Source: a virus. Taken from it: a stretch of 64,000 nucleotides of DNA. The DNA is taken from IMG/VR virus record IMGVR_UViG_3300025137_005412, positions 88,042 to 152,041 of that record; one strand, written 5' to 3'. Position numbers and translations under genes: made by a program. Positions 1 through 64,000 of the stretch are shown here, piece after piece (the stretch's first letter is position 1; every line of letters begins with the position of its first letter). The notes under the pieces were generated by a model that did not search any database, was not told where the DNA came from, and saw only the letters and a program-made list of their open reading frames with translations.

Positions 1-1
1 A

Positions 2-274
2 GCTGCAGAAAGAGATGCTGCACTTGAAACCGCTCAGTTAGAACAACAAAATAATGTTTCAGCCTATGATATGGGATCTGGAAGTGAAGCAGCTGAGTTA
101 GCGGATTTTGAAGCTCAAATGGCTGCATTAGGAATTAATAGCGAAGGTACAACAACAACAAATAATGCTGCAGCATTCACACAAAATATTGTCAATACAA
201 ATAATAATACTTCAGTTGCTTTGAAAACGAGACCTGGTTATACTATGGATTTTGGTAGTGCTTATAGCTACTAA
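2..274 (+). CDS. C-terminal end of an unidentified protein, cut by the window start
   Basis: The reading frame is open from base 2, so this is the tail of a longer gene and the internal ATG at 71 is probably not its start. The visible part is rich in Ala, Glu, Gln and Asn, with a low-complexity Thr/Asn stretch, and ends in FGSAYSY. It is followed immediately, on the opposite strand, by gp4, and the two stop codons share the tetranucleotide at 271-274. Its place just before gp4/gp48 would suit a tail hub or tape-measure protein, but nothing in this fragment proves it. Function unknown. Confidence 0.6.
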   Translation, partial: AAERDAALETAQLEQQNNVSAYDMGSGSEAAELADFEAQMAALGINSEGTTTTNNAAAFTQNIVNTNNNTSVALKTRPGYTMDFGSAYSY

Positions 275-813
275 GATCTTCTTTTAGGTTTAGTATATTT
301 TCTTACTATTTTATTTCCAGCAGATTTAGACAATCTTTTTTCAGCAAGTAATAGACTCTTATCTACTTCCCAAGATAATATACCCATTCTTTGTAATTCT
401 ACTTCAGTCCAAATTTCAAATTTCAAACCATTCTTCATACAAGCATTATTGGCGTTCTTCCATTTCTCAGAATTGATTGCCCATCTCGCAGTCTCTTCAA
501 TCCATCTTTTAGACTTTCTTGTTGGAGATTCTGGTGGTACAGTTTCTTTCTTTGGCTTTACTTCTATTACTTTTGTAGTACCATCTCTGAATTTTATATA
601 GAAATCTGGATAATATCTGGCTCTCTTACCAGTCACGGGGTGTTGATATGGTATAGCAATCTCTTCACTTGCCCATTCCATTACATCAATGTTCTCATCA
701 CACCACTTCATGACGTTTCTTTCCCATAAAGATCTGTATAAAATCTTCTTAGGATCACCTGCATATTTTTGTGGATTATCTAGTGATGTAAATTTTCCTC
801 TGTATGTTGCCAT
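271..813 (-). CDS. 4: Head completion protein gp4 (T4 gene 4/50 family)
   Basis: This 180-residue protein matches the T4 gp4 pattern: NPQKY near residue 13, YRSLWE at 26-31, SEE at 49-51, and YYPDFYI followed by VIEVKP. The last two form a PD-(x13)-ExK nuclease-like signature (D70, E84, K86). In T4, gp4 acts late in head assembly, after DNA packaging and before tail joining. The length is close to that of T4 gp4. It is the only minus-strand gene in the first 10 kb and lies between the partial first gene and the tail-tube cap gene. The N-terminal half, with the signature, gives the family; nuclease activity is inferred from the motif. Confidence 0.9.
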   Translation of the reverse strand: MATYRGKFTSLDNPQKYAGDPKKILYRSLWERNVMKWCDENIDVMEWASEEIAIPYQHPVTGKRARYYPDFYIKFRDGTTKVIEVKPKKETVPPESPTRKSKRWIEETARWAINSEKWKNANNACMKNGLKFEIWTEVELQRMGILSWEVDKSLLLAEKRLSKSAGNKIVRKYTKPKRRS

Positions 814-842
814 AATAAATATCTATATTAGTAATTAATAGG

Positions 843-854
843 ATATTTATTTAA
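843..854 (-). promoter_or_regulatory. Possible late promoter for gp4
   Basis: Read on the minus strand, the bases are TTTAAATAAATA, similar to the T4 late -10 box TATAAATA. They lie about 30 bases before the gp4 start codon, in the short divergent gap shared with the gp48 gene. The match is imperfect in an AT-rich region, so this is a weak call. Confidence 0.3.
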
Positions 855-856
855 AA

Positions 857-1972
857 ATGCCAGAGAATTTTGTAAGCTTAAGATACCCAGAGAATCTCGG
901 TACATCATCATCACCTAACTACGTGACATTTTCACCAGTAGAAATTGATTATGGTACAGGAACAAATTATGGAAACCCAGTAGATCGTGGAAGTGGTGGT
1001 TTATTCGGTGGTGGATCAGGTGGAGGTCTTGACATAAATCTTGGTGGTGGTAATCCATTTAAACAAATTGCAAATCAAATTGGTGGTACATTAACAAGCC
1101 TAGCTGATGCAGCCTTAGATTCAATTGATGCTATTGGTAGTATTTTTGAAGCAGGTTCTTTATCAGCTAAAGCAAGTGCATTTGGTAAAATTGTAAATGG
1201 TAAAATTCGTATTGGAGATTTTATACTTTCATCTGGAATTAAAACAACTGCTCCACAATTAAACACTAAAGGTTCTATATCATTATATTTACCACAGTCA
1301 CTCACATCAAATACTTCAGCTAACTATGAGAATAAAGAATTAGGTGCAACAGGTGCAGCTGCACTCGAAGCAACCTCAGGAACTGATACACTTAACGCAT
1401 CAGAAGATGCACCAAAGTTGTTGGAGGCATTGTTAGGAGATACTATAAAAAGAACTGGTCAACTTGGAGATATATTAGCTATTAAAGAAGGTGCTATTGT
1501 AAATCCATATTCATACCAATTATTTGGTGGTGTGTCACATAGAACATTTTCATATCAATTTGATTTTGTACCAAAGAATGCCAAAGAAGCAAGAGAAGTA
1601 GCGAATATATGTGATATGTTTTTATTCTATATGCTTCCATCTAAAGGTATAGGCGATGCTGAAACTAAATTTTTTAGTCAAAATGAACTTAAAGATGGTG
1701 AAGCAGCAACTAAAGATAATATGGGAAGTGAGATAAAAGGAGATTTTGGTAGACATTTCCTAAAGATGCCATCAATGTGGGAAATCAATTACTTTAGAAA
1801 TGGTAATGAATTATCTCATGTACAAAAACCAAATAAATGTTTTATGGATACATGTAATATTACTTATGGTGGAGATTCTGGTAATCTTTTACATTCTGAT
1901 GGTTCACCAGTAAAAACTACAATTGAAATGTCATTCACAGAAGTTGAACCATTGGTAAGAGGTCGTCAGTAA
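857..1972 (+). CDS. 48: Baseplate tail-tube cap protein gp48
   Basis: The product has 371 residues, close to T4 gp48. A glycine-rich N-terminal part (about residues 45-65) is followed by a conserved C-terminal half with VSHRTFSYQFDFVPK, an MWEINYF-type segment and a final TTIEMSF strand. This resembles the gp48/gp54 fold that joins the baseplate hub to the tail tube. It overlaps the next gene by one base (TAATG), so the two are probably translationally coupled. Only one gp48/gp54-type gene is visible here, and a gp54 partner may lie outside the window. Confidence 0.85.
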   Translation: MPENFVSLRYPENLGTSSSPNYVTFSPVEIDYGTGTNYGNPVDRGSGGLFGGGSGGGLDINLGGGNPFKQIANQIGGTLTSLADAALDSIDAIGSIFEAGSLSAKASAFGKIVNGKIRIGDFILSSGIKTTAPQLNTKGSISLYLPQSLTSNTSANYENKELGATGAAALEATSGTDTLNASEDAPKLLEALLGDTIKRTGQLGDILAIKEGAIVNPYSYQLFGGVSHRTFSYQFDFVPKNAKEAREVANICDMFLFYMLPSKGIGDAETKFFSQNELKDGEAATKDNMGSEIKGDFGRHFLKMPSMWEINYFRNGNELSHVQKPNKCFMDTCNITYGGDSGNLLHSDGSPVKTTIEMSFTEVEPLVRGRQ

Positions 1973-2628
1973 TGTCTTATTTTAAAAACTTCCAAAGAAT
2001 AGTATACGAATTTCCTGATGATGTTAAGAGAGTAATTACAGACTTATCAATAAGACCAAAATTTAGAGATAATATTCTAGAGAATGTAAACAATTTTGAA
2101 TTTTATAATGTAAGAGATGGTGATACACCAGAGATCATTGCTTATGAACAATATGGTGATGTTGAATTACATTGGGCTATATTAATTGCAAATAATGTTA
2201 TGAGTATCTATAATGATTGGGTAAAAGATCAGAACCAATTTCAAGAGTTTCTTTTTCAAAAATATAAAACACAAAGTGATAGTGATGGAGTTGCAGTGAC
2301 TTTATCTAAGGTTGGAGTCACAGAGTACATACAATTTGTAGGTACTTCTTCAAATGACTTTTCAAGTTATGTCACAGGCACTAGTGTTAAAACAAGACCA
2401 CATCATTTTGAAGATACAAATAAAGTAGTTTACTCTTATGATAGTATTGTAAATAATGGTTCACTTAAAGATGCATTTGGAAATGGAATATCATATCCAA
2501 CAGTATCTCCAGTATCAATTGAAACTGTAGAAGATAGATTAAATGAAGAGAAAAGACAAATCATTATTCCATCAAGAGCAGTAATCGATAAATTGCGTAA
2601 AGAAATCAAAGAGTATATAAATGGCTAA
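1972..2628 (+). CDS. 53: Baseplate wedge protein gp53
   Basis: This 218-residue protein has the gp53 signature: a segment reading DTPEIIAYEQYGD, then LHWAILIANN and DWVKDQNQFQ, which corresponds to the T4 gp53 PEELA..IYG...YWVLL..N pattern. gp53 joins wedges around the hub. It carries one DSD tripeptide (SDSDGV, about residue 103). It overlaps the upstream gene by one base and the downstream gp27 gene by eight bases, as in a coupled baseplate operon. Confidence 0.88.
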   Translation: MSYFKNFQRIVYEFPDDVKRVITDLSIRPKFRDNILENVNNFEFYNVRDGDTPEIIAYEQYGDVELHWAILIANNVMSIYNDWVKDQNQFQEFLFQKYKTQSDSDGVAVTLSKVGVTEYIQFVGTSSNDFSSYVTGTSVKTRPHHFEDTNKVVYSYDSIVNNGSLKDAFGNGISYPTVSPVSIETVEDRLNEEKRQIIIPSRAVIDKLRKEIKEYING

Positions 2629-3817
2629 CACAGGTAATTTCCCTGGAAAATGGGAACTAAAGAAATGCGAAGTAGCAAGAAGTGGATCTGGTCTAGAGAT
2701 CACATCGCTCGTTTCTGAATTCAATGTATATGCATCTATTATAGATCCAACAATTGTTGGTGAATTACTTATTATAGATGGACAAAATTTACTTTCAGGA
2801 ATGCCAGTTCAAGGAGGTGATATTATAAAACTAACTGTTGAAATAACTGGTGAAATAAGAGAATACAAATTACAGATTGCGCAAATAAAAAATATAAGTG
2901 ATCTTGAAACTCAAAGAATGTATGTATTTCAATGTGTTTCTATATTCTTCTTTGAAAGCTTTCATCAAAAGTTCTCTCAATCATTTAAAGGACCACTATC
3001 TGAAACAGCTTTAACTATATTTAAAAAATACACTGATGAAAAGTATGGAATATGGGAAGGTTCTAAGGGATCTGAAACAGTTATTATTCCTAATTGGAAT
3101 CCTATTAAAGCATTAACTTGGTTGGCTGCAAGATCTGAATCATTAGAACAAGCTGTAAGATTTAGATTCTTTCAAGATACTAAGGGTAAATTTAATTTTA
3201 TGCCAATCGAAAAGGCACTTACTAATTATAAAGATAATCCACCATTTGAATTTGTATATCGTGGAAATAAATCTGGTATTGGTTCAGCAACACAAACAGA
3301 TGAAGATTTTCATGCTATCAAAAATTTAAACTTCAATCCATCATCTTATGATTTAGGAAAAGCTTTGAGAGAAGGTTATTTAAAAGCAAGATCTTATGGC
3401 ATTAATATTACTAATAAGACACAAACAATAATTGACTATGATTACTTTGCAGAATTTGATTCAAAAGATTATCTGAATGATTTTCCAAGTTATTATAAAA
3501 AAGATTTTAATGTTGGTAAAATTAAGATGGATTTAATTACATCTTCTGGTAAGCAAAAAAGTATTTCAGATTTAAGAAGAACTACTGTGACCGATTATAA
3601 TCAGATGGTACAAATTACAATATTTGGTAATTCAGAAATTGATATTGGTCAAGTTGTAGATCTTGATATTCCAAATCCAGATCCAGCCAACAAGTCAGAT
3701 CAGGATAAATTATGGTCTGGTAAATATTATGTAATAGGAAAAAGAGATCTATATACTGGTGATAATTGTAATATGGTTCTTGATTGTGCAAAAGAAAGTA
3801 TGGGTATGCAGTTATGA
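2621..3817 (+). CDS. 27: Baseplate hub protein gp27
   Basis: The protein has 398 residues against 391 for T4 gp27. It has no transmembrane segment and is mainly beta-strand-like, with an N-terminal part (ITSLVSEFNVYASI) typical of hub proteins that form the trimeric torus around the spike. It sits directly before the gp5 spike gene, with which it overlaps by four bases (ATGA), and after gp53. The call rests on size, order and N-terminal resemblance. No DSD tripeptide is present, unlike most peripheral tail proteins here. Confidence 0.75.
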   Translation: MANTGNFPGKWELKKCEVARSGSGLEITSLVSEFNVYASIIDPTIVGELLIIDGQNLLSGMPVQGGDIIKLTVEITGEIREYKLQIAQIKNISDLETQRMYVFQCVSIFFFESFHQKFSQSFKGPLSETALTIFKKYTDEKYGIWEGSKGSETVIIPNWNPIKALTWLAARSESLEQAVRFRFFQDTKGKFNFMPIEKALTNYKDNPPFEFVYRGNKSGIGSATQTDEDFHAIKNLNFNPSSYDLGKALREGYLKARSYGINITNKTQTIIDYDYFAEFDSKDYLNDFPSYYKKDFNVGKIKMDLITSSGKQKSISDLRRTTVTDYNQMVQITIFGNSEIDIGQVVDLDIPNPDPANKSDQDKLWSGKYYVIGKRDLYTGDNCNMVLDCAKESMGMQL

Positions 3818-5121
3818 TGTTAGATGGAAGAATGTATTGGTTTTCTGGTGTTGTTGAGGATAGAAATGATCCAGAAAGAATGGGTAGAGTTAAAGTAAGA
3901 ATTCACGGTGTTCATACTGATAATAAAGATTTAATACCTACAGAAGATTTACCTTGGTCACAAGTAATGATGCCTATAACATCTGCATCACTCGCGGGTG
4001 TAGGTACGTCTGCGACTGGAATTGTACCAGGTTCATGGGTAGTAGGTTATTTTATTGATGGAGCTGATATGCAAGAGAGTATTATTATGGGTACTCTACC
4101 ATCAAAACCATATATAAAAAATCCTGAGATTGGATTCTTTGATCCTAAAGGACAACATCCAACAAGATCAGATGGTGTAGATACACCTGACTCAGCTTTA
4201 ACAAGTAAGTTTAGTGAGCATCCATCATATGTCGAGAAGGTAGATAAAAGACAAACAAAAGTAGAGACTGCTACTCCACCATGGCTTCGAACCGTAACTA
4301 TAGATGAAGAAGATGATCCTAAGTTTACAAGACCTACATGGGATATGCCAGAAATACAAAGAGGTTTTGAACCATCTTATCCATTTAATAAAGTCACTGA
4401 AACAGAAAGAGGTCATGTATTTGAAGTAGATGATACTCAAGGAAATGAAAGAATTTCAATGTATCATAGAGGTGGTACTAACTTTGAAATTCAGGATAAT
4501 AGTGATATGACTTCAACTATTGTTGGTGATAATTATACAGTAGTGTTTGGTAATGATAAGATATATGTAAAAGGTAATGTAGATATTACAATCGATGGAG
4601 ATGTAAGAGAACTCATTAAAGGTAATTACCATTTAGAAGTTGAGAAAGATTATACTGTAAATGTAAAAGGATCACGTGAAACAGCAATTGGTGGTAATGA
4701 ATTATTAGAAGTTGGTCGAGCTTATTCATCAAATATAAATCTCGATTATACAACAAGAATTGGTGGTCATGAAATAAGAGTTGTAGATAAATCAAGAAAT
4801 ACAACTATTGGTGATTCAGAAGATTTAACAGTCACAACTAATATGAATGAGATTGTTTCTGGTAAGAGAGATATGTTTACAAAGGATGAACATACACAAG
4901 TGATTACAGACAAATTAAATATATCAGCACTAGGTGATATTACTGTAGGTACTAAAGCGAATCATGTAGAAACTATTAAGGGTACTAGAACAGAAGTTAT
5001 TGATGGTGCTGTAGGTGAAACCTATAAAGATGGACAAACAACAAATGTCACTGGCACAATAGATATAGATGCTACTGAAGATGTTGATATGGATACTGGA
5101 GGCAATATACTGTTAAACTAA
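3814..5121 (+). CDS. 5: Baseplate central spike gp5, without a lysozyme domain
   Basis: The start is taken at the ATG at 3814, which overlaps the gp27 stop codon; 3817 is a second in-frame ATG. The N-terminal 100 residues look like the gp5/VgrG OB-fold (FSGVVEDRNDPERMGRVKVRI). The C-terminal 200 residues are strand repeats such as KDYTVNVKG and ETAIGGNE, the pattern of the gp5 triple beta-helix needle. The T4 lysozyme domain that lies between them is missing; a Pro-rich linker stands in its place. Cell-wall cutting may fall to other proteins. The PAAR tip is encoded 2 kb downstream. Confidence 0.88.
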   Translation: MMLDGRMYWFSGVVEDRNDPERMGRVKVRIHGVHTDNKDLIPTEDLPWSQVMMPITSASLAGVGTSATGIVPGSWVVGYFIDGADMQESIIMGTLPSKPYIKNPEIGFFDPKGQHPTRSDGVDTPDSALTSKFSEHPSYVEKVDKRQTKVETATPPWLRTVTIDEEDDPKFTRPTWDMPEIQRGFEPSYPFNKVTETERGHVFEVDDTQGNERISMYHRGGTNFEIQDNSDMTSTIVGDNYTVVFGNDKIYVKGNVDITIDGDVRELIKGNYHLEVEKDYTVNVKGSRETAIGGNELLEVGRAYSSNINLDYTTRIGGHEIRVVDKSRNTTIGDSEDLTVTTNMNEIVSGKRDMFTKDEHTQVITDKLNISALGDITVGTKANHVETIKGTRTEVIDGAVGETYKDGQTTNVTGTIDIDATEDVDMDTGGNILLN

Positions 5122-5555
5122 TGAATGAACTTTTAAACTCAGAAATACTAAACATTTGGAATTTGCTCGGACCATGGGCTGCTATCATAGGTTCTATAAT
5201 AGTTGGTATGTGGATAAAGGATTGGTCTACAGGATTTGCAAAAGGTGCTAGATTCAGAATGAGTAAATCATTTAATGAAGGTGATAAGGTATTATTAGAA
5301 GGAAAGCCTGCACTTATTATAAAGATTGGATTTACTGAAACAGTATTTGGAATCTATAATGAAGATGGTTATACATGGAGATATGTGCAGAATGAAAGAA
5401 TACCATTTCTTAAATTAGAAAAAATTGTAGATAAAGATCTACATCAAGATACAGATGCAGAAAAAGCACAGAAGATAATTGACACAATACAAAATGTAGA
5501 GATCGCTAAGAATGCGAAAGAGATTGAGGCTATGAAGAATGGCAAAAAAAAATAA
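5121..5555 (+). CDS. Small membrane protein with an MscS-like beta domain
   Basis: This 144-residue protein has one N-terminal hydrophobic segment (about residues 15-32, PWAAIIGSIIVGMWI). A stretch at about 48-95 follows with FNEGDKVLLEGKPALIIKIG and then DGYTWRYVQNERI. That order (F..GD.V...G......IG ... DG....V.N..I) is the pattern of the beta domain of mechanosensitive channels of the MscS family. The rest of a channel (three TM helices and a large vestibule) is absent. The C-terminus is charged and helical. It overlaps gp5 by one base and the PAP2 gene by 17 bases. The role is unknown; a membrane pore or sensor is only a guess. Confidence 0.55.
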   Translation: MNELLNSEILNIWNLLGPWAAIIGSIIVGMWIKDWSTGFAKGARFRMSKSFNEGDKVLLEGKPALIIKIGFTETVFGIYNEDGYTWRYVQNERIPFLKLEKIVDKDLHQDTDAEKAQKIIDTIQNVEIAKNAKEIEAMKNGKKK

Positions 5556-6096
5556 ATTCCTCTCAAAATTAACAATGGCTTATATTAATATGCCTGAACC
5601 ACATGCGGTTTCTAAAGAAGCTGTTGAATATGTTGTATCAGAAATAGAAACAAGAAATAAGTTTTGGGATGCTTCAGTCGCTGCACATGATGAAGATCCT
5701 TCATTTGCTGTAAGAGAATATTGTAAAGAGAATGGTTTGGATTTTCCTAAAGAAGTTTATACCCTAGAAGATGAAGCAGTAGAAACTATTAAGTTCTTTA
5801 AAAGAAAGTTTGCACAAGATAGACCTTATGAAGCAGCAAGAAAATTAGGTATGCCAGAACTAGATAGATTACCTAGCAAAACAAATAAAACAAGATCATA
5901 TCCAAGTGGTCATTCAACACAGGGTTATCTGGCTGGATTATATGTAGCTCAAGAAAATCCTGAACATGCTGATAAAATAATGGCTGCAAGTTTAGAATGT
6001 GGAATTGGTAGAATAAAAGCTGGATTCCATTATTTAAATGATCATCATGGTGGTATTCATTTAGCTCAAGAAATATTTAGATTGATACAGAAATGA
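5539..6096 (+). CDS. PAP2 / class A acid phosphatase-like enzyme
   Basis: All three parts of the PAP2 vanadium-haloperoxidase phosphatase signature are visible in the 185 residues: K88-x6-R95-P96, PSGH at 122-125, and R158-x5-H164-x3-D168. H125 and H164 would be the catalytic histidines. No signal peptide or TM segment is evident, so a soluble enzyme is expected. Family members remove phosphate from small esters or lipids; the substrate cannot be read here. It overlaps the HAD phosphatase gene by four bases, so two phosphatases are co-expressed inside the spike/tip cluster. Confidence 0.85.
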   Translation: MAKKNKFLSKLTMAYINMPEPHAVSKEAVEYVVSEIETRNKFWDASVAAHDEDPSFAVREYCKENGLDFPKEVYTLEDEAVETIKFFKRKFAQDRPYEAARKLGMPELDRLPSKTNKTRSYPSGHSTQGYLAGLYVAQENPEHADKIMAASLECGIGRIKAGFHYLNDHHGGIHLAQEIFRLIQK

Positions 6097-6698
6097 AAAG
6101 TTTTGCACAAATATTACAAGAAGAAGCTGGTAAAGGTTTAACTGTATTTGATATTGATGATACATTATTTAGAACTTCTGCTAAAGTAAAAGTTAAAAAT
6201 AAAAAAACAGGAGATGTAAAAGAACTTCCACCACATAAGTTTAATAAGTATAAGTTGAAGAAAGATGAAGAGTGGGATTTTGGTGAGTTTAAATCTGCAA
6301 AGATATTTCAGCAGACAGCTATGCCAATTGGTAGAATGGTAAAGAAAGCAAAAGCTATAATTAGAAATGCTACAAGAAGAGGTTCTAAAGTAATTATAAT
6401 TACAGCTCGATCTGATATGGATGATAGAGACTTATTTTTAGATACTTTCCGCGCGCACGGAATTGATATTGATAAGGTACATGTTGAGAGAGCTGGAAAT
6501 CTTGGTGGTAGTGCAGCTGCAGCTAAGAAAAAAATATTTCAAAAGTATCTGAGTTCAGGTGACTTTGAGAGAGTGCGATTTTTTGATGATGATAAAACTA
6601 ACTTGAAGAGCTTTTTGTCTCTTAAGAAAGAATATTCTGAAGTTGACTTTTCTGCCTTTCAAGTACAAAATAACGGCACAGTTAGGAGTGTTAAATAA
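6093..6698 (+). CDS. HAD-superfamily phosphatase with a capsid-targeting-like N-terminus
   Basis: The HAD motifs are clear: DxDxT at D20-D22-T24 (VFDIDDTLF), a motif II-type IIITARSD, a lysine-rich region, and an acidic motif FFDDDKTN near the C-terminus. The enzyme probably hydrolyses a phosphate ester in the cytoplasm or, if packaged, in the head. The first residues MKSFAQILQEEA resemble the T4 capsid-targeting sequence (MKTYQEFIAEA) that sends internal proteins into the prohead and is cut by gp21 after Glu. That resemblance is an inference. The gene overlaps both neighbours (ATGA; TAATG). Confidence 0.8.
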   Translation: MKSFAQILQEEAGKGLTVFDIDDTLFRTSAKVKVKNKKTGDVKELPPHKFNKYKLKKDEEWDFGEFKSAKIFQQTAMPIGRMVKKAKAIIRNATRRGSKVIIITARSDMDDRDLFLDTFRAHGIDIDKVHVERAGNLGGSAAAAKKKIFQKYLSSGDFERVRFFDDDKTNLKSFLSLKKEYSEVDFSAFQVQNNGTVRSVK

Positions 6699-7099
6699 TG
6701 TACGAATATAGATGTAAAATATTAAGAGTAATTGATGGCGATACTGCGGATGTAGATATTGATTTAGGTTTTGGAGTGTGGATGCACAAAGAAAGAGTAA
6801 GATTCCATGGAATTGATACACCTGAATCTAGAACAAGAGACTTAGTAGAAAAGAAATATGGTCTTGCTGCGAAAGCTTTTGTTCAAAAGTATTTACCTAA
6901 AGGATCAGCACAAACTCTTGTGACTCAAAAAGATGGTACTGGTAAATTCGGTAGAATCTTAGGTAAATTTAAACTAGATGATGGGACTATGCTTGGAGAA
7001 CTTATGATTCAAGAAGGTCATGCTGTAGAGTATCATGGACAATCAAAAGAAGAGATTGCTGAGGCTCATATAAAAAATAGGGAGATAGTAAAGATATGA
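6698..7099 (+). CDS. Thermonuclease (staphylococcal nuclease family)
   Basis: The 133-residue protein has the SNase core: VIDGDTADVDID (Ca-binding Asp residues), RVRFHGIDTPESR (active-site Arg and Glu region), and GKFGRILGKF (second active-site Arg). No secretion signal is present, so host DNA breakdown in the cytoplasm is the likely job. Such nucleases are frequent in marine T4-like phages. The gene overlaps the HAD gene by one base and the next small ORF by four bases. Confidence 0.9.
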   Translation: MYEYRCKILRVIDGDTADVDIDLGFGVWMHKERVRFHGIDTPESRTRDLVEKKYGLAAKAFVQKYLPKGSAQTLVTQKDGTGKFGRILGKFKLDDGTMLGELMIQEGHAVEYHGQSKEEIAEAHIKNREIVKI

Positions 7100-7167
7100 C
7101 ATTTCTAATTATGATAGGTGTGACTATTATCATGTTATGGGTTATTAGTTCAGCAGCAGGTCTATAA
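7096..7167 (+). CDS. 23-residue single-span membrane peptide
   Basis: This short ORF starts with an ATG overlapping the thermonuclease stop (ATGA) and ends in TAATG, whose ATG opens the PAAR gene. The peptide runs MTFLIMIGVTIIML and then WVISSAAGL, one almost wholly hydrophobic helix. The perfect overlaps on both sides, as for all its neighbours, argue that it is translated. It may act in lysis, membrane anchoring or translational coupling; there is no family match I recognise. Confidence 0.6.
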   Translation: MTFLIMIGVTIIMLWVISSAAGL

Positions 7168-7463
7168 TGCCAGGCGTAACTCGATTAGGTGATAAACATT
7201 CTGGACATGCAAGTCCAACACCAAATCCATTTCATCAAACCGCCTATGTTGGTGGTTCAGGTAATGTATTTGCTAATGCGAAAAATGTAATGAGAGCAAA
7301 TCAAGATTCTACATCATGTGGAGATCCGGCTGTGGCTGGTTCTAGTAAGGTATTTGTAAATACAAAACCAGTGCATAGAATTGGAGATGCAACTGGTGGT
7401 CATGGTAGTTGGGTACCAAACTCATCTGCTGAAGGTTCTGGAAACGTAATAGCAGGAGGATAA
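7167..7463 (+). CDS. 5.4: PAAR-type spike tip protein (gp5.4-like)
   Basis: The 98 residues start MPGVTRLGDKHSGH and contain repeated G-x-G / V-x-x-x-P turns (VFVNTKPVHRIGD, GHGSW), the pattern of PAAR proteins. These fold into a small cone that sharpens the tip of gp5/VgrG spikes and often binds a metal through His and Cys; several His and one Cys are present. In T4 the counterpart is gp5.4. The gene lies five genes after gp5 and directly before a large unknown protein. Confidence 0.9.
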   Translation: MPGVTRLGDKHSGHASPTPNPFHQTAYVGGSGNVFANAKNVMRANQDSTSCGDPAVAGSSKVFVNTKPVHRIGDATGGHGSWVPNSSAEGSGNVIAGG

Positions 7464-7464
7464 T

Positions 7465-8670
7465 ATGGTTTTAAAATGTGGTACTAATGAAGCTTTAAAA
7501 GGTCTTACAGATAAGACTAAAGAAGTGGCTGATACGTTAAAGAATGCCGTGAACCTTGATGAGTTAGAAGCTTTCAAAGCAAAAGCTGAAGGTATAGCTG
7601 AAGATGTTAAAGGTAAATTAGTTTCTCAAATACCAAAACCTAAAAACTTACAAACTGAACTAGCAGCTTTAGGTAAATTAGGAGATGCAGTAAGTGTAGG
7701 ACTTGCTGTAGCTGCTATTGAAAAAGATTTTGGTAAAGGATTAGCTGCTGGTGTTTTAACTGGTGCATTAAAAAATATTGTTCCACCACTTTTACAAGGA
7801 GCGGCTGGAGTTATACAAGGTGCTGAAGATGCATTATCAGGTGCGTTAGCAGGTGCTGGAAAATCATTTGATGTATGCAAAAATGTTCCTAATCTTGAAA
7901 TAGATGATTCAGGTGAACCTGTAGAAAAAGCAAAAGTAGAAGCTAAAGCAGACGGCCCTGCTGAAACACCACCTAAAGTTGAACCAACAATAGTAGACTC
8001 TACAACAGAAGAATCTGTTGGTACAAGTAAATATACTAACAATGAATATGCTTCTGCTAATGCAGATCTAATTCTTGCACAAATAGATTTAAAAAAGAAA
8101 TTCAAGAATGACACAAAGAAAAGTAATCTTGGTTATAAGAAGACTTTGAATAAATTCAAGGGTTATTTAAAAAAGAATAAAAAGAAATTAGCTAAAGTGA
8201 CTAAAATTAGAGAAGCTGGTAAAAAGCATGCAACAAATGCTGATTTGTTTATTGCAGGTGAATGGCCAGAAGAAGTATGTCCATTTAGTCTATATAAAGA
8301 AGGTTATAAATTACAAGCAAATATGCTTTATGCAACCGCTTTACATGGTGAAATTGGTGATAATAATACCGCAATAGAAGGTGGACTAACTTATAAAGAG
8401 TATCACGGTTTTCATCCATTATTTGCATTCGATGACTGGACTGATAAGACAAAATACCCAAATCATTTTGTATATAAATGGTATCAAAATATTTATGATG
8501 AAAAGAAAAGAGATGAAAAAGGATATGGATTTGAATTAGCTGATAAGGCTATTGGTGATTTTTATTCAGAGCAATTTGATGAATTCTTAGCATTTTATGA
8601 CAGAGATGATATAAAAGGCTATATAGAAATAGTCACAGATTACAAGTATGCAGGTCGAACAAAAGAATAA
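7465..8670 (+). CDS. Unknown 401-residue protein next to the PAAR tip
   Basis: I do not recognise the family. The N-terminal 60 residues are helical and charged (LTDKTKEVADTLKNAV). Residues about 85-150 are Gly/Ala-rich and amphipathic. A Pro/Glu/Thr-rich linker lies at about 150-190, a Lys-rich helical part at about 205-260, and a C-terminal domain rich in aromatic residues (EYHGFHPLFAFDDW) ends the protein. It begins one base after the PAAR stop, so it may be a tail-tip or effector-like structural protein. No DSD tripeptide is present. Function not assigned. Confidence 0.7.
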   Translation: MVLKCGTNEALKGLTDKTKEVADTLKNAVNLDELEAFKAKAEGIAEDVKGKLVSQIPKPKNLQTELAALGKLGDAVSVGLAVAAIEKDFGKGLAAGVLTGALKNIVPPLLQGAAGVIQGAEDALSGALAGAGKSFDVCKNVPNLEIDDSGEPVEKAKVEAKADGPAETPPKVEPTIVDSTTEESVGTSKYTNNEYASANADLILAQIDLKKKFKNDTKKSNLGYKKTLNKFKGYLKKNKKKLAKVTKIREAGKKHATNADLFIAGEWPEEVCPFSLYKEGYKLQANMLYATALHGEIGDNNTAIEGGLTYKEYHGFHPLFAFDDWTDKTKYPNHFVYKWYQNIYDEKKRDEKGYGFELADKAIGDFYSEQFDEFLAFYDRDDIKGYIEIVTDYKYAGRTKE

Positions 8671-8673
8671 ATA
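8666..8673 (+). promoter_or_regulatory. Late promoter before the lysis group
   Basis: AATAAATA matches the T4 late -10 box except at the first base. It overlaps the stop codon of the previous gene and lies about 17 bases before the ATG at 8691, with a GAGG ribosome site in between. Confidence 0.5.
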
Positions 8674-8690
8674 TATTGAGGTAAATTATT

Positions 8691-8876
8691 ATGTTTAATA
8701 TGATAAAGAAATGGTTCACAGCAGAACCGGTTTTAGTATTGAAAGTTCAACCATTAAGTGAGTTGAAAAAGATGTCTAAAAAAGAGCTAGAAGATTATGG
8801 TCGTACATTTGGTTATGAAGTCGATAGGCGTTTAACTAAAGATAAAATCATAAAAGAAGTTAAAAAACTTAAATAA
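8691..8876 (+). CDS. Small protein with a SAP/Rho-N-like helical motif
   Basis: The 61 residues end with a basic helix-turn-helix-like part: MSKKELEDYGRTFGYEVDRR and then LTKDKIIKEVKKL. This resembles the short SAP/HeH or Rho-N type motif found at the ends of many phage proteins. A GAGG ribosome site precedes it. It opens the group that includes the holin-like protein and lysozyme. Nucleic-acid binding is possible but unproved. Confidence 0.6.
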   Translation: MFNMIKKWFTAEPVLVLKVQPLSELKKMSKKELEDYGRTFGYEVDRRLTKDKIIKEVKKLK

Positions 8877-8887
8877 GGAGTAATATT

Positions 8888-9337
8888 ATGTTGACACTTT
8901 TGTCTACACTAATGGGATTCGGAACTTCATTTGTTCCTAAGATCTTGGATTTCATGCAGGATCGTAAGGATAAATCACACGAACTTTCTGTGATGGCTAT
9001 GCAATTAGAAAGAGAAGAGAAACTCGCAAGTTATAAAGCTGATGCAATGATGCAAGCAGCTGAAGTACAAAGAGATTCTCAATTGCTAGTTCATGATACT
9101 GAAGTTGGTAAAGGTGCTTCACAATGGATTACGAATTTAAGATCTTCAGTAAGACCAGTAATTACATATTTGTTTTTTGCAATTTTCTTCTTCGTTGAAG
9201 GAGTTGCAGCTTATGTAGTATTGACTCAAGGTGGAGATATCCAAACTATTACAAATGCATTATGGTCAGAAGAGACACGTTCTATTTTTGCCGCTATCGT
9301 AGCATTTTGGTTTGGTTCCAGAGCAATTAAAAAATAA
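8888..9337 (+). CDS. Holin-like protein (3-TM GTA holin type)
   Basis: The 149 residues have a weak N-terminal hydrophobic part, a charged helical middle (about 25-75), then a WITNLRSSVRPVITY segment leading into two strong membrane helices (about 93-118 and 132-147). The R-x-x-R-P-x-x-x-Y start of the membrane part is typical of the 3-TM holin family from gene transfer agents and marine phages. A GGAG ribosome site precedes it. The lysozyme two genes downstream lacks a signal peptide and would need such a pore. Confidence 0.7.
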   Translation: MLTLLSTLMGFGTSFVPKILDFMQDRKDKSHELSVMAMQLEREEKLASYKADAMMQAAEVQRDSQLLVHDTEVGKGASQWITNLRSSVRPVITYLFFAIFFFVEGVAAYVVLTQGGDIQTITNALWSEETRSIFAAIVAFWFGSRAIKK

Positions 9338-9347
9338 GGAGTAAATT

Positions 9348-9554
9348 ATGAAAGATGCGAAAGCAGCAGAACTAAACATTCGCGATATTGCCGATTGTAT
9401 AAAGATTATAGATATATGCGCAAAACGAGGAGCATTCGATGGCATGGAAATGGAATCTGTGGGCAAAGTCAGAAACAGACTTGAAGTCTTCACCGAAGCA
9501 TACACACAAGCAAACCCAGAAAAAACAGATGAGCAACCCGACGAAGGTAAGTAA
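9348..9554 (+). CDS. Small unknown protein of the lysis group
   Basis: The 68 residues are helical (LNIRDIADCIKIIDICAKRG) with an acidic tail ending in DEQPDEGK. A good AAGGAG ribosome site lies just before the ATG. The gene overlaps the lysozyme start by 26 bases, which suggests coupled translation with it. I do not recognise a family. Confidence 0.65.
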   Translation: MKDAKAAELNIRDIADCIKIIDICAKRGAFDGMEMESVGKVRNRLEVFTEAYTQANPEKTDEQPDEGK

Positions 9555-10011
9555 TAACTGTATTAAGATGATCAAACACCATGAAGGTGTTAGGCAACAA
9601 CCATATCAAGATCCAATTGGATTATGGACTGTTGGTGTAGGTCATTTGATTGGTGATGGTAAAAAACTTCCAAAGAAATGGAACAAGACATTTTCAATGG
9701 AAGAAGTAGATAACATTTTGAAAGAAGATCTTAATAGATTTGAAAAAGGTGTTAATACATTAATCCCTATTACTAAGCTTACACAAAATCAATTTGATGC
9801 TTTAGTATCATTCTCTTTTAATGTTGGTCTTGGTAATCTACAAGCATCTACTCTTAGAGCGAAACTAAATAGAGGTGAATATGAAGGTGCAGCTAATGAA
9901 TTTCCTAAATGGAGAAAAGCTGGTGGTAGAGTATTAGCTGGATTAGTTAGAAGAAGAGCTGATGAAAAGAATTTATTTATGGCTGATGTAATTCACTCTA
10001 TTGGTTATTAA
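9529..10011 (+). CDS. GH24 lysozyme (endolysin)
   Basis: The start is set at 9529 (MSNPTKVSNN) because homology begins just after it and an earlier in-frame ATG at 9439 would give a long, unrelated extension overlapping the previous gene. The catalytic triad pattern of P22/R21-type lysozymes is present: E19-x8-D28-x5-T34 within HHEG...QDPIGLWTVGVGH. The C-terminal half keeps FDALVSFSFNVG and GLVRRR.DE. There is no signal peptide or SAR helix, so release needs a holin. The enzyme cuts the glycan chain of peptidoglycan. Confidence 0.93.
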   Translation: MSNPTKVSNNCIKMIKHHEGVRQQPYQDPIGLWTVGVGHLIGDGKKLPKKWNKTFSMEEVDNILKEDLNRFEKGVNTLIPITKLTQNQFDALVSFSFNVGLGNLQASTLRAKLNRGEYEGAANEFPKWRKAGGRVLAGLVRRRADEKNLFMADVIHSIGY

Positions 10012-10313
10012 ACAGAGAAACTTTCACCACATCCACAAGACATAGAAGCATTAGGATTTTTAATTACAAGACTTGATCCTGCAAATTGTTCAACGTAATC
10101 TACTTCAGAACCAAAGATATGTAATTCAGCTATCTTATCTACAACTAATACATCTTCAATTAATACACCATCATCTTCAGTATTAGTAAAATCCCAGATA
10201 TATTCAAAACCAGCACAGCCACCACCTTTAATAGAAAGAAATGCATACTGTTTTTCTTGTGTAGTTAATTTTTCTTTAATATATTTTTTAGCTGATGGTG
10301 ATATACTAAGCAA
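10008..10313 (-). CDS. A-type Fe-S cluster carrier (IscA/ErpA/HesB-like)
   Basis: The three cluster-binding cysteines are in the expected places: GGGCAGF (C33) and SCGCG (C93, C95), with NPNA before the pair. The likely start is a TTG at 10313, with AGGAAAA just before it, giving 101 residues, near the usual size. The ATG at 10394 would add 27 residues unlike the family and lie deep inside the preceding fibre gene. The protein passes iron-sulfur clusters to target proteins. The ferredoxin at 49.5 kb is a possible client. It closes the minus-strand fibre operon. Confidence 0.88.
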   Translation of the reverse strand: MLSISPSAKKYIKEKLTTQEKQYAFLSIKGGGCAGFEYIWDFTNTEDDGVLIEDVLVVDKIAELHIFGSEVDYVEQFAGSSLVIKNPNASMSCGCGESFSV

Positions 10314-10881
10314 AGGTTTTTCCTGTGAATTGAGCGGTACCACCAGTATTTTGTATTTCAAAAGTATTAAATGAAGATACGGTTGTACTACCAAGTGTGA
10401 AGTTAGCTGTTGTTAAATTTGTAAATGTAGACTTACCTGTAGAAGTAAGTGTAGAACCAGAGTTCATTGTTAAATTAGGTATAGTCACATTTGAGTTAAA
10501 TGTAATTGTTCCAGAAGACTTAACATTAAGTGTTCCTTCAACATCTACACTTCCTCTTAGATATGTTTTTCCAATTTGATTTGTTGTACCGTAGTTTGTC
10601 CATATATCATCAGAATCAGTACCATAATATATTGCTGTACCATTAAAACTATCTGAATCTGAACCAAGATAAATTCCACCTTGTTTTATATCAATAGTAG
10701 CGCCAGTAAATACTGCACTTCCAACAACACCAATATTACCATTGAATATGGTATCACCCGTGACTTCTAAGCCAGGCAATGTTATATTAGAAGGATTTTC
10801 AAAACCTGTTAGATTACCATTTTCATCAAATGATAAGGAGCTTATTATATCCGCGTGCTTTCTTGTTTTACTCTTAGCCAT
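10306..10881 (-). CDS. Fibre-like virion protein, MAKSKTR type
   Basis: The 191 residues start MAKSKTRKHADII and continue with beta-rich repeats full of G, T, S and N (NGNIGVVGSAVFTG, GTLNVKSSGTITFN). This looks like a beta-helical fibre shaft or pilot structure. Two DSD sites occur (GSDSDS, GTDSDD). The first seven residues are shared with the protein at 12441-12881, which suggests a common attachment end. The last eight bases overlap the IscA-like gene. Receptor binding or fibre role is inferred from composition. Confidence 0.65.
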   Translation of the reverse strand: MAKSKTRKHADIISSLSFDENGNLTGFENPSNITLPGLEVTGDTIFNGNIGVVGSAVFTGATIDIKQGGIYLGSDSDSFNGTAIYYGTDSDDIWTNYGTTNQIGKTYLRGSVDVEGTLNVKSSGTITFNSNVTIPNLTMNSGSTLTSTGKSTFTNLTTANFTLGSTTVSSFNTFEIQNTGGTAQFTGKTFA

Positions 10882-10885
10882 ATAT

Positions 10886-10893
10886 TATTTATC
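10886..10893 (-). promoter_or_regulatory. Late promoter immediately before a fibre-like gene
   Basis: On the minus strand GATAAATA is followed by only four bases before the ATG at 10881. The site overlaps the stop codon of the upstream gene. The spacing would give a transcript starting at or near the ATG. Confidence 0.5.
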
Positions 10894-12031
10894 CATTCGG
10901 GTCAATAAACTTTACTGTTTGAACTGTAGAACCTCCTACATTTTGTACAGTAAGAATCATTTTAGTTGGTATAGAAACGTTTGTAGAACCTATGTTAAAT
11001 CCATCACTATCAACAGTCATTATATTATGACCACTGCCTGAATGGTTTGCTGTTAATGTACCATCAGAATCTCGTATATCAGATACAGTTAATTGAGGTT
11101 TATTTACTATTGTTCCACTAGAGTTATGTATTGGATTAAACTTAAATGTACCAGTTCCAGTTAATGTAGTATTTTTCATATTTACAAACGATTTACCTAA
11201 CTGATTTGATCCGAAAAAAGTATCTAATCTTTGTGAACCACCATTTGCACCCATACCAGAACTTCTTGAACCTGTATTACCTGAACTATTATATTCATAA
11301 ATAAAACCATTATCTGCGTCAGAGTCAGAACCTAAATATCCCCATATAACATCAGACGCTTTAAATAAAGTTCGACCTTGTAAGTCTAATGTACCGAAAC
11401 TTGTGAATACAGTATTCTCTGAATCGTATTGATTTCCTGCAGTTCTTGGATATCCAAATTGCAGAGGTGTATTTTCACCTGATACCCTAGCAATATTGAT
11501 TCTCTGAGTACCGTGTTTTCTACCAAATATAATTCCACTACGTTTAACAAATCTACTAATACCTCTACTCACTAATCCCTGATTGTTTTGACTTCCACCT
11601 ACTAATATAGAATCTGAATCTAATGGAAATTTTCTATGACGGTTTGTAAAGTCATCTAACTTATCGCCATTTATATCTTCACCAAGAAAGAAGTTTCCTT
11701 TAAAAGTTGTAAGTGAATTATCTGAATCACTACCAATGATTGCATCTTGAAATGGTCTTGCATCTGGCAAATTAGTGGATGAGAATCTATTAAAGTTATC
11801 TGAGTCTGGTCTATTATTAAGTGGGAATAATAAATTTCTTGATGTTCTTGTAAAATGAGTACGTATACTATCTGCACCTACTTCAAGTCTACCGAATTTT
11901 ATTGATGTATCATTACTATTACCAAATGAAATTGCATCAGAATCTTCTGATAAGATAAACTTACCACCTGGACTATTAGGATTTACTAAAGTATTTGCTA
12001 TAAGTCTTGTTTTTGATATTTTTTGTGACAT
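10889..12031 (-). CDS. Virion structural protein, fibre-like, DSD-bearing
   Basis: The 380-residue protein begins MSQKISKTRLIANTLVNP and is rich in S, N, G, D and F, with no recognised enzyme motif. It holds about eight DSD tripeptides (for example SEDSDA, RPDSDN, GSDSDN). The KTR near its N-terminus recalls the other fibre genes of this operon. The C-terminal part (VGGSTVQTVKFIDP) is strand-rich. It lies between two smaller fibre-like genes and is likely a tail fibre or whisker component. Confidence 0.6.
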   Translation of the reverse strand: MSQKISKTRLIANTLVNPNSPGGKFILSEDSDAISFGNSNDTSIKFGRLEVGADSIRTHFTRTSRNLLFPLNNRPDSDNFNRFSSTNLPDARPFQDAIIGSDSDNSLTTFKGNFFLGEDINGDKLDDFTNRHRKFPLDSDSILVGGSQNNQGLVSRGISRFVKRSGIIFGRKHGTQRINIARVSGENTPLQFGYPRTAGNQYDSENTVFTSFGTLDLQGRTLFKASDVIWGYLGSDSDADNGFIYEYNSSGNTGSRSSGMGANGGSQRLDTFFGSNQLGKSFVNMKNTTLTGTGTFKFNPIHNSSGTIVNKPQLTVSDIRDSDGTLTANHSGSGHNIMTVDSDGFNIGSTNVSIPTKMILTVQNVGGSTVQTVKFIDPNG

Positions 12032-12037
12032 AACATT

Positions 12038-12439
12038 TTAAAAATTAAAAATTCTAGGAATATCTTTTGTATTATCGTTTATATCACTAGGTCCTTCAAT
12101 TGCATTTCTTATTGCTCCTGAAGATGCACCACCACCTCTTACAAGACCATTGCCTGAAATTTTTAATTGCACATTTCCTGCATTATTTACTATACCACCA
12201 CCTGAACCAAAACCACCATTACCTATAATATTTCCATTACATATAACTTTTATATATGTTGCTTTAGTAAAATGTGGTAATGTTAATGCTGATATTCCAG
12301 GTAATGCTGTGAGGCTTACACCGTCTGGTACGTCAATAATTACTGATGTTGCTGAAGTTCTTTCAACTTCGTTAGGTTCTATTATGTGACCTACTTGATC
12401 TGTTGTGATTTTTTTATAGTATTGAGTGAGTACATGCAT
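12038..12439 (-). CDS. Glycine-rich fibre-tip-like protein
   Basis: The start is placed at the ATG at 12439 (MHVLTQYYKK), one base after the stop of the upstream gene; a longer reading from 12484 overlaps that gene by 44 bases. The 133 residues include an early part with VIIDVPDGVS and a C-terminal glycine-rich part (IIGNGGFGSGGG, LVRGGGASSG). Polyglycine patches of this kind occur in gp38-like adhesins and other fibre tips, where they support receptor-binding loops. No DSD is present. The tip role is an inference. Confidence 0.6.
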   Translation of the reverse strand: MHVLTQYYKKITTDQVGHIIEPNEVERTSATSVIIDVPDGVSLTALPGISALTLPHFTKATYIKVICNGNIIGNGGFGSGGGIVNNAGNVQLKISGNGLVRGGGASSGAIRNAIEGPSDINDNTKDIPRIFNF

Positions 12440-12440
12440 C

Positions 12441-12881
12441 TTAGCCTGCCGATGCTTCAGTGAAGAACCATTTACTACCGTCAAATGTTCCTGAAGCCAT
12501 CTTAGCAGAGTTGCTTAATGTTGTTCCTTTAGCTCCGGTTCCCCAATCAATTGTTAATGTACCATTTGAGACTATGGATAATTGTGAACCTGCAATCCAA
12601 CCAGAAGTAGGAACTGTGACTGTACCGACACCAGTGTGAATTACTGTTGTGACAAAACTTCCAGCAGTGACATTATCATTCGCTGTTAAATTTTGTACAC
12701 TTCCTAGAGATCCTGTCATTGCAATGCTATTAGCAGCTATATTACCTGAGCTTACATTTCCACTTACTGAAAGTGTGGTTGATGTAATACCTTGAGTTAT
12801 GATATTTGTTATATTAGCATTCGCATCTTGTTGTATAAGATTTGGTAATTCTGCGAATCTTCTAGTTTTTGATTTTGCCAT
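12441..12881 (-). CDS. Fibre-like virion protein, second MAKSKTR type
   Basis: The 146 residues begin MAKSKTRRFAELPNL, close to the start of the protein at 10306-10881, then run in G/S/T/N-rich strands (LSVSGNVSSGNIAANS). It ends in a compact domain (SGTFDGSKWFFTEASAG). A ribosome site (AGGAGA) precedes the ATG. The shared start suggests that both attach to the same virion partner. No DSD is present in this member. Confidence 0.6.
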   Translation of the reverse strand: MAKSKTRRFAELPNLIQQDANANITNIITQGITSTTLSVSGNVSSGNIAANSIAMTGSLGSVQNLTANDNVTAGSFVTTVIHTGVGTVTVPTSGWIAGSQLSIVSNGTLTIDWGTGAKGTTLSNSAKMASGTFDGSKWFFTEASAG

Positions 12882-12895
12882 AATTTCTCCTACTA

Positions 12896-12903
12896 TATTT
12901 ATT
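12896..12903 (-). promoter_or_regulatory. Late promoter inside the fibre operon
   Basis: AATAAATA on the minus strand, overlapping the stop codon of the upstream gene, 14 bases before the ATG at 12881 and followed by an AGGAGA ribosome site. Confidence 0.5.
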
Positions 12904-15013
12904 ATCCAGACGATCGCTTAAACCAAACTTGTACATTCATTTGGATTGGATCTATTGGGTTAGCACTAGCATCCCATGTACGTACACGGATAGCTCTATT
13001 GTTTGGATTTGCAATGAGTGGTTTACCACCAAAGACATCGATTGTTGCTCCTGTTTCTGAATCAGCTCCAGGACCAGGTGCTACTGCATTTGCGCCTTGA
13101 GCATCAATTGATGAGAATATCGGTTGACCTTGTGGTGCACATGTTGATACTGCCATTGACATATAGAATCCATTAGTATCTGTAATTGGTACTACTTCAG
13201 AATCTAATAAGAAGAAGTAAATACCTTCAGCATGTCTTGAATATTTTAACTGATCTGAATCAAATCCGTATGTTGCTCTATCAATAATCTTATTAGGATT
13301 AGGACCATTATCTGAATCAAATGAAACTCTCATCCAAGCTGCTGTGACTGGTGTCTCTTTAATAGCATCTGCAAATTGATGTGTCCATTGACCACCAGAA
13401 TAAACTAATGATTCACCAATACTTGGTTGTTGACCATCGACTGCTTCATCAACATTTGATAATTGACCAAGAGAACTTACTCCAGTTGTTGGACCACTGA
13501 ATGAGTATACAGCTACAAAGTCATTAACACTGAGTTTAGTTGGGAATAATATATCATTACCATTTACTTGATATTCAAGAACTGGTGATTGTGATAGTAG
13601 TAAACCATTAAGGAATACTAATACGTTTTGTGGGTCATTTGATGCTCCTAATACTGGAGAACAATCTACTAATCCAGTAGTAAATCCTGGATGATTAGTA
13701 TTATTCACAGTAAATGTATGTTCTAAAGTATTAAATGATTCTGATGGTAATCTATTACCACCTAATTGGTTTGATACGTTTCTTATCCATACAGCAGATA
13801 ATTCATCTGAATCTTTCACATAGTTATCTGAATCAAATGCAATCATTCTTGATGCTTTGTAAGTGTTTACCTGATCAGAATCTGAATCAAAATAATAGAA
13901 GTCTCCTTGTTTCTGTGATATGTTTATACCATTCAAGAAGATTAAAGGATTACCACCGACTCTAGCAACAATCATATCAGAATCACTGTAGATATCTGAA
14001 TCAATCATTCTAAATGTTTGGTGATTTCCATTTGCACTTTGTGCGGTTGTACGAGATTTTCTAAATACAACAAAATCTGAATCTGCAAATTTAAAGTTCT
14101 TATAGAAGTGAGCTACTGATTCATCAATAGGTGATATAATAGAAACTTCATCATTTGCTTTTAAACTTCCATAGAATTGAATTGCATCAGATGGACCAGA
14201 AACTACTTGGTCAACATCTTTAGTTGTGACATTTGCAAGAATTCTATAATCAATAAATGCATACTTATCAGAATCAGAATCTCTTGTAGTTGTACCTGAA
14301 CCTGTAGGAGATCTACCATCTCCAAATGCATCTGAATCTACTGGCTGTAAATGACCATTAACAAATACTACAGCATTTGCATTTGAAATTACTTTTGAGA
14401 AACCAATCTTTGTATCTGAATCTGTAATTGATTGTGGTGAAACTGCAGCTGACTGAAAGTCAATAGTAAAGTTTCCTGTTTTATCTGGATCTTGTGGTTC
14501 ATACTTATTACCAGTCCATCTTAAATATTGACCAACAGTTGGACCTTTATCATTATTCATATCACTCATTAAACGAGTAGACATTTCAGCTTGTAGTTCT
14601 GCTAATTTAGGATTATAGTTTGAATTTGTTGGGTCTAGATTATTTCTACTTTTTGCTATTACAGCATCAACAACAGCATCCATAAGATCACTATCAAAGT
14701 GTTGACCTGATCTGAATTCAACGGTACCAGCGGTATTAAATGCTTCTTTTCTATCAGCATCTTTTTGTACTTTATTAAATACGAGTTTGTCTTTAATTGC
14801 TGTTGAATGTCTTGTTTCAATTGTAGGATTTGCTTGATCTGGATTTACAATGAATACATCACTATCTTTACCTGAGTTATAGTTTGCATTATCTCTCTTT
14901 ACTGATAACGTAGTAAATGTTTCAATTGTATTATCACTATCAATACGTGATTTAGTTCCGTCAACTACGAAACCAGCACCTAATTTTGATAAATCTCTTG
15001 TCTTAGTACCCAT
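12902..15013 (-). CDS. Large fibre-like virion protein, DSD-rich
   Basis: The 703-residue protein starts MGTKTRDLSKLGAG and has about 16 DSD and two DSE tripeptides, several doubled (RDSDSD, FDSDSD). The middle contains two similar strand-rich segments with NGLLLSQ and VNGHLQP type turns (VFLNGLLLSQSP, VVFVNGHLQPVDS). These recall repeated fibre domains in which a short hairpin names a position along a shaft. The C-terminus (MNVQVWFKRS) looks like a compact domain. No enzyme motif is seen. It is probably a long tail fibre or baseplate fibre. Confidence 0.65.
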   Translation of the reverse strand: MGTKTRDLSKLGAGFVVDGTKSRIDSDNTIETFTTLSVKRDNANYNSGKDSDVFIVNPDQANPTIETRHSTAIKDKLVFNKVQKDADRKEAFNTAGTVEFRSGQHFDSDLMDAVVDAVIAKSRNNLDPTNSNYNPKLAELQAEMSTRLMSDMNNDKGPTVGQYLRWTGNKYEPQDPDKTGNFTIDFQSAAVSPQSITDSDTKIGFSKVISNANAVVFVNGHLQPVDSDAFGDGRSPTGSGTTTRDSDSDKYAFIDYRILANVTTKDVDQVVSGPSDAIQFYGSLKANDEVSIISPIDESVAHFYKNFKFADSDFVVFRKSRTTAQSANGNHQTFRMIDSDIYSDSDMIVARVGGNPLIFLNGINISQKQGDFYYFDSDSDQVNTYKASRMIAFDSDNYVKDSDELSAVWIRNVSNQLGGNRLPSESFNTLEHTFTVNNTNHPGFTTGLVDCSPVLGASNDPQNVLVFLNGLLLSQSPVLEYQVNGNDILFPTKLSVNDFVAVYSFSGPTTGVSSLGQLSNVDEAVDGQQPSIGESLVYSGGQWTHQFADAIKETPVTAAWMRVSFDSDNGPNPNKIIDRATYGFDSDQLKYSRHAEGIYFFLLDSEVVPITDTNGFYMSMAVSTCAPQGQPIFSSIDAQGANAVAPGPGADSETGATIDVFGGKPLIANPNNRAIRVRTWDASANPIDPIQMNVQVWFKRSSG

Positions 15014-15016
15014 AGT

Positions 15017-15024
15017 TTATTTAA
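15017..15024 (-). promoter_or_regulatory. Weak late-promoter-like box
   Basis: TTAAATAA on the minus strand, three bases before the ATG at 15013. It differs from TATAAATA at more than one base, so confidence is low. Confidence 0.25.
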
Positions 15025-15026
15025 TC

Positions 15027-17372
15027 CTAATTTACCATTGTGTGATACTCAATAGTGATCACATCGGCTATCGCGGTGTTTACCGCAAAGTTAATAACAA
15101 TATTCGAACCTGAAACTGCTGATGAACTTATATCAACCGTATGGTTAACTAAAGCAGTACCTAATCTATTATAAGATTTAGAATTTAATTGTCTTACACC
15201 ATTGTGAAATACTTTAATGTTTTCTGCTAATGGTGTTGTGACTTTATTTGGTACTACAAATGTAAATGATGAGTATGAACCTTCAGAATCATTTACAATA
15301 TGTTCTTGTGTTATCATTCTAAATGAATTAGCAATATGTTTAGAGAATATTTGGTCTATATCACTATCATCTCTTATTACTTGAACAACTCCTCTTGCAG
15401 TTCTTCTCTGTAAGTCAGAGTCTGAATCAAATGTTTGAATATAATTCTTTTTAAGTGTTGCTTTTAAATTTGTACCAGAAACAAGATCATCTGAGTCTAA
15501 TCTTTGAACTCTATCTAAAATTAAATTATCAAATCTTACACGTAGGTCTGAATCTCTAGCCATAGAATCTGAATCAGAAGCAACTGCACTTTCAGATATT
15601 CTATTTAGTAAATGTGTGAATGTTCTTGATACAAGTTCTGAATCTGAATCCATCTTTAAGATTTCTTTTCTTGCTACACTTTGTATAAGATTGTTCTCAG
15701 AATCTTGATTTATTAATTGGTTTATAACTATATCTGAAAGTCTATCTTTAAGACTCGTGTCAGAGTCAATAGTTTTCATTACAATATCATTTACAATAAC
15801 TGATTTATCTGAATCAGTAAATGATCCAATAATTGCTCTTCTTACTTTCTCTAATTCTGAATCATTACCATTCTTATAACCATTATCTGAATCACCAGAT
15901 CCAAATACATATTCTCTTAATGGTCTCCATATTTTATGTCTGTGTAGTTTCTTATCACTGTCAGAAATATTAACACCATTTCCACCAAGATATCTTACAG
16001 AAGTTCTTTCTACAAACTTTTTATTAATATCAAAGAATTTTCTTGCAAATGATGGGTGATACATGTAGTAGTTTGTATGTGTTCTCTTACCACCGTTAGT
16101 TGCTCTACTTCTGTAATCAGAATCTTTTAATTCCATCATGCTGTCTGAATCTACAGCACCAAGTCTGAGTCCCATGAAACCCCAGAAGTTTGCATTTCTG
16201 GCAATTAGATCTGCAATATAATCTGAATCTTTTCTTACTTGAACAAGAACACCCGGTTGGGTTTTCTTATCATAACCTAATGAATATCCTTCAGAGTCTG
16301 AATCAGTTAATACTCCACGACCTTGTTGAGCATCAATTGTTCCTGAACCTGAGACACCTGCTAGATATTGAAACTCTGAATCACGTTTTAGGTGACTAAA
16401 ATCAAGGTAATCATAGAATAAGTTAAAATTACCAGTGTGTAATGGTTGTGATCTTCTTGTGACTGTTTGATATGTAGCACCTAATCTTGTTCCAAGTAAG
16501 TTAGCACCATAAGTTCTCGTATGACCAGCATTAGTAAAGTCTGAATCAAGTATAATACCTTCAACAACTATAGATGCGAGTTTTCTTCTAAGGTAATAAA
16601 GTCTATTTCTGTTTGTATCTGAATCAATTAAATTATTTGTATCTGAGTCATGCTTAAGAGCACCATAAGAGAGATCTCTGTTAAATGGTAATAATAGTCT
16701 TTCAGTATTGCTTGCTGAGTTTCGTAAACCTATAGAATTTTCTTCAAAGAAATCAAGAAATACTTCTAACATGTCTGTTGCAGCTGGTAAGTCTGAATCG
16801 TAATGTAATGGTAATTGTCTTGCAATAGCTTTATAGCCATCACTATCATTCTTGACAATATTCAATTCAGCTTGTAATCTTCTTAGTTCTACTTGATCAA
16901 ATTTTATGAAGTTTATAAAATATGCTTTTAGTAATGTTTTGAAACTTATAAATTTTGATGCTGAATCAGAGTCAGCCGCCATCAATACATGCGGAGCTCC
17001 TTTATAAGTGTTTCCTGCACCATCATCAAATGAAACAGGTATCTCATCTATGAAAGATCTAAGTTTTGACCATTCAGCTGAGTTAGGACCAGTGCCACTA
17101 TCAATAGCTGAAGTCTTACTCCAACCAGAAGGCTTGCCATAATATTCTACTAGGTGATCGCTATCTATGTTTTGGTATATTGTATTGATGACATCTGAGT
17201 CCATGGTTCGAGCGATTGAACGAACATAGTGTCTGAGATCATCAGAAACTCGTTTTGAATCGTGGGCCGTAACTCCACGTGAGTCATATATTTTTGAGAT
17301 TTTTGCCCAATCGGAACGTAATCCCGTTACGTCGGTCTGAAAGGGTCTTATCTCGGAATCATTCAATGCCAT
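15027..17372 (-). CDS. Very DSD-rich fibre-like virion protein
   Basis: The 781-residue product has about 23 DSD and five DSE tripeptides, the highest density in the window. Residues about 520-672 form a periodic series in which each DSD opens a helical unit of roughly 16-25 residues. The last 90 residues (FTFVVPNKVTTPLAENIKVF and then HNGVRQLN) look like a separate strand domain similar to the NGxxL hairpins of the next gene. It starts the minus-strand fibre operon from a divergent late promoter. A trimeric fibre shaft with a C-terminal cap is the likely form. Confidence 0.65.
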   Translation of the reverse strand: MALNDSEIRPFQTDVTGLRSDWAKISKIYDSRGVTAHDSKRVSDDLRHYVRSIARTMDSDVINTIYQNIDSDHLVEYYGKPSGWSKTSAIDSGTGPNSAEWSKLRSFIDEIPVSFDDGAGNTYKGAPHVLMAADSDSASKFISFKTLLKAYFINFIKFDQVELRRLQAELNIVKNDSDGYKAIARQLPLHYDSDLPAATDMLEVFLDFFEENSIGLRNSASNTERLLLPFNRDLSYGALKHDSDTNNLIDSDTNRNRLYYLRRKLASIVVEGIILDSDFTNAGHTRTYGANLLGTRLGATYQTVTRRSQPLHTGNFNLFYDYLDFSHLKRDSEFQYLAGVSGSGTIDAQQGRGVLTDSDSEGYSLGYDKKTQPGVLVQVRKDSDYIADLIARNANFWGFMGLRLGAVDSDSMMELKDSDYRSRATNGGKRTHTNYYMYHPSFARKFFDINKKFVERTSVRYLGGNGVNISDSDKKLHRHKIWRPLREYVFGSGDSDNGYKNGNDSELEKVRRAIIGSFTDSDKSVIVNDIVMKTIDSDTSLKDRLSDIVINQLINQDSENNLIQSVARKEILKMDSDSELVSRTFTHLLNRISESAVASDSDSMARDSDLRVRFDNLILDRVQRLDSDDLVSGTNLKATLKKNYIQTFDSDSDLQRRTARGVVQVIRDDSDIDQIFSKHIANSFRMITQEHIVNDSEGSYSSFTFVVPNKVTTPLAENIKVFHNGVRQLNSKSYNRLGTALVNHTVDISSSAVSGSNIVINFAVNTAIADVITIEYHTMVN
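15357..15815 (-). repeat. Protein-level DSD repeat series in a fibre gene
   Basis: In residues about 520-672 of the fibre-like protein, units open with DSD (once DSE) at intervals of about 16-25 residues; one closely spaced pair is the exception. A Leu lies two to four residues later in most units. Serine codons differ between units, so it is a protein repeat rather than a recent DNA duplication. Confidence 0.6.
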
Positions 17373-17401
17373 TGGTCACCAATTATAAAGTATACTTGAT
17401 T

Positions 17402-17409
17402 TATTTATT
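17402..17409 (-). promoter_or_regulatory. Late promoter of the minus-strand fibre operon
   Basis: AATAAATA on the minus strand, about 30 bases before the ATG at 17372, with a GGTGA ribosome-like site near the start. It faces away from the gp25 promoter, seven bases off. Confidence 0.6.
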
Positions 17410-17416
17410 CTTTTGG

Positions 17417-17424
17417 AATAAATA
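17417..17424 (+). promoter_or_regulatory. Late promoter of the baseplate wedge operon
   Basis: AATAAATA four bases before the gp25 ATG at 17429. It is the plus-strand half of a back-to-back pair with the fibre promoter. The spacing predicts a transcript beginning at or within a base or two of the ATG. Confidence 0.6.
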
Positions 17425-17428
17425 ATTC

Positions 17429-17836
17429 ATGGCAATACAACAGACATTTCAAAGAAAAAGCAAATATAAAGATTTCGATCTAAACTTCACAAAACACCCT
17501 CTTACAAATGATTTAGCTGTAAAAAAAGGTGTATCATCTATTAATCAATCTGTGAAGAGTTTAATTCAGACCGCTTTCTATGAGAGACCATTTCAACCGA
17601 CTCTTGGTTCACAAGCTAGAAGCCTTTTGTTTGAAAATGCTGATGCGATAGTTATACAGAACATGAGAACATTGATCAAAGAGACAATTACAAATCATGA
17701 ACCAAGAGTAGCAGTGCGAAGTATTGCTATTCAAGATATGACAGATTCAAATGCTTATGCTATTGAATTAAGATATGAGATGCTTGATATTAAAACAGAT
17801 GAGACACTCAATATAGTTCTCGAGAGACTGAGGTAA
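17429..17836 (+). CDS. 25: Baseplate wedge protein gp25
   Basis: The 135-residue protein is a typical gp25: DFDLNFTKHP at the N-terminus, ERPFQPTLGS, and the family EPR motif in NHEPRVAVRSI. gp25 (the T6SS TssE relative) forms part of the wedge core that holds the sheath start. It is followed after two bases by gp6, its structural partner. No DSD is present. Confidence 0.95.
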   Translation: MAIQQTFQRKSKYKDFDLNFTKHPLTNDLAVKKGVSSINQSVKSLIQTAFYERPFQPTLGSQARSLLFENADAIVIQNMRTLIKETITNHEPRVAVRSIAIQDMTDSNAYAIELRYEMLDIKTDETLNIVLERLR

Positions 17837-17838
17837 AA

Positions 17839-19653
17839 ATGTCCGACAATAGACCAATTATAGCCAATCCTGATTTCAATGATATAAAACAGGATATCAT
17901 TACACATTTCAAAGCAGATTCTAATTTTGCTGACTATGATTTCAAAGGTTCAGCTATGAATACTATCATAGATATTCTAGCTTATAACACACACTATAAT
18001 AATCTTGCTGCAAACTATCTTGTAAATGAATCATTCTTAGATACAGCACTCATGAGAAATAATATCATTTCAATTTCTAAGATGTTGAACTATACACCAA
18101 GATCTAAAGCTGCAGCTAAAGCAAGTTTAACATTAAGAATTCCAAAAGTAAATGGTAATAACGTTTACACAATTCCAGCTGGAAGTTTATTTACCGCTTC
18201 TGATGGTTCAACAACATATAACTTCTACACATTAAGAAACTACAGTGTTCAATATGATGCAACTGATGCGAACGGTGTCACAAGAGATGTGATTATAGAA
18301 ATTTGTGAAGGTGATCAAATTACACAAAGATTTGCAGCTACAGCTGAACACACAAGTTTTCCTAAATTTGAATTAGGTAATAAAGGAATAGACACAAAAA
18401 CAATTAGTGTATCAGTAAATGGAGAGACTTGGACACCAGTCACAAACGATACACAAGGAACCACTGGAGTTTCAAACCTTAGTACAATATATTTTATTGA
18501 AGAAACAAGAAATTTACAACATAGTATTATGTTTGGTAATGGTGTATTAGGTAAGAAGCTAGAAGTTGGTGATGAAATATTAGCAACATACATCGTAACG
18601 AATGGTGCAGAAGCAAATGGAATTAATAATTTTTCAATTAAGATTTCTGGAAGATCTGATATAACAACAGTATTGACAGTGCCAGCTGATGGTGGTGGTG
18701 ATATAGAAACTATAAGAGAAATTAAAGACAACGCACCTAACTGGTTCCAAGCACAATTCAGAGCCGTAACAGAAAATGATTATAAAGCTATATTAAAAAA
18801 AGAGTATGCTGATATTCAAGCTTTGAATGTTTATGGTGGTGAAACTGTAGGTAAACCTGGTAAAGTTTTCTTTTCAATTAAACCAAAGTCTGGTGACAAA
18901 TTAACAGAACAAGCAAAACTTACAATCACTAGAGATATATTATCTAAATTTAATCTTGTGACTGTCACACCAACTGTTGTAGATCCACTTATAACAAGAA
19001 TTATTGTTAAAACAGTTTTACAATTTGACAACTCTAAGATTACTACAAGTTCTGAAGTTTTAGAATCTAAAGTATTAGCATTGTATAATGTATTGAACTC
19101 ATCTTACATTGGTGATTTTATGGAATCATTCTCAGTGTCAAGATTAATGGAAGAAATTTTAAAGCTAGATAATTCAATCACAGCTGTAAATCCTAGAATC
19201 AATTTAAGATTTAATGTAAATGCAAAGAATTCGCTTTTAGATAATTCATCATTCACATTTAATAATAGATTACATACTGAACCTTATGCTGGTGAAGCCT
19301 CTGTAGGTGGTGTATTAAATTCAACATTATTTAAAAGATCTGGAAGAACTAACTTCTCCAAATTTGTAGATGATGGTAAAGGAATATTAAGACTTGTTGA
19401 TGTAATTGAAGGTTCAAACATTATTGTTAACACATCAGCAGGAACAATAAATTATGAAACAGGTGAAGTTAATGTCACTGATTTTGATCCAGAAGATGGA
19501 ACAATTGGTTTTATCGTTATACCAGAATCTTTTGATGTTCAGGTACAAGGTAATTATCTTTTACAAATATCAACTGGAGATTCAACAGTAAGAGCGATTG
19601 ATAAGAATGATACAGCTTCACTCAACTTATTTAATGTATCGAGAGCAAGTTAA
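17839..19653 (+). CDS. 6: Baseplate wedge protein gp6
   Basis: The product has 604 residues (T4 gp6: 660). The N-terminal part carries the family pattern FKADSNFADYDFKGSAMNTI and then IDILAYNTHYN, followed by NESFLDTALMR and a domain with FGNGVLGKKLEVGD. gp6 (TssF-like) forms the baseplate inner ring with gp7, gp25 and gp53. Despite its size it has no DSD tripeptide, in sharp contrast to the next gene, with which it overlaps by one base. Confidence 0.93.
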   Translation: MSDNRPIIANPDFNDIKQDIITHFKADSNFADYDFKGSAMNTIIDILAYNTHYNNLAANYLVNESFLDTALMRNNIISISKMLNYTPRSKAAAKASLTLRIPKVNGNNVYTIPAGSLFTASDGSTTYNFYTLRNYSVQYDATDANGVTRDVIIEICEGDQITQRFAATAEHTSFPKFELGNKGIDTKTISVSVNGETWTPVTNDTQGTTGVSNLSTIYFIEETRNLQHSIMFGNGVLGKKLEVGDEILATYIVTNGAEANGINNFSIKISGRSDITTVLTVPADGGGDIETIREIKDNAPNWFQAQFRAVTENDYKAILKKEYADIQALNVYGGETVGKPGKVFFSIKPKSGDKLTEQAKLTITRDILSKFNLVTVTPTVVDPLITRIIVKTVLQFDNSKITTSSEVLESKVLALYNVLNSSYIGDFMESFSVSRLMEEILKLDNSITAVNPRINLRFNVNAKNSLLDNSSFTFNNRLHTEPYAGEASVGGVLNSTLFKRSGRTNFSKFVDDGKGILRLVDVIEGSNIIVNTSAGTINYETGEVNVTDFDPEDGTIGFIVIPESFDVQVQGNYLLQISTGDSTVRAIDKNDTASLNLFNVSRAS

Positions 19654-22600
19654 TGGCCAAACATATACTGCCAATAGTCAAAACGCAGTTGCCGGAGTTC
19701 ATAAGATCTGAACATCCGCAATTTGAGCTGTTCATCAGTGCATATTACGAGTATCTAGAAAAACAAACTGATAGTGATTCAACATCAGCTTTAAATCTTT
19801 TTAAGTCTGCACCCAATGCGGGTGCAATAATAAACAATGCAGAAGAATATCGTGATGTACATACTACACTTAACGAGTTCAAAGAGTACTTTCAAAAACA
19901 ATTAACTCCATTTGTAATAACAGGAAACAAAGTCACAGATGGAATAGTATTCCAAAAAGCTAGAGATGTTTACTTATCTAAAGGTTCTCCAAATTCATTT
20001 AAGCTTTTATTTAGAATATTGTTTGGTCAAGAGATTGATCTCTTCGAACCTAAAAATCAAATTCTTATTGCTTCAGAATCATTGTATACATCATTTGCAC
20101 AGATAAAAGCTGAAGTAATACAAAATGAATCTAATCTTGGTGACTTTAATTATGAGCTTGCAACAATACGTTTAGACACTGACATAAATGATAGTGATGC
20201 ATCTAAGAATATACTCACTGTTCTTGATGGTACATTTACTGGTGTTACGAAAAACAATAGAACAGTACTTACATTATATCTTACAAAAAATCCAGATTCA
20301 GATATGAATGGATTACTTGTTCCAAGAAGAGAAGTACTTTTAAGAGATTCACAAGACCCCACAAAAGAAGTAAAAGTAAGATTATTAAATCACTTAGGAA
20401 ATGTAAGTGTCACAGACGGTGGTTCTGGATTTAGAATTGGTGATAAGTTCTTTGTAAGAGATACCACAACAACTATACCAGTTCAGGTGACGAAAGTTGC
20501 ATCAGGCGAAATTGATAGATTAATGATAAGATCAAGAGGTACTAACTACAGAGTTGGTGATACAATTGAATTTCTTGATACCGCCTCAGGTGCAGGTGCT
20601 TTAGCATTCATTACCGGTGTTGATCAACAAGGTACAGTCACACAAATAGATGGTACAAATGTAAGATTAGGTGAAGCAAATACTGGTTATCTTTCAGAAG
20701 AATTTGAACCTGTAGTAGTTCCTATTATTCAAAAAGGTCAATACACACATATTCCTGTACCATTTATAAGAACAAATACTGGTTCTGGTTTAGTAGTAAG
20801 TGGTCTATCATCTCAGGTTGGAAAGATATTAGAGGTATCTACTCCACAAACTGGATTCTTTGACTCAGATAGTTTTGGTATTCCAACACTTGAAAGTCCA
20901 TTAGGTATCAGAATTACAAATGAAGAATCAATTGATGTAGGTAATGTTATTGAGTTTCAACATTTTACACCAGATTCAGAAGGTGGTTCATTAAGACACG
21001 ATAGTGAAGTCTTTACAATTAATTTAACAATACAAGATTCTGATGGTATTACAAATGATAGTGATACATTATATTGGTCTGGTATAGAAGAACTTGGAAC
21101 AAACGTATTGTATGATAGCACTTCTGGTGGTTCTAATTATGCTCCTGGAAGTATGGCTGATTCAGATGATATAATTGTTTCAAGCAACTTTGACAAACAC
21201 CGATTTGATGGTAGAAGTAATGGTCTATTTAGTACTCAATGGGTTCAAGGTATAGTAGAACCTAAACTTTTAGGTGGCAATAGAACTAAAGATGCACGTC
21301 ATTATGTAAACTATTCATCTAACAGAAAGTATTTCTTTAGAAGTGGTTTAAAATTTAAGATTATAAGAATGCCTGTTGCATGGGATTCTGAAAATTACAA
21401 TTGGAAAATTAGACAAATAAAATATTATGACTCTGATGGAGATAGTGATTTTATAGAAAGATGGAAAGCAAATCCTGAATTTGATATTCAAGGAATTACA
21501 CCAACTTATTATTCTTGGGAATTAGGTCAACCAGGTCCTAATAAATGGGCTAGATGGGTAAGTGCTTGGGCAGCAATTGATGGTGGTCACTTAAATGAAT
21601 CAGATGGTAAGTTTACAACAACTGCAACCGAAGGAAATGCAGCATGGAAAAATATTCAACACCAAACTACAAGAGTTGCAGGTAAACCTGGACAAAGATA
21701 TGGATATCCAGTAAACAGATCAGATTCTGATGAATATCAATTAGGTCAATTTAGTAATAGTACAAATGCTATTGATTCAGTTGACATGCCACTAGATAAG
21801 TATAAGAATGCTGGTATGAGATTAGGCGATCCAGAAAGAACTACACATCCAGTAGATTCTGACAACGGTGGTGGTGGTACTAGTGGTATTAATATATGGT
21901 ACGATCATGCGGATAACGCTAGTGAAGCTGGTGATTTAATTAAGTTGCAAACAGAACCAGCATCAAGACATGCAGTACAAGCTTTTCCAATTAAGATCGA
22001 TGACCCAAGACTTTACAGATTAGATAAGTTTCATTTAGATCAATTAAAACAATCTGCAGTAAATGATTCTGAAAACACATTAACATATAGTACAGAGATT
22101 TTTGTATCTGCAGACTTATCAGATTCTGATGGTTCAGGTAAGGGAACATCAAAAACTATTGGTGAATTTGTTAGTACTGGATATGGTGGTGTAGTTGCTA
22201 CTAAATCAGCTGACGGTACAAGCTTTACAATTTCTAAGGCAGATAGCGAGCAGGTTTTATCTACATTGAACAAACCAATGAATTTCCCTAATGATAGTGA
22301 AATACTAGTTTTTGATAGATTACCTCACGCATTGTTAAGAGTTATTAAAGTAAACCCTTCTGACGGTACTAAACTATCACAAGAAACATTCCCAGTTTCA
22401 AATGCTATAGTTCAATATGAATCACCAATTTTGAAAACAGGTTTTCCTCTTACTTCAATAACAGAAAAAACATTTCTTAACGAATCAGGTTTTTTAAGTT
22501 CTATTTCTGGTGGTATATTAAGAGATAACTATACAGTATCAGAATTCTCATACATCATTCAAACAGAATTATCTATGAATAAATGGAGAGGACCAATCAA

Positions 22601-23900
22601 AGATACTTTACATCCTGCTGGAATGTATATGTTTGGTGAATTAAATGTTGATACGAGTGCTGAAATCAATACAGGAAATTCTGCATTGCCACACACAGAC
22701 ATTGGTACTGAAGCATCTTCACTTACATTTGATGCAGATGATGATTATTATAATGATAAGCAAACTGAAGGTATTGCTGTTTTTTCAGATAGTATTTCTT
22801 TTGCTTCAAATCCATTTAATGTTGTATCATTAACAAACGATGCATCAGGAACTTTCCTTACCGCAGATTATACTCAGAGAAATGTTGAATCATCAATACA
22901 ATCACAAAGAGGAAATGCTTTCTTTGATTATGAACCAGTTGGTCTCGTACATAAAGTATGGACAGTGTTTGACTCTGAAGGTCATTACAATCATGTAAGA
23001 GGAGCAATTGATTCAGACTCTGATTTGAAAGCTAAATTTGGAATGTACTTCACACCAAGACAAGGTGATGGTAAACTAATATTAGGTTCAGGCTTTGATT
23101 CAGATTTCTTTAAGAGAGATATTACAACACAAGTTCATGATAGTGAAATTACTCGTGACTCAAAAGTTAATAATGTAAAAACTCATTATGTGCCTAGTGA
23201 ATTTCATGGAGCCAAAAGATATGGTAATATAGAATTAATTGGTATATCACAAGTCAAATATGAAGATTTTGAGTTATTTAGAGTTTATGATTCAGAAATT
23301 CCAAAAGATATTTTTCAAAGATGGGATGCTGAAACTGCCGTAACATTTGAAAAAATTGATTACAGTAGAATCAAAGATAGTGATAAAGATGTTGATACGT
23401 TCAACACTCCATTAGAAAGAACAAGAGAAATAAGAATAAGTAAAGCTGTTGACTTTAACACAGCATTAAGACTTAATAAAGATTTGAACTTCACAGTAAA
23501 TGGAACAACTTACTATGACTTAGAAGCATTTGAACAAAAGTATCATAACTTCAATGCTTTAAGAGATTCTGAGTACAATGAAGGTTGGAGCATACCAGGA
23601 AAATTCACAGCATTAGGTAATATTAGACAGACTGCACCTGACTCAGAATATGATTCAGATATGATTGTAAGAGATGATCAAGCACGTAAGCGATTTGCTA
23701 TTGAAAAAGAAAGAGGATATTCAGATACTAAATCACCTCGAACAGCAAGAGCTTTTGGAAATTATTTAGGTGGATCTAATACTATAATCGTAAGACCTAC
23801 TTATCCTGCGGGTGCTGGAATAAATAATACAGCACAACTATTAGGAACAGTTTCTGACTCAGATTACAAAGAGAATCTAGAATTTAAGAGAAAAAATTAA
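19653..23900 (+). CDS. Large baseplate protein in the gp7 position, DSD-rich
   Basis: The 1415-residue protein begins LPIVKTQLPEFIRSEHP and continues to FQKARDVYLSKGSPNSFKLL and LFRILFGQEID. This N-terminal pattern is one I know from large structural proteins following gp6 in marine T4-like phages. T4 gp7 (1032 residues) has the same position, so a wedge role is likely, though direct gp7 homology is not shown. About 18 DSD and 11 DSE tripeptides are spread through residues 38-1405. A GD/YRVGD beta domain lies at about 255-320. It overlaps gp6 and gp8 by one base each. Confidence 0.65.
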   Translation: MAKHILPIVKTQLPEFIRSEHPQFELFISAYYEYLEKQTDSDSTSALNLFKSAPNAGAIINNAEEYRDVHTTLNEFKEYFQKQLTPFVITGNKVTDGIVFQKARDVYLSKGSPNSFKLLFRILFGQEIDLFEPKNQILIASESLYTSFAQIKAEVIQNESNLGDFNYELATIRLDTDINDSDASKNILTVLDGTFTGVTKNNRTVLTLYLTKNPDSDMNGLLVPRREVLLRDSQDPTKEVKVRLLNHLGNVSVTDGGSGFRIGDKFFVRDTTTTIPVQVTKVASGEIDRLMIRSRGTNYRVGDTIEFLDTASGAGALAFITGVDQQGTVTQIDGTNVRLGEANTGYLSEEFEPVVVPIIQKGQYTHIPVPFIRTNTGSGLVVSGLSSQVGKILEVSTPQTGFFDSDSFGIPTLESPLGIRITNEESIDVGNVIEFQHFTPDSEGGSLRHDSEVFTINLTIQDSDGITNDSDTLYWSGIEELGTNVLYDSTSGGSNYAPGSMADSDDIIVSSNFDKHRFDGRSNGLFSTQWVQGIVEPKLLGGNRTKDARHYVNYSSNRKYFFRSGLKFKIIRMPVAWDSENYNWKIRQIKYYDSDGDSDFIERWKANPEFDIQGITPTYYSWELGQPGPNKWARWVSAWAAIDGGHLNESDGKFTTTATEGNAAWKNIQHQTTRVAGKPGQRYGYPVNRSDSDEYQLGQFSNSTNAIDSVDMPLDKYKNAGMRLGDPERTTHPVDSDNGGGGTSGINIWYDHADNASEAGDLIKLQTEPASRHAVQAFPIKIDDPRLYRLDKFHLDQLKQSAVNDSENTLTYSTEIFVSADLSDSDGSGKGTSKTIGEFVSTGYGGVVATKSADGTSFTISKADSEQVLSTLNKPMNFPNDSEILVFDRLPHALLRVIKVNPSDGTKLSQETFPVSNAIVQYESPILKTGFPLTSITEKTFLNESGFLSSISGGILRDNYTVSEFSYIIQTELSMNKWRGPIKDTLHPAGMYMFGELNVDTSAEINTGNSALPHTDIGTEASSLTFDADDDYYNDKQTEGIAVFSDSISFASNPFNVVSLTNDASGTFLTADYTQRNVESSIQSQRGNAFFDYEPVGLVHKVWTVFDSEGHYNHVRGAIDSDSDLKAKFGMYFTPRQGDGKLILGSGFDSDFFKRDITTQVHDSEITRDSKVNNVKTHYVPSEFHGAKRYGNIELIGISQVKYEDFELFRVYDSEIPKDIFQRWDAETAVTFEKIDYSRIKDSDKDVDTFNTPLERTREIRISKAVDFNTALRLNKDLNFTVNGTTYYDLEAFEQKYHNFNALRDSEYNEGWSIPGKFTALGNIRQTAPDSEYDSDMIVRDDQARKRFAIEKERGYSDTKSPRTARAFGNYLGGSNTIIVRPTYPAGAGINNTAQLLGTVSDSDYKENLEFKRKN

Positions 23901-25312
23901 TGGCAACTATAGGTAAAGTCACTAACGAATTAAAAACACTTTTAACTAAGTCAACACGTGATGAGATTCGTGATACAACGAATGATGACTCGTTTTATGC
24001 GTTTATTGCCTATACAGATTCCGAAGACTATCCCTTCAGTGACTCAGACGCTTCTGAGGCTGTAACGGACTCAGATCTAATAGGAATCTATAAGAATATG
24101 GTCACAATGCACCGAGTACTGCCTGGAGGTGTTTCTCGAGTGATTAAGAGAAAGAACTGGATAACTAATAGTAGTTATGTCGGTTGGAACTCAGATACTT
24201 CAAATGATAGTGACTATTATGTAATGTCTACAGAGATTGTGCAAGGTGTTCCAAGACAAAATGTTTATAAGTGTTTGAATGCTCCATCTAAAGTATCATC
24301 CACTGTAGCACCAACTGGTTCATCTTCATTACCATTTAAAACTTCTGATAATTATTGGTGGCAGTATATGTACACAATTACAAATTCAGATGCTATTTTA
24401 TTTATGACATCTGCATTTATGCCAATACCAGAAAGAGTTGATGTAGCTGAATCCGTTAACGTAACGGCAGGTACCGCAAGATATGACTTATTGCAAGTAC
24501 AAAATAATGCAATTAAAGGTAGTGTCTTTAATGTAAGAATAAAACATGGTCCTAATGAAAGACCAGACTCTGATAAATTAAGAGGATTTACAAACAAACT
24601 TGTTGTAAACATTAAAGGTAAAGATGGAGTAGGTAATACACCTACACAAACATTTAAAGCAACTGCAACTAGAGATAGTGAACAGTCAGCTGTATGGAAA
24701 TTTCAAGTACAACAATATGGTATAGGTTATACTGCACTTCCTTATGCTTGTGATTCTGAGAATGATTCAGAAATTAAATGTTTCAGATTAGATCTTGCTC
24801 CTGGACTTGGACATGGTGCTGATGCTGGTGATGAACTACAAGCGAGAGATGTTATGATGACTTCTCGTGTAATTCCACTAGATAATGGATTTTCAAAATT
24901 AGCAAGTGGTGAATTCAGTATGATTGGATTAATTAAGAATCCTATTGATACAGCTACAAATAGAATTGGAACACAAAATTATTATACAGTTGCTAAAAAA
25001 ATAACATGTGATAACGCTGCATTATTCAAAATCAATGATGTGTTCTATAAACAAGGTGATTCAGATACAGCTGGTAAAGTTGTTTCGATAGATAATAAAG
25101 ATGTTTTTTATATTAATGTTGGAAAATTAAGAAACAATTTTGCAGACAGTGATCAGATTATTTCCACTACTCACAATAATGTAATTCAGAAAGCTAAGTC
25201 AGCTGATGTTATCTTTAATAGTGGTCAATTCTTATCGGTTGATTATTTACCAACAGCATTAGAAAGATCACAAGATCAGATAGAATCATTGAATATTATC
25301 TTGAAATTGTAA
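23900..25312 (+). CDS. 8: Baseplate wedge protein gp8
   Basis: The 470-residue protein is longer than T4 gp8 (334). The gp8-like core is recognisable: RVLPGGVSRVIKRKNW, QNVYKCLNAPSK, then FKTSDNYWWQYMYTI, and MPIPERV. gp8 bridges gp7, gp6 and gp10 at the baseplate edge. About six DSD tripeptides are present (SDSDAS, TDSDLI, NDSDYY, PDSDKL, GDSDTA, ADSDQI), several in places that look like loops. It is translated right after the gp7-position gene (one-base overlap). Confidence 0.78.
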   Translation: MATIGKVTNELKTLLTKSTRDEIRDTTNDDSFYAFIAYTDSEDYPFSDSDASEAVTDSDLIGIYKNMVTMHRVLPGGVSRVIKRKNWITNSSYVGWNSDTSNDSDYYVMSTEIVQGVPRQNVYKCLNAPSKVSSTVAPTGSSSLPFKTSDNYWWQYMYTITNSDAILFMTSAFMPIPERVDVAESVNVTAGTARYDLLQVQNNAIKGSVFNVRIKHGPNERPDSDKLRGFTNKLVVNIKGKDGVGNTPTQTFKATATRDSEQSAVWKFQVQQYGIGYTALPYACDSENDSEIKCFRLDLAPGLGHGADAGDELQARDVMMTSRVIPLDNGFSKLASGEFSMIGLIKNPIDTATNRIGTQNYYTVAKKITCDNAALFKINDVFYKQGDSDTAGKVVSIDNKDVFYINVGKLRNNFADSDQIISTTHNNVIQKAKSADVIFNSGQFLSVDYLPTALERSQDQIESLNIILKL

Positions 25313-25318
25313 TAAATA
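25311..25318 (+). promoter_or_regulatory. Late promoter before the 2090-residue tail protein
   Basis: AATAAATA overlapping the gp8 stop codon, 22 bases before the ATG at 25341, with a purine-rich GAGAGAGA stretch between them that may serve as ribosome site. Confidence 0.5.
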
Positions 25319-25340
25319 AAAAGAGAGAGATTTACTATAT

Positions 25341-28300
25341 ATGTCAACAATTAACTTAAATGTATCGCCGTATTTTGACGATTTTGATGAGAAGAAGGAT
25401 TACCTTCGTGTCTTATTTAGACCTGGTTTTGCGGTACAGGCAAGAGAGTTAACACAACTACAGACTATAGCACAAAAGCAAGTTTCAAGACAAGGAAATC
25501 ATATATTTAAAGATGGTTCTCGAGTCACTGAAGGTAATGTAAATATAAACTTCAATACACACAACATGAACCTTATATCAGGTTCTGGTAATATTAATTT
25601 CCCATTAAGTGGTGCTCTCACAGGTTCAGTTGAAGCTACACTAGATAATTTTTCTGAAACAATAATTTCTAACCAGGACAACACTGTAAAAGCTAGAGTT
25701 TTAAAAACTCCTACTGGTTCTGTACTAGCAAATAAAACAGGTAATATTTACTTCACATATATAACAAGTAAAAAATTCACAGATTCAGATCAAGGATACA
25801 TATACGCAAGAGCTGAAGATAATCCAGAACTTACTGTCACATACGTAAATGTCTTTTCAAAAGTATCAGAAGCTACAATGGCAACTATACTTTCAGGTAT
25901 TTACTATATAGATGGTTTCTTTGCAAGAATACAAGAACAAAATATCGTTGTATCATCTACAACTCAAAAGCCAACAGCAGCTATAGGTTTCTCAATTACA
26001 TCAAAAGATATATCTGCAAATGATGATGCATCACTCTTTGATAATGCACGTGGTTCTACAAACGAAGGTGCACCAGGTGCGAATAGATTACAAAACCTAA
26101 TTAGTGTATTAATAAAGAGTACATTAGATCAAGGTTCTGATCCAACATTCTACAAGCAAGTAGAGATTAAAGATGGTGTAATTTTAGGAGATACTGAAAA
26201 GACTCCTACTGGATCAAGAGTGACTCCAAATCCTATGTACAATGGTCTTGGCGATACAATGGCAAGAAGAAGAAAAGAAGAATCAGGTTCTTATGCAGTT
26301 AATAAATTCATTCCAAAAATTCAACAACAATCTTATGAAGATTCAGATAAGTTTGCAGTTTCATTCAGCAAAGGTCTAGCTTATATTAATGGATATAGAC
26401 AAGAAACATTTGCAGATGAATTAATATATTTAGATCGTAATACAGAAGCTAAAAAAGAAACAAACCACAAAATTCCTATTCTAGGAGCACCATACGTAGA
26501 AGTAAGAAATGTAAACAGTGGTACAATGTCTGGTATGTTAACTGCTGATGCTAATGGTATTGGTGCATTCACTAACAAACTAGCGCTAAAAGATTCTGAT
26601 GGAAATACTATTGGATTTGCTAGATCATATGGTTATCAAGCAACTAACGGTGAAACTAATGGTAGAGTATATCTTACTGATGTTAAGATGTTCCAACATG
26701 TAAGATTTGGACCATCTGGTACATATGATTCAGACACAAGTCATTTTTGGAGAAACTCCTTAATTGCTGGTGAACAAGTCACTGCAACTTTAAATGGTAA
26801 AGTTCAGACTGGTGATGTTGTAAAATTGTATGCACAACACAAGAACGATTCTGACTGGACAGATATAAACTTCTCACCTAATGGTCTAAACAGACTTGGT
26901 GGTGTATCATCTTATAAGACTACTGGTGTACTACTCACAAATTCAAATGCACAATTTCAAAAAGGTGCAAAGATTGAAGGTTCTATTGATAGAACTGTGG
27001 TATTATCTCCAAGAATTGAAAATGCACGTCAATTTAAGTTTGCAGAAGTAAGAGAAGTAAGAGGTTCAACAAACGATTCTGAAGGTGTATCATTCAAGGC
27101 ATTTACTGATTGGACACCTGGTGAAGGTGCTAAAATGAAAAATGTTTCAGGTGCATTATTTGGTGGTACCGGAAAAACATTTAAAACACTACGTTCTGGT
27201 ACAGTTCCATTTGATAATGACTTTGATGTTCTTTATAAAGCACCACCTACAATTTCTTCAACAGACGGTGGATTAGCAGTCACACCAGACTTTTCAGATT
27301 CTCAATGGTCAACACACTTTAGAAATGGTGACTATAAGAAAACGAGAATTGATGATGCTGTAGAGATTACAAAAGAATTAAAATATGGTGTTTTAAAAAT
27401 AAGAAATACATCAGATATTACAAGATCGTCTTCAGTGAATTCCTCTTGGTCAGCACTAGATAGAAAGATTAACTTATTCTATCCAGACATTTACAGAGTT
27501 TATAAGATTGTTCATGGTTCTACGAACAATTCATTTGGTACATCAACTACAGAACCTAACGCAAGCTTTGATAGAATTAAAGTAAACATTTCTGGTGGTG
27601 CAACTATACCACAAGGTTCACTAATAATTGGTAAAACTTCCAAGACACGTGCTAGAGTAGCACTTTCAAATACAATTGCAACTGGACAGACTACATTATC
27701 AGGTTCAACTGGTTATCATATCTCAATGTCAGGTACTGGTGCTCAAGATTTACTTGAAGTGTGCTTTGAAAAAGGTCAAGCTTTCACTGCAGGTGAACAG
27801 TTAAAAATAAAAGTTCCTGCTAAAGAAGATGCTATATCTTCAGAAATTACATTTACAGAAGTAAACACAAAAAAACCAGGTTCAGATATTACAGCTAACT
27901 ATTTACTTGATGATGGACAAAGAGTTGATTCATATCATATTGGTTCTGTTATCAGAAAAACTGGTGTACCAGCACCAGCTAATGGTGATATTTTAATATT
28001 CTATTCATACTTTGATGCTAATCCATTTCAATCATTCTATTATGGTGTAGATTCATATTCAGGTGATGGTTTCTATGATGTAGACCCAAGATATTATGGT
28101 AAACCAACTGAAATTAAAGAATATGAAGCATACACTGGTCTTAATTTAAGAAATGTTATTGACTTTAGATTTAGACAAAGATTAATAAGTGGTTATGCAA
28201 CAACTAACAACCCACTATCATTTTTATATAGAGAGTTTGAAAACACTGGTGTTCATGTTATTCCAGATGGTCAATTCTCTACAGATGCAGAATTCTTTAC

Positions 28301-31300
28301 TGGACAAAATATATCTTTCATACTTAATAATAAAGGTAGGATTAAAACAGTTCCAGGTGTAGCAGATGTCAAATCTCCAAAAGACCCAGATATTCAAGCA
28401 GGCGGAATGGTTCTTGCAACAATCTCAGTTCCACCAGCAGTAAGATACCCAGATAAAGAAATAGTAATATTCAGTGACCAACAACGTGGATATACAATGC
28501 GTGATATTGGAAAACTTGAAAAACGTATTAGAAATTTAGAAACATCAGTAAGCCTGTCTCTCTTAGAGAGTAAAGCTTTACAAGACAATATTGGTACAAG
28601 AGTAAAATCTGGATTTATTGTAGATGACTTCTCATCAGCTATTAACACTCCAGCTGATATAACAAATACACAGTTTAGATCTTCTATTGATGTTTCAAGA
28701 AACGTATTAAGACCACCATCTGTAGAAACAAATGTACAACTTCAAAGAGTAAGTGATGGTAATCGTATTGATCCATTCTTCTTAGCACAAAACACTGGAT
28801 TTATCTTAAAATCCTACACACAAGAACAGATGCTTGAACAAACATTTGCTTCAAGCTTAGTCAGAATTAATCCATTTGCAACTTGGGTTTATTCAGGTCA
28901 AATAGAATTAAATCCAACCCAAGATTTCTGGAGAGATCCAACTTGGAATGTTGTAGAAAATTTCTTTGTAGATAGAACTTCTTTTGGTGGTGGTTTATCA
29001 ACTGTTTCACAATCAGTATTCGATAATTTAGTACCAGTCACAAGAGATATTCCTAACACTAACTTTAACACAGTAGAAACAAACTGGACTGGAACCGTGA
29101 CTTCTACTACAACTGATGACTTTGGTAATCCAATGCTAGGTTGGTGGTGGTGGAATCAGGGTGGTACAACTACAACAACTACAGAAACACAAGTAGGTAC
29201 TGAAACTACTAGCAACTTTATTGCACAAGAAGAAGAGTTTACAAGTTCTTCAGACTTTAATGTAAGAGAAGTAAGAGAAAAAGATGACGCTTGGATAAGA
29301 TCGCAAACATTAGAATTCGAAGGTCAAGGATTTAGACCAGACACAGATCTTAAAGCTATATTTGATGGTCAAGATGTTTCAAGTACATGTTCACAAACAG
29401 ATTTCTTACCATTAGAAACTACAACTGCAAGAACTTATGCAGTTCAAGGTAATTTAAAAACAGATGGTAAAGGACAAATACGTGGAAGATTTATAATACC
29501 ATCACAAACATTCAAGACTGGAACTAAAGGTTTTATACTTTCTGACAAAGATGGTTCAAAAACAACTGAAGGTACAGTGTTCTTTACATCTAGAGGATTC
29601 TTTGAAGTTGGAGATTTAACAAACTTTAGAGCAACTAGAGATGCTGGTAATAGATTAATATCATCACAAACATCTAACGTAACTGGTGAATCAACCGTTA
29701 CTACTAACACAGTATGGAATCCATTTATTTGGCCAATATTCAACTTAAATATAGGTGGTGGTGATCCTATTGCACAGCTATTTACTTTACCACTTGATCC
29801 TGGATCAGATCCAAACAATTTTAACCCAGTTAGAAATGAAGCAAGATCAACTGGTTCATTCATAACATCAGTAGATATATTCTTAGGTTTCATAGATACA
29901 AGAGCTAACAATGATCACGTAATTTGTGAGATTAGAAGTAGTGATAATGGTTATCCTGGTAGAGAAATACTAGGTAGAGCAAGAGTTGATGTGACAAAGG
30001 CAAATGAGAATATAAGTAAACCAACAGTAGCTACAAACTTTAGATTTACAAATCCAGTTTACTTACAAGAAGAAACAGAATATGCAATTGTTCTACTAAC
30101 ACCATCAGATACTACATCAGCTTGGACAGCATTACAAGGAGAAGAAGATGTTATTACTGGTGGAAAGATAACTTCTCAACCAAATGTTGGTGGATACTTT
30201 GGATCATTCTTTAAATCGCAAAATGGTTCTACATGGACAGCCGAACAAAATAGAGATCTAACATTCAAAGCTTACCGAGCTAAGTTTGATCTTGGTGAAT
30301 CTGCAATAACAATGAGAGATAAAGCAAACTTCTATGGCCAACCAATTGGTCAAGCAGCTCAGGGATTAGCAGTAGAAACATTTAACAATTCATACTATAT
30401 TAAAATCCATCATCCAAATCACGGAATGTATGGTCCTGATGATACACACAGTGTAAGAATTCTTGGTGTTGCTGGTAATGGAAATATTAGTAATGCTGCA
30501 GATTCAGACTTAGTAAGATTTAGAGGAGAATCTGCATTGAATGGTTTACCAGTATCACTTATTAATAATGTAAGTAGTTTAGGAAATCTAACAACTACTT
30601 CCACAACTGCAAAACATAAAGTAAAATTTGCTACTCAAGATACATACATAATCGATATGAGTGAAGCTGATTCAGATACTTCAGCAGTAGCTTCATCACC
30701 AACAACTGGTGGATGGCACAAACAAGTTAAGAGTGGTAGAGGTGGTGGAGTACAAGTAGTTGCAACTGCAAACGTGCAGTATGATTCTATTAGAACTAAT
30801 ACACAAGCAATTAATTTTGATGAAACCTCAGTGAAACAAGAAGTTAAGACAACTACTGGTGCAAACTTAATATTAAGATCAGCATCAAACCAATTTGGTT
30901 ATAATACTGATTCAATATATTATAAATCACCACTTGTAAAAGATACAGCTGCAGTAAATCTTCCTATGGATAAACTCACAGACTTTGATCATCCAAGAAT
31001 TATCTTAGGTTCTATGAATAAATCATCATCTGCAGACTTTGAACAAATTCTTTATTTAAACACAGCAAATGAATACCTATCACCAGTTATTAGATTAGAT
31101 GCTGCAAGTCAAATGTTTGTACTTAAAAATAACTATGGTAAATACATTGATGATTCAGAATTAGCTGGTTTTATTGATTCAGATTTAGCAGCATCATCAA
31201 ATACTACTAAGCAAAAACAATATGCTTCTTACAAAGCTGGTTTATCAAGTTTTGATGAAACTGCAGCATATATAACAAAAGATATTACACTCTTAGAACC

Positions 31301-31613
31301 AGCAACCCAGATACGAGTATTATTTGATGCTGATATGGATCCAGGTGCTGAGCTTGTAGTTAAGTATAAAGCTAGAGTTGTAGGTGATAATACTCAATTT
31401 GAAGAATTAGAATGGCAAACATTCCCTAGAAATCAAGTAGTAAATGAAACAAACTTTGGTAAGTTCACATCAGATATTGATTTTGATCAATACTCATTAA
31501 CGCAAGATGTTGGATTTGAATTTGAGTCATTTAAAATTAAAATTGAAATGAATTCTGAGAACTCTTCCTTCATCAGTCAAGTAAGAGATTTAAGAATTAT
31601 TGCAGTAGTATAA
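25341..31613 (+). CDS. Giant tail/baseplate structural protein, DUF4815-like N-terminus
   Basis: This 2090-residue protein is the largest in the window. Its start (VSPYFDDFDEKKDY, then LFRPGFAVQARELTQLQ and NHIFKDGSRV) is the pattern of the DUF4815 domain of marine T4-like phage structural proteins. A strand-rich middle follows. Residues 1268-1271 are four Trp in a row, flanked by a Thr-rich tract. A later domain has FIDTRANNDHVICEIR and SDNGYPGREILG, like a receptor or carbohydrate-binding fold. About eight DSD sites are present. It probably forms an outer baseplate or fibre structure. Confidence 0.7.
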   Translation: MSTINLNVSPYFDDFDEKKDYLRVLFRPGFAVQARELTQLQTIAQKQVSRQGNHIFKDGSRVTEGNVNINFNTHNMNLISGSGNINFPLSGALTGSVEATLDNFSETIISNQDNTVKARVLKTPTGSVLANKTGNIYFTYITSKKFTDSDQGYIYARAEDNPELTVTYVNVFSKVSEATMATILSGIYYIDGFFARIQEQNIVVSSTTQKPTAAIGFSITSKDISANDDASLFDNARGSTNEGAPGANRLQNLISVLIKSTLDQGSDPTFYKQVEIKDGVILGDTEKTPTGSRVTPNPMYNGLGDTMARRRKEESGSYAVNKFIPKIQQQSYEDSDKFAVSFSKGLAYINGYRQETFADELIYLDRNTEAKKETNHKIPILGAPYVEVRNVNSGTMSGMLTADANGIGAFTNKLALKDSDGNTIGFARSYGYQATNGETNGRVYLTDVKMFQHVRFGPSGTYDSDTSHFWRNSLIAGEQVTATLNGKVQTGDVVKLYAQHKNDSDWTDINFSPNGLNRLGGVSSYKTTGVLLTNSNAQFQKGAKIEGSIDRTVVLSPRIENARQFKFAEVREVRGSTNDSEGVSFKAFTDWTPGEGAKMKNVSGALFGGTGKTFKTLRSGTVPFDNDFDVLYKAPPTISSTDGGLAVTPDFSDSQWSTHFRNGDYKKTRIDDAVEITKELKYGVLKIRNTSDITRSSSVNSSWSALDRKINLFYPDIYRVYKIVHGSTNNSFGTSTTEPNASFDRIKVNISGGATIPQGSLIIGKTSKTRARVALSNTIATGQTTLSGSTGYHISMSGTGAQDLLEVCFEKGQAFTAGEQLKIKVPAKEDAISSEITFTEVNTKKPGSDITANYLLDDGQRVDSYHIGSVIRKTGVPAPANGDILIFYSYFDANPFQSFYYGVDSYSGDGFYDVDPRYYGKPTEIKEYEAYTGLNLRNVIDFRFRQRLISGYATTNNPLSFLYREFENTGVHVIPDGQFSTDAEFFTGQNISFILNNKGRIKTVPGVADVKSPKDPDIQAGGMVLATISVPPAVRYPDKEIVIFSDQQRGYTMRDIGKLEKRIRNLETSVSLSLLESKALQDNIGTRVKSGFIVDDFSSAINTPADITNTQFRSSIDVSRNVLRPPSVETNVQLQRVSDGNRIDPFFLAQNTGFILKSYTQEQMLEQTFASSLVRINPFATWVYSGQIELNPTQDFWRDPTWNVVENFFVDRTSFGGGLSTVSQSVFDNLVPVTRDIPNTNFNTVETNWTGTVTSTTTDDFGNPMLGWWWWNQGGTTTTTTETQVGTETTSNFIAQEEEFTSSSDFNVREVREKDDAWIRSQTLEFEGQGFRPDTDLKAIFDGQDVSSTCSQTDFLPLETTTARTYAVQGNLKTDGKGQIRGRFIIPSQTFKTGTKGFILSDKDGSKTTEGTVFFTSRGFFEVGDLTNFRATRDAGNRLISSQTSNVTGESTVTTNTVWNPFIWPIFNLNIGGGDPIAQLFTLPLDPGSDPNNFNPVRNEARSTGSFITSVDIFLGFIDTRANNDHVICEIRSSDNGYPGREILGRARVDVTKANENISKPTVATNFRFTNPVYLQEETEYAIVLLTPSDTTSAWTALQGEEDVITGGKITSQPNVGGYFGSFFKSQNGSTWTAEQNRDLTFKAYRAKFDLGESAITMRDKANFYGQPIGQAAQGLAVETFNNSYYIKIHHPNHGMYGPDDTHSVRILGVAGNGNISNAADSDLVRFRGESALNGLPVSLINNVSSLGNLTTTSTTAKHKVKFATQDTYIIDMSEADSDTSAVASSPTTGGWHKQVKSGRGGGVQVVATANVQYDSIRTNTQAINFDETSVKQEVKTTTGANLILRSASNQFGYNTDSIYYKSPLVKDTAAVNLPMDKLTDFDHPRIILGSMNKSSSADFEQILYLNTANEYLSPVIRLDAASQMFVLKNNYGKYIDDSELAGFIDSDLAASSNTTKQKQYASYKAGLSSFDETAAYITKDITLLEPATQIRVLFDADMDPGAELVVKYKARVVGDNTQFEELEWQTFPRNQVVNETNFGKFTSDIDFDQYSLTQDVGFEFESFKIKIEMNSENSSFISQVRDLRIIAVV

Positions 31614-31792
31614 TGCATAAACGTGATTTAAAAAGAGATCCTAAGAATGGTGCTCTATTAAATACTAATAGACAAGATGTTATTGAGTACAAAAAGAAAA
31701 TTGCTGAAGAACATGAAAATGAAAAAAGATTAACAACACTAGAAAAAAAGATGGATAAAATTATAAACATATTGGAGAAGCTTGATGGCTAA
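31613..31792 (+). CDS. 59-residue coiled-coil tail protein
   Basis: The ATG overlaps the stop of the giant protein (TAATG), and the stop overlaps the start of the next gene. The peptide starts MHKRDLKRDPKNGALLNTNR and continues with a charged heptad-like helix (KRLTTLEKKMDKIINILEKL). Small proteins with the KRDLKRDPK opening and a coiled coil occur among baseplate genes of marine T4-like phages, from memory. It may be a small adaptor or assembly factor. The gapless overlaps support real translation. Confidence 0.7.
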   Translation: MHKRDLKRDPKNGALLNTNRQDVIEYKKKIAEEHENEKRLTTLEKKMDKIINILEKLDG

Positions 31793-32627
31793 TTTAAGAG
31801 ATATACTAGTACCAAATTTTGGATTTCAGGATTCTGATACTGAAGTAGGTATTGCTCCAGTTAATATAGATTCAGGTACTTTACCATTTAATGATGCTAG
31901 CAGAATTGTAAAAAACAATGTTAGAATTAATATTGGTTCTTCACCTAATTCAAACACAGGTGATCCATTAAGAACAGCATTTATTAAAATTGGAAACTTT
32001 ATGGAAGCAGTTTATCGAGCTGACTCTGATAAAGACTTACGTGTTAAAAGATTTGAAACACCAGTAGGTGACTCTGACTTTAGAATTTTAGGTGTCAAGA
32101 GTTGTGATGATTTAAGATGGGATTCTGATGGTGTACATACAAATTTAGGAAATGCAAACACAGGATTTGATAGTGATACATTTGCTGGTCTAAAACCTGG
32201 TGATACATTACTCCTTACAGATCAAATATCTCCTAGAAGTAGACAGTCATTTGTTGACAGATATGCAAGATCTAATCCACACGGTCGTATTGATATTAAT
32301 ACAGTAAGACTAAAAAATAATGAATACAGTGTAAACGCACCAGCATTCTTAAAAGTAGGCGCTGATGGTTTATTAAAAGTACAAACTGAGTTTGCCTTAG
32401 ATCAAGTTGGTCTTGATTTTGATGGTGCATTAGAAAGATTAAGTGCAGGTACTCAAAAAAGTAAACTAAGCTCAGCAGATCAAAAAAAATTATATCAAGA
32501 CTTTAATGATGTTCAAGGTTTAACATCCTCATCTTTCAGAATCAGTGCTAGTAATATAGAAGATGGCTTTGCTGAATTAGTAGCCAGACAAGTAAGGATT
32601 GGATACGATGCAGGATTCTATGGATAA
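31785..32627 (+). CDS. Tail structural protein with a GDPLRTAF motif, DSD-bearing
   Basis: The ATG at 31785 is chosen; a TTG one codon earlier also exists. The 280-residue protein has the sequence NTGDPLRTAFIKIGNF at about 61-76, a motif shared by many T4-type baseplate and fibre proteins near their attachment end. Five DSD sites occur in the N-terminal half and none in the last 140 residues. The C-terminal half is a compact domain with helices (LERLSAGTQKSKLSS). It lies just before gp14, so a baseplate outer or neck-fibre part is possible. Confidence 0.6.
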   Translation: MANLRDILVPNFGFQDSDTEVGIAPVNIDSGTLPFNDASRIVKNNVRINIGSSPNSNTGDPLRTAFIKIGNFMEAVYRADSDKDLRVKRFETPVGDSDFRILGVKSCDDLRWDSDGVHTNLGNANTGFDSDTFAGLKPGDTLLLTDQISPRSRQSFVDRYARSNPHGRIDINTVRLKNNEYSVNAPAFLKVGADGLLKVQTEFALDQVGLDFDGALERLSAGTQKSKLSSADQKKLYQDFNDVQGLTSSSFRISASNIEDGFAELVARQVRIGYDAGFYG

Positions 32628-32636
32628 TGAGCACAG

Positions 32637-33737
32637 ATGTCAACAGTAAGAAACAACTTTGCAGGATTCACAATCGCACCAACCGGATTTGGTGGAGATT
32701 CAGATAACGATTCCGATTTCGGTGAAAATCTAAACCGATCAATACAAGCAATCAATAAATCTTATGCCATTAAATCAGGCGTACAAAACACATTCATCGA
32801 TGGATACATAAATCAATTTGGTGCTTCATCACGTTTCTCTACAAATGAACAGAGAACAATGCAGAACCTTATTAGAGAATCAATTAATGTTAATGGTATA
32901 ACAATACGTTATATGCCAAGAGCATCTGATTATACTGATAATGTTTGGAATGAAAGACCTGAATCTCACTTTGATTCTGGTTATCAAATAGATATGCTTC
33001 TCGTAGCTTCTGCTGGATTTGAAGGTGAAGGAGATACTATGACTCTTTATGGTATGGAGTTCAGAGAAGAAGTTATAATGTCTGTTGCAATTAATAATTT
33101 TACACAAAAAGATTCTGATTATAGAACAGTACTTAAACAAAGACTTACTGATTCAGATGGTTTTGCTACAGGAGGTGAATCTGCTTCTAATGATTCTGAT
33201 TCTGATCAATATCAAAAATTACTTTCAAAATTTGCAAGAACAAGACCACTTGAAGGTGATCTTATTGTAATACCATTTGGTAGATCTGCACAAAACAAAA
33301 GTCAGTATGTACCAAAAGTCTTTGAAATTACTCGTGTGACCACATATCATGATGGTGCTTTCTTTCAATTAGGAAATAACTATCAATATAAGATACACGC
33401 TAAACTATTCGAATTATCTGGAGAAGACTTGTACTTCAATCCAACTGCTATTACATATAGTAATACAGGTTCAGCTACAAGTACTACAGACGAAATAGTC
33501 ACGCAAGCGGCAACAGGAATTACATTTACTGATTCAGAAACTAAAGCTATTGACATAACTGATAGTGATTTAATTACTGACTCTTGGGCTTCTAATACTG
33601 AAATTGAACAAAGAGCAGAAAGTCAAGAAGTCTATGATAATAATGGTGTAGTAAGAGAAACACCGAAAACAATAACAGATGACTATACAGCGAGAGCTTT
33701 TGGTCAACCAGGAATAAGGAATTTGGATAATATCTAA
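32637..33737 (+). CDS. 14: Neck protein gp14
   Basis: The 366 residues match the T4 gp14 plan: ITIRYMPR, an acidic stretch, FEGEGDTMTLYGMEFREEV, PLEGDLIVIPFGR, FEITRV and FFQLGNNYQYKI. gp14 and gp13 form the neck that seals the filled head and meets the tail. The T4 protein has 256 residues; much of the extra length is in DSD-bearing inserts (GDSDNDSDF near the start, TDSDGF and NDSDSDQ in the middle, TDSDLI near the end). It overlaps gp15 by one base. Confidence 0.88.
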   Translation: MSTVRNNFAGFTIAPTGFGGDSDNDSDFGENLNRSIQAINKSYAIKSGVQNTFIDGYINQFGASSRFSTNEQRTMQNLIRESINVNGITIRYMPRASDYTDNVWNERPESHFDSGYQIDMLLVASAGFEGEGDTMTLYGMEFREEVIMSVAINNFTQKDSDYRTVLKQRLTDSDGFATGGESASNDSDSDQYQKLLSKFARTRPLEGDLIVIPFGRSAQNKSQYVPKVFEITRVTTYHDGAFFQLGNNYQYKIHAKLFELSGEDLYFNPTAITYSNTGSATSTTDEIVTQAATGITFTDSETKAIDITDSDLITDSWASNTEIEQRAESQEVYDNNGVVRETPKTITDDYTARAFGQPGIRNLDNI

Positions 33738-34603
33738 TGTTAGGAACTCACTTTTATCACGAAACTGTTAAGACTGCAACTGCGGTCTTCGGTAGTTTAT
33801 TCAACAACATCGTTATCAAAAGACGTGATGGTAAACTATTACCTGTTCCTATTTCTTATGGTCCAAGACAAAAATGGTTGGAAGCTCAAAAAGGTTTAAG
33901 ACCAACTGAAGAGATGTTTGAAAAACTATTACCAAGAATGTCTTATGAGTTTGTTGCAATGGTTTATGATTCAAATAGAAAATTAAACAACAAACCAAAT
34001 GTATTTAGATCTCCAGATAGTTTAGCTTATCCAAGACAAAAGGCTAATATGCCTACACCATACACTTTATCATATACATTACATATTGAAACAAAGACAT
34101 TGAATGATGGATGGCAAATTATAGAACAGATTGTACCATTCTTTAACCCAGCTTATACTGTCAAAGTAAGACATTTTCCTGCTGATGCAGATACTAATAC
34201 ACCAACACCTACAAATGCATTTGACATGCCGTTCCAACTTACATCAGTCACATGGACAGATGATTGGACAGGAGATATTAATACAAGAAGAACCGTAGAA
34301 TGGACACTAGAATTTGAAACAAAAACTTGGTTCCATGGACCGATTGCAGCAACAAAAGTAATCTTAGATTCAAGAGCAATAGTTGCTACTCCTGGAAATG
34401 CAACAGATTCTGATAGACAAGATCTTAACCTATTAAGAAGAAGTGATAGTGATCTTATGGGAGCTGATGTAGGTTATGCTGTGCTTCAGAAAAATGACTC
34501 TGAAGGTATATATGACAGTGACTCGAAAGTTAGTCCAAGTATTACAAACTTAACAGACTCTGATGGATTAAGAGTATTATTAGTACGAGATTTCAACCTC
34601 TAA
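33737..34603 (+). CDS. 15: Tail sheath terminator gp15
   Basis: The 288-residue product resembles T4 gp15 (272 residues): VFGSLFNNIVIKRRDG near the start, VPISYGPRQKWL, LPRMSYEFVAM, TLSYTLHIETKTL, GWQIIEQIVPFFNP, and RRTVEWTLEFETKTWF. gp15 caps the finished tail and joins it to the neck. Four DSD tripeptides are present, all in the C-terminal 75 residues (TDSDRQ, SDSDLM, YDSDSK, TDSDGL), a tail added after the conserved domain. Confidence 0.9.
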   Translation: MLGTHFYHETVKTATAVFGSLFNNIVIKRRDGKLLPVPISYGPRQKWLEAQKGLRPTEEMFEKLLPRMSYEFVAMVYDSNRKLNNKPNVFRSPDSLAYPRQKANMPTPYTLSYTLHIETKTLNDGWQIIEQIVPFFNPAYTVKVRHFPADADTNTPTPTNAFDMPFQLTSVTWTDDWTGDINTRRTVEWTLEFETKTWFHGPIAATKVILDSRAIVATPGNATDSDRQDLNLLRRSDSDLMGADVGYAVLQKNDSEGIYDSDSKVSPSITNLTDSDGLRVLLVRDFNL

Positions 34604-34606
34604 TGG

Positions 34607-34614
34607 AATAAATA
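34607..34614 (+). promoter_or_regulatory. Late promoter immediately before a fibre-like gene
   Basis: AATAAATA, four bases before the ATG at 34619. No Shine-Dalgarno sequence fits in the remaining space. Confidence 0.55.
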
Positions 34615-34618
34615 AATC

Positions 34619-36043
34619 ATGGCCACAAAAGATTTAATCAACTTAGGTATATCACCCGACTCAGGAACAGGAGACTCGGCAAGAAAAGGTGGAGCAAAGA
34701 TAAATGATTTGCTTTCAGATGTTTATAGTAAATTCGGTGACAATCCGATTGGTCAAGATATAGACAAACCTTTCTATGGTTATCGTAGAAGATTTGGTGA
34801 GTTTGAATATAGAGTTGGTGAATTACATCCTGCGGGAAAATACCTCAACATCTCTTTTAGAACTGTAAACGCCAATAGAGATTCAGATTACACAACTGGT
34901 TTTAAATTACTAGATCAAACAAGAGGTTGGAGAATCGATGCTGATTCAGATAATGATGGTATTCCAGATTTATATTTAGATTCAGAATTTTATTTTGCAT
35001 CAAGAGGAGAAACTATCGATGTTGATGTTTCTGGTGTAGATGTAAATAGAACTGCTCACGTAGTATTACCTATTGCACAAGCTGGTGATGTAATTAAAAT
35101 AAGAGAATCAAGAGGTTCTTTCTCAAATGGTAGGTCAATGTCAATATGGACAACACCATTTAGATTCAAAGATTCAGATCAAAGAGCTGAATGGAAAAAC
35201 AATTCAAATAACGTTGTAGCACCACAAAATAAACACACATTTGTAAGAGACATTGATGGTACATTTCAAAATGCATCAGCATTTAGTATTCCATTTGATT
35301 CAGAAGGTGCAGTATTTTCTCAACGTTCATTAGGTTATGGTGTAAGTTATGCTGGTGAACTTGGTTCATACGGTATTAAGTCTTCTATTGAACTAAATTC
35401 AAATCATTCTATATATGAGTTTACATATTCTGGCCATGATATTGGTTGGGTATTTGTAAGACATAATATAAGAGCATCAGCAAGAGATTCAGATAATTTA
35501 AAAATCTATACAGATATATTTGATTCAGATGATTGGCATCAAACAACTGCTAATTTCACAATTGGCGGTGTCACAGAAGTTCCATCTGGTAGATATATGC
35601 TACCAATAACAAGATATTCGTTTGCTGATACAACATTTAGTAGAGAGTTTGAAAGTTTACAATCTGTAATGGATGTTAAGATCTATAAAGCTGTAATGCA
35701 AGATGGAAACAAAACTACTATAAATAATGAAGTACTAGAATTTATTAGATCACAACTTTATAACTCAATTGATTCTGAAATGGGTGCAAGTAATACTGAT
35801 TCTGATAAAGTTTCAAGATTTAAAACGGTATGGGGTACTCAAGGTGCAGACTCAGATAGCGCACAACCTGGTTCCTATACAAATACAAATAGCTATGGTG
35901 CTGATGGTTATACTGGATTCAATGATGTTGATAAGATGTTTATTCCAGTTGATGTCACAACAGTTATGGATAATGAAGGAAATGCAATTGTATTTTCACA
36001 AACAAAATTTAAAGGACAAGCAAAGATTATAACTTTAGGATAA
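34619..36043 (+). CDS. Fibre- or baseplate-like structural protein, DSD-bearing
   Basis: The 474-residue protein opens with DLINLGISPDSGTGDS and ARKGGAKINDLLSD, a variant of the GTGDPLRTAF.KIN attachment motif. The rest is strand-rich with aromatic positions (YGYRRRFGEFEYRVGELHP). About seven DSD sites are spread along it (RDSDYT, ADSDND, KDSDQR and others). The C-terminus (NAIVFSQTKFKGQAKIITLG) looks like a fibre end. It is probably a virion surface component; the exact role is unknown. Confidence 0.6.
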   Translation: MATKDLINLGISPDSGTGDSARKGGAKINDLLSDVYSKFGDNPIGQDIDKPFYGYRRRFGEFEYRVGELHPAGKYLNISFRTVNANRDSDYTTGFKLLDQTRGWRIDADSDNDGIPDLYLDSEFYFASRGETIDVDVSGVDVNRTAHVVLPIAQAGDVIKIRESRGSFSNGRSMSIWTTPFRFKDSDQRAEWKNNSNNVVAPQNKHTFVRDIDGTFQNASAFSIPFDSEGAVFSQRSLGYGVSYAGELGSYGIKSSIELNSNHSIYEFTYSGHDIGWVFVRHNIRASARDSDNLKIYTDIFDSDDWHQTTANFTIGGVTEVPSGRYMLPITRYSFADTTFSREFESLQSVMDVKIYKAVMQDGNKTTINNEVLEFIRSQLYNSIDSEMGASNTDSDKVSRFKTVWGTQGADSDSAQPGSYTNTNSYGADGYTGFNDVDKMFIPVDVTTVMDNEGNAIVFSQTKFKGQAKIITLG

Positions 36044-36046
36044 TAA

Positions 36047-38215
36047 ATGACTATTAATTTTAATAACGGCAGACCAACATATCAACACAGAAGATCTTTA
36101 TCAACAGGATTGAATGCTGAAGGTCAACCAACCACAGATCAGATAGAACAAGGTGAGATAGCCATTAACCTTTCTACAAGAAAGATTTATACAAAACGTC
36201 CTACTGTTTCTCGTGACTCTGATGGTAAATCAGATGTTTTAGAAGTAGGTAAAATATTAAGAAGTGGTGTTAAATATCGTCTTCCAGGATTTCAACCATT
36301 TGGTCAACAGATTCAAAATGGTGGTCAAATTAAAGTTATTTCAAGAAGAATTTTAGATTCAGATCAAGCTGGTTTATCAGTTAAAATTAAAATTAGACAA
36401 CATGGATTTTTAGATTCTGATGAAGCACTAAACTATACAAGAGATTCAGATGCTTATGCTATAACCATGACAGATTCTGATGGTACAAATACATTAGCAT
36501 CATCAGCTGCAAACAGAGATGGTACTATTACTAATGGTGATGGTAAAGCTTATATGATTCGTCATATACCAGTTTTCAAAGCTTTTTGTGATAGAGCTCA
36601 ATCAGATAAGTTAAAGTTATTGCTTCATGATTCTGATGGTACCGCAGATTCTGATGGTACTCCTGTTAATGCAGTTTCTGGTTCTAAATTTGGTGGTGGT
36701 ATTGTAGAAGTATCTTTCAATATTGATTCAGATTTAAGTTCAACAGAAATAGCAACAAGAATTTCAAGTGCTGTAAATAGTTCATCAGCACTAGCCGCAA
36801 TGGATGCTAAGATTAAAGCTGAAGTTGATAGAACAAGTCCAGATATTGTATACATTTATGGTGGTGATAAAAAAATTACAGTAGAAGCTTCTGATAAATT
36901 TACTAAGACTATTGATAATTCAATCACACCATTATTTAAGTTTGTACCACAAGATTCAGATACTAATTTCTTAAAGAGAGATTCAGAGAATGATTCAGAC
37001 TTTGCAAAAAGAGTTGAAGTCACATTCTTCTACTTAGATGAAACAAAACCAAGAATTGCCGCTACTGGTGAGATCATGGATACTTCTACATTCGGTATTG
37101 ATACTATTTCAAACTCACCTATCTTTGCAAGAAATTCTCTTATTCTAAAGAATGTGGTCGGTAATATTGGAACTGTTGATTCAGATCAAACAGCTCCTGG
37201 TCAAGTAAATGCTACAGAAAATAATAGATTCAAATTAAGACCAGCTGCATTTACCGGTGTTGATGAGATTATTGCACTTAATGCGGTTGCAGTTGTAAGT
37301 GCTACACCACCTGCATTTGATATTACTAACGGTTCATTATGGTTAGAAGATAATAGTAATAAAACACCAAGATTTGATGCTGTTGATTCAGAAACCCATC
37401 ACATGGAAGTTGTATTCAACAGAAGAGGCACATTCACAGGTAATCCAGATTCAGAATTCTCAGTTCCTTACGGTGCATTAGTAAATCAAACAGCTGCCGA
37501 TTCAGATGATAAAGTATTAAACATTAATGTTGGAGATTCAGAAGCTGGTGTTGCAAGAAAAATTGTAAACTTATTAAATGATTCTGATTATAAAACAAGA
37601 GCAGGTAGAAAAGGAACAGCAATTCAAAGAAACTCTATGGGTTCAGGTCTCATGGGTAGATATGATTCAGATTCAGATGGTTCTCCTAGAGGAACAGGCT
37701 ATAAGTTCATATCAGTAATGTATGATTCAGAGCATGACTCTGATCTATTTGGTAAGAGAATTTATCTACCAACAAATGATGATTCAGATGGTAGAAATAT
37801 TGTAGTAAGAACTGGCACAGATACCGATCAACATTTTGATGGTCTTGTTATTGAGATAATCAATAAACAAACAGAGACTGGTAGAACATTTGCAGGTTTC
37901 AGAGCCGCAGAGATTTACTTCTTAGATGCAACATTAATTGATGATCCTACAGCACAAACTAAAGCATTGGATTTATCATCTGCAGAAAGAACAGATAAAA
38001 ATATTGTTAAACACTCAGTAAAACCAGGTATGAGTAATACCGATTCAGATGGATCATATAGATATGCTGAGTGGAGAACTATTAGTTCAACATCAGTACT
38101 TTCACCTCAAGCACTATCACTTAGTATTGCTGGTCAAAGTTTCTCAAGTACACAATCATTAATTGTACAAGATGTGAATGGATTAACGGTTCTTTCTGGT
38201 CAACTATTAGTATAA
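36047..38215 (+). CDS. Tail fibre-like protein, DSD-rich
   Basis: The 722-residue product starts with a typical fibre attachment pattern: a polar leader, then QIEQGEIAINLSTRKIYTK, like the GE(L/I)A.N..D.K.Y.K motif at the start of many phage tail fibres. About 18 DSD tripeptides follow, some in short runs (NDSDFA, YDSDSDG). The middle is strand-rich, and the end (LSIAGQSFSSTQSLIVQDV) is repetitive and beta-like. It is a good candidate for a long surface fibre. Confidence 0.68.
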   Translation: MTINFNNGRPTYQHRRSLSTGLNAEGQPTTDQIEQGEIAINLSTRKIYTKRPTVSRDSDGKSDVLEVGKILRSGVKYRLPGFQPFGQQIQNGGQIKVISRRILDSDQAGLSVKIKIRQHGFLDSDEALNYTRDSDAYAITMTDSDGTNTLASSAANRDGTITNGDGKAYMIRHIPVFKAFCDRAQSDKLKLLLHDSDGTADSDGTPVNAVSGSKFGGGIVEVSFNIDSDLSSTEIATRISSAVNSSSALAAMDAKIKAEVDRTSPDIVYIYGGDKKITVEASDKFTKTIDNSITPLFKFVPQDSDTNFLKRDSENDSDFAKRVEVTFFYLDETKPRIAATGEIMDTSTFGIDTISNSPIFARNSLILKNVVGNIGTVDSDQTAPGQVNATENNRFKLRPAAFTGVDEIIALNAVAVVSATPPAFDITNGSLWLEDNSNKTPRFDAVDSETHHMEVVFNRRGTFTGNPDSEFSVPYGALVNQTAADSDDKVLNINVGDSEAGVARKIVNLLNDSDYKTRAGRKGTAIQRNSMGSGLMGRYDSDSDGSPRGTGYKFISVMYDSEHDSDLFGKRIYLPTNDDSDGRNIVVRTGTDTDQHFDGLVIEIINKQTETGRTFAGFRAAEIYFLDATLIDDPTAQTKALDLSSAERTDKNIVKHSVKPGMSNTDSDGSYRYAEWRTISSTSVLSPQALSLSIAGQSFSSTQSLIVQDVNGLTVLSGQLLV

Positions 38216-38223
38216 GGTAAATT

Positions 38224-39204
38224 ATGGCAAGACCACTAAAGATTAACGGAACTTCTGGTTTAAAGCAAATGACCGATGGCGAGTTGGATCGTATACAATA
38301 TAATCTCAGAATACGTTATGCAAGTTTTTTAAGGTATTGGCATACTAGTTCAGGTGTTAACGCAGCTGGCGGACAAACAACTTCAGGTAATGGTCCAGGA
38401 GGAGCATTGAATGTTGGTTCAGTTTCTGGTTGGACTTCAATCGGTTCTGCAACAGATACTATATCTACTCAACAAACTGCAACTAATCCAAGAAATAACT
38501 CTGGTGGTGATGATTATCCAGCTTCTCCAGGTATTGGTTCAAGTACAGTCACAACTTATGCTTACTATCAGAATAGAGCTGCTACAAATTTAGGTACTAG
38601 TTTTTCAGGTAATGATCAATATTCATATTTAAAATTCATATCACCAGCAACTTTAAGAACAGCATCAAATTATGCAACTGATTTCTTTGATGAAATTATT
38701 ACTCAATGTATAACTGATATGGGTACTGGTGATGAAGTAGGATCATATAGAGTTAGTACATCTGCACCTTCAAGTGGTGGTGCTGGTACTTGGGTAGATT
38801 GTGGAACATTCCATAGTGATACTACATACTCAGCTGGTACAACAACACATAAATTGTGGTTAAAGACTGCATTAGATTCTGTTCCAGGTTCTGATGTAAA
38901 ACCAGTTATGTGGAGTGGAAGTGCTATAAAAGAAGTTGCTTCTATTACAGAAACAGGTTCATGGCAAGCAACAAGTTTTATGGATCAAAGTTTAGTGCCT
39001 GCTTTAATTACAAGACTTTCATCACAAAATTTACAATATTCTGTAGGTACTACAGCATCTAATTCTAGAGGAAGTTTTACAGATACAAGACAAACAGGTT
39101 CAACAGACGCAAGTTCATTTAGTGATCCAACATATACAATAGTTTCAACACCATCTGGTTCTGCTTCTACACAAACTACTAACTTCTTGAATTTAGCTTA
39201 CTAA
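38224..39204 (+). CDS. Virion structural protein, MARPLK type
   Basis: The 326 residues start MARPLKINGTSGLKQMTDGE, then ELDRIQYNLRIRYA, an N-terminus I associate with structural proteins of marine T4-like phages. The body is Ser/Thr/Gly-rich and strand-like. There is no DSD, although the genes on either side carry it. A GGTAAATT stretch precedes the ATG. It may be a fibre or baseplate accessory protein. Confidence 0.6.
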   Translation: MARPLKINGTSGLKQMTDGELDRIQYNLRIRYASFLRYWHTSSGVNAAGGQTTSGNGPGGALNVGSVSGWTSIGSATDTISTQQTATNPRNNSGGDDYPASPGIGSSTVTTYAYYQNRAATNLGTSFSGNDQYSYLKFISPATLRTASNYATDFFDEIITQCITDMGTGDEVGSYRVSTSAPSSGGAGTWVDCGTFHSDTTYSAGTTTHKLWLKTALDSVPGSDVKPVMWSGSAIKEVASITETGSWQATSFMDQSLVPALITRLSSQNLQYSVGTTASNSRGSFTDTRQTGSTDASSFSDPTYTIVSTPSGSASTQTTNFLNLAY

Positions 39205-39208
39205 CGGA

Positions 39209-39216
39209 AATAAATA
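39209..39216 (+). promoter_or_regulatory. Late promoter immediately before the 257-residue gene
   Basis: AATAAATA, four bases before the ATG at 39221, in the 16-base gap after the MARPLK-type gene. Confidence 0.5.
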
Positions 39217-39220
39217 ATAT

Positions 39221-39994
39221 ATGAATGATTCTGATAACATTATAGAACAAGAATATCCTGAAGATTTTAAATCTGGCGATATTAAAACGTTTGATCGTGA
39301 AGGTACAGAAGTACCTAGAGAAGATATGAAGATTAAACGTGGAGGAGTTCTACAAAATCAAGGTCAAAGACCAGAAGAAATTGATGGTAGTCTTACTGTT
39401 AAAAATGTTCAATGGCTTGATGAAGAAAGAACTGCTGTAAGAGTATCTTTCTTTGATTCAGAAGGTTGGGGAAGAGTAGAAAATCATGCTGCTAACACAA
39501 ATGGTTCAGGTACTTTCTTCTCTAAAGTATTACAACAATACACTATTGACGATATTGATAAAGATACATCAGACTTCTGGAAAGCAGAACAAGATGTTGC
39601 TGAAGAATTACAACAATTCAGAGAATGGAAATCAGCTGGTGGTTTACTAAATACCCACATTGATGAAGATGAACTTCGTATGGAAATTGAAAATGAAGTT
39701 AGAGGTCAAATAGAATTAGAAAATCCTATTGCTCCAGAACCTGAAATTGTAGAAAAAATTGTTGAGAAAGTTGAAGAAATACCAGTTGAAGTTCCTACTA
39801 TATCAGTAGAACATATGGCTAAGAACTATTCTCAAGAAGACTTATTTAGAATGAAAATTGAAGTCTTTGATATCCCTGCTGTAAGAGCTGCTAGCAAAGA
39901 TATTAAATCACGAATCCGTAAAGCTGCTACCCCTGTTGAGTTGTTCTCCATAATTCATGAAGCGAATGTGTCTTTTGAAAATGAACAAGCTTAA
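39221..39994 (+). CDS. Acidic unknown protein at the end of the tail block
   Basis: The 257-residue protein is acidic and helical, with one DSD at its start (MNDSDN). A middle part has VRVSFFDSEGWGRVE. A Glu/Val/Pro-rich run (EIVEKIVEKVEEIPVEVP) links to a C-terminal helical part. Its last 68 bases overlap the end of the opposing glycosyltransferase-like gene. I do not recognise a family; it may be a tail accessory or chaperone-like protein. Confidence 0.6.
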   Translation: MNDSDNIIEQEYPEDFKSGDIKTFDREGTEVPREDMKIKRGGVLQNQGQRPEEIDGSLTVKNVQWLDEERTAVRVSFFDSEGWGRVENHAANTNGSGTFFSKVLQQYTIDDIDKDTSDFWKAEQDVAEELQQFREWKSAGGLLNTHIDEDELRMEIENEVRGQIELENPIAPEPEIVEKIVEKVEEIPVEVPTISVEHMAKNYSQEDLFRMKIEVFDIPAVRAASKDIKSRIRKAATPVELFSIIHEANVSFENEQA

Positions 39995-40595
39995 CATCTG
40001 AATTAAATCTATTCTCTTTATTATCATAAAAGTATTCACCAGGATAAGCGTCATTACAATCGTTTAACCATGTAGTTCCTGGATTTAAAATCATTTTACC
40101 AAACCAGGACGATGGAACATATAATAATTCTAGCCTTTCTTTTACTGAATCCTCAACAAAGTACTGTTCTCCATTTATGGGACCATGTGTTATGCCGGCT
40201 CCAATGTAGTGGTTCATCCAGTACTCCGGATCAGAACACAATTTCTTGTAAATATACTTACAGTCTTTGGGATAATACTTGTAAAATGCCCCATTCAGAG
40301 AATAGTCAGTATGAAGAGTATCTTTCCACCAAGCATTTAGACCCAGAAATTGACCTTTTTGAATTGGATATTCAATAAGTTCCATATAGTTATTCATTAA
40401 TAATATATCAATATCAATCACAACAACAGGATCATCAACAGGCCAATCCATAAATGAAATTTTATTCCACTGAAGTTTAAATCTTGAATCTGATTTTCTT
40501 ATAAATGTGATATTAGGTATCTTTGATTTAAGATACTCTTCGTATTCTGGTCCATACTTATCACCTATTCTTACTGCCAGTACTCTTGTACCCAT
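39927..40595 (-). CDS. Glycosyltransferase-like protein, third of three paralogues
   Basis: The 222 residues keep the pattern of the two paralogues upstream: AVRIGDKYGPEYEEYL at the start and a D61-I-D63 motif within VVVIDIDILLM, typical of metal- and nucleotide-sugar-binding GT-A folds. A Trp-rich C-terminal part (YVPSSWFGKMI) follows. It is the last gene of the minus-strand operon and ends inside the opposing 257-residue gene. The sugar donor and acceptor are unknown. Confidence 0.7.
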   Translation of the reverse strand: MGTRVLAVRIGDKYGPEYEEYLKSKIPNITFIRKSDSRFKLQWNKISFMDWPVDDPVVVIDIDILLMNNYMELIEYPIQKGQFLGLNAWWKDTLHTDYSLNGAFYKYYPKDCKYIYKKLCSDPEYWMNHYIGAGITHGPINGEQYFVEDSVKERLELLYVPSSWFGKMILNPGTTWLNDCNDAYPGEYFYDNKENRFNSDVKLVHFQKTHSLHELWRTTQQG

Positions 40596-41353
40596 TCGAA
40601 ATTCTCCGCTGCTTGATGTAGTTCTTGTTGAAAGTGTTTGTTTTTACCATATTCATCTGTATTGAATACACATACTATCTTATCAGATCTATGTCTGTGC
40701 ATTCCAATATCATGTGGCCACTCACAACCACGATTAAATGAATAATAATACTTAGGTGGTACATGATCAAAGTGATCATAATGTTTTCCTGTAATCCAAT
40801 TATCTGAACCACCTGTGTAAATAAAGTAAATTTTTTCTGCGTGTTTTTTTAAATCTTTCCATAATGTTTTGCCTTGGTCATCATTCCAAATCATCATACC
40901 ACCATTACATCTAGCACCATAATTCTTTTTCCAAAATGGTTTCTTTTCATCATCCATATTATGCCACCAAGAACGACCAATCATTGGTTTATCTTTATGT
41001 AATTTTATTATAGGAATTAAACTATTTTGTATTACAACATCTAAATCAAAGAACATTTTTTGACCTTTAATTCCCCATCCATTTGGTTTCCAATAATTTA
41101 GTTTAGGTCTATCCCATAATCTAGGTAAACCTGTAATGAATTCTTTTGATGCGAACATTTCATCTGGTGTTGAGTTTGGTAGGTCAGTAAGAAAAGGTAG
41201 ATGAACTATATTACTATCCATTCCATGTGTGTCATCAGTCTGACAATAAAATGTAAATTCAGCAGGTAAGTTTCTTTTTACCATATTGTATAGTCTATTG
41301 ACATAATCAATACTATATTTAGTTCCCCATCTTACACAATTTACGTGAATCAT
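40571..41353 (-). CDS. Glycosyltransferase-like protein, second paralogue
   Basis: The 260 residues start with CVRWGTKYSIDYVNRLY, followed by FTFYCQTDD and a D103-L-D105 motif in MFFDLDVVI. This is the GT-A-like plan shared with the genes on both sides. A GG...MIWND segment and a DHF.HVPP part follow, as in family members that use the second half for acceptor binding. It overlaps the methyltransferase-like gene by four bases and the next gene by 25. Confidence 0.75.
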   Translation of the reverse strand: MIHVNCVRWGTKYSIDYVNRLYNMVKRNLPAEFTFYCQTDDTHGMDSNIVHLPFLTDLPNSTPDEMFASKEFITGLPRLWDRPKLNYWKPNGWGIKGQKMFFDLDVVIQNSLIPIIKLHKDKPMIGRSWWHNMDDEKKPFWKKNYGARCNGGMMIWNDDQGKTLWKDLKKHAEKIYFIYTGGSDNWITGKHYDHFDHVPPKYYYSFNRGCEWPHDIGMHRHRSDKIVCVFNTDEYGKNKHFQQELHQAAENFEWVQEYWQ

Positions 41354-41997
41354 TTGTATCCTAAAACCATGAATCTTTTATGATAATCATCATAATCATG
41401 GAATTGCCTTTCACCTTTATATACTACTTCTTTAAAATTACATTGTTCAACAAAATCATCTAATGTGTCTACACAATTTATATGTGATGGGTCTTTTGTA
41501 AAGTTTGTTGATTGAAATACACATAGACCTTTAGGTTTAAACTCATCAGTCATAGGATACATGTGTTCACAACTTGTATTAATCCATATATCAGCTTTAA
41601 CTCTAGATAACTTTTTCATTTCCCAGTTTATATCTACATAATGTTTTATAACATTTTTCTTACCATGTAATTTAATGGCAATATCCAATGCTTCTTCATC
41701 AAAATCAACTAAGTGTATTTGATCATTAGGCCAGAAAAATTTAATGATTAATGGAACTGTAAGTGTACCATACCAAGAACCCATTATCCACCATTGAGTA
41801 TTTGCATCGATATCAGCATATACCTTAAGCACATCCATCATCCATGTCTTTGCAATAAATTGATTACGAGAATATGACTTTGCAAAGTCTTCTACACGAT
41901 GTGGATAGTGATGAAGTATATCCTGCATCTGACGACTCCATTCCCATACAGGAAATGGAAATCTTTCCATAATTTCTGTTTGTTCCATCATCGCCAT
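41350..41997 (-). CDS. Methyltransferase-like protein between glycosyltransferases
   Basis: The 215-residue protein has WWIMGSWYGTLTVPLI followed about 15 residues later by IHLVDFDEEALDIA, resembling motifs I and II of class I SAM methyltransferases (a glycine loop, then an acidic residue ending the next strand). The glycine loop is not canonical. Its place inside a glycosyltransferase operon suggests that it modifies the sugar or the same target. It overlaps its upstream neighbour by 10 bases. Confidence 0.55.
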   Translation of the reverse strand: MAMMEQTEIMERFPFPVWEWSRQMQDILHHYPHRVEDFAKSYSRNQFIAKTWMMDVLKVYADIDANTQWWIMGSWYGTLTVPLIIKFFWPNDQIHLVDFDEEALDIAIKLHGKKNVIKHYVDINWEMKKLSRVKADIWINTSCEHMYPMTDEFKPKGLCVFQSTNFTKDPSHINCVDTLDDFVEQCNFKEVVYKGERQFHDYDDYHKRFMVLGYK

Positions 41998-42671
41998 AGT
42001 TTTTTTATCCAGGGTTCATCAATTTTATCTTGTTTAATAGTATTATAATCAAATAGAATTATACTTGAATTCTCTCTATATTCTTGTTTACATGTCCAAT
42101 ATGAGTAAGTATGTGTCTGATCCAGTGCATAAGTATTAATATCTTTTTTGTGTCTACTTTCAAGCCAGTTATCGATACCTTTATATAGAAACATAATCTT
42201 CTCTCTATTATTTATGAAATCTTCCCATATAAAATGTTTTTTTGTGTACTTATTCCAACACATAATAGATGAGTTTACAGAACAGAATTTATAGTTATCA
42301 CCAATAGTCCATTTCTTTTGCTGATCTAGATCAATCCAGTTTGTGTGTAGTATATTCATAAAATATCTTGGTTGATATAAGAATGTTATGTCATGTTGAA
42401 TTATTATATCGAGATCAAGAAAGATTCCAGATTCAATTGGAAACTTCTCATCAAACATTAACATTTTCCACCACCACTTATCTAACGGTAATTTTGGTAA
42501 TGGTATTATATCAATATTAGGTGAGATACCTGATGGATTCTCCGTCATACAATGTAGTTTATATGGAGCAGATACATTTCTAGATAACATGCTATCTAGC
42601 TTGTTTACAAATTCTGATGTATATTTAGTACCTGATTTAAGGCACACAAAGTCTATTTTCGCTGGCAACAT
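41988..42671 (-). CDS. Glycosyltransferase-like protein, first paralogue
   Basis: This 227-residue protein opens the operon behind a perfect TATAAATA. It shows CLKSGTKYTSEFVNKL at the start and D86-L-D88 in IFLDLDIII, matching the two paralogues below. WWWKM before the DxD is a striking aromatic run. A C-terminal helical part follows. Together the three genes could add a short glycan, but donor, acceptor and order are unknown. Confidence 0.75.
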   Translation of the reverse strand: MLPAKIDFVCLKSGTKYTSEFVNKLDSMLSRNVSAPYKLHCMTENPSGISPNIDIIPLPKLPLDKWWWKMLMFDEKFPIESGIFLDLDIIIQHDITFLYQPRYFMNILHTNWIDLDQQKKWTIGDNYKFCSVNSSIMCWNKYTKKHFIWEDFINNREKIMFLYKGIDNWLESRHKKDINTYALDQTHTYSYWTCKQEYRENSSIILFDYNTIKQDKIDEPWIKKLWR

Positions 42672-42688
42672 ATTATAACCTTATACTC

Positions 42689-42696
42689 TATTTATA
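42689..42696 (-). promoter_or_regulatory. Late promoter of the glycosyltransferase operon
   Basis: A perfect TATAAATA on the minus strand, 17 bases before the ATG at 42671, with AAGG in the short leader. It diverges from the plus-strand box at 42721. Confidence 0.7.
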
Positions 42697-42720
42697 CGGC
42701 TTCTTAACTCGTAAAAACGA

Positions 42721-42728
42721 TATAAATA
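42721..42728 (+). promoter_or_regulatory. Late promoter before the 139-residue gene
   Basis: A perfect TATAAATA, four bases before the ATG at 42733. It is the plus-strand half of a divergent pair. Confidence 0.7.
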
Positions 42729-42732
42729 ATAC

Positions 42733-43152
42733 ATGTATGCAGTAAAGACTATATTATCAGTCCCTACAGATGAAACAGTGACCGAAGCAGAATTTGGTTT
42801 ATTCGTCTATTCCCATATGACAAGAGATGAACTCTCTGCTCTCTTAGAGTCACAAGGTCCATTCGTTGAAGATAACGAAATGTTATTCTTTATTAGATTA
42901 TTAGATGAAAAGAATAAGAGTCCTGGTGAGTTTACGATGAACACATTTAGAGTCATGAAAGATGAGGACTCAGCTAATAGAATGTTAGCAATAATTGATC
43001 CTATACTTGCTGGTATACCATCTAGTGGTGGTGGTACAGTAGAACATATTGTATCAGAAATTACTTATGATGAGTTTGTAGAATTGCAAGCAAAAGTAGG
43101 TACTAAGTACTACTTCCCCGGTCTTGCGGATGAGTTGGAGAAATACGAGTAG
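42733..43152 (+). CDS. Unknown 139-residue protein
   Basis: The product is acidic, with helical and strand parts (MTRDELSALLESQGPF, FFIRLLDEKN, FRVMKDEDSANRM). It has no motif I recognise and no DSD. It lies alone on the plus strand between two minus-strand operons, has its own perfect late promoter, and its last 50 bases overlap the end of the opposing hydroxylase-like gene. Confidence 0.6.
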   Translation: MYAVKTILSVPTDETVTEAEFGLFVYSHMTRDELSALLESQGPFVEDNEMLFFIRLLDEKNKSPGEFTMNTFRVMKDEDSANRMLAIIDPILAGIPSSGGGTVEHIVSEITYDEFVELQAKVGTKYYFPGLADELEKYE

Positions 43153-43870
43153 GATCTTCAAATAAAGTTTTACCTTCTTTAATCCATTTCACACCATTAT
43201 TAAAAGCTCCAGCCTTAATTTTAACAGCATTAAAATCATTCTTCTTTATTGGAAAGTCTGTATATCCATTTTCATCATATATAGAACATAAGAAATGCCA
43301 TCTATCTTTTTTAGATTCATTTACTATCTTGTGCATTAGATTTACTCTCATAACATATACAGAACCATCAGCAGGTAAATATACTTCATCAACAATCTTA
43401 TCATCCTCATAGATTCTATGTTTACATTTTTCATTTGTGATTAAAGGTACATGTAATCTACAAGCATATTCACCTTTCAAAGAGTCTGTATGAGTTGTGC
43501 TTTTGCCATCTGCTTTTAGTACTGTGTATCTTGCACGTCTTGGGTTCAGACCAAGATCTACAAGTTTATCTACAAGTTTTTCTGTTTCACCTACACAAAG
43601 TTTAGTTTTCTTGTCATAGTTATATTCAAAATTGATACCTTTATCAACTGCCTTTTGAAAGTCAATCTTACCATCAACCCAAACTTGTTTACCAGACATC
43701 ATACCACCAGTAAATTCTCCAGTATCTGTTAATAGACCAAAACCACCAAACATAGGACCATAACCATGATTATCATAAGTTGCCTTATTCATAGCCTTAA
43801 CGACTTCTAGTTGCTTGCAGATTTTATCTACATCAACTGTAAAATCTAATTTTTGTAGCCACTTATCCAA
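43103..43870 (-). CDS. 2-oxoglutarate/Fe(II) oxygenase-like hydroxylase A
   Basis: The 255 residues contain HTD at 127-129, a RLHVPLITN segment, H180 in NLMHKIVNES and R190. This is the HxD...H...R plan of the aspartyl/asparaginyl beta-hydroxylase type of 2-oxoglutarate oxygenase. Two His and one Asp would bind iron and the Arg the oxoglutarate. The target may be a protein, peptide or small molecule. The gene ends the second minus-strand operon and overlaps the next gene by eight bases. Confidence 0.75.
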   Translation of the reverse strand: MDKWLQKLDFTVDVDKICKQLEVVKAMNKATYDNHGYGPMFGGFGLLTDTGEFTGGMMSGKQVWVDGKIDFQKAVDKGINFEYNYDKKTKLCVGETEKLVDKLVDLGLNPRRARYTVLKADGKSTTHTDSLKGEYACRLHVPLITNEKCKHRIYEDDKIVDEVYLPADGSVYVMRVNLMHKIVNESKKDRWHFLCSIYDENGYTDFPIKKNDFNAVKIKAGAFNNGVKWIKEGKTLFEDPTRISPTHPQDRGSST

Positions 43871-44603
43871 TTGTATATGTTCCTAAATCTGATTTTAATT
43901 TTGCGTTTACAACTAAATGAGTTCTATTCAATTTAGATGAGAAGTTATAGAATGAATGAAACTTATGACCAGTATTGCAAAGATATAAACTACCGTCAGC
44001 TTTCAAATAATAAGGCTGATCTAAAAAATACATGATAGACCATTGATGTGATACTATTGGTAAATGTATCCTCAATGATTTAGGTTCATCTACATGCTCT
44101 AGACAAAAATGTCTTGGATATGTTTTTAATAATCTTGCTCTATATAAATGTAAATCTGGAAATTGCTCTTGACACAAATCAAAGAATGGTTGAAACATCT
44201 TACCGGCTTCGTTTAGTTTACTTCTATCGTATTGCCAACTATCAAAGTGTTCAGTACCTACTTTAAGATAGTCTTTATAATTAATATCTTTATAATTACC
44301 TAGATCTTTTGAACCCGAAGCTTGATTTACACCATCAGAATATGGATTATCTTCATCAAAATATTGTAAAGCAAGACCTTCATATGTGTCTTGATTATCT
44401 TTTTTGTAGAAAGTAAATTTAGATTCAACTTCTTTTAAAATTTCTTTATACATTTTAATGTCAAGGCTGGCCTTGATCTTGATAATATCAAAATTTCTAG
44501 TTGTTTCTAATAATTCTTTAGCGGTATTGAAATCGCCTTTTTCCATAAGTTCCCTATTGAGTTGTAGGTTTGCCAGGTAGTTGTTGTTTATTAAACATTC
44601 CAA
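43863..44603 (-). CDS. 2-oxoglutarate/Fe(II) oxygenase-like hydroxylase B
   Basis: The C-terminal half of this 246-residue protein has the same plan as its neighbour: H170-V-D172 in LEHVDE, SLRIHLPIVS, then H216 and R227 in KFHSFYNFSSKLNRTH. The N-terminal half is helical with no clear motif and may bind the substrate or a partner. It overlaps the SDR gene by 50 bases, which is a large coding overlap. The substrate is unknown. Confidence 0.7.
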   Translation of the reverse strand: MECLINNNYLANLQLNRELMEKGDFNTAKELLETTRNFDIIKIKASLDIKMYKEILKEVESKFTFYKKDNQDTYEGLALQYFDEDNPYSDGVNQASGSKDLGNYKDINYKDYLKVGTEHFDSWQYDRSKLNEAGKMFQPFFDLCQEQFPDLHLYRARLLKTYPRHFCLEHVDEPKSLRIHLPIVSHQWSIMYFLDQPYYLKADGSLYLCNTGHKFHSFYNFSSKLNRTHLVVNAKLKSDLGTYTIG

Positions 44604-45288
44604 CTACTATCTCATCTATATTTATGTAATCTGGTAAGGTCATTATGAATTCAGCAATGATAGGCAAATCTTCTCTACCGATTGGAAAGAAAGAATGAAA
44701 TGGTATCTTTCCTCTGTGGTAGTTTTCTTTTAAGTAGTAATCTAAATCTGCTTCTTCTACATGACCTTGATTTATCTTTATTCTTCTTGCTAAGTCAGCA
44801 TCAACCATCTCTGTCTTTACAATACCAGGAACTAAATTTACTACATGAACCGGTCTATTTTTCGACATATTAACATTGTTTGCAAACTCATAGAATGCTT
44901 TCTTACTAGAATAGTAATAAGATCTTTCTCTTGACATATCTTGCCAGCCGTACATTCTGATTCCATAACTAACTACATTAAAGATATGAGTATATGGCAA
45001 CATCTTATCATAGAATCCTTCAAATATATGACCTGCTGCAATAGTATTAAGTTGATATGTATCTTCAAAGTTATCTCTAAAACCACCTGCATTATTAATA
45101 ACTACATTAGGTTGGTGTTTCGCAATCAAGTCATACCTAAAATCTTTGTCAGTGATATCTCCTGGATCTGTAATCCATTCTTTCTCAGTTCTTGCAGTTG
45201 TTATAAGATCATACTTATCTTTATAATGATCAACAAATGATTTTCCTATTCCGGAAGATGCACCTGTTATTAACATTTTCTTAGCCAT
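44554..45288 (-). CDS. Short-chain dehydrogenase/reductase (SDR)
   Basis: All classical SDR landmarks are present in the 244 residues: TGASSGIG at 8-15 for NAD(P) binding, NNAG at 66-69, Ser108, and Tyr127-x3-Lys131 in YYYSSKKAF. PGIVKTEM follows as in typical family members. It would oxidise or reduce a sugar, lipid or other small molecule. The start overlaps the PP-loop gene by one base, so they are co-translated. The substrate cannot be read from sequence. Confidence 0.9.
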   Translation of the reverse strand: MAKKMLITGASSGIGKSFVDHYKDKYDLITTARTEKEWITDPGDITDKDFRYDLIAKHQPNVVINNAGGFRDNFEDTYQLNTIAAGHIFEGFYDKMLPYTHIFNVVSYGIRMYGWQDMSRERSYYYSSKKAFYEFANNVNMSKNRPVHVVNLVPGIVKTEMVDADLARRIKINQGHVEEADLDYYLKENYHRGKIPFHSFFPIGREDLPIIAEFIMTLPDYINIDEIVVGMFNKQQLPGKPTTQ

Positions 45289-46256
45289 TATTTACCCTCT
45301 AGTTGTTTCATTAAATCATTGTACTCAATTTTTACTTCTTGTGAGTAGTCTTTATATTCTTCCATTAAAACTGGTCTTAGTTGTTTATCCATTTTACCTA
45401 AATTTTCAAATCCATCATATTTTTTCTTTTGAGAAATACCTGGAAAATACTTATTGTATATCTCTGTCTTTGTACTTGTATTAGATAACTTTCCAAATCT
45501 TTCATTATTTACTAACTTCACTGTAGTACTTTCAGATAAAAATGAATGCATAATTTCTGGTGTGTATTGAAAAAATCCAGGTATGCTTTGAATTTTTTGT
45601 CTTACAGCAAATCTATACCAACTATTAATCTTTTCTCTCTCATAGAAATACCATGGTGCTGGTTCAAAATCATCTTTATCATTTCTTCTTATATCACCAT
45701 CAACTAAATCATAATATTGTTTTACATTACCGTGAGCTAAATAGCATTCACCCATACCCATAACAGGTATGCCATCAGAGAGTCTTTCCATTAATAACAT
45801 GTGTGGTAAAATTCTAGGTGTAATTGATTTAGAAATATTTGCGTACTTCAAACCTTCTTCATGTAGCCACTGCATTATTGGTACTTCATGCAAACAATAC
45901 TCTAAATTGTTATTTTCGCAGAATATAATAGCATGTGCTATATCATGTATATTAAGATTAGGATCATATGTCATGATATTAATATTGACTTTAATGTTTT
46001 GATCTATAAAAGATCTTACCATTATTTCTGATTCAGAACCACCACTATACATAAGTTCAATTGATGTACCCATCATATATGCATAATCATTTATTTTTTG
46101 AGCTACATCATAACATTCGGATTTAAAATCCATTGGTGTACGAGATACTTTACCAAATTCAACAGTGTATCTATCTTGAGGTTTCACTCTTTCAGTAAAC
46201 CATCTCTTATTATAGCCCCACTTAAAGTGGTTGTTATGTGTGAACTGGTGTTCCAT
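45288..46256 (-). CDS. PP-loop (ATP pyrophosphatase)-like protein
   Basis: The 322 residues contain IELMYSGGSESE (about 66-77), close to the SGGxDS loop of N-type ATP pyrophosphatases, with Glu in place of Asp. VNINIMTYD follows at the right distance for the second strand. Such enzymes adenylate a substrate for amidation or sulfur transfer, for example asparagine-synthetase-like domains. Here no glutaminase domain is attached. It overlaps the sulfotransferase-like gene by 23 bases. Confidence 0.65.
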   Translation of the reverse strand: MEHQFTHNNHFKWGYNKRWFTERVKPQDRYTVEFGKVSRTPMDFKSECYDVAQKINDYAYMMGTSIELMYSGGSESEIMVRSFIDQNIKVNINIMTYDPNLNIHDIAHAIIFCENNNLEYCLHEVPIMQWLHEEGLKYANISKSITPRILPHMLLMERLSDGIPVMGMGECYLAHGNVKQYYDLVDGDIRRNDKDDFEPAPWYFYEREKINSWYRFAVRQKIQSIPGFFQYTPEIMHSFLSESTTVKLVNNERFGKLSNTSTKTEIYNKYFPGISQKKKYDGFENLGKMDKQLRPVLMEEYKDYSQEVKIEYNDLMKQLEGK

Positions 46257-47196
46257 AATAGGTATTATACCCTTTTATAATAGGTTTATTTGTGTTTCTC
46301 TTACTCACGTCTATAGAAACAGTGTCTTCATTCATACTAAAGAATCCATTTGTTTTATGTTGCATCTCTAACATTTCATTTCTACAGAATTTTTCATAAA
46401 ACTTATGACGTAATATGTTATGTTTAACATACTCGGTTTTATTTTCTGGTTGCAATGTAAAATCTTTCATACGATCTTCTTCTGGCATCCAGCTTTCGTT
46501 CTTTAAATTAAAGTATTCAGTTGTATTTGATTTTATTTTCTTTATATCATCAAATTCAATAAAGTCTACATTAAGTGATGATAGTTCGTATATCAGATAA
46601 TATGATCTTATATAGAAAGACAGATACCATTCAATACTTCTACCTTCTATTTCTGGAGGAACAAGAGAAAGCTTTGACAATCCCATTCCTTCAGGTACAT
46701 CATGCCACGTATGAGGATCATCAAACTTTTCATCTTTATAAAAATGATATTTGTTTTTAAATATACTCCATGCAAAACTAAATGCACCATCAATAAAATT
46801 CTTTCTCCAAGTCATTTTAATATCATTATCAAATAACTTCTCTAGAAAATATGGATATTTTGATAAATGAAATAAATGATTGAGATTAATCTTCATAAGA
46901 GATTTATCAAATCTAAAATTAAATTTCTCTATAACAAATTTGATATATTCTGTAAGATAACCGTTGTTTTCCATGTATATACCTGCAATTAAGTTTTCAA
47001 AATCTTTAGTATCATGTTGCTTTGCAGATTTTAATCTAGGAGGATTATCCCAGTGATAGTCTCTTACTTTCGAATGAGGCCAAATAAACTCATGCATAAA
47101 ACCTATCTGTTCACCATTTAATACTCTTTCTCTATATCTTTGTTGCATATAGAACGTAGAACCACTGCGTGGCAATGATAAGATAACTTCACTCAT
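46234..47196 (-). CDS. Sulfotransferase-like protein 1
   Basis: The 320 residues open with VILSLPRSGSTFY (R10-S-G-S-T14), the 5'-phosphosulfate-binding loop of PAPS-dependent sulfotransferases. A FSFAWSIFKNKYHFYKDEKF stretch and a TWHD part match the same regions of the gene just upstream, so the two are paralogues. If active it would move sulfate from PAPS to a glycan, lipid or protein. It overlaps its paralogue by four bases. Confidence 0.72.
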   Translation of the reverse strand: MSEVILSLPRSGSTFYMQQRYRERVLNGEQIGFMHEFIWPHSKVRDYHWDNPPRLKSAKQHDTKDFENLIAGIYMENNGYLTEYIKFVIEKFNFRFDKSLMKINLNHLFHLSKYPYFLEKLFDNDIKMTWRKNFIDGAFSFAWSIFKNKYHFYKDEKFDDPHTWHDVPEGMGLSKLSLVPPEIEGRSIEWYLSFYIRSYYLIYELSSLNVDFIEFDDIKKIKSNTTEYFNLKNESWMPEEDRMKDFTLQPENKTEYVKHNILRHKFYEKFCRNEMLEMQHKTNGFFSMNEDTVSIDVSKRNTNKPIIKGYNTYYGTPVHT

Positions 47197-48239
47197 ATTG
47201 TTGTAAAACTTGCACCAAACATTTCAGGTCTAAATAGCGGCTTTCCTTTTTTCTTTTTAGTTTCATCAATGTAAAGTTTAGTACCATCTTCACTAAGGTT
47301 TAGTAAGCCTTTAGATTCTGCACAGACTTCTTTCATTCTCTTCACAGCTTTTACTTTTAGCTTATCTACGTGTTTAATATGTTCTTCTACAAATTGATTT
47401 TTGTTTTCAAATCTCTTAGGATTTCTCATCCAGTATGGATCTGGAATATACTTTTTAAATTCATAATCACCCTTTACAAGGTTATAAAACTCTTCTTCAT
47501 TGTTTTCAATATGAGATATCTCTTTCATTTCTAAAATATTAAAGTCTACTTCATCAGTAAACAAATGATATATTTCACCATAAGATTGATCGATAGTCAT
47601 CTTTGCAAGAAATGGATTTGCCCACACTTGTTTTACTTTCATACCACCGTGAACCCAAGTACTGGTATCTTCTAGCTCTTCATCATTATAAAAATGAAAC
47701 TTATCGTGTAATGCACCCCATACAAATGAAGTGTATGCCTTAAGCCAATCTTCTCGATATAAGAAAATCCAATTATAAGAATCTAAGATATTCATACCGC
47801 ATTTCTTATCAGCAATATAACCTGTCACTAAATCCATAGGAAATGCTTTCATATGAAGATTATCAAGATCATATTCTTTTAACTTATTTACTCTTTCAGC
47901 TATAATCTCTAAAGCCATATCAGCTTCTTCACCCTTATCATATGCATCTGTGCTACCAGGAAAGCCATAAGATTTTCTAAAAAAGTATCCAGCCCAAGCA
48001 TCTTTATCGTTATAGTTCTTAATTCTCGGTAGCTCGTCCCAGTAGAATTCATATATACCGTTTCTGATTCTAAAGAATTCATCTAGAAATCCAATCGGTT
48101 GTGTTGGATTATTAATTACTGCTTGACGATATATTTGTCTACTTAAAAATGTAGTACCACATCTACCCATACCAGAAATTGCTACAGGCTTGTTTGTTTT
48201 ATTGAGTGCTAATACGTCGTTAGTTGTCTTGATTTTCAA
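47193..48239 (-). CDS. Sulfotransferase-like protein 2
   Basis: The 348-residue protein has AISGMGRCGTTFLSRQIYRQ at about 20-39, a P-loop of the sulfotransferase type, and shares with the downstream paralogue the segment F.WGALHDKFHFYNDEEL and a following STWVHGGM. The longer N-terminus has no signal peptide. The pair probably arose by duplication. Donor and acceptor are unproved. It overlaps the GNAT-like gene by 20 bases. Confidence 0.7.
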   Translation of the reverse strand: MKIKTTNDVLALNKTNKPVAISGMGRCGTTFLSRQIYRQAVINNPTQPIGFLDEFFRIRNGIYEFYWDELPRIKNYNDKDAWAGYFFRKSYGFPGSTDAYDKGEEADMALEIIAERVNKLKEYDLDNLHMKAFPMDLVTGYIADKKCGMNILDSYNWIFLYREDWLKAYTSFVWGALHDKFHFYNDEELEDTSTWVHGGMKVKQVWANPFLAKMTIDQSYGEIYHLFTDEVDFNILEMKEISHIENNEEEFYNLVKGDYEFKKYIPDPYWMRNPKRFENKNQFVEEHIKHVDKLKVKAVKRMKEVCAESKGLLNLSEDGTKLYIDETKKKKGKPLFRPEMFGASFTTI

Positions 48240-48834
48240 GCCAATCTCCTATGTAAGTATAATTTTTAATGACCATATTTGCTGGCCATTTTCTATTTCC
48301 TGTAAGAAGCTTAAATCCAGTCCATTTAGTTTCAGTATTCTTATCTACAAATTCTTCAATACCAATAACCCATTTACCATCACCTGCATTATTAAGTAAT
48401 TTTCTTTTAGCTTTTTGAATTATTGATTTATTAGTAAGTGCATCCAATGAGGTTTCTACATCTGAGAATGCAAATCCCTGTTTAATACCGTTATCTAACA
48501 TCCAAGAAAAATGTTTTCTCCAGATATCTTCTGTGATAGGCATGATTCGTATACCTAAATTTTCTTTTGATACATGAATTGTAGTTGTACATCTTGGCAT
48601 GAGCTTCCATTTGTATACTCCACATATACATAATAGCTCATCTTTATCTACATATCCCCATAAGAAATATGGTTCATTAGGATCAAAGTACTTATCAATA
48701 TACTCATCACTCCATATATCCTCAAAATCTATGGAGTCTTTATCAATACCGCTGTGTGTTTTTCTTAATGATAAAAGTCTCTTTACTTGATCTTTCCATT
48801 TATCATCTAAAATCTTAACTTTTTCCAAACTCAT
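48220..48834 (-). CDS. GNAT-like acyltransferase, distant
   Basis: The 204-residue protein has a DELLCICGVYKW strand, IRIMPITEDIWRKHFSW, and a C-terminal part with Trp-rich turns. The plan is like GNAT N-acyltransferases (strand, acetyl-CoA loop, helix), but no canonical Q/RxxGxG/A motif is clear. It overlaps the similar-sized gene upstream by 20 bases. The function is tentative. Confidence 0.45.
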   Translation of the reverse strand: MSLEKVKILDDKWKDQVKRLLSLRKTHSGIDKDSIDFEDIWSDEYIDKYFDPNEPYFLWGYVDKDELLCICGVYKWKLMPRCTTTIHVSKENLGIRIMPITEDIWRKHFSWMLDNGIKQGFAFSDVETSLDALTNKSIIQKAKRKLLNNAGDGKWVIGIEEFVDKNTETKWTGFKLLTGNRKWPANMVIKNYTYIGDWLENQDN

Positions 48835-49498
48835 TATCTTTTTCCTGTAAAGGTTTATATTCTACTTTCAGATATTCTTTAAATCTTTCATGTTGTATAT
48901 GAGGTTTGATCTTAGCAGACTTTATTGCTAGATCAGTTGGATGGGTACGATAACCCATTATAACTTTTTCGTAATCAAATTTTGGCTCTTCACCAGCAGG
49001 AATTACATTCTCTATAAACACATTATATCTTTTGAAAGTGCTACTATAATTATACCAAAATTGCTCTCTTCTATTCCAACCTTTTGTACTTGTGACCCAG
49101 TAGAATTGTGTATATCCATATTGCTCAGCATCTAGTACTGCCAAATCAAGCAGTTCAGAAGTCATTTTGGCAGCCTCTCGGTAGCTTTTTAGACTCGGAC
49201 ATGTTATCATATTGCCAACATACCAAGATGGCATCCTCGATGTCGAGAAGCGTTGTGTCAGTATAACCATAAGCTCATTATTAGAGAAATAACCAAAGGC
49301 TCTACCTTTATTAACTTCATTAGGTAAACCATTGACCCATTTGAAATTCATATGTTCTTCAAGGAACAAGTTATATTGCTCATCTACATTTTCATTAGTT
49401 CTAGCTTGTATTGGATTTTTAGACAGTTGAATGTATCTACGCATCATAAGATCGTAGATTTGATCCTTGTCAAGTGTTGTAAGTTCTCGCATAGTCAT
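48815..49498 (-). CDS. GNAT-like acyltransferase, second distant member
   Basis: The 227 residues have [20 protein letters not shown], then [20 protein letters not shown] followed by [11 protein letters not shown] and an aromatic-rich end. This is the strand-helix-strand order of GNAT folds without a clear CoA signature. It is the first gene of the eight-gene minus-strand operon, behind a perfect late promoter. It may acylate the same target that other enzymes of the operon change. Confidence 0.45.
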
Positions 49499-49508
49499 TG
49501 TATATAGA

Positions 49509-49516
49509 TATTTATA
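49509..49516 (-). promoter_or_regulatory. Late promoter of the eight-gene accessory operon
   Basis: A perfect TATAAATA on the minus strand, 10 bases before the ATG at 49498. It overlaps the first base of the ferredoxin start codon on the other strand. Confidence 0.65.
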
Positions 49517-49764
49517 TGCCTTATGTAGTTGATAATAGATGTATTGGATGCAAGCACCTCACATGTGTAGACGTATGTCCTGTGGACTGCTTCTTTGAAG
49601 GTGATGATATGTTAGTAATCGATCCTGAAATATGTATTGATTGTGGAATTTGTGTACCTGAATGCCCAGAAGATGCTATAATAGATGCTACTGAATCTGA
49701 AGAATGGGCAAAATTCAATGCAGAGAAGTCACTGATATGGCCAAACATCACACCAAAGAAATAA
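49516..49764 (+). CDS. Ferredoxin, 7Fe (3Fe-4S/4Fe-4S) type
   Basis: The ATG at 49516 is chosen over a TTG at 49498, because the family begins MPYVVD. The 82 residues have C9-x2-C12-x4-C17-x3-CP and VDCF, then a second [12 protein letters not shown]. This arrangement is that of bacterial 7Fe FdxA ferredoxins. It carries electrons between redox enzymes. The gene next to it encodes a membrane desaturase, an enzyme type that needs an electron donor, and the IscA-like protein at 10.0 kb could help load its clusters. Confidence 0.93.
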
Positions 49765-49767
49765 ATA
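49760..49767 (+). promoter_or_regulatory. Late promoter before the desaturase gene
   Basis: AATAAATA overlapping the ferredoxin stop codon, four bases before the ATG at 49772. Confidence 0.5.
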
Positions 49768-49771
49768 ATAT

Positions 49772-50572
49772 ATGCTAGAATTATTCAAAACATTTACACG
49801 CCCAAGATCTGAATGGTTTCCATATCAGCACATTCTATTACTCGCAGGGACAATATACGCATTAACTTTACCAGTTGCTACTGGATGGTACATCGCAGCA
49901 GGATTAATGTGGTTCACTATTATTGCCCTCGGAATAAATTTTACGTACCACAGATTACTTTCTCATAGATCTTTTAAGACCTATAAGATAGTAGAGTATG
50001 CTTTTTCCTTACTTGGCATACTCGCAAACACAGGCTCGCCACTAGCGTGGGTAATGATGCATAGACAACATCACCATTATACGGACAAGGGTTATGATCC
50101 ACATAGTCCTCACGAACATGGATTTAAAATCCTATTTTCGTTCTATGATGATAAATTGTTTAGAGATAAACCAAGTGCCGCTTTAATGTATGGTCGTCAT
50201 ATGATTAGAGATAAAGTACAGGTTGTTTTTCACGATTATTATCATTTAATTATATTGTCCTACTATGCGCTACTAGCGACTTTTGGCGGCCTACACGCAC
50301 TCTTATTTCTAGGTATTGTTCCTGGATTTTTATCAGTGTTCAGTACAAACATGAGTAATTACTGGAACCACATGAGTGGTTATAGAACTTATGATACTGG
50401 AGAAGATAGTAAGAATACACCATGGATGTTGCCAATAGCATTTGGTGAGAACTGGCATAATAACCATCATCATAGACCAGGTAATGCATATCCTGGTGAA
50501 AAATGGTGGGAGGTAGATCCAGTCAAACCATTTATCATGATGTTGAGGACAGATGAAAACAAAACTCAATAA
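49772..50572 (+). CDS. Membrane fatty-acid desaturase
   Basis: The 266-residue protein has the three histidine boxes of membrane desaturases: H60-RLLS-H65, H97-RQ-HHH102, and H229-NN-HHH234, which bind two irons. Hydrophobic segments lie at about 22-58, 75-95 and 160-192. The layout is that of the acyl-CoA/acyl-lipid delta-9 type. It would make membrane lipids more fluid or change the host envelope during infection. The ferredoxin directly upstream is the natural electron donor. It overlaps the next gene by 20 bases. Confidence 0.93.
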   Translation: MLELFKTFTRPRSEWFPYQHILLLAGTIYALTLPVATGWYIAAGLMWFTIIALGINFTYHRLLSHRSFKTYKIVEYAFSLLGILANTGSPLAWVMMHRQHHHYTDKGYDPHSPHEHGFKILFSFYDDKLFRDKPSAALMYGRHMIRDKVQVVFHDYYHLIILSYYALLATFGGLHALLFLGIVPGFLSVFSTNMSNYWNHMSGYRTYDTGEDSKNTPWMLPIAFGENWHNNHHHRPGNAYPGEKWWEVDPVKPFIMMLRTDENKTQ

Positions 50573-51569
50573 AAACTTTAATGAATTTCTAGATGAGGCT
50601 TCAAAACCTAAATGGTTGAAAAATGATTTAGGTAAAATGAGAAAGCGTGGTCGTATCTCTGTTCTTGTAGATAAAATCAAGAATGGTGAAGAGATACTTA
50701 CAACAAAAGGTTTAGTTGTACTAGATAAAAAAATTGAAGTTAATGGTGTAGAACATGATGTAAAATCCATGCAACAAACACTCGAAGATCCTAAATCTAC
50801 AAATACAAAAGTTAAATTTTTTGTTAAGGGTAAAGCAATAAGTATTGATGATACCTTTAAGACACCGGAATTTGGTGGTAGAGGTGCTGGCTCTGGAGAG
50901 GCGGCAGAAGATGCATATCTCACAAGTTTTAGAAACCATTTACTACAAACAATTGAATCTGAAGGTGCACCATATATTACTATTATTATAAAAGGTAGAC
51001 AAGAAAAAGTCACTGACATAATTAAGACACCTCCATATCGTGGTGATAGAAATCCAAAATCAGACTTTTCATTAATTGGTTTAGATGGTTCTACTCAAGT
51101 AGGTTTTATATCTCATAAAGCTGGTTCTGGACCAAAAGATTTTCAACAGTATGGTGGAATATCAAAAGACAAACAACTAGCTACTAATTCAAAAGTACAA
51201 GACTTTGCACAAGCAGTAAAAGATGCTAGACCAGATGGATTAGTATCAGGAGATAAATTAACAAGAAAAGTTAAGGATCCTAAAGTAAAACAACTTACTT
51301 TATATGGTCCAGAAGCTGGTAAGAAACCATCACCATATAATGTAGATGAGTTTCATCAAGGTCAGATGACTTTAAAAGGTGCAAGAGGCGTGTATAAAAT
51401 TATATCTACACATAAAGTTGTAAGACCTAAAGTTCCTAAAGGTGGTTATGAACCTACGTATGTTGCAAGATATAATAAACGTACACAATCTGTAGGTGAT
51501 ATTAAAATTGATAATGCTAGATTAGGTGTTTTTGCTAAAGATCAGTATACAAATACTACTAAAGTTTAA
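50553..51569 (+). CDS. Putative packaged protein with a nuclease-like core
   Basis: The 338 residues start MKTKLNKNFNEFLDEASKP, close to the T4 capsid-targeting sequence, with a good gp21-type cut site after FLDE (E15, before A16). Residues 165-205 contain NPKSDFSLIGLDG and VGFISHKAGSG, then FQQYGG. The D171 ... S-x-K189 order recalls PD-(D/E)xK-like nucleases, but this is only a resemblance. The C-terminal part is basic. If packaged, it could be injected with the DNA. It ends with a four-base convergent overlap. Confidence 0.55.
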   Translation: MKTKLNKNFNEFLDEASKPKWLKNDLGKMRKRGRISVLVDKIKNGEEILTTKGLVVLDKKIEVNGVEHDVKSMQQTLEDPKSTNTKVKFFVKGKAISIDDTFKTPEFGGRGAGSGEAAEDAYLTSFRNHLLQTIESEGAPYITIIIKGRQEKVTDIIKTPPYRGDRNPKSDFSLIGLDGSTQVGFISHKAGSGPKDFQQYGGISKDKQLATNSKVQDFAQAVKDARPDGLVSGDKLTRKVKDPKVKQLTLYGPEAGKKPSPYNVDEFHQGQMTLKGARGVYKIISTHKVVRPKVPKGGYEPTYVARYNKRTQSVGDIKIDNARLGVFAKDQYTNTTKV

Positions 51570-52306
51570 TAGATTGCATGTTCAAAATCTAAGAACTTCT
51601 TATACTCAGATTCTAATTTTCCAAATATTCTTAATTGTATTCTTTTTGTTCCCGTTTCGGTAGTACAATGTGGATGTGAATCATCAAAGTGCCATACTTT
51701 CCATTTAGATTCATCAATCAATTTTTCACCTGTGTCTGTTTCAACATATAGATTAGCACCACCTGATAATATATTTAGTGTTATAGAACCATTACCATCA
51801 GCATAATATTTTTGATTCATTTTCTTTCCAGAATCTGCATGTATTACACCAATTGATGGTGGTGTTTGTATAATACATCTTACAGTAGTCACATATTCAA
51901 ATGGTAGCATTTCAATAATACTTTTTGTATATGGAATTTGCATATCATCTCTCCATACCCATGGATGTTGATGTTCTACCCATAACGGTATTGTTCTGTG
52001 ATAATCCCAACTTTCATATTTAGATCTTTCATCTCGATATGTAAGATTTGTCATCCAAAAAGTATCCATACCTTTCTTAATAGATCTGTGTGTATCATTA
52101 GAATCTTCATAATGTATTACATCTTTTGTTTTACTAAACTTTTCATCTTCAAATGACATAACACCTTTCCATTTAGATTGACCATCTTCAAATGTAGTTG
52201 TAGCTAATACACTGTGTTTATCAATGTTATTTGCAATAAGTTCTTCGGCAATCTGATGTTGACTAAAATTTATTTGGTTTTTAAGAGGAGCGAATACTGG
52301 AATCAT
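51566..52306 (-). CDS. 2-oxoglutarate/Fe(II) oxygenase-like hydroxylase C
   Basis: The 246-residue protein has H156-A-D158 in GVIHADSG, then GSITLNILSGGANLY, and a WHFDDSHPHC segment (H211 or H213) with KRIQLRI (R222). The plan is HxD...H...R as in its relatives in this region. It is the last gene of the third minus-strand operon. A Trp- and His-rich middle (WVEHQHPWVW) may help substrate binding. The substrate is unknown. Confidence 0.68.
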   Translation of the reverse strand: MIPVFAPLKNQINFSQHQIAEELIANNIDKHSVLATTTFEDGQSKWKGVMSFEDEKFSKTKDVIHYEDSNDTHRSIKKGMDTFWMTNLTYRDERSKYESWDYHRTIPLWVEHQHPWVWRDDMQIPYTKSIIEMLPFEYVTTVRCIIQTPPSIGVIHADSGKKMNQKYYADGNGSITLNILSGGANLYVETDTGEKLIDESKWKVWHFDDSHPHCTTETGTKRIQLRIFGKLESEYKKFLDFEHAIY

Positions 52307-52860
52307 AATTTTTTTATTGCAACATATTGTGATGTACCTTTTACTAACATTGCGCCAGGCATAAATTTAAGGTTCATATAAGTTTTAGAATTTTTCATAC
52401 CGAATGCTGTTGCTTTACCATCACTTATTCTTTTAAGAAACTTATATAACCATTCATTATAATCATTAAACGTAAACCAAGCCGCAGTACATTTTTGTTT
52501 TTTAGCATATTTGAATTGTAATGGAAATAAATGATTACCATGTACATATTTAGTTCTATATTCAGGTACTGTCCAACATCTACAACCACAAACCATTACT
52601 TTATTATTTAGTTTATAACAAGCTGAAACACCAATAAGTTCATCCTTTTTATATGCTAGAAATATTTGCTCATATTCTTTTGACTTGAATAACTTATAGA
52701 ATAATGTCTCTGGTTTAGATTTCCAATTTGTCACAGACATATTTACTGAAGGTGGTAATCCTTCTTTCTCAGCTTCTTGACAAAACTCAATTAACTCTAA
52801 TAATACATCAGGTGGTATCTTGTCTGGACTATATTTAGCCAGGTATAAGTTCTTTATCAT
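52303..52860 (-). CDS. GNAT-like N-acyltransferase
   Basis: The 185 residues show a GNAT-type order: QIFLAYKKDELIGVSACYKL (strands with a central turn), then CWTVPEYRTKYVHGNHLFPL (acceptor helix with Arg), AAWFTFNDYNEWLYKFLKR, and an end strand. It lies between two hydroxylase-like genes and overlaps both (four and 26 bases). The likely reaction is acyl transfer from acyl-CoA to an amine; the target is unknown. Confidence 0.6.
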   Translation of the reverse strand: MIKNLYLAKYSPDKIPPDVLLELIEFCQEAEKEGLPPSVNMSVTNWKSKPETLFYKLFKSKEYEQIFLAYKKDELIGVSACYKLNNKVMVCGCRCWTVPEYRTKYVHGNHLFPLQFKYAKKQKCTAAWFTFNDYNEWLYKFLKRISDGKATAFGMKNSKTYMNLKFMPGAMLVKGTSQYVAIKKL

Positions 52861-53416
52861 CGTGCCATTTTCTCAATGTGCTCCATGGATGATATACTGC
52901 TATCTGACAAGCGAATCTTTCTTTATCACCATTCTCTACAGAATGTGTATGTCCTTTAGTATTCATCATTGAAGCATGATTGTGTTTATATTCTAATAAT
53001 TTTTTACCATCTTTCCAAAACAGTGTTGGTGCAGCATCATCCGTTAATGGTATATGTATTGCACCTTGTCTGTTTGAGTCCTTGTGTTTACCTATCTTTA
53101 AATTAATAGGAAATTTAGAGAAAATTACTGGTGAGTACTCAGGAGAGTTTAATAACACTCTAATATTTCCATTCAATTGATTAATTATACTCTTAACAGG
53201 CTCTAATTTTTTGTAATCTATATGGCTTTTTCTATAATAACCTGCAAAGCTCGAGAATAATTTATCAAAAGGAAATGTCATGACCGATGTAGCAGCATTT
53301 ATATCATGAGATGGTAGAGACCATTCACCATATTGAGGATCATTCATTATCTCCAATAAGCCTTCTTTATCAATTACCAAATCTGGAAGTGGTATTACAA
53401 TATCTAATTCGTCCAA
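52835..53416 (-). CDS. 2-oxoglutarate/Fe(II) oxygenase-like hydroxylase D
   Basis: The 193-residue protein has H111-K-D113 in IGKHKDSNRQ, then AIHIPLTDDAAPTLFW and H158 in KGHTHSVENGD, with R167. It closely parallels the gene next to it (AIHFPLDFDAAPTLFF), so the two are duplicates. Family relatives in marine phages and bacteria act on proteins, nucleotides or small molecules. It overlaps both neighbours by 13-26 bases. Confidence 0.78.
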   Translation of the reverse strand: MDELDIVIPLPDLVIDKEGLLEIMNDPQYGEWSLPSHDINAATSVMTFPFDKLFSSFAGYYRKSHIDYKKLEPVKSIINQLNGNIRVLLNSPEYSPVIFSKFPINLKIGKHKDSNRQGAIHIPLTDDAAPTLFWKDGKKLLEYKHNHASMMNTKGHTHSVENGDKERFACQIAVYHPWSTLRKWHDDKELIPG

Positions 53417-54030
53417 AATGTACCGTCCTTGACCATATCTACTACTTTATTATATGGTTCATATAAGCTAAATTGTAAACAATACCTATCTGGTTGATCT
53501 GTATTATCTACACCATGAACCTCTAAAATATTTAATATAGCTGGACAGCTGTGAACGTGAGCATACTTTGGTTGGGTGTCTTTTCTATCTTCGAAGAATA
53601 GTGTTGGTGCAGCATCAAAGTCAAGTGGAAAATGAATTGCACATTTACGATTTATATCTTTATGAGGTCTTAAATTAAAACCTGCTGGAATCTTTACAAA
53701 AGCACAATTGTGAGGTTCAATAGGTAAATTAATTCTATCTTTTAAACTCTTTATATAGGGATCATCTAAAAACTCAGGGCATTTCATTTCATAATAACCT
53801 TCAAGACCAGGAAATATAGGTTTTCCATTAATCATTCCCAACATTTTCATCATTGGGTCTTCAATTTCTTTTTGTTTTGATGGATATAAATCTTCTTTAG
53901 ATTCTAATTTACGAGCGAATGGTGTCCACATTTCAAAGCTTGCGGGCATATTATTCATACATTCTTTCAGAGTATTTTGATCATAATCAAACTCTTGTAT
54001 ACTATAACAGAACTCTTCTACATTCCTCAT
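53404..54030 (-). CDS. 2-oxoglutarate/Fe(II) oxygenase-like hydroxylase E
   Basis: The start is set at 54030 (MRNVEEF), five bases after a TATAAGTA box; a longer reading to 54066 would overlap the gp16 promoter. The 208 residues have H123-K-D125 in LRPHKDINRK, AIHFPLDFDAAPTLFF, H172 in EVHGVDN, and R182. It is the first gene of the third minus-strand operon and a duplicate of the gene below it. Confidence 0.78.
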   Translation of the reverse strand: MRNVEEFCYSIQEFDYDQNTLKECMNNMPASFEMWTPFARKLESKEDLYPSKQKEIEDPMMKMLGMINGKPIFPGLEGYYEMKCPEFLDDPYIKSLKDRINLPIEPHNCAFVKIPAGFNLRPHKDINRKCAIHFPLDFDAAPTLFFEDRKDTQPKYAHVHSCPAILNILEVHGVDNTDQPDRYCLQFSLYEPYNKVVDMVKDGTFWTN

Positions 54031-54034
54031 ACTA

Positions 54035-54042
54035 TACTTATA
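54035..54042 (-). promoter_or_regulatory. Late-promoter-like box of the third accessory operon
   Basis: TATAAGTA on the minus strand, one base from the consensus, four bases before the ATG at 54030. It diverges from the gp16 box 10 bases away. Confidence 0.5.
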
Positions 54043-54052
54043 CCTGATTTTG

Positions 54053-54060
54053 AATAAATA
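54053..54060 (+). promoter_or_regulatory. Late promoter of the terminase operon
   Basis: AATAAATA, four bases before the gp16 ATG at 54065. Confidence 0.55.
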
Positions 54061-54064
54061 ATAC

Positions 54065-54433
54065 ATGACTGAAGAAAAGAAATTAGAAAATGAATTAGTT
54101 GAAACTAAAGATAGCGTTGCTAAATTAGTAAAACATCGATCAGATGACTATGAATACGCCAGGGAAGTCCTATACGCAGCTAGCGAGAGACTTCAAGACG
54201 TACTTGATAGTGCCGTTCAACTCGCGCAGGAGTCAGAGCACCCGCGAGCCATTGAAGTAGCATCTAATACAGCACAAACTTTAGGTAATATTGCAGGCCA
54301 ACTTATGGATCACCACATTCGTACAGAAAAAATTAATAAAGGTGCATCACAAAATGAGAAGTCTGTGACTAATAATAATCTCAATGTAAAAGTAAATACA
54401 AAAGATTTATTAGAACTCCTAGGGAAAGAGTAA
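54065..54433 (+). CDS. 16: Small terminase subunit gp16
   Basis: The 122-residue protein has the gp16-like core: DDYEYAREVLYAASERLQDV followed by SAVQLAQESEHPRAIEVASN and a second helix, forming the ring-building coiled region. The N-terminal acidic part and a C-terminal NNNLNVKV strand flank it. gp16 recognises concatemer DNA and stimulates gp17. It is shorter than T4 gp16 (164), as in other marine T4-like phages. It directly abuts gp17. Confidence 0.88.
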   Translation: MTEEKKLENELVETKDSVAKLVKHRSDDYEYAREVLYAASERLQDVLDSAVQLAQESEHPRAIEVASNTAQTLGNIAGQLMDHHIRTEKINKGASQNEKSVTNNNLNVKVNTKDLLELLGKE

Positions 54434-56278
54434 ATGAGTCACATTGCTCAAAAGGAGTACGACTCCAAAATTCACAGTGGGTGGAAACGTTTCGGTGATT
54501 TCTATTTTCAGAACAAAAAAGCTCTACTAAATTATCTTGCTAGTAAAAGAGTATCTAAAAACTCACCAACAACAGAAACTCATCCTCAATTATTTGTAAA
54601 TCAACAAGGTGTTAGTCACTATATTGGTAATCCTAATATTAAGTCTGGTTTCCAAGATTTAGAATACACAAAAGAAGAATTAAAAGAATATAAGAAGTGT
54701 ATGGATAATCCTGTTTACTTTGCAGAGACATACATGAAAATTATGTCAGTTGACTTTGGTGAAATACCATTCACACTATATGACTTTCAACGAGACATGA
54801 TTAAAAGCTTTAGAGATAACAGATTTAATATTGCTAAACTACCAAGACAGTGTGGTAAATCTACAACTAGTGTTGCTTTTATACTTTGGTTCTTATTGTT
54901 TAATCCTGGTAAAACTGTAGGTATACTAGCAAACAAAGGTGAATTAGCTCAAGAAATTCTAGGTAGGCTACAATTAGCTTATGAGAACTTACCATATTGG
55001 TTGCAACAAGGTGTGCTAACCTGGAATAAAAGATCTATATCCCTTGAAAATGGTAGTAAAGTAGTTGCTACATCTTCATCAGCTTCTGCTGCTCGAGGAA
55101 TGTCATTCTCTTTATTATTCCTAGATGAGTTTGCATTCGTACCACCAAATGATGCTGAAGATTTCTTTAGATCTGTTTACCCTACAATTTCTTCAGGTAC
55201 AGATACAAAAATGATTGTAGTATCTACACCAAAAGGTATGAACCATTTCTATAAGATGTGGACAGAAGCAACATCAAAGAGATCAAAATTTGTGCCTACC
55301 GAGATAAACTGGTGGGATGTTCCTGGTAGGAATGAAGATTGGAAAGAGGAACAAATAGCAAATACTTCTGAAGATCAATTCAGACAAGAGTTTGAATGCC
55401 AATTTATTGGTTCAAGTAATACTCTTATATCGCCTACAAAATTACAGACCATGAGTTATATCGATCCTATTAAAACAATGGAAGGTATAGACTATCATGA
55501 GGAACCTAAACCTGGACATAAATATATGCTCGTGTGTGATACTGCACGAGGAATCAGATTAGATTATTCAGCATTTGTTATATTTGATATAACTGCTTTA
55601 CCTTATAAAGTAGTAGCTAAATTTAGATCAAATGAAATATCACCAATGATTTTACCACAATTCTTATCAAATGTAGGTAAATACTATAATGAGTCTTTCA
55701 TACTTGTAGAAGCAAATGATTTAGGTGGTCAGATATTAAATGGTCTACACCATGAATTAGAATATGAAAATCTATTAAAATCTGTATCAAAAGGACGATC
55801 AGGTAATCAATTAGGTTCTGGACCAAACTCTAAATTAGGTGTCACAACATCACATGCAGTAAAAACTAATGGTTGCTCTAATATAAAGAGTCTTATTGAG
55901 GGTGATAAAGTAGTTGTAGAAGACTATGACATATATGTAGAACTTACAACTTTTGTTAGAAAAGGTGAGAATACTCAGGTATTTGCAGCAGAACCAGGAA
56001 CAAATGATGATCTTGTTATGTGTATGGTTCTATTTGGATGGGCTACCGGTTGTGATCATTGGAAAGAATTAACCGAATTAGATGCTTCGAAAATGATGTA
56101 CAGAGATAAAATTGCTGAAGAAGGTGATGAAATGCCTGTTGGATGGTTATCAGAGAATGATACATATAACCCACAAGTAGATAATTCAGGTGATTTATGG
56201 TCACCAGTTAATACCGAGGAAGGTGAAAAACCTGATTGGTACGATAGAGTATATCAGAACTTTGACAGAGATTTTTAA
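54434..56278 (+). CDS. 17: Large terminase subunit gp17
   Basis: The 614-residue packaging motor shows Walker A at 138-144 (RQCGKST), Walker B with catalytic Glu in LLFLDEFAF (D231, E232), a coupling motif VSTPKG, and an RNase-H-like nuclease with D369 (VCDTARG), E426 (VEANDL) and an Asp near 541 (TNDDLV). It converts ATP energy to DNA movement and cuts the concatemer. No DSD is present. The length matches T4 gp17 (610). Confidence 0.96.
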   Translation: MSHIAQKEYDSKIHSGWKRFGDFYFQNKKALLNYLASKRVSKNSPTTETHPQLFVNQQGVSHYIGNPNIKSGFQDLEYTKEELKEYKKCMDNPVYFAETYMKIMSVDFGEIPFTLYDFQRDMIKSFRDNRFNIAKLPRQCGKSTTSVAFILWFLLFNPGKTVGILANKGELAQEILGRLQLAYENLPYWLQQGVLTWNKRSISLENGSKVVATSSSASAARGMSFSLLFLDEFAFVPPNDAEDFFRSVYPTISSGTDTKMIVVSTPKGMNHFYKMWTEATSKRSKFVPTEINWWDVPGRNEDWKEEQIANTSEDQFRQEFECQFIGSSNTLISPTKLQTMSYIDPIKTMEGIDYHEEPKPGHKYMLVCDTARGIRLDYSAFVIFDITALPYKVVAKFRSNEISPMILPQFLSNVGKYYNESFILVEANDLGGQILNGLHHELEYENLLKSVSKGRSGNQLGSGPNSKLGVTTSHAVKTNGCSNIKSLIEGDKVVVEDYDIYVELTTFVRKGENTQVFAAEPGTNDDLVMCMVLFGWATGCDHWKELTELDASKMMYRDKIAEEGDEMPVGWLSENDTYNPQVDNSGDLWSPVNTEEGEKPDWYDRVYQNFDRDF

Positions 56279-56289
56279 GTTCAGCAAAT

Positions 56290-56297
56290 AATAAATA
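56290..56297 (+). promoter_or_regulatory. Upstream late promoter in the gp18 leader region
   Basis: AATAAATA, 12 bases after the gp17 stop and before a hairpin. A second, perfect box lies 46 bases downstream. Confidence 0.45.
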
Positions 56298-56308
56298 AGA
56301 TATAATAT

Positions 56309-56330
56309 TCAAGGATAGAAGCATCCTTGA
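56309..56330 (+). other. Perfect hairpin in the gp18 leader
   Basis: TCAAGGAT and ATCCTTGA form an eight-base-pair perfect stem with a six-base loop AGAAGC. No T run follows, so it is not a typical intrinsic terminator. It lies between two late promoters in a gap of about 105 bases, the longest in the window, and may stabilise or process the mRNA. Confidence 0.55.
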
Positions 56331-56343
56331 TAAGATTGAATAA

Positions 56344-56351
56344 TATAAATA
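56344..56351 (+). promoter_or_regulatory. Main late promoter of the tail sheath gene
   Basis: A perfect TATAAATA 32 bases before the gp18 ATG, followed by a strong AAGGAG ribosome site at 56370-56375. This leader plus Shine-Dalgarno layout fits a very highly expressed protein. Confidence 0.75.
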
Positions 56352-56383
56352 TAACATAAAAGAATTCTTAAGGAGTCACATAC

Positions 56384-58177
56384 ATGGCATTTCTAGTAAG
56401 CCCAGGAGTACAGGTCAAAGAAACAGACCTTACAAATATTATACCGGCAGTTGCAACGTCAATTGGTGGTTTTGCAGGTCGATTCGAATGGGGACCAGTT
56501 AATGAAGTCACCCTAGTTTCATCAGAACAAAATCTAATTAATAACTTTGGATACCCACGTAAAGGTACCAATGCAGGATACGTGAGAGACGATTGGTTCT
56601 CTGCTGCTAACTTCTTAGGTTATGCTAATGCAATAAAAATAGTAAGAGCCACAGCAACTGGTGCTCTTAACGCAAGCATGGGTGATTCAGACAATGGTGT
56701 CGATTCAGATGCTAATATTCAAAACGAAACAGATTTCTCATCAGACATATCAGGATTAACTTCAACAGTTTATGCTAGATTCCCTGGTGCTTTAGGTAAT
56801 TCAATTGGAGTAGCTATTGTAGATAGTGCTCTTGATTCAGATACCTTCCAAACTAAAAAATTATTTGGTTCAGTTAAACTAAAAGATTACTTTGATGCAA
56901 AACCTGGAACATCTCCATGGGCTGCTACTTATGACTCTGATTTAAGAGACGAAGTTCACGTAATGGTTTATACTTTAAATGACTTACCAACTGGTACAAC
57001 TCACGAAGTACTAGAAACATATCCTTTCCTATCAAAAGCTGCAAACAGTAAAGATGGAAACAATGCTAATAACTACTTTGTTAATAAGATTAACGAAGCT
57101 TCTGAATGGGTTTACTTTGTAAATAACTTTGGAACAACTGCTACTGGTGCTGGAGGTGCTTCATACGCTCCTGGTGCAACAATAACAAGTGTTGCTAGAG
57201 GATCATTTGCTACATTGAAAAGAACATTTGACTCAGATTTACCATCTGATACTTCTGGAACTCCAGTATATCAAGCACATCTAAAAAATGGTAATGATGG
57301 TTCAGCGGTAAGTGATGCATCATTAATGTCTGCTTATGACAAATTATTAGATGCTGAAACAGAAGATGTAAACTTATTAATTACTGGAGAGCATTCTTCA
57401 ACTGTAGGTAAATATGTAATGGCTGGTGCTAAAGAAAGAAAAGATGCTATGGCATTCATGTCACCATCAGAAACAGTATCAACTACTAATCCTACAGCAA
57501 ACAAAGTTAAAAATTACTTCTCAGATTGGAATTCAAACTCATACGGAGTATTTGATTCTGGTTGGAAACGTCAATATGATAGATATAATGACGAATTCTT
57601 TAATATGCCTTTAAATCCAGACACTGCTGGTGTGACTGCAAGAGCAGAATTCACCAACGATGCATGGTTCTCACCTGCTGGATTAAACAGAGGATTCTTA
57701 AGAGATGTAGTAAAATTACACTTCAATCCAAGTCAAGCCGAAAGAGATGAGCTTTACAAATCAAGAATAAACCCAGTAGTGACTTTCAAAGGTCAAGGTA
57801 CTTTATTATTTGGTGATAAAACAGCATTATCTAAACCTTCAGCATTTGATAGAATCAATGTAAGAAGATTATTCATTGTCTTAGAAAAAGCAATTGCAAC
57901 AGCTGCTAAATTCCAACTGTTTGAATTTAATGATGACTTTACAAGAGCAAACTTTGTTGCTGCAGTAGAGCCTTTCCTTGCAGATGTAAAATCACGAAGA
58001 GGTATGACAGACTTTAAAGTTGTCTGTGATGCATCAAACAATACACCAGCGGTCATTGATGGAAACAGATTTGTAGCTGATGTATATGTCAAACCAAACA
58101 GATCAATAAACTTCATTACTCTTAACTTTGTAGCAGTACGAAGCGGAGTATCTTTTGAAGAGGTAGCAGGAGCATAA
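56384..58177 (+). CDS. 18: Tail sheath protein gp18
   Basis: The 597-residue protein begins LVSPGVQVKETDLTNI, the common start of contractile sheath proteins, and ends with DVYVKPNRSINFITLNFVAV, the C-terminal sheath core whose last strands lock into neighbours. AGLNRGFLRDVVKLHF and GQGTLLFGDKTA are further hallmarks. Five DSD tripeptides are present, all in residues 100-300, the part that is surface-exposed in other sheaths. It drives contraction. Confidence 0.96.
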   Translation: MAFLVSPGVQVKETDLTNIIPAVATSIGGFAGRFEWGPVNEVTLVSSEQNLINNFGYPRKGTNAGYVRDDWFSAANFLGYANAIKIVRATATGALNASMGDSDNGVDSDANIQNETDFSSDISGLTSTVYARFPGALGNSIGVAIVDSALDSDTFQTKKLFGSVKLKDYFDAKPGTSPWAATYDSDLRDEVHVMVYTLNDLPTGTTHEVLETYPFLSKAANSKDGNNANNYFVNKINEASEWVYFVNNFGTTATGAGGASYAPGATITSVARGSFATLKRTFDSDLPSDTSGTPVYQAHLKNGNDGSAVSDASLMSAYDKLLDAETEDVNLLITGEHSSTVGKYVMAGAKERKDAMAFMSPSETVSTTNPTANKVKNYFSDWNSNSYGVFDSGWKRQYDRYNDEFFNMPLNPDTAGVTARAEFTNDAWFSPAGLNRGFLRDVVKLHFNPSQAERDELYKSRINPVVTFKGQGTLLFGDKTALSKPSAFDRINVRRLFIVLEKAIATAAKFQLFEFNDDFTRANFVAAVEPFLADVKSRRGMTDFKVVCDASNNTPAVIDGNRFVADVYVKPNRSINFITLNFVAVRSGVSFEEVAGA

Positions 58178-58181
58178 GAAT

Positions 58182-58748
58182 ATGGCAAGAATAGATGATT
58201 TTAAAGCAGCTTTAATTGGAGGTGGTGCTAGAGCCAACCAATTTAGAGTACTTCCACAATTTCCAGATGGTGTCACTAATACTGATTCAACTGGATTAGG
58301 TTTAGTACAACTAGGTTCCTTCATGATTAAAACTGCACAATTACCTGGATCTGAATTAACAGAGATTATGGTTCCTTACCGTGGTAGAGAATTATATGTT
58401 CCAGGTGACAGAAAATTCCAACCTTGGACTATTACAGTTATCAATGATAACAATTTTGCAATTAGAAATGCAATGGAATCTTGGAGTAATAATATTAATA
58501 CGCATGTCGGTAATACTTCTGCAGGCGGAATTGATGCTACTGATTTTAGTTCTTACGTACAAGATTGGACTGTGGAACAAATCGGAAAAGATGGTAAAGT
58601 AAGTAAATCAATAACATTGAGAGGTTGTTTCCCAACAACTATCGATGCAATTGATGTAAGCTTTGACACTGCCGATACGATATCAGAATTCACAGCAACT
58701 ATCAGATATCAATTCTGGACTTCGAACACTACCGACAACGTCGGTTAA
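58182..58748 (+). CDS. 19: Tail tube protein gp19
   Basis: The 188 residues show the tube pattern: RANQFRVLPQFP near the start, KTAQLPGSELTEIMVPYRG, PWTITVINDNNFAIRNAMESW, and a C-terminal TATIRYQFW strand. gp19 stacks in rings inside the sheath and carries the DNA. It follows gp18 after four bases. No DSD is present. Length is near the T4 protein (163). Confidence 0.95.
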   Translation: MARIDDFKAALIGGGARANQFRVLPQFPDGVTNTDSTGLGLVQLGSFMIKTAQLPGSELTEIMVPYRGRELYVPGDRKFQPWTITVINDNNFAIRNAMESWSNNINTHVGNTSAGGIDATDFSSYVQDWTVEQIGKDGKVSKSITLRGCFPTTIDAIDVSFDTADTISEFTATIRYQFWTSNTTDNVG

Positions 58749-58762
58749 GAAATAATTGCGTT

Positions 58763-58785
58763 GGTATTGGTATAATACTAATACC
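58763..58785 (+). other. Hairpin between gp19 and gp20
   Basis: GGTATTGGT and ACTAATACC can pair over nine positions (one G-U) around the loop ATAAT. No T run follows. It lies in the 72-base gap before the portal gene and could lower read-through from the highly expressed sheath and tube genes or be a processing site. Confidence 0.5.
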
Positions 58786-58820
58786 CATTATAATAATGAA
58801 AACAAAGTGTTAGGAGCAGC

Positions 58821-60350
58821 ATGGCTGAGAGAAAAGAAGATTTATTTGGCTTTGAATTAGTATCACCAGAAAAATCACCCAAATTACCAAGCCCAGTACC
58901 GCAACCGTTAGATGACGGAACAGAATTACCTGTTGGAGGCAGAATCGGCTATACTTACGAGCAAGACGATAAAGCTAGAACAGAACATGCACTTATTTCC
59001 ACTTATAGAGAGATTAGCTTTTATCCAGAAGCAGATGCTGCTATTGATGATATAGTAAATGAAGCTTTTGTTGTTGAACATGAAAAAGCTCCAGTATCTA
59101 TTAGATTAGATAATCTTAATATGGATGATAGAATAAAAGAATCCATAAGAACACATTTCTCAAAAGCATTAGAACTACTTAACTTTCAAAAGAAATCTTA
59201 TGACATATTCAGAAACTGGTATGTTGATGGTAGATTATTCTATCAAATAATAATTGATCCAAAAAATGCTAAAGATGGTATACAAGAATTAAGACCAGTA
59301 GATGCTGTTAAGATGAAGAGAGTAATAAAGCCTGTTTATTCTAAAAATATAAAAACTGGTATGCCATTCCTTGAAGAAGTTGATGAGCATTTTGAATTCT
59401 CACCTGATGGTGATATGGGTGCAGCAGTTAAATTATCTAAAGACTCAATAGTATTCTGTCCATCTGGAATGGTAGATAGAAACAAAGGAATGATTATAGG
59501 TTATTTAGATAAGGCAATAAAAGCTTTCAATAACTTACGTTCTATGGAAGATAGTCTTATTGTATACAGAATTGCTAGAGCACCTGAAAGAAGAATATTC
59601 TATGTAGATGTTGGTAATTTACCGAAGATTAAAGCTGAACAATATCTTAGAGATATGCAAAATAGATTTAGAAATAAGATTGATTATGATCCGGTGACTG
59701 GTCATATTAGAGATTCAAGAAAATTCATGTCAATCTTAGAAGATTTCTGGCTACCAAGAAGAGATGGTAAAGCTACAGAAATTACTACACTTCCAGGTGG
59801 TCAAAACCTTGGTGATCTTGAAGATGTACAATACTTTAAAAACAAATTATATGAAGCATTAAACGTACCATTAACAAGAATAAATGGTGCTGATGCTTCT
59901 TTCCAAATTGGTAGAGCTTCAGATATTTCAAGAGATGAATTGAAATTTGGTAAGTTTGTTGCAAGATTAAAGAAACAATTTGGTGAACTATTCAATGAGA
60001 TCTTAAGAGTTCAATTATCTTTGGCTGGTGTTTGTACCGCTAAAGAGTTTGATGACATGAGAACTCATATTACTTATGACTTTATTGAAGATACACACTT
60101 TAAAGAATTGAAAGATGTAGAACTACTAACAGACAGAATGAATCTATTAAGAGATGCTACTGAATATGTTGGTAAATATTTCTCAATTGAATACGTGCGA
60201 AAAGTTATTCTAGCCCAATCAGAAGATGATATTTCTAGAATTGACCGTGAGATTATGAGTGAGATCGATAATGATCAAATAAATACTGAAGATGACCAAA
60301 TGGACATGTACGAATCACGGGATATAAAAAATGGCACTACCAAAGAGTAA
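58821..60350 (+). CDS. 20: Portal vertex protein gp20
   Basis: The 509-residue protein (T4 gp20: 524) has the portal core: REISFYPEADAAIDDIVNEA, FRNWYVDGRLFYQIIID, LRPVDAVKMKRV, RAPERRIFYVDVGNLPK, and DFWLPRRDGKATEITTLPGG. It forms the 12-mer through which DNA enters and which joins the neck. A TTAGGAG ribosome site precedes the ATG. No DSD is present. It overlaps gp13 by 20 bases. Confidence 0.96.
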   Translation: MAERKEDLFGFELVSPEKSPKLPSPVPQPLDDGTELPVGGRIGYTYEQDDKARTEHALISTYREISFYPEADAAIDDIVNEAFVVEHEKAPVSIRLDNLNMDDRIKESIRTHFSKALELLNFQKKSYDIFRNWYVDGRLFYQIIIDPKNAKDGIQELRPVDAVKMKRVIKPVYSKNIKTGMPFLEEVDEHFEFSPDGDMGAAVKLSKDSIVFCPSGMVDRNKGMIIGYLDKAIKAFNNLRSMEDSLIVYRIARAPERRIFYVDVGNLPKIKAEQYLRDMQNRFRNKIDYDPVTGHIRDSRKFMSILEDFWLPRRDGKATEITTLPGGQNLGDLEDVQYFKNKLYEALNVPLTRINGADASFQIGRASDISRDELKFGKFVARLKKQFGELFNEILRVQLSLAGVCTAKEFDDMRTHITYDFIEDTHFKELKDVELLTDRMNLLRDATEYVGKYFSIEYVRKVILAQSEDDISRIDREIMSEIDNDQINTEDDQMDMYESRDIKNGTTKE

Positions 60351-61323
60351 ACAAACACTTGCAGATTATATGCTACGTAAATGCGGAGCTCCCGTAGTTA
60401 ATGTAGAAGTATCTGACGTACAGTTAGAAGATTGTATTGATGATGCTGTTAAGATGTATCAAGAATATCATTACGATGGAAGTGAAAGAGCTTATCGAGT
60501 AATTGAAGTTAATGCTAGAGTAATTAAAGAAAATTACAGAAGACATCAAGATATTACTGCACCACCATTTAGTCATGATTCTGAATATAAAGTAGGTGCA
60601 AGAGTATTCCATAATCCAAGTAAAGGAACAGATTCAGATTCAGGCTTTTTAATATACATTAAAACAGATAGTGATTTAGCAGTAGATTCTGATAGTAAAG
60701 CATTTAGAAAGAACTATACTAAAGAAGCATTATATTTAAGAGATTCAGTTGCCTTAATGGAAGGTGGTCAATTAGGTGTAAGAATTCCAGAAAATATTCT
60801 ACAGATTACAAGAGTACATAAAGTTGATAGTTTTGCTCAATCAGGCATGTATAACTATGAGTATCAATATTTCCTTAATAACTTTGATGCTTTTTATGGT
60901 AATGCTGCTGGTTCTGGAATTACAGGTTATTTCATTCAAAAACAATATGTAGAACATATAGATCACATGTTAAACACTGCACCAGCAATAAGATATAGTA
61001 AAGCCAAAAATAGATTATGGTTAGATATTGACTGGAAAAGACCGAAAAAAGGTCAGTTTTTCTTAGTTGAATGTTATGAAGCTACTGATCCTGAAATATA
61101 CGGTGATGTATATGGTGATATATGGATTAAGAAATACTCAACTGCAACATTAAAAATGCAATGGGGTACTAACCTGAAGAAATATGAGAATACAGAACTT
61201 CCAGGTGGAGTACAATTGAATGGTCAAGCACTGTATGATGAAGGTAAAGCTGAAAAAGATGAGCTTGAAGAAGAACTAAAGAACAATCTCCAGTTGGAGA
61301 TGGATGCTATAATTAGAGGTTAA
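60331..61323 (+). CDS. 13: Neck protein gp13
   Basis: The 330 residues match the T4 gp13 plan: RKCGAPVVNVEVSDVQLEDC near the start, VKMYQEYHYDGSERAYRV, a middle with YNYEYQYFLNNF, KNRLWLDIDWKRP, and a C-terminal LPGGVQLNGQALYDEGKAE. gp13 binds the portal and gp14. In T4 gene 13 sits next to gene 14; here it is next to the portal gene. Three DSD sites lie in one insert at about residues 90-115. It overlaps gp20. Confidence 0.93.
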   Translation: MALPKSKQTLADYMLRKCGAPVVNVEVSDVQLEDCIDDAVKMYQEYHYDGSERAYRVIEVNARVIKENYRRHQDITAPPFSHDSEYKVGARVFHNPSKGTDSDSGFLIYIKTDSDLAVDSDSKAFRKNYTKEALYLRDSVALMEGGQLGVRIPENILQITRVHKVDSFAQSGMYNYEYQYFLNNFDAFYGNAAGSGITGYFIQKQYVEHIDHMLNTAPAIRYSKAKNRLWLDIDWKRPKKGQFFLVECYEATDPEIYGDVYGDIWIKKYSTATLKMQWGTNLKKYENTELPGGVQLNGQALYDEGKAEKDELEEELKNNLQLEMDAIIRG

Positions 61324-61328
61324 AGGAG

Positions 61329-61336
61329 TATAAATA
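61329..61336 (+). promoter_or_regulatory. Late promoter of the prohead core genes
   Basis: A perfect TATAAATA, four bases before the ATG at 61341, right after an AAGGAG. Confidence 0.6.
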
Positions 61337-61340
61337 AATT

Positions 61341-61505
61341 ATGGATATGAACGATAAAGATAAATTCGTTTCTGATGCGAAAGCTGCTTTAGATAAAAAA
61401 GCATTTGAAAAATTAGGTGATATGAAAGCAAGTATCGCTAAAGATTTTATTATGCCTGAAGTATTAGAACAAGAAGTAGAAACAAAAGAAGATGAGCCAA
61501 AATAA
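61341..61505 (+). CDS. 67: Prohead core protein gp67-like
   Basis: The 54-residue protein reads like T4 gp67: a helical part with DAKAALDKKAFEKLGDMKAS and IAKDFI, then an acidic tail (VETKEDEPK), as in T4 where a similar helix is followed by a long acidic stretch. gp67 is part of the scaffold core and is cut by the prohead protease. It is shorter than T4 gp67 (80). It overlaps the next gene by 14 bases and lies in the T4 order (20, 67, 68, 21) apart from gp13. Confidence 0.65.
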   Translation: MDMNDKDKFVSDAKAALDKKAFEKLGDMKASIAKDFIMPEVLEQEVETKEDEPK

Positions 61506-62262
61506 TTTACCAGATTGGATGGAACAAAAACGTGAGGAATATAGACGTTCCTACAAAGAGCTAGTTCGCAACAACTCGTTTGTTCAATCTGATTCAATCA
61601 TTGACGAAGAAACACTTACTCAAATTAAAGATGAAGTAGTAGTAGAAGACTACATGGAAACTGTAGAATTCGATGATGAGATTAATTTAGATGAAGCTGA
61701 ATCTCTTTCAAAAGGTACAGATTTAAACGATACAGCATGTGATTGTGAAGATGATGATCATGACTGTGAATGTCCTGAAATGTATTATGACTTTATTCCA
61801 GATGAGTTTGGTCAGTTGATGGATATTGAAATGGAAATTGATGATCAGATTGATCATGTAGATGATGGTGTTAAGAACTACTTAGCACTTAAAGATGCAA
61901 TGTTCTCAGATACTTTCGATGTTATGGATGCTGATTTACCAGAAGCGGTAGAGAATGACGATCCAATGGAACATGGAATTACTACATTTGATGAAGCACA
62001 GCCTGGTAGAGCAAGAGTTATATTCAGAAGATCAAAAGGTAGAATAGTTAAAAGAAAAAGATGTAAGGCTGGAACAAGATTACAAGGTAATAGATGTGTA
62101 CCACAGACTGGTACAAGAAAATCAGCATTACGAAGAACAGGTATTAAATTAAAAAGAGCGATGAGAGCTCGAGGAGCAGGTAAAAAGAAACTAGCTTCTC
62201 TAAAAAGAAAGATTACTAAAAAGCGAGTGGCTGGCAGAGCTAGAACATACGCAGGAACATAA
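61492..62262 (+). CDS. Prohead core protein, gp68 position, with cysteine cluster
   Basis: The 256 residues divide into an acidic part (1-170) and a very basic tail (171-256: KRKRCKAGTRLQG, SALRRTGIKLKRAMRARGAG). The basic tail resembles that of gp68-type core proteins. In the acidic part C83-x-C85-x6-C92-x-C94 with H90 could bind a metal; C191 and C202 add another pair. The bipolar charge fits a core protein that meets both scaffold and DNA. T4 gp68 (141) is shorter. The role is inferred from order and composition. Confidence 0.6.
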   Translation: MSQNNLPDWMEQKREEYRRSYKELVRNNSFVQSDSIIDEETLTQIKDEVVVEDYMETVEFDDEINLDEAESLSKGTDLNDTACDCEDDDHDCECPEMYYDFIPDEFGQLMDIEMEIDDQIDHVDDGVKNYLALKDAMFSDTFDVMDADLPEAVENDDPMEHGITTFDEAQPGRARVIFRRSKGRIVKRKRCKAGTRLQGNRCVPQTGTRKSALRRTGIKLKRAMRARGAGKKKLASLKRKITKKRVAGRARTYAGT

Positions 62263-62264
62263 GG

Positions 62265-62272
62265 AATAAATA
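62265..62272 (+). promoter_or_regulatory. Late promoter before the 126-residue gene
   Basis: AATAAATA, four bases before the ATG at 62277 and just after the stop of the core gene. Confidence 0.5.
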
Positions 62273-62276
62273 AGAC

Positions 62277-62657
62277 ATGGCAAATAAAGTTGTATCAAAA
62301 TCAGTTGGAATTCAAGGTTCATCACAAGGAAATAGAGTAGTATATCATATAGATACTGCAGCAACTCTTGATTCAGATGCTTTTACATTCACATATCAAG
62401 TCAAAAATATTTACGCACCAAACCAATCACCTGCATCTGATTCAGATGAAAAAAATATCAATCATTATATGAGACCTATTAAAATAGAGTCAATTACTAA
62501 TATGGGTGCTAATGCTATTACAATTGACGGTAAAGCTTATGCTACTGGTAAATGGGATTTAAACATGACTGGTGGTACTTCAATAGAACAAGCTAAAGGA
62601 AATGTAGTTATTTCTGGAACAGCTCCTAACGCCATCGTAGTATTCAGAGGTCAATAA
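62277..62657 (+). CDS. Small DSD-bearing protein inside the head operon
   Basis: The 126-residue protein is strand-rich (VVYHIDTAATLDSDAFTF, IKIESITNMGANAITIDG) and ends in ISGTAPNAIVVFRGQ, like a small jelly-roll or immunoglobulin-like fold. It holds two DSD sites (LDSDAF, SDSDEK). It has no counterpart between T4 genes 68 and 21. A head decoration or fibre-like role is possible. Its stop overlaps the gp21 start by one base. Confidence 0.6.
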   Translation: MANKVVSKSVGIQGSSQGNRVVYHIDTAATLDSDAFTFTYQVKNIYAPNQSPASDSDEKNINHYMRPIKIESITNMGANAITIDGKAYATGKWDLNMTGGTSIEQAKGNVVISGTAPNAIVVFRGQ

Positions 62658-63307
62658 TGAAGTTAATTAAAGAAGATATAAGCTTTAATGATGTCACTGT
62701 AATTACCGAAGGTAAAGAGCAGAAGAAAAAATATATTCAAGGCCCATTTCTACAAGCACAAAAAGAAAATAGAAACGGAAGAATTTATCCTCAATACGTG
62801 ATGGATAAAGCTGTAGAAGAATACAGCAAAAACTATATCGCTCAGAATAGAGCTCTCGGAGAGTTGAACCATCCTGCAGAGCCAGTAGTTAATCCTGAAA
62901 GAGCAGCTATCATGACTAAATCATTAGTTAAAGATGGTTATTACTACCAAGGTAAAGCACAAGTTTTAAGCACACCTATGGGTAAAATTGTTGAAAATTT
63001 ACTCGATGATGGTGTTAAAATTGGTGTTTCATCTAGAGGTTTAGGCTCTCTCAAAATGACTCGAGAGGGATATAATGAGGTTCAAGAAGATTTCGTACTA
63101 ACCACTGCTGCTGATGTAGTATTTGATCCATCTGCTCAAGAAGCCTTCGTTGAAGGTGTATATGAGTCAGCTGATTGGATATTTGAGTCAGGAGTTTGGC
63201 AAAGAGTAGACTTGGAAAAAGCTCGAAAAGAGCTGATGGAAACGACTGCTCGCGAATTAAATAATACTAAATTAAAACTATTTAAAAGGTTCTTGGAGAA
63301 TCAATAA
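62657..63307 (+). CDS. 21: Prohead protease gp21
   Basis: The 216-residue serine protease shows H72 in GELNHPAEP and a nucleophile Ser in GVSSRGLG (S125/S126), with D at about 147 in TTAADVVFDPS, the order seen in gp21-like herpes-type maturation proteases. It cuts scaffold, core and capsid proteins after (L/I)xE. The C-terminus is helical and ends in LKLFKRFLENQ. Length is close to T4 gp21 (212). Confidence 0.95.
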   Translation: MKLIKEDISFNDVTVITEGKEQKKKYIQGPFLQAQKENRNGRIYPQYVMDKAVEEYSKNYIAQNRALGELNHPAEPVVNPERAAIMTKSLVKDGYYYQGKAQVLSTPMGKIVENLLDDGVKIGVSSRGLGSLKMTREGYNEVQEDFVLTTAADVVFDPSAQEAFVEGVYESADWIFESGVWQRVDLEKARKELMETTARELNNTKLKLFKRFLENQ

Positions 63308-63309
63308 AA

Positions 63310-63317
63310 AATAAATA
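63310..63317 (+). promoter_or_regulatory. Late promoter of the scaffold gene
   Basis: AATAAATA just after the gp21 stop, 24 bases before the ATG at 63342, with a TTGGAG ribosome site between them. Confidence 0.55.
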
Positions 63318-63341
63318 AATTATAATTGGAGCTAAAGCAAC

Positions 63342-64000
63342 ATGTCAGATACAGAAAACAAAAAAGGTCTTATAGAGGTCATTGAAAACTTGATGGAGAA
63401 AAACCTTCAAGAGAAAGATATGGCTGTAAAAGATACTATCAAAAACCCTCAAGACGATTCTAAAAAAGAAGAAGTTAAAGAAGAGGGACAAGACACTAAA
63501 ATAGAAAAAGGTGTTAATGATAAAGAATTACCTGATGCAGAGAAAGAAACACTTGCTAATAAACAAGCTGCTGCTCCAACAGCTGAGCCTGATAAAGAAG
63601 TTTCTGGTGCTGAAGACATGAAAGATTCTGGTGGTGAAAAAGGAACTGGCGGAGGTAGTGAAACTGCTGAAGTAGAAGCTGATAAACCTTCACACGATCA
63701 AGAATCAGATCCTATTGAAACTCCAATGAAAGACGAATCTGATCCTAAGAAAAAAGTTTCTGAAACTAAAGATGAGCCTAAAGAAATGGCAAAGATAATG
63801 GCTGATAAAGAACAAGAAGAAACTAAAGATGAAGATGAAGTCAAGGAGACTAAAGAAAAAGACGAAGAATTAAAAGGTGACCAAAAGAAACTTGATAAAG
63901 ATGGTGATGGTGATATTGGTGCCGATGATTTAGCTAAAGTAAGAGCAGCAAAAGAAGATGTTTCTGAAACTAAAGAAGAAGAAGAAACTAAAGAAGAAGA
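63342..64000 (+). CDS. 22: Prohead scaffold protein, gp22 position, cut by the window end
   Basis: The reading frame is open for 219 codons to the end of the window. The protein is highly charged with many Glu/Lys and ETK repeats (SETKDE, ETKDED, SETKEE), fitting a scaffold core. At residues 185-196 (DKDGDGDIGADD) it has an EF-hand-type calcium loop: D, D, D at 1, 3, 5, then G6, I8 and D12. The position after gp21 is that of T4 gp22. The rest, including the conserved C-terminus, is outside the window, so the call rests on place and composition. Confidence 0.72.
   Translation, partial: MSDTENKKGLIEVIENLMEKNLQEKDMAVKDTIKNPQDDSKKEEVKEEGQDTKIEKGVNDKELPDAEKETLANKQAAAPTAEPDKEVSGAEDMKDSGGEKGTGGGSETAEVEADKPSHDQESDPIETPMKDESDPKKKVSETKDEPKEMAKIMADKEQEETKDEDEVKETKEKDEELKGDQKKLDKDGDGDIGADDLAKVRAAKEDVSETKEEEETKEE

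Follow-up and report, generated by a model that had tools for sequence, protein, structure and literature searches.

A strict Asp-Ser-[Asp/Glu] tripeptide in the outer virion proteins of an uncultured marine T4-like phage clade, a candidate acceptor sequon

Three described systems come closest to what we report here. The staphylococcal glycosyltransferase SdgB glycosylates a bare Asp-Ser-Asp (DSD) peptide, which is its minimal substrate (PMC8561734). The general O-glycosylation system of Bacteroidota uses the sequon D-(S/T)-x, in which the third residue is species-specific (PMC12871550). In the mycobacteriophages Che8, Corndog and Myrna, glycosyltransferases encoded by the phage itself act on its capsid and tail proteins (PMC12363180). 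Here we describe an excess of DSD and DSE in the window, by which we mean the whole stretch of 64,000 nucleotides that was analysed (positions 88,042 to 152,041 of IMG/VR record IMGVR_UViG_3300025137_005412). The initial annotation knew of no description of such a genome-wide tripeptide, and our literature search likewise found none.

That annotation had counted 23, 18, 18 and 16 DSD in four large proteins. All four counts are exact on recount, and the observation is correct and stronger than was stated. Against the expectation from each protein's own composition, the 23 DSD of the 781-aa fibre-like protein (15027-17372, minus strand; also 7 DSE) compare with 0.90, the 18 of the 1415-aa protein in the gp7 (baseplate wedge) position (19653-23900, plus strand; 11 DSE; PF23786 Baseplate_wedge, phrog_2885/17744) with 0.85, the 18 of the 722-aa fibre-like protein (36047-38215, plus strand; 5 DSE) with 0.70 and the 16 of the 703-aa fibre-like protein (12902-15013, minus strand; 2 DSE) with 0.67. 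Pooled over 17 proteins (9,751 aa), which were picked by DSD content as having at least 2, there are 140 DSD compared to 6.4 expected (z 53), a frequency of about 22 times expectation, and 39 DSE compared to 3.0 (z 21), in keeping with the remark that DSE adds more. The proposed comparison with shuffled composition was made without selection, on every one of the 178 ORFs of the 152-kb record: DS[DE] occurs 189 times, far above the 30.4 +/- 5.1 of 300 within-protein shuffles, whose maximum is 51. The DS[DE] excess is still present when repeat fibres are removed. DSD sites are mostly single tripeptides, DSDSD being the longest run, and the genome has no flanking preference around DS[DE].

Two further carriers lie on the minus strand, a 191-aa protein of the fibre block (10306-10881; 2 DSD) and a 380-aa protein, probably a fibre (10889-12031; 7 DSD and 1 DSE, with 0.27 DSD expected). 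Those on the plus strand are a gp8-like baseplate wedge protein of 470 aa (23900-25312; 6 DSD, 4 DSE; phrog_438, E 5e-46), a 2090-aa virion-type protein (25341-31613; 8 DSD, 2 DSE; phrog_358), a 281-aa protein between gp8 and the neck genes (31782-32627; 5 DSD), a gp14-type neck protein (head closure Hc2; 32637-33737; 7 DSD, 1 DSE; PF11649, phrog_460), a gp15-type tail sheath stabilizer (33737-34603; 4 DSD, 1 DSE; phrog_227 and alignment), a gp9/gp10-type baseplate/fibre connector (34619-36043; 7 DSD, 3 DSE; PF07880), the gp18 tail sheath (56384-58177; 5 DSD, at residues 101, 107, 151, 184 and 283), a head-tail adaptor (Ad2; 60331-61323; 3 DSD, 1 DSE; phrog_211) and a protein of 126 aa whose gene adjoins that of the head protease (62277-62657; 2 DSD). 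The gp8-, gp14-, gp15- and gp18-type proteins all fall within the range of 4-8 DSD each given for them earlier.

All five gp18 sites lie between Gp18_domIII_N (residues 29-88) and Phage_sheath_1 (312-481), that is in the outward domains, and those sheath homologues of the clade that have sites carry them only at residues 101-315. The structure prediction for gp8 (pLDDT 46) was too poor for site mapping. Inner virion and non-virion proteins have few motifs or none: there are no sites in tail tube, portal, terminase and scaffold (0, with 1.8 expected), and non-virion proteins have 6 DS[DE] compared to 16.8 expected, or about 11.7 after correction for the cyanophage baseline, a difference too weak to rely on. 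The restriction of DSD to outer virion proteins, as first proposed, is supported, though a gp6-like baseplate protein (17839-19653) and a 326-aa protein (38224-39204) within the same span have none.

The motif is strictly D-S-[D/E]. The residue following D-S in this genome is Asp in 131 of 224 cases (19 expected) and Glu in 38 (10 expected), with all others at or below expectation. No near-motif is enriched in the 17 proteins, whether DTD (3 found, 5.4 expected), ESD (1, 3.0), ESE (0, 1.6), NSD (2, 5.1), DSN (1, 5.1), DSS (1, 7.1) or DAD, DGD and DND, and in DS-positive loci the dipeptide DT does not exceed expectation. Because Ser is invariant and DTD, DAD, DGD, ESD and ESE are not enriched, general acidity is not what is selected; with Ser so strict, pure acidity or metal binding was rejected as an explanation.

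The serine codons at motif sites (TCA 91, TCT 53, AGT 23, TCC 5, AGC 3) show no significant difference from those of other serines in these proteins (p = 0.085). Of the 114 GAYTCWGAY sites in the window, 111 encode DSD in frame. Synonymous drift at motif serines equals that at other serines (36 % and 33 %), and this free drift indicates that selection acts on the protein, as the variety of serine codons had already suggested in the initial annotation. The in-frame sites, the ordinary codon use and the drift together exclude a repeat or signal at the DNA level. Switches between TCN and AGY are rarer at motif serines (3.6 % compared to 8.8 % at other serines), suggesting that a Thr or Cys intermediate is not tolerated.

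In alignments with relatives, sites are almost never lost under 30 % divergence and turn over beyond it, mostly by substitution. Where DS[DE] sites of this genome align to relatives at 85-95 % identity, 222 of 222 are kept, 9 of them by a swap between D and E. At 70-85 % protein identity the figure is 248 of 254 and partial motifs are limited to 2, in a range where control hydrophilic triplets are kept in 52 % of cases. Such purifying selection is followed by turnover at 50-70 % identity, where 126 of 213 own sites are kept with no DSx intermediates, and where 100 sites are common to both, 77 are own-only and 53 are relative-only. Sites missing in a relative are in-place substitutions in 409 of 528 cases (77 %) and gaps in 119. 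Loop insertion as the main route is therefore rejected, and the idea that a short acidic loop was repeatedly added is unsupported on both counts, acidity not being selected and only the 119 missing sites being gaps. The test of descent at the same aligned columns alone gives a mixed picture: the shared columns of close relatives are near-invariant, but there is turnover at 50-70 %, and fibres of relatives that lack homology to those of the window are equally loaded (one locus, L041, has fibres with 36, 25 and 15 DSD).

The motif belongs to a single uncultured clade of marine T4-like phages; named relatives with homologous proteins, cyanophages included, have no DS[DE] excess. The named phage C48C1 (12 DSD) was considered as a carrier and rejected, its total DS being unenriched and most of its sites being fibre repeats. 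The third residue, which for the gp8-like protein was compared with orthologues, is Asp 579 times (97 expected) and Glu 174 times (48 expected) in the wider DS[DE] clade. A second clade of such phages has Ala 219 times (49 expected), Asp 77 times (40 expected) and Glu once (16 expected), while I, L, V and T are underrepresented. Its rule, D-S-[A/D/S/G/N] with Glu excluded, looks like enzyme specificity: that Asp is allowed and Glu excluded would fit an enzyme-like selection for size, for which charge and folding are not obvious explanations.

We propose, with a probability of roughly 0.55, that D-S-[D/E] is an acceptor sequon for a candidate serine modification, most likely O-glycosylation by phage glycosyltransferases. 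We infer the modification of the serine, its nature as a sugar and the identity of the gene that would act. Late in infection a sequence-specific enzyme would covalently modify the Ser of exposed tripeptides on outer virion proteins (fibres, baseplate wedge, neck, sheath and some head proteins), leaving very many modified sites on each particle. The chemistry would most likely be O-glycosylation by cytoplasmic, nucleotide-sugar-dependent, phage-encoded glycosyltransferases of GT-A fold from the cluster adjoining the late genes. Different clusters may extend or decorate the sugar differently, and the second clade would use D-S-[A/D/S/G/N]. We see an even chance that such virion-wide, clade-specific sequons, read by phage enzymes, coat the whole tail and fibre surface, with a code that shifts with the enzymes.

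The cluster next to the late genes has three glycosyltransferases, all on the minus strand. The candidate modifying enzyme (40571-41353) is a predicted GT-A-fold glycosyltransferase with a DLD motif; its AlphaFold2 model (pLDDT 79, pTM 0.83) matches LARGE1 (3e-8) and UGGT (TM 0.6) in Foldseek, a GT8/GT24-like fold. Beside it are a GT-A-type glycosyltransferase-like protein (39927-40595) whose DxD is read from its sequence as VIDIDIL, with 156 relatives in IMG/VR and widespread in marine phages, and a glycosyltransferase matching phrog_1962 'glycosyltransferase' (41988-42671; E 3e-9). A methyltransferase-like protein, so read from sequence and alignment (41350-41997, minus strand), co-occurs as a pair with a glycosyltransferase in most clusters; such pairs are also found in 11 of 19 DS-negative contigs.

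The close family of the candidate enzyme is found in only 23 IMG/VR loci, most of them DS-enriched. Outside the window's clade 10 of 14 loci with this close family are DS-enriched, compared to 3 of roughly 50 with the 39927 family only; two loci (L193 and L198) have the close family and no DS excess. The close family is missing from six more distant DS[DE] records with visible clusters (G003, G021, G025, G027, G028, G029), which have distant glycosyltransferases only. The wider clade thus contradicts the 40571 glycosyltransferase as the single responsible gene. In an unbiased gene-trait search, near-universal presence in DS-positive contigs was limited to structural genes, the methyltransferase family and the glycosyltransferase superfamily, and the two enzyme families are also in many DS-negative contigs. 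Trees of the glycosyltransferases and the methyltransferase single out no one enzyme. No bacterial homologue close to the 40571 enzyme was found, and a terminase scan of bacterial genomes gave distant contigs only.

Alternatively the sequon may be modified otherwise than by a sugar on Ser, which we consider unlikely. Beta-hydroxylation of Asp by Asp_Arg_Hydrox-like oxygenases would fit a first Asp as invariant as the Ser, and the cluster has an Asp/Asn beta-hydroxylase-like oxygenase (43103-43870, minus strand; PF05118, E 3e-8) of a family present in 14 of 20 related records; in DS-positive records genes of this kind are about as common as the glycosyltransferase candidates, a point against glycosylation. 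A like oxygenase is, however, also present in DS-negative phages (G037; pelagiphage Mosig), and hydroxylation of Asp leaves unexplained why Thr cannot replace Ser. Sulfation is suggested by the sulfotransferase-like P-loops PRSGST and GMGRCGTT, readable in two cluster proteins (46234-48239), but genes of this type are confined to the near clade of the window. For phosphorylation, no protein kinase (PF00069) was found in the 20 records searched. It is rather less probable that a host enzyme modifies Ser, the hosts of DS[DE] phages having one system and those of the second clade another. Across the wider DS[DE] clade the motif rule is constant although the clusters vary widely, and the enzyme that reads the motif could therefore be encoded elsewhere than in the cluster, the host included. 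Virion assembly of phages takes place in the cytoplasm. This tells against a host enzyme, since the one bacterial D-S/T sequon system that is well described acts on non-cytoplasmic proteins (PMC12871550).

We regard as improbable that there is no covalent change and that D-S-[D/E] is a docking motif (such as for a phage decoration protein, a host ligand or a particle ligand) or a metal-ion binder. The motif is strict, sheath-exposed and highly repeated, as docking would have it, but three residues on many unrelated folds without flanking preference would be very weak. A metal-binding DxD would not need Ser, yet DTD, DND and DGD are unenriched, and metal binding fits poorly with the Glu-excluding rule of the second clade. 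Least probable and disfavoured is a structural or compositional by-product, DSD being a favoured turn or helix cap, or a repeat copied within fibres. Some sites are at probable helix starts, and DSD or DSA recurs in register in some long repetitive fibres of relatives. Against this, many unrelated proteins have sites and the flanks of these are diverse, the excess survives removal of repeat fibres, the equally good caps DTD, DSN and NSD are unenriched, and homologous proteins of named relatives, cyanophages included, lack the excess.

Mechanism aside, a tripeptide at about 22 times expectation that is selected in many unrelated proteins and has two clade dialects is unusual. If acceptor sequons are the explanation, the outer surface of an ocean virus would be coated by way of a sequence code readable straight from genomes, and phage virion modification would become predictable from sequence. 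This would give a computational handle on those phage enzymes whose substrates are proteins, not DNA or lipopolysaccharide, and would suggest why the late genes of marine T4-like phages have so many glycosyltransferase, oxygenase and radical-SAM genes beside them that are as yet unexplained.

Among phages, the T4-like cyanophages and pelagiphages (S-SM2, Mosig) have homologous baseplate, neck and sheath proteins but no DS[DE] excess; in Mosig, genes for oxygenase, methyltransferase and carbamoyltransferase likewise lie close to the late genes. The glycosyltransferase genes here (phrog_1962 match, GT-A fold model) are a feature in common with phage-encoded virion glycosylation, while the available part of the mycobacteriophage source reports no genome-wide three-residue sequon and concerns different phages and enzymes (PMC12363180). 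The Bacteroidota system shares a D-S core in which Asp can mostly not be replaced by Glu, a lineage-dependent third residue and genome-wide enrichment in surface proteins (PMC12871550; PMC8550257). It accepts Thr, which is unused here (DTD 3 compared to 5.4 expected), and its third residue is mainly hydrophobic (A/I/L/V/M/T) instead of D/E or, in the second clade, A/D/S/G/N. Its transfer is periplasmic, from an undecaprenyl lipid carrier, whereas virions assemble in the cytoplasm. The SdgB/SdgA system acts on low-complexity SD repeats of cell-wall proteins, whereas sites here are mostly scattered single tripeptides in virion proteins, and DSE is also used here, unlike there. SdgB-type enzymes are GT4 and the candidate enzyme here has a predicted GT-A fold; the GT4 gene (PF00534, Glycos_transf_1) was found in 0 of 22 related records, with control genomes positive. 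What the two would share is an Asp-Ser-Asp acceptor, here a candidate one, with Ser as the accepting residue and glycosyltransferase genes beside the genes of their targets (PMC8561734).

The tripeptides Asp-Ser-Asp (DSD) and Asp-Ser-Glu (DSE), together DS[DE], are far over expectation in the T4-like IMG/VR virus record that contains the window at 88042-152041 (G000; 152,041 bp, 33 % GC): its 178 ORFs hold 189 of them compared to 30.4 ± 5.1 in shuffled proteins. The initial annotation had proposed comparing DSD with composition, and the excess it suspected is thus confirmed; its hand counts for four main proteins are all exact on recount. In the 17 DSD-rich proteins, with each protein's own composition as baseline, we found 140 DSD (6.4 expected) and 39 DSE (3.0 expected), with DTD, ESD, ESE, NSD, DSN and DSS all at or under expectation. 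The flanks of the G000 sites share no further motif, and our searches of open-access full texts turned up no account of a tripeptide enriched genome-wide in this way.

The same annotation favored selection on the protein over a DNA repeat, and the codons bear this out. Motif serines use their codons much as the other serines do (p = 0.085), and of 114 GAYTCWGAY occurrences 111 encode DSD in frame. Synonymous drift between relatives is 36 % at motif serines and 33 % at other serines. Switches between TCN and AGY are rarer at motif serines (3.6 % compared to 8.8 %), the pattern one would expect if passing through Thr or Cys were harmful.

The carriers are fibre-like, baseplate (gp7, gp8 and gp9/10-type), neck and sheath proteins and one adaptor protein; the gp6-like protein, tail tube, portal, terminase and head protease have no DS[DE]. 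In the relative G015 the scaffold has none (1.8 expected) and the major capsid protein one. Every tail sheath site lies within residues 101-315, in the window and clade homologues alike, between the Pfam domains Gp18_domIII_N (29-88) and Phage_sheath_1 (312-481), a stretch that in T4 gp18 makes up the outward domains I and II. From protein identity and these sheath domains we argue that the sites are surface exposed, the gp8 structure prediction being too poor to use. Outside the window, among early/middle genes, two proteins lacking a PHROG match carry 5 DS[DE] each (G000:36231-36881, locus L008:17231-17878; G000:41968-42933, locus L009:3968-4930), which suggests, judged by the motif, that they are unrecognised virion proteins.

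The relatives compared are metagenomic contigs throughout, mostly partial. Pairing window sites with each aligned relative, we found all 222 pairs retained where identity is 85-95 % and 248 of 254 where it is 70-85 %, 20 of these by exchange of D and E. Control hydrophilic triplets stay identical in just 71 % and 52 % respectively, and partial motifs are nearly lacking across 70-95 % identity. At 50-70 % identity 100 sites are common, 77 are found only in the window and 53 only in the relative. Where relatives lack a site, the position is substituted in 409 cases and falls in a gap in 119. All of these pair counts are phylogenetically non-independent, several contigs being closely related. The related locus L041 encodes fibres without homology to any window protein, with 36, 25 and 15 DSD.

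Contigs with visible structural genes and a terminase at least 64 % identical to that of the window are mostly DS[DE]-enriched, and the wider clade retrieved by its gp15-type protein is enriched throughout. No DS[DE] enrichment was found in cyanophage-like contigs (terminase about 52 % identical) or in the named phages S-SM2, Mosig and pf16. A second clade of marine phages, reached via glycosyltransferase homologues, shows an excess of D-S-[A/D/S/G/N]. Its pooled third residues are A 219 (49 expected), D 77 (40) and E 1 (16), compared to D 478 (74) and E 148 (40) in the window's clade; both rules survive without repeat-rich fibres, E in the second clade then being 1 compared to 12. For gp8 orthologues taken alone, the window's clade has third residues D6E4 and the second clade A3S2G2 or similar, with baseline values elsewhere; in our own reading of the gp8 alignment the sites of the two clades mostly occupy different columns. 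In long proteins of second-clade records G032-G036 the sites recur within contexts of the type [I/L]-D-S-A-Y-V-Q-A, and some fibres of this clade probably carry the DSA motif within a repeated unit.

Adjoining the gp15-region genes is a large, minus-strand-dominated cluster (39927-54066), inserted between neck/fibre and terminase genes. Its proteins, partly assigned by motif reading, comprise three glycosyltransferase-like proteins and a methyltransferase-like one, several Asp-hydroxylase-like oxygenases, a short-chain dehydrogenase, two sulfotransferase-like proteins and a fatty acid desaturase. It also holds a PP-loop-like SGGSES protein and acetyltransferase-like proteins, and its gene content shifts fast between related phages. 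An 88-aa ferredoxin-like protein with cysteine clusters (49498-49764), encoded beside the desaturase gene, is present in only one other of the loci compared.

The protein of 40571-41353 has a predicted GT-A fold (pLDDT 79, pTM 0.83) whose model matches LARGE1, UGGT, GT8 enzymes and GlyE in the PDB. Its close family is found in only 23 IMG/VR loci, of which nine belong to the window's clade. Among the remaining 14, ten are DS-enriched (z 3.5 to 5.3) and four (L193, L195, L198, L206) are not, compared to three (L128, L180, L183) attaining z 2.5 among about 50 loci having only the family of the glycosyltransferase-like gene at 39927-40595. These figures ignore kinship among mutually related contigs. 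L193 (record G037) has the whole glycosyltransferase operon and no DS excess; its dipeptide AN is strongly enriched (130 compared to 54), largely in long fibre-type proteins, conceivably as a repeat of the fibres or as a tag of a different sort. DS[DE] records at greater distance have in the same slot only distant glycosyltransferases, together with GT8, radical-SAM/SPASM and carbamoyltransferase genes, which counts against the 40571-41353 protein as reader of the motif. One DS[DE]-positive phage encodes four radical-SAM proteins in a row (L226:15112-20440), of which two carry SPASM domains; they adjoin the late genes and occupy the slot of the window's glycosyltransferases. The cluster plausibly has a part in the trait, its enzymes being candidate motif readers.

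A strict Ser-centered tripeptide with exposed sites, Thr intolerance and two third-residue dialects has the look of an enzyme acceptor sequon. We hypothesize that the motif serine is O-glycosylated, with a probability of roughly 0.55. Alternatively the motif may receive another covalent modification, may be modified by a host enzyme, may serve as a docking motif or may be a structural by-product.

The proposal of O-glycosylation draws on these sequon-like features and on three precedents. Staphylococcal SdgB glycosylates a bare DSD peptide (PMC8561734). The Bacteroidota sequon D-S/T-x has a lineage-specific third residue and is enriched genome-wide (PMC12871550). In mycobacteriophages, virion proteins are glycosylated by the phage itself (PMC12363180). 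Tested for membership in the SdgB and Bacteroidota systems, the phages fall short on defining features of both, and the likeness to each lies in the presumed mode of working.
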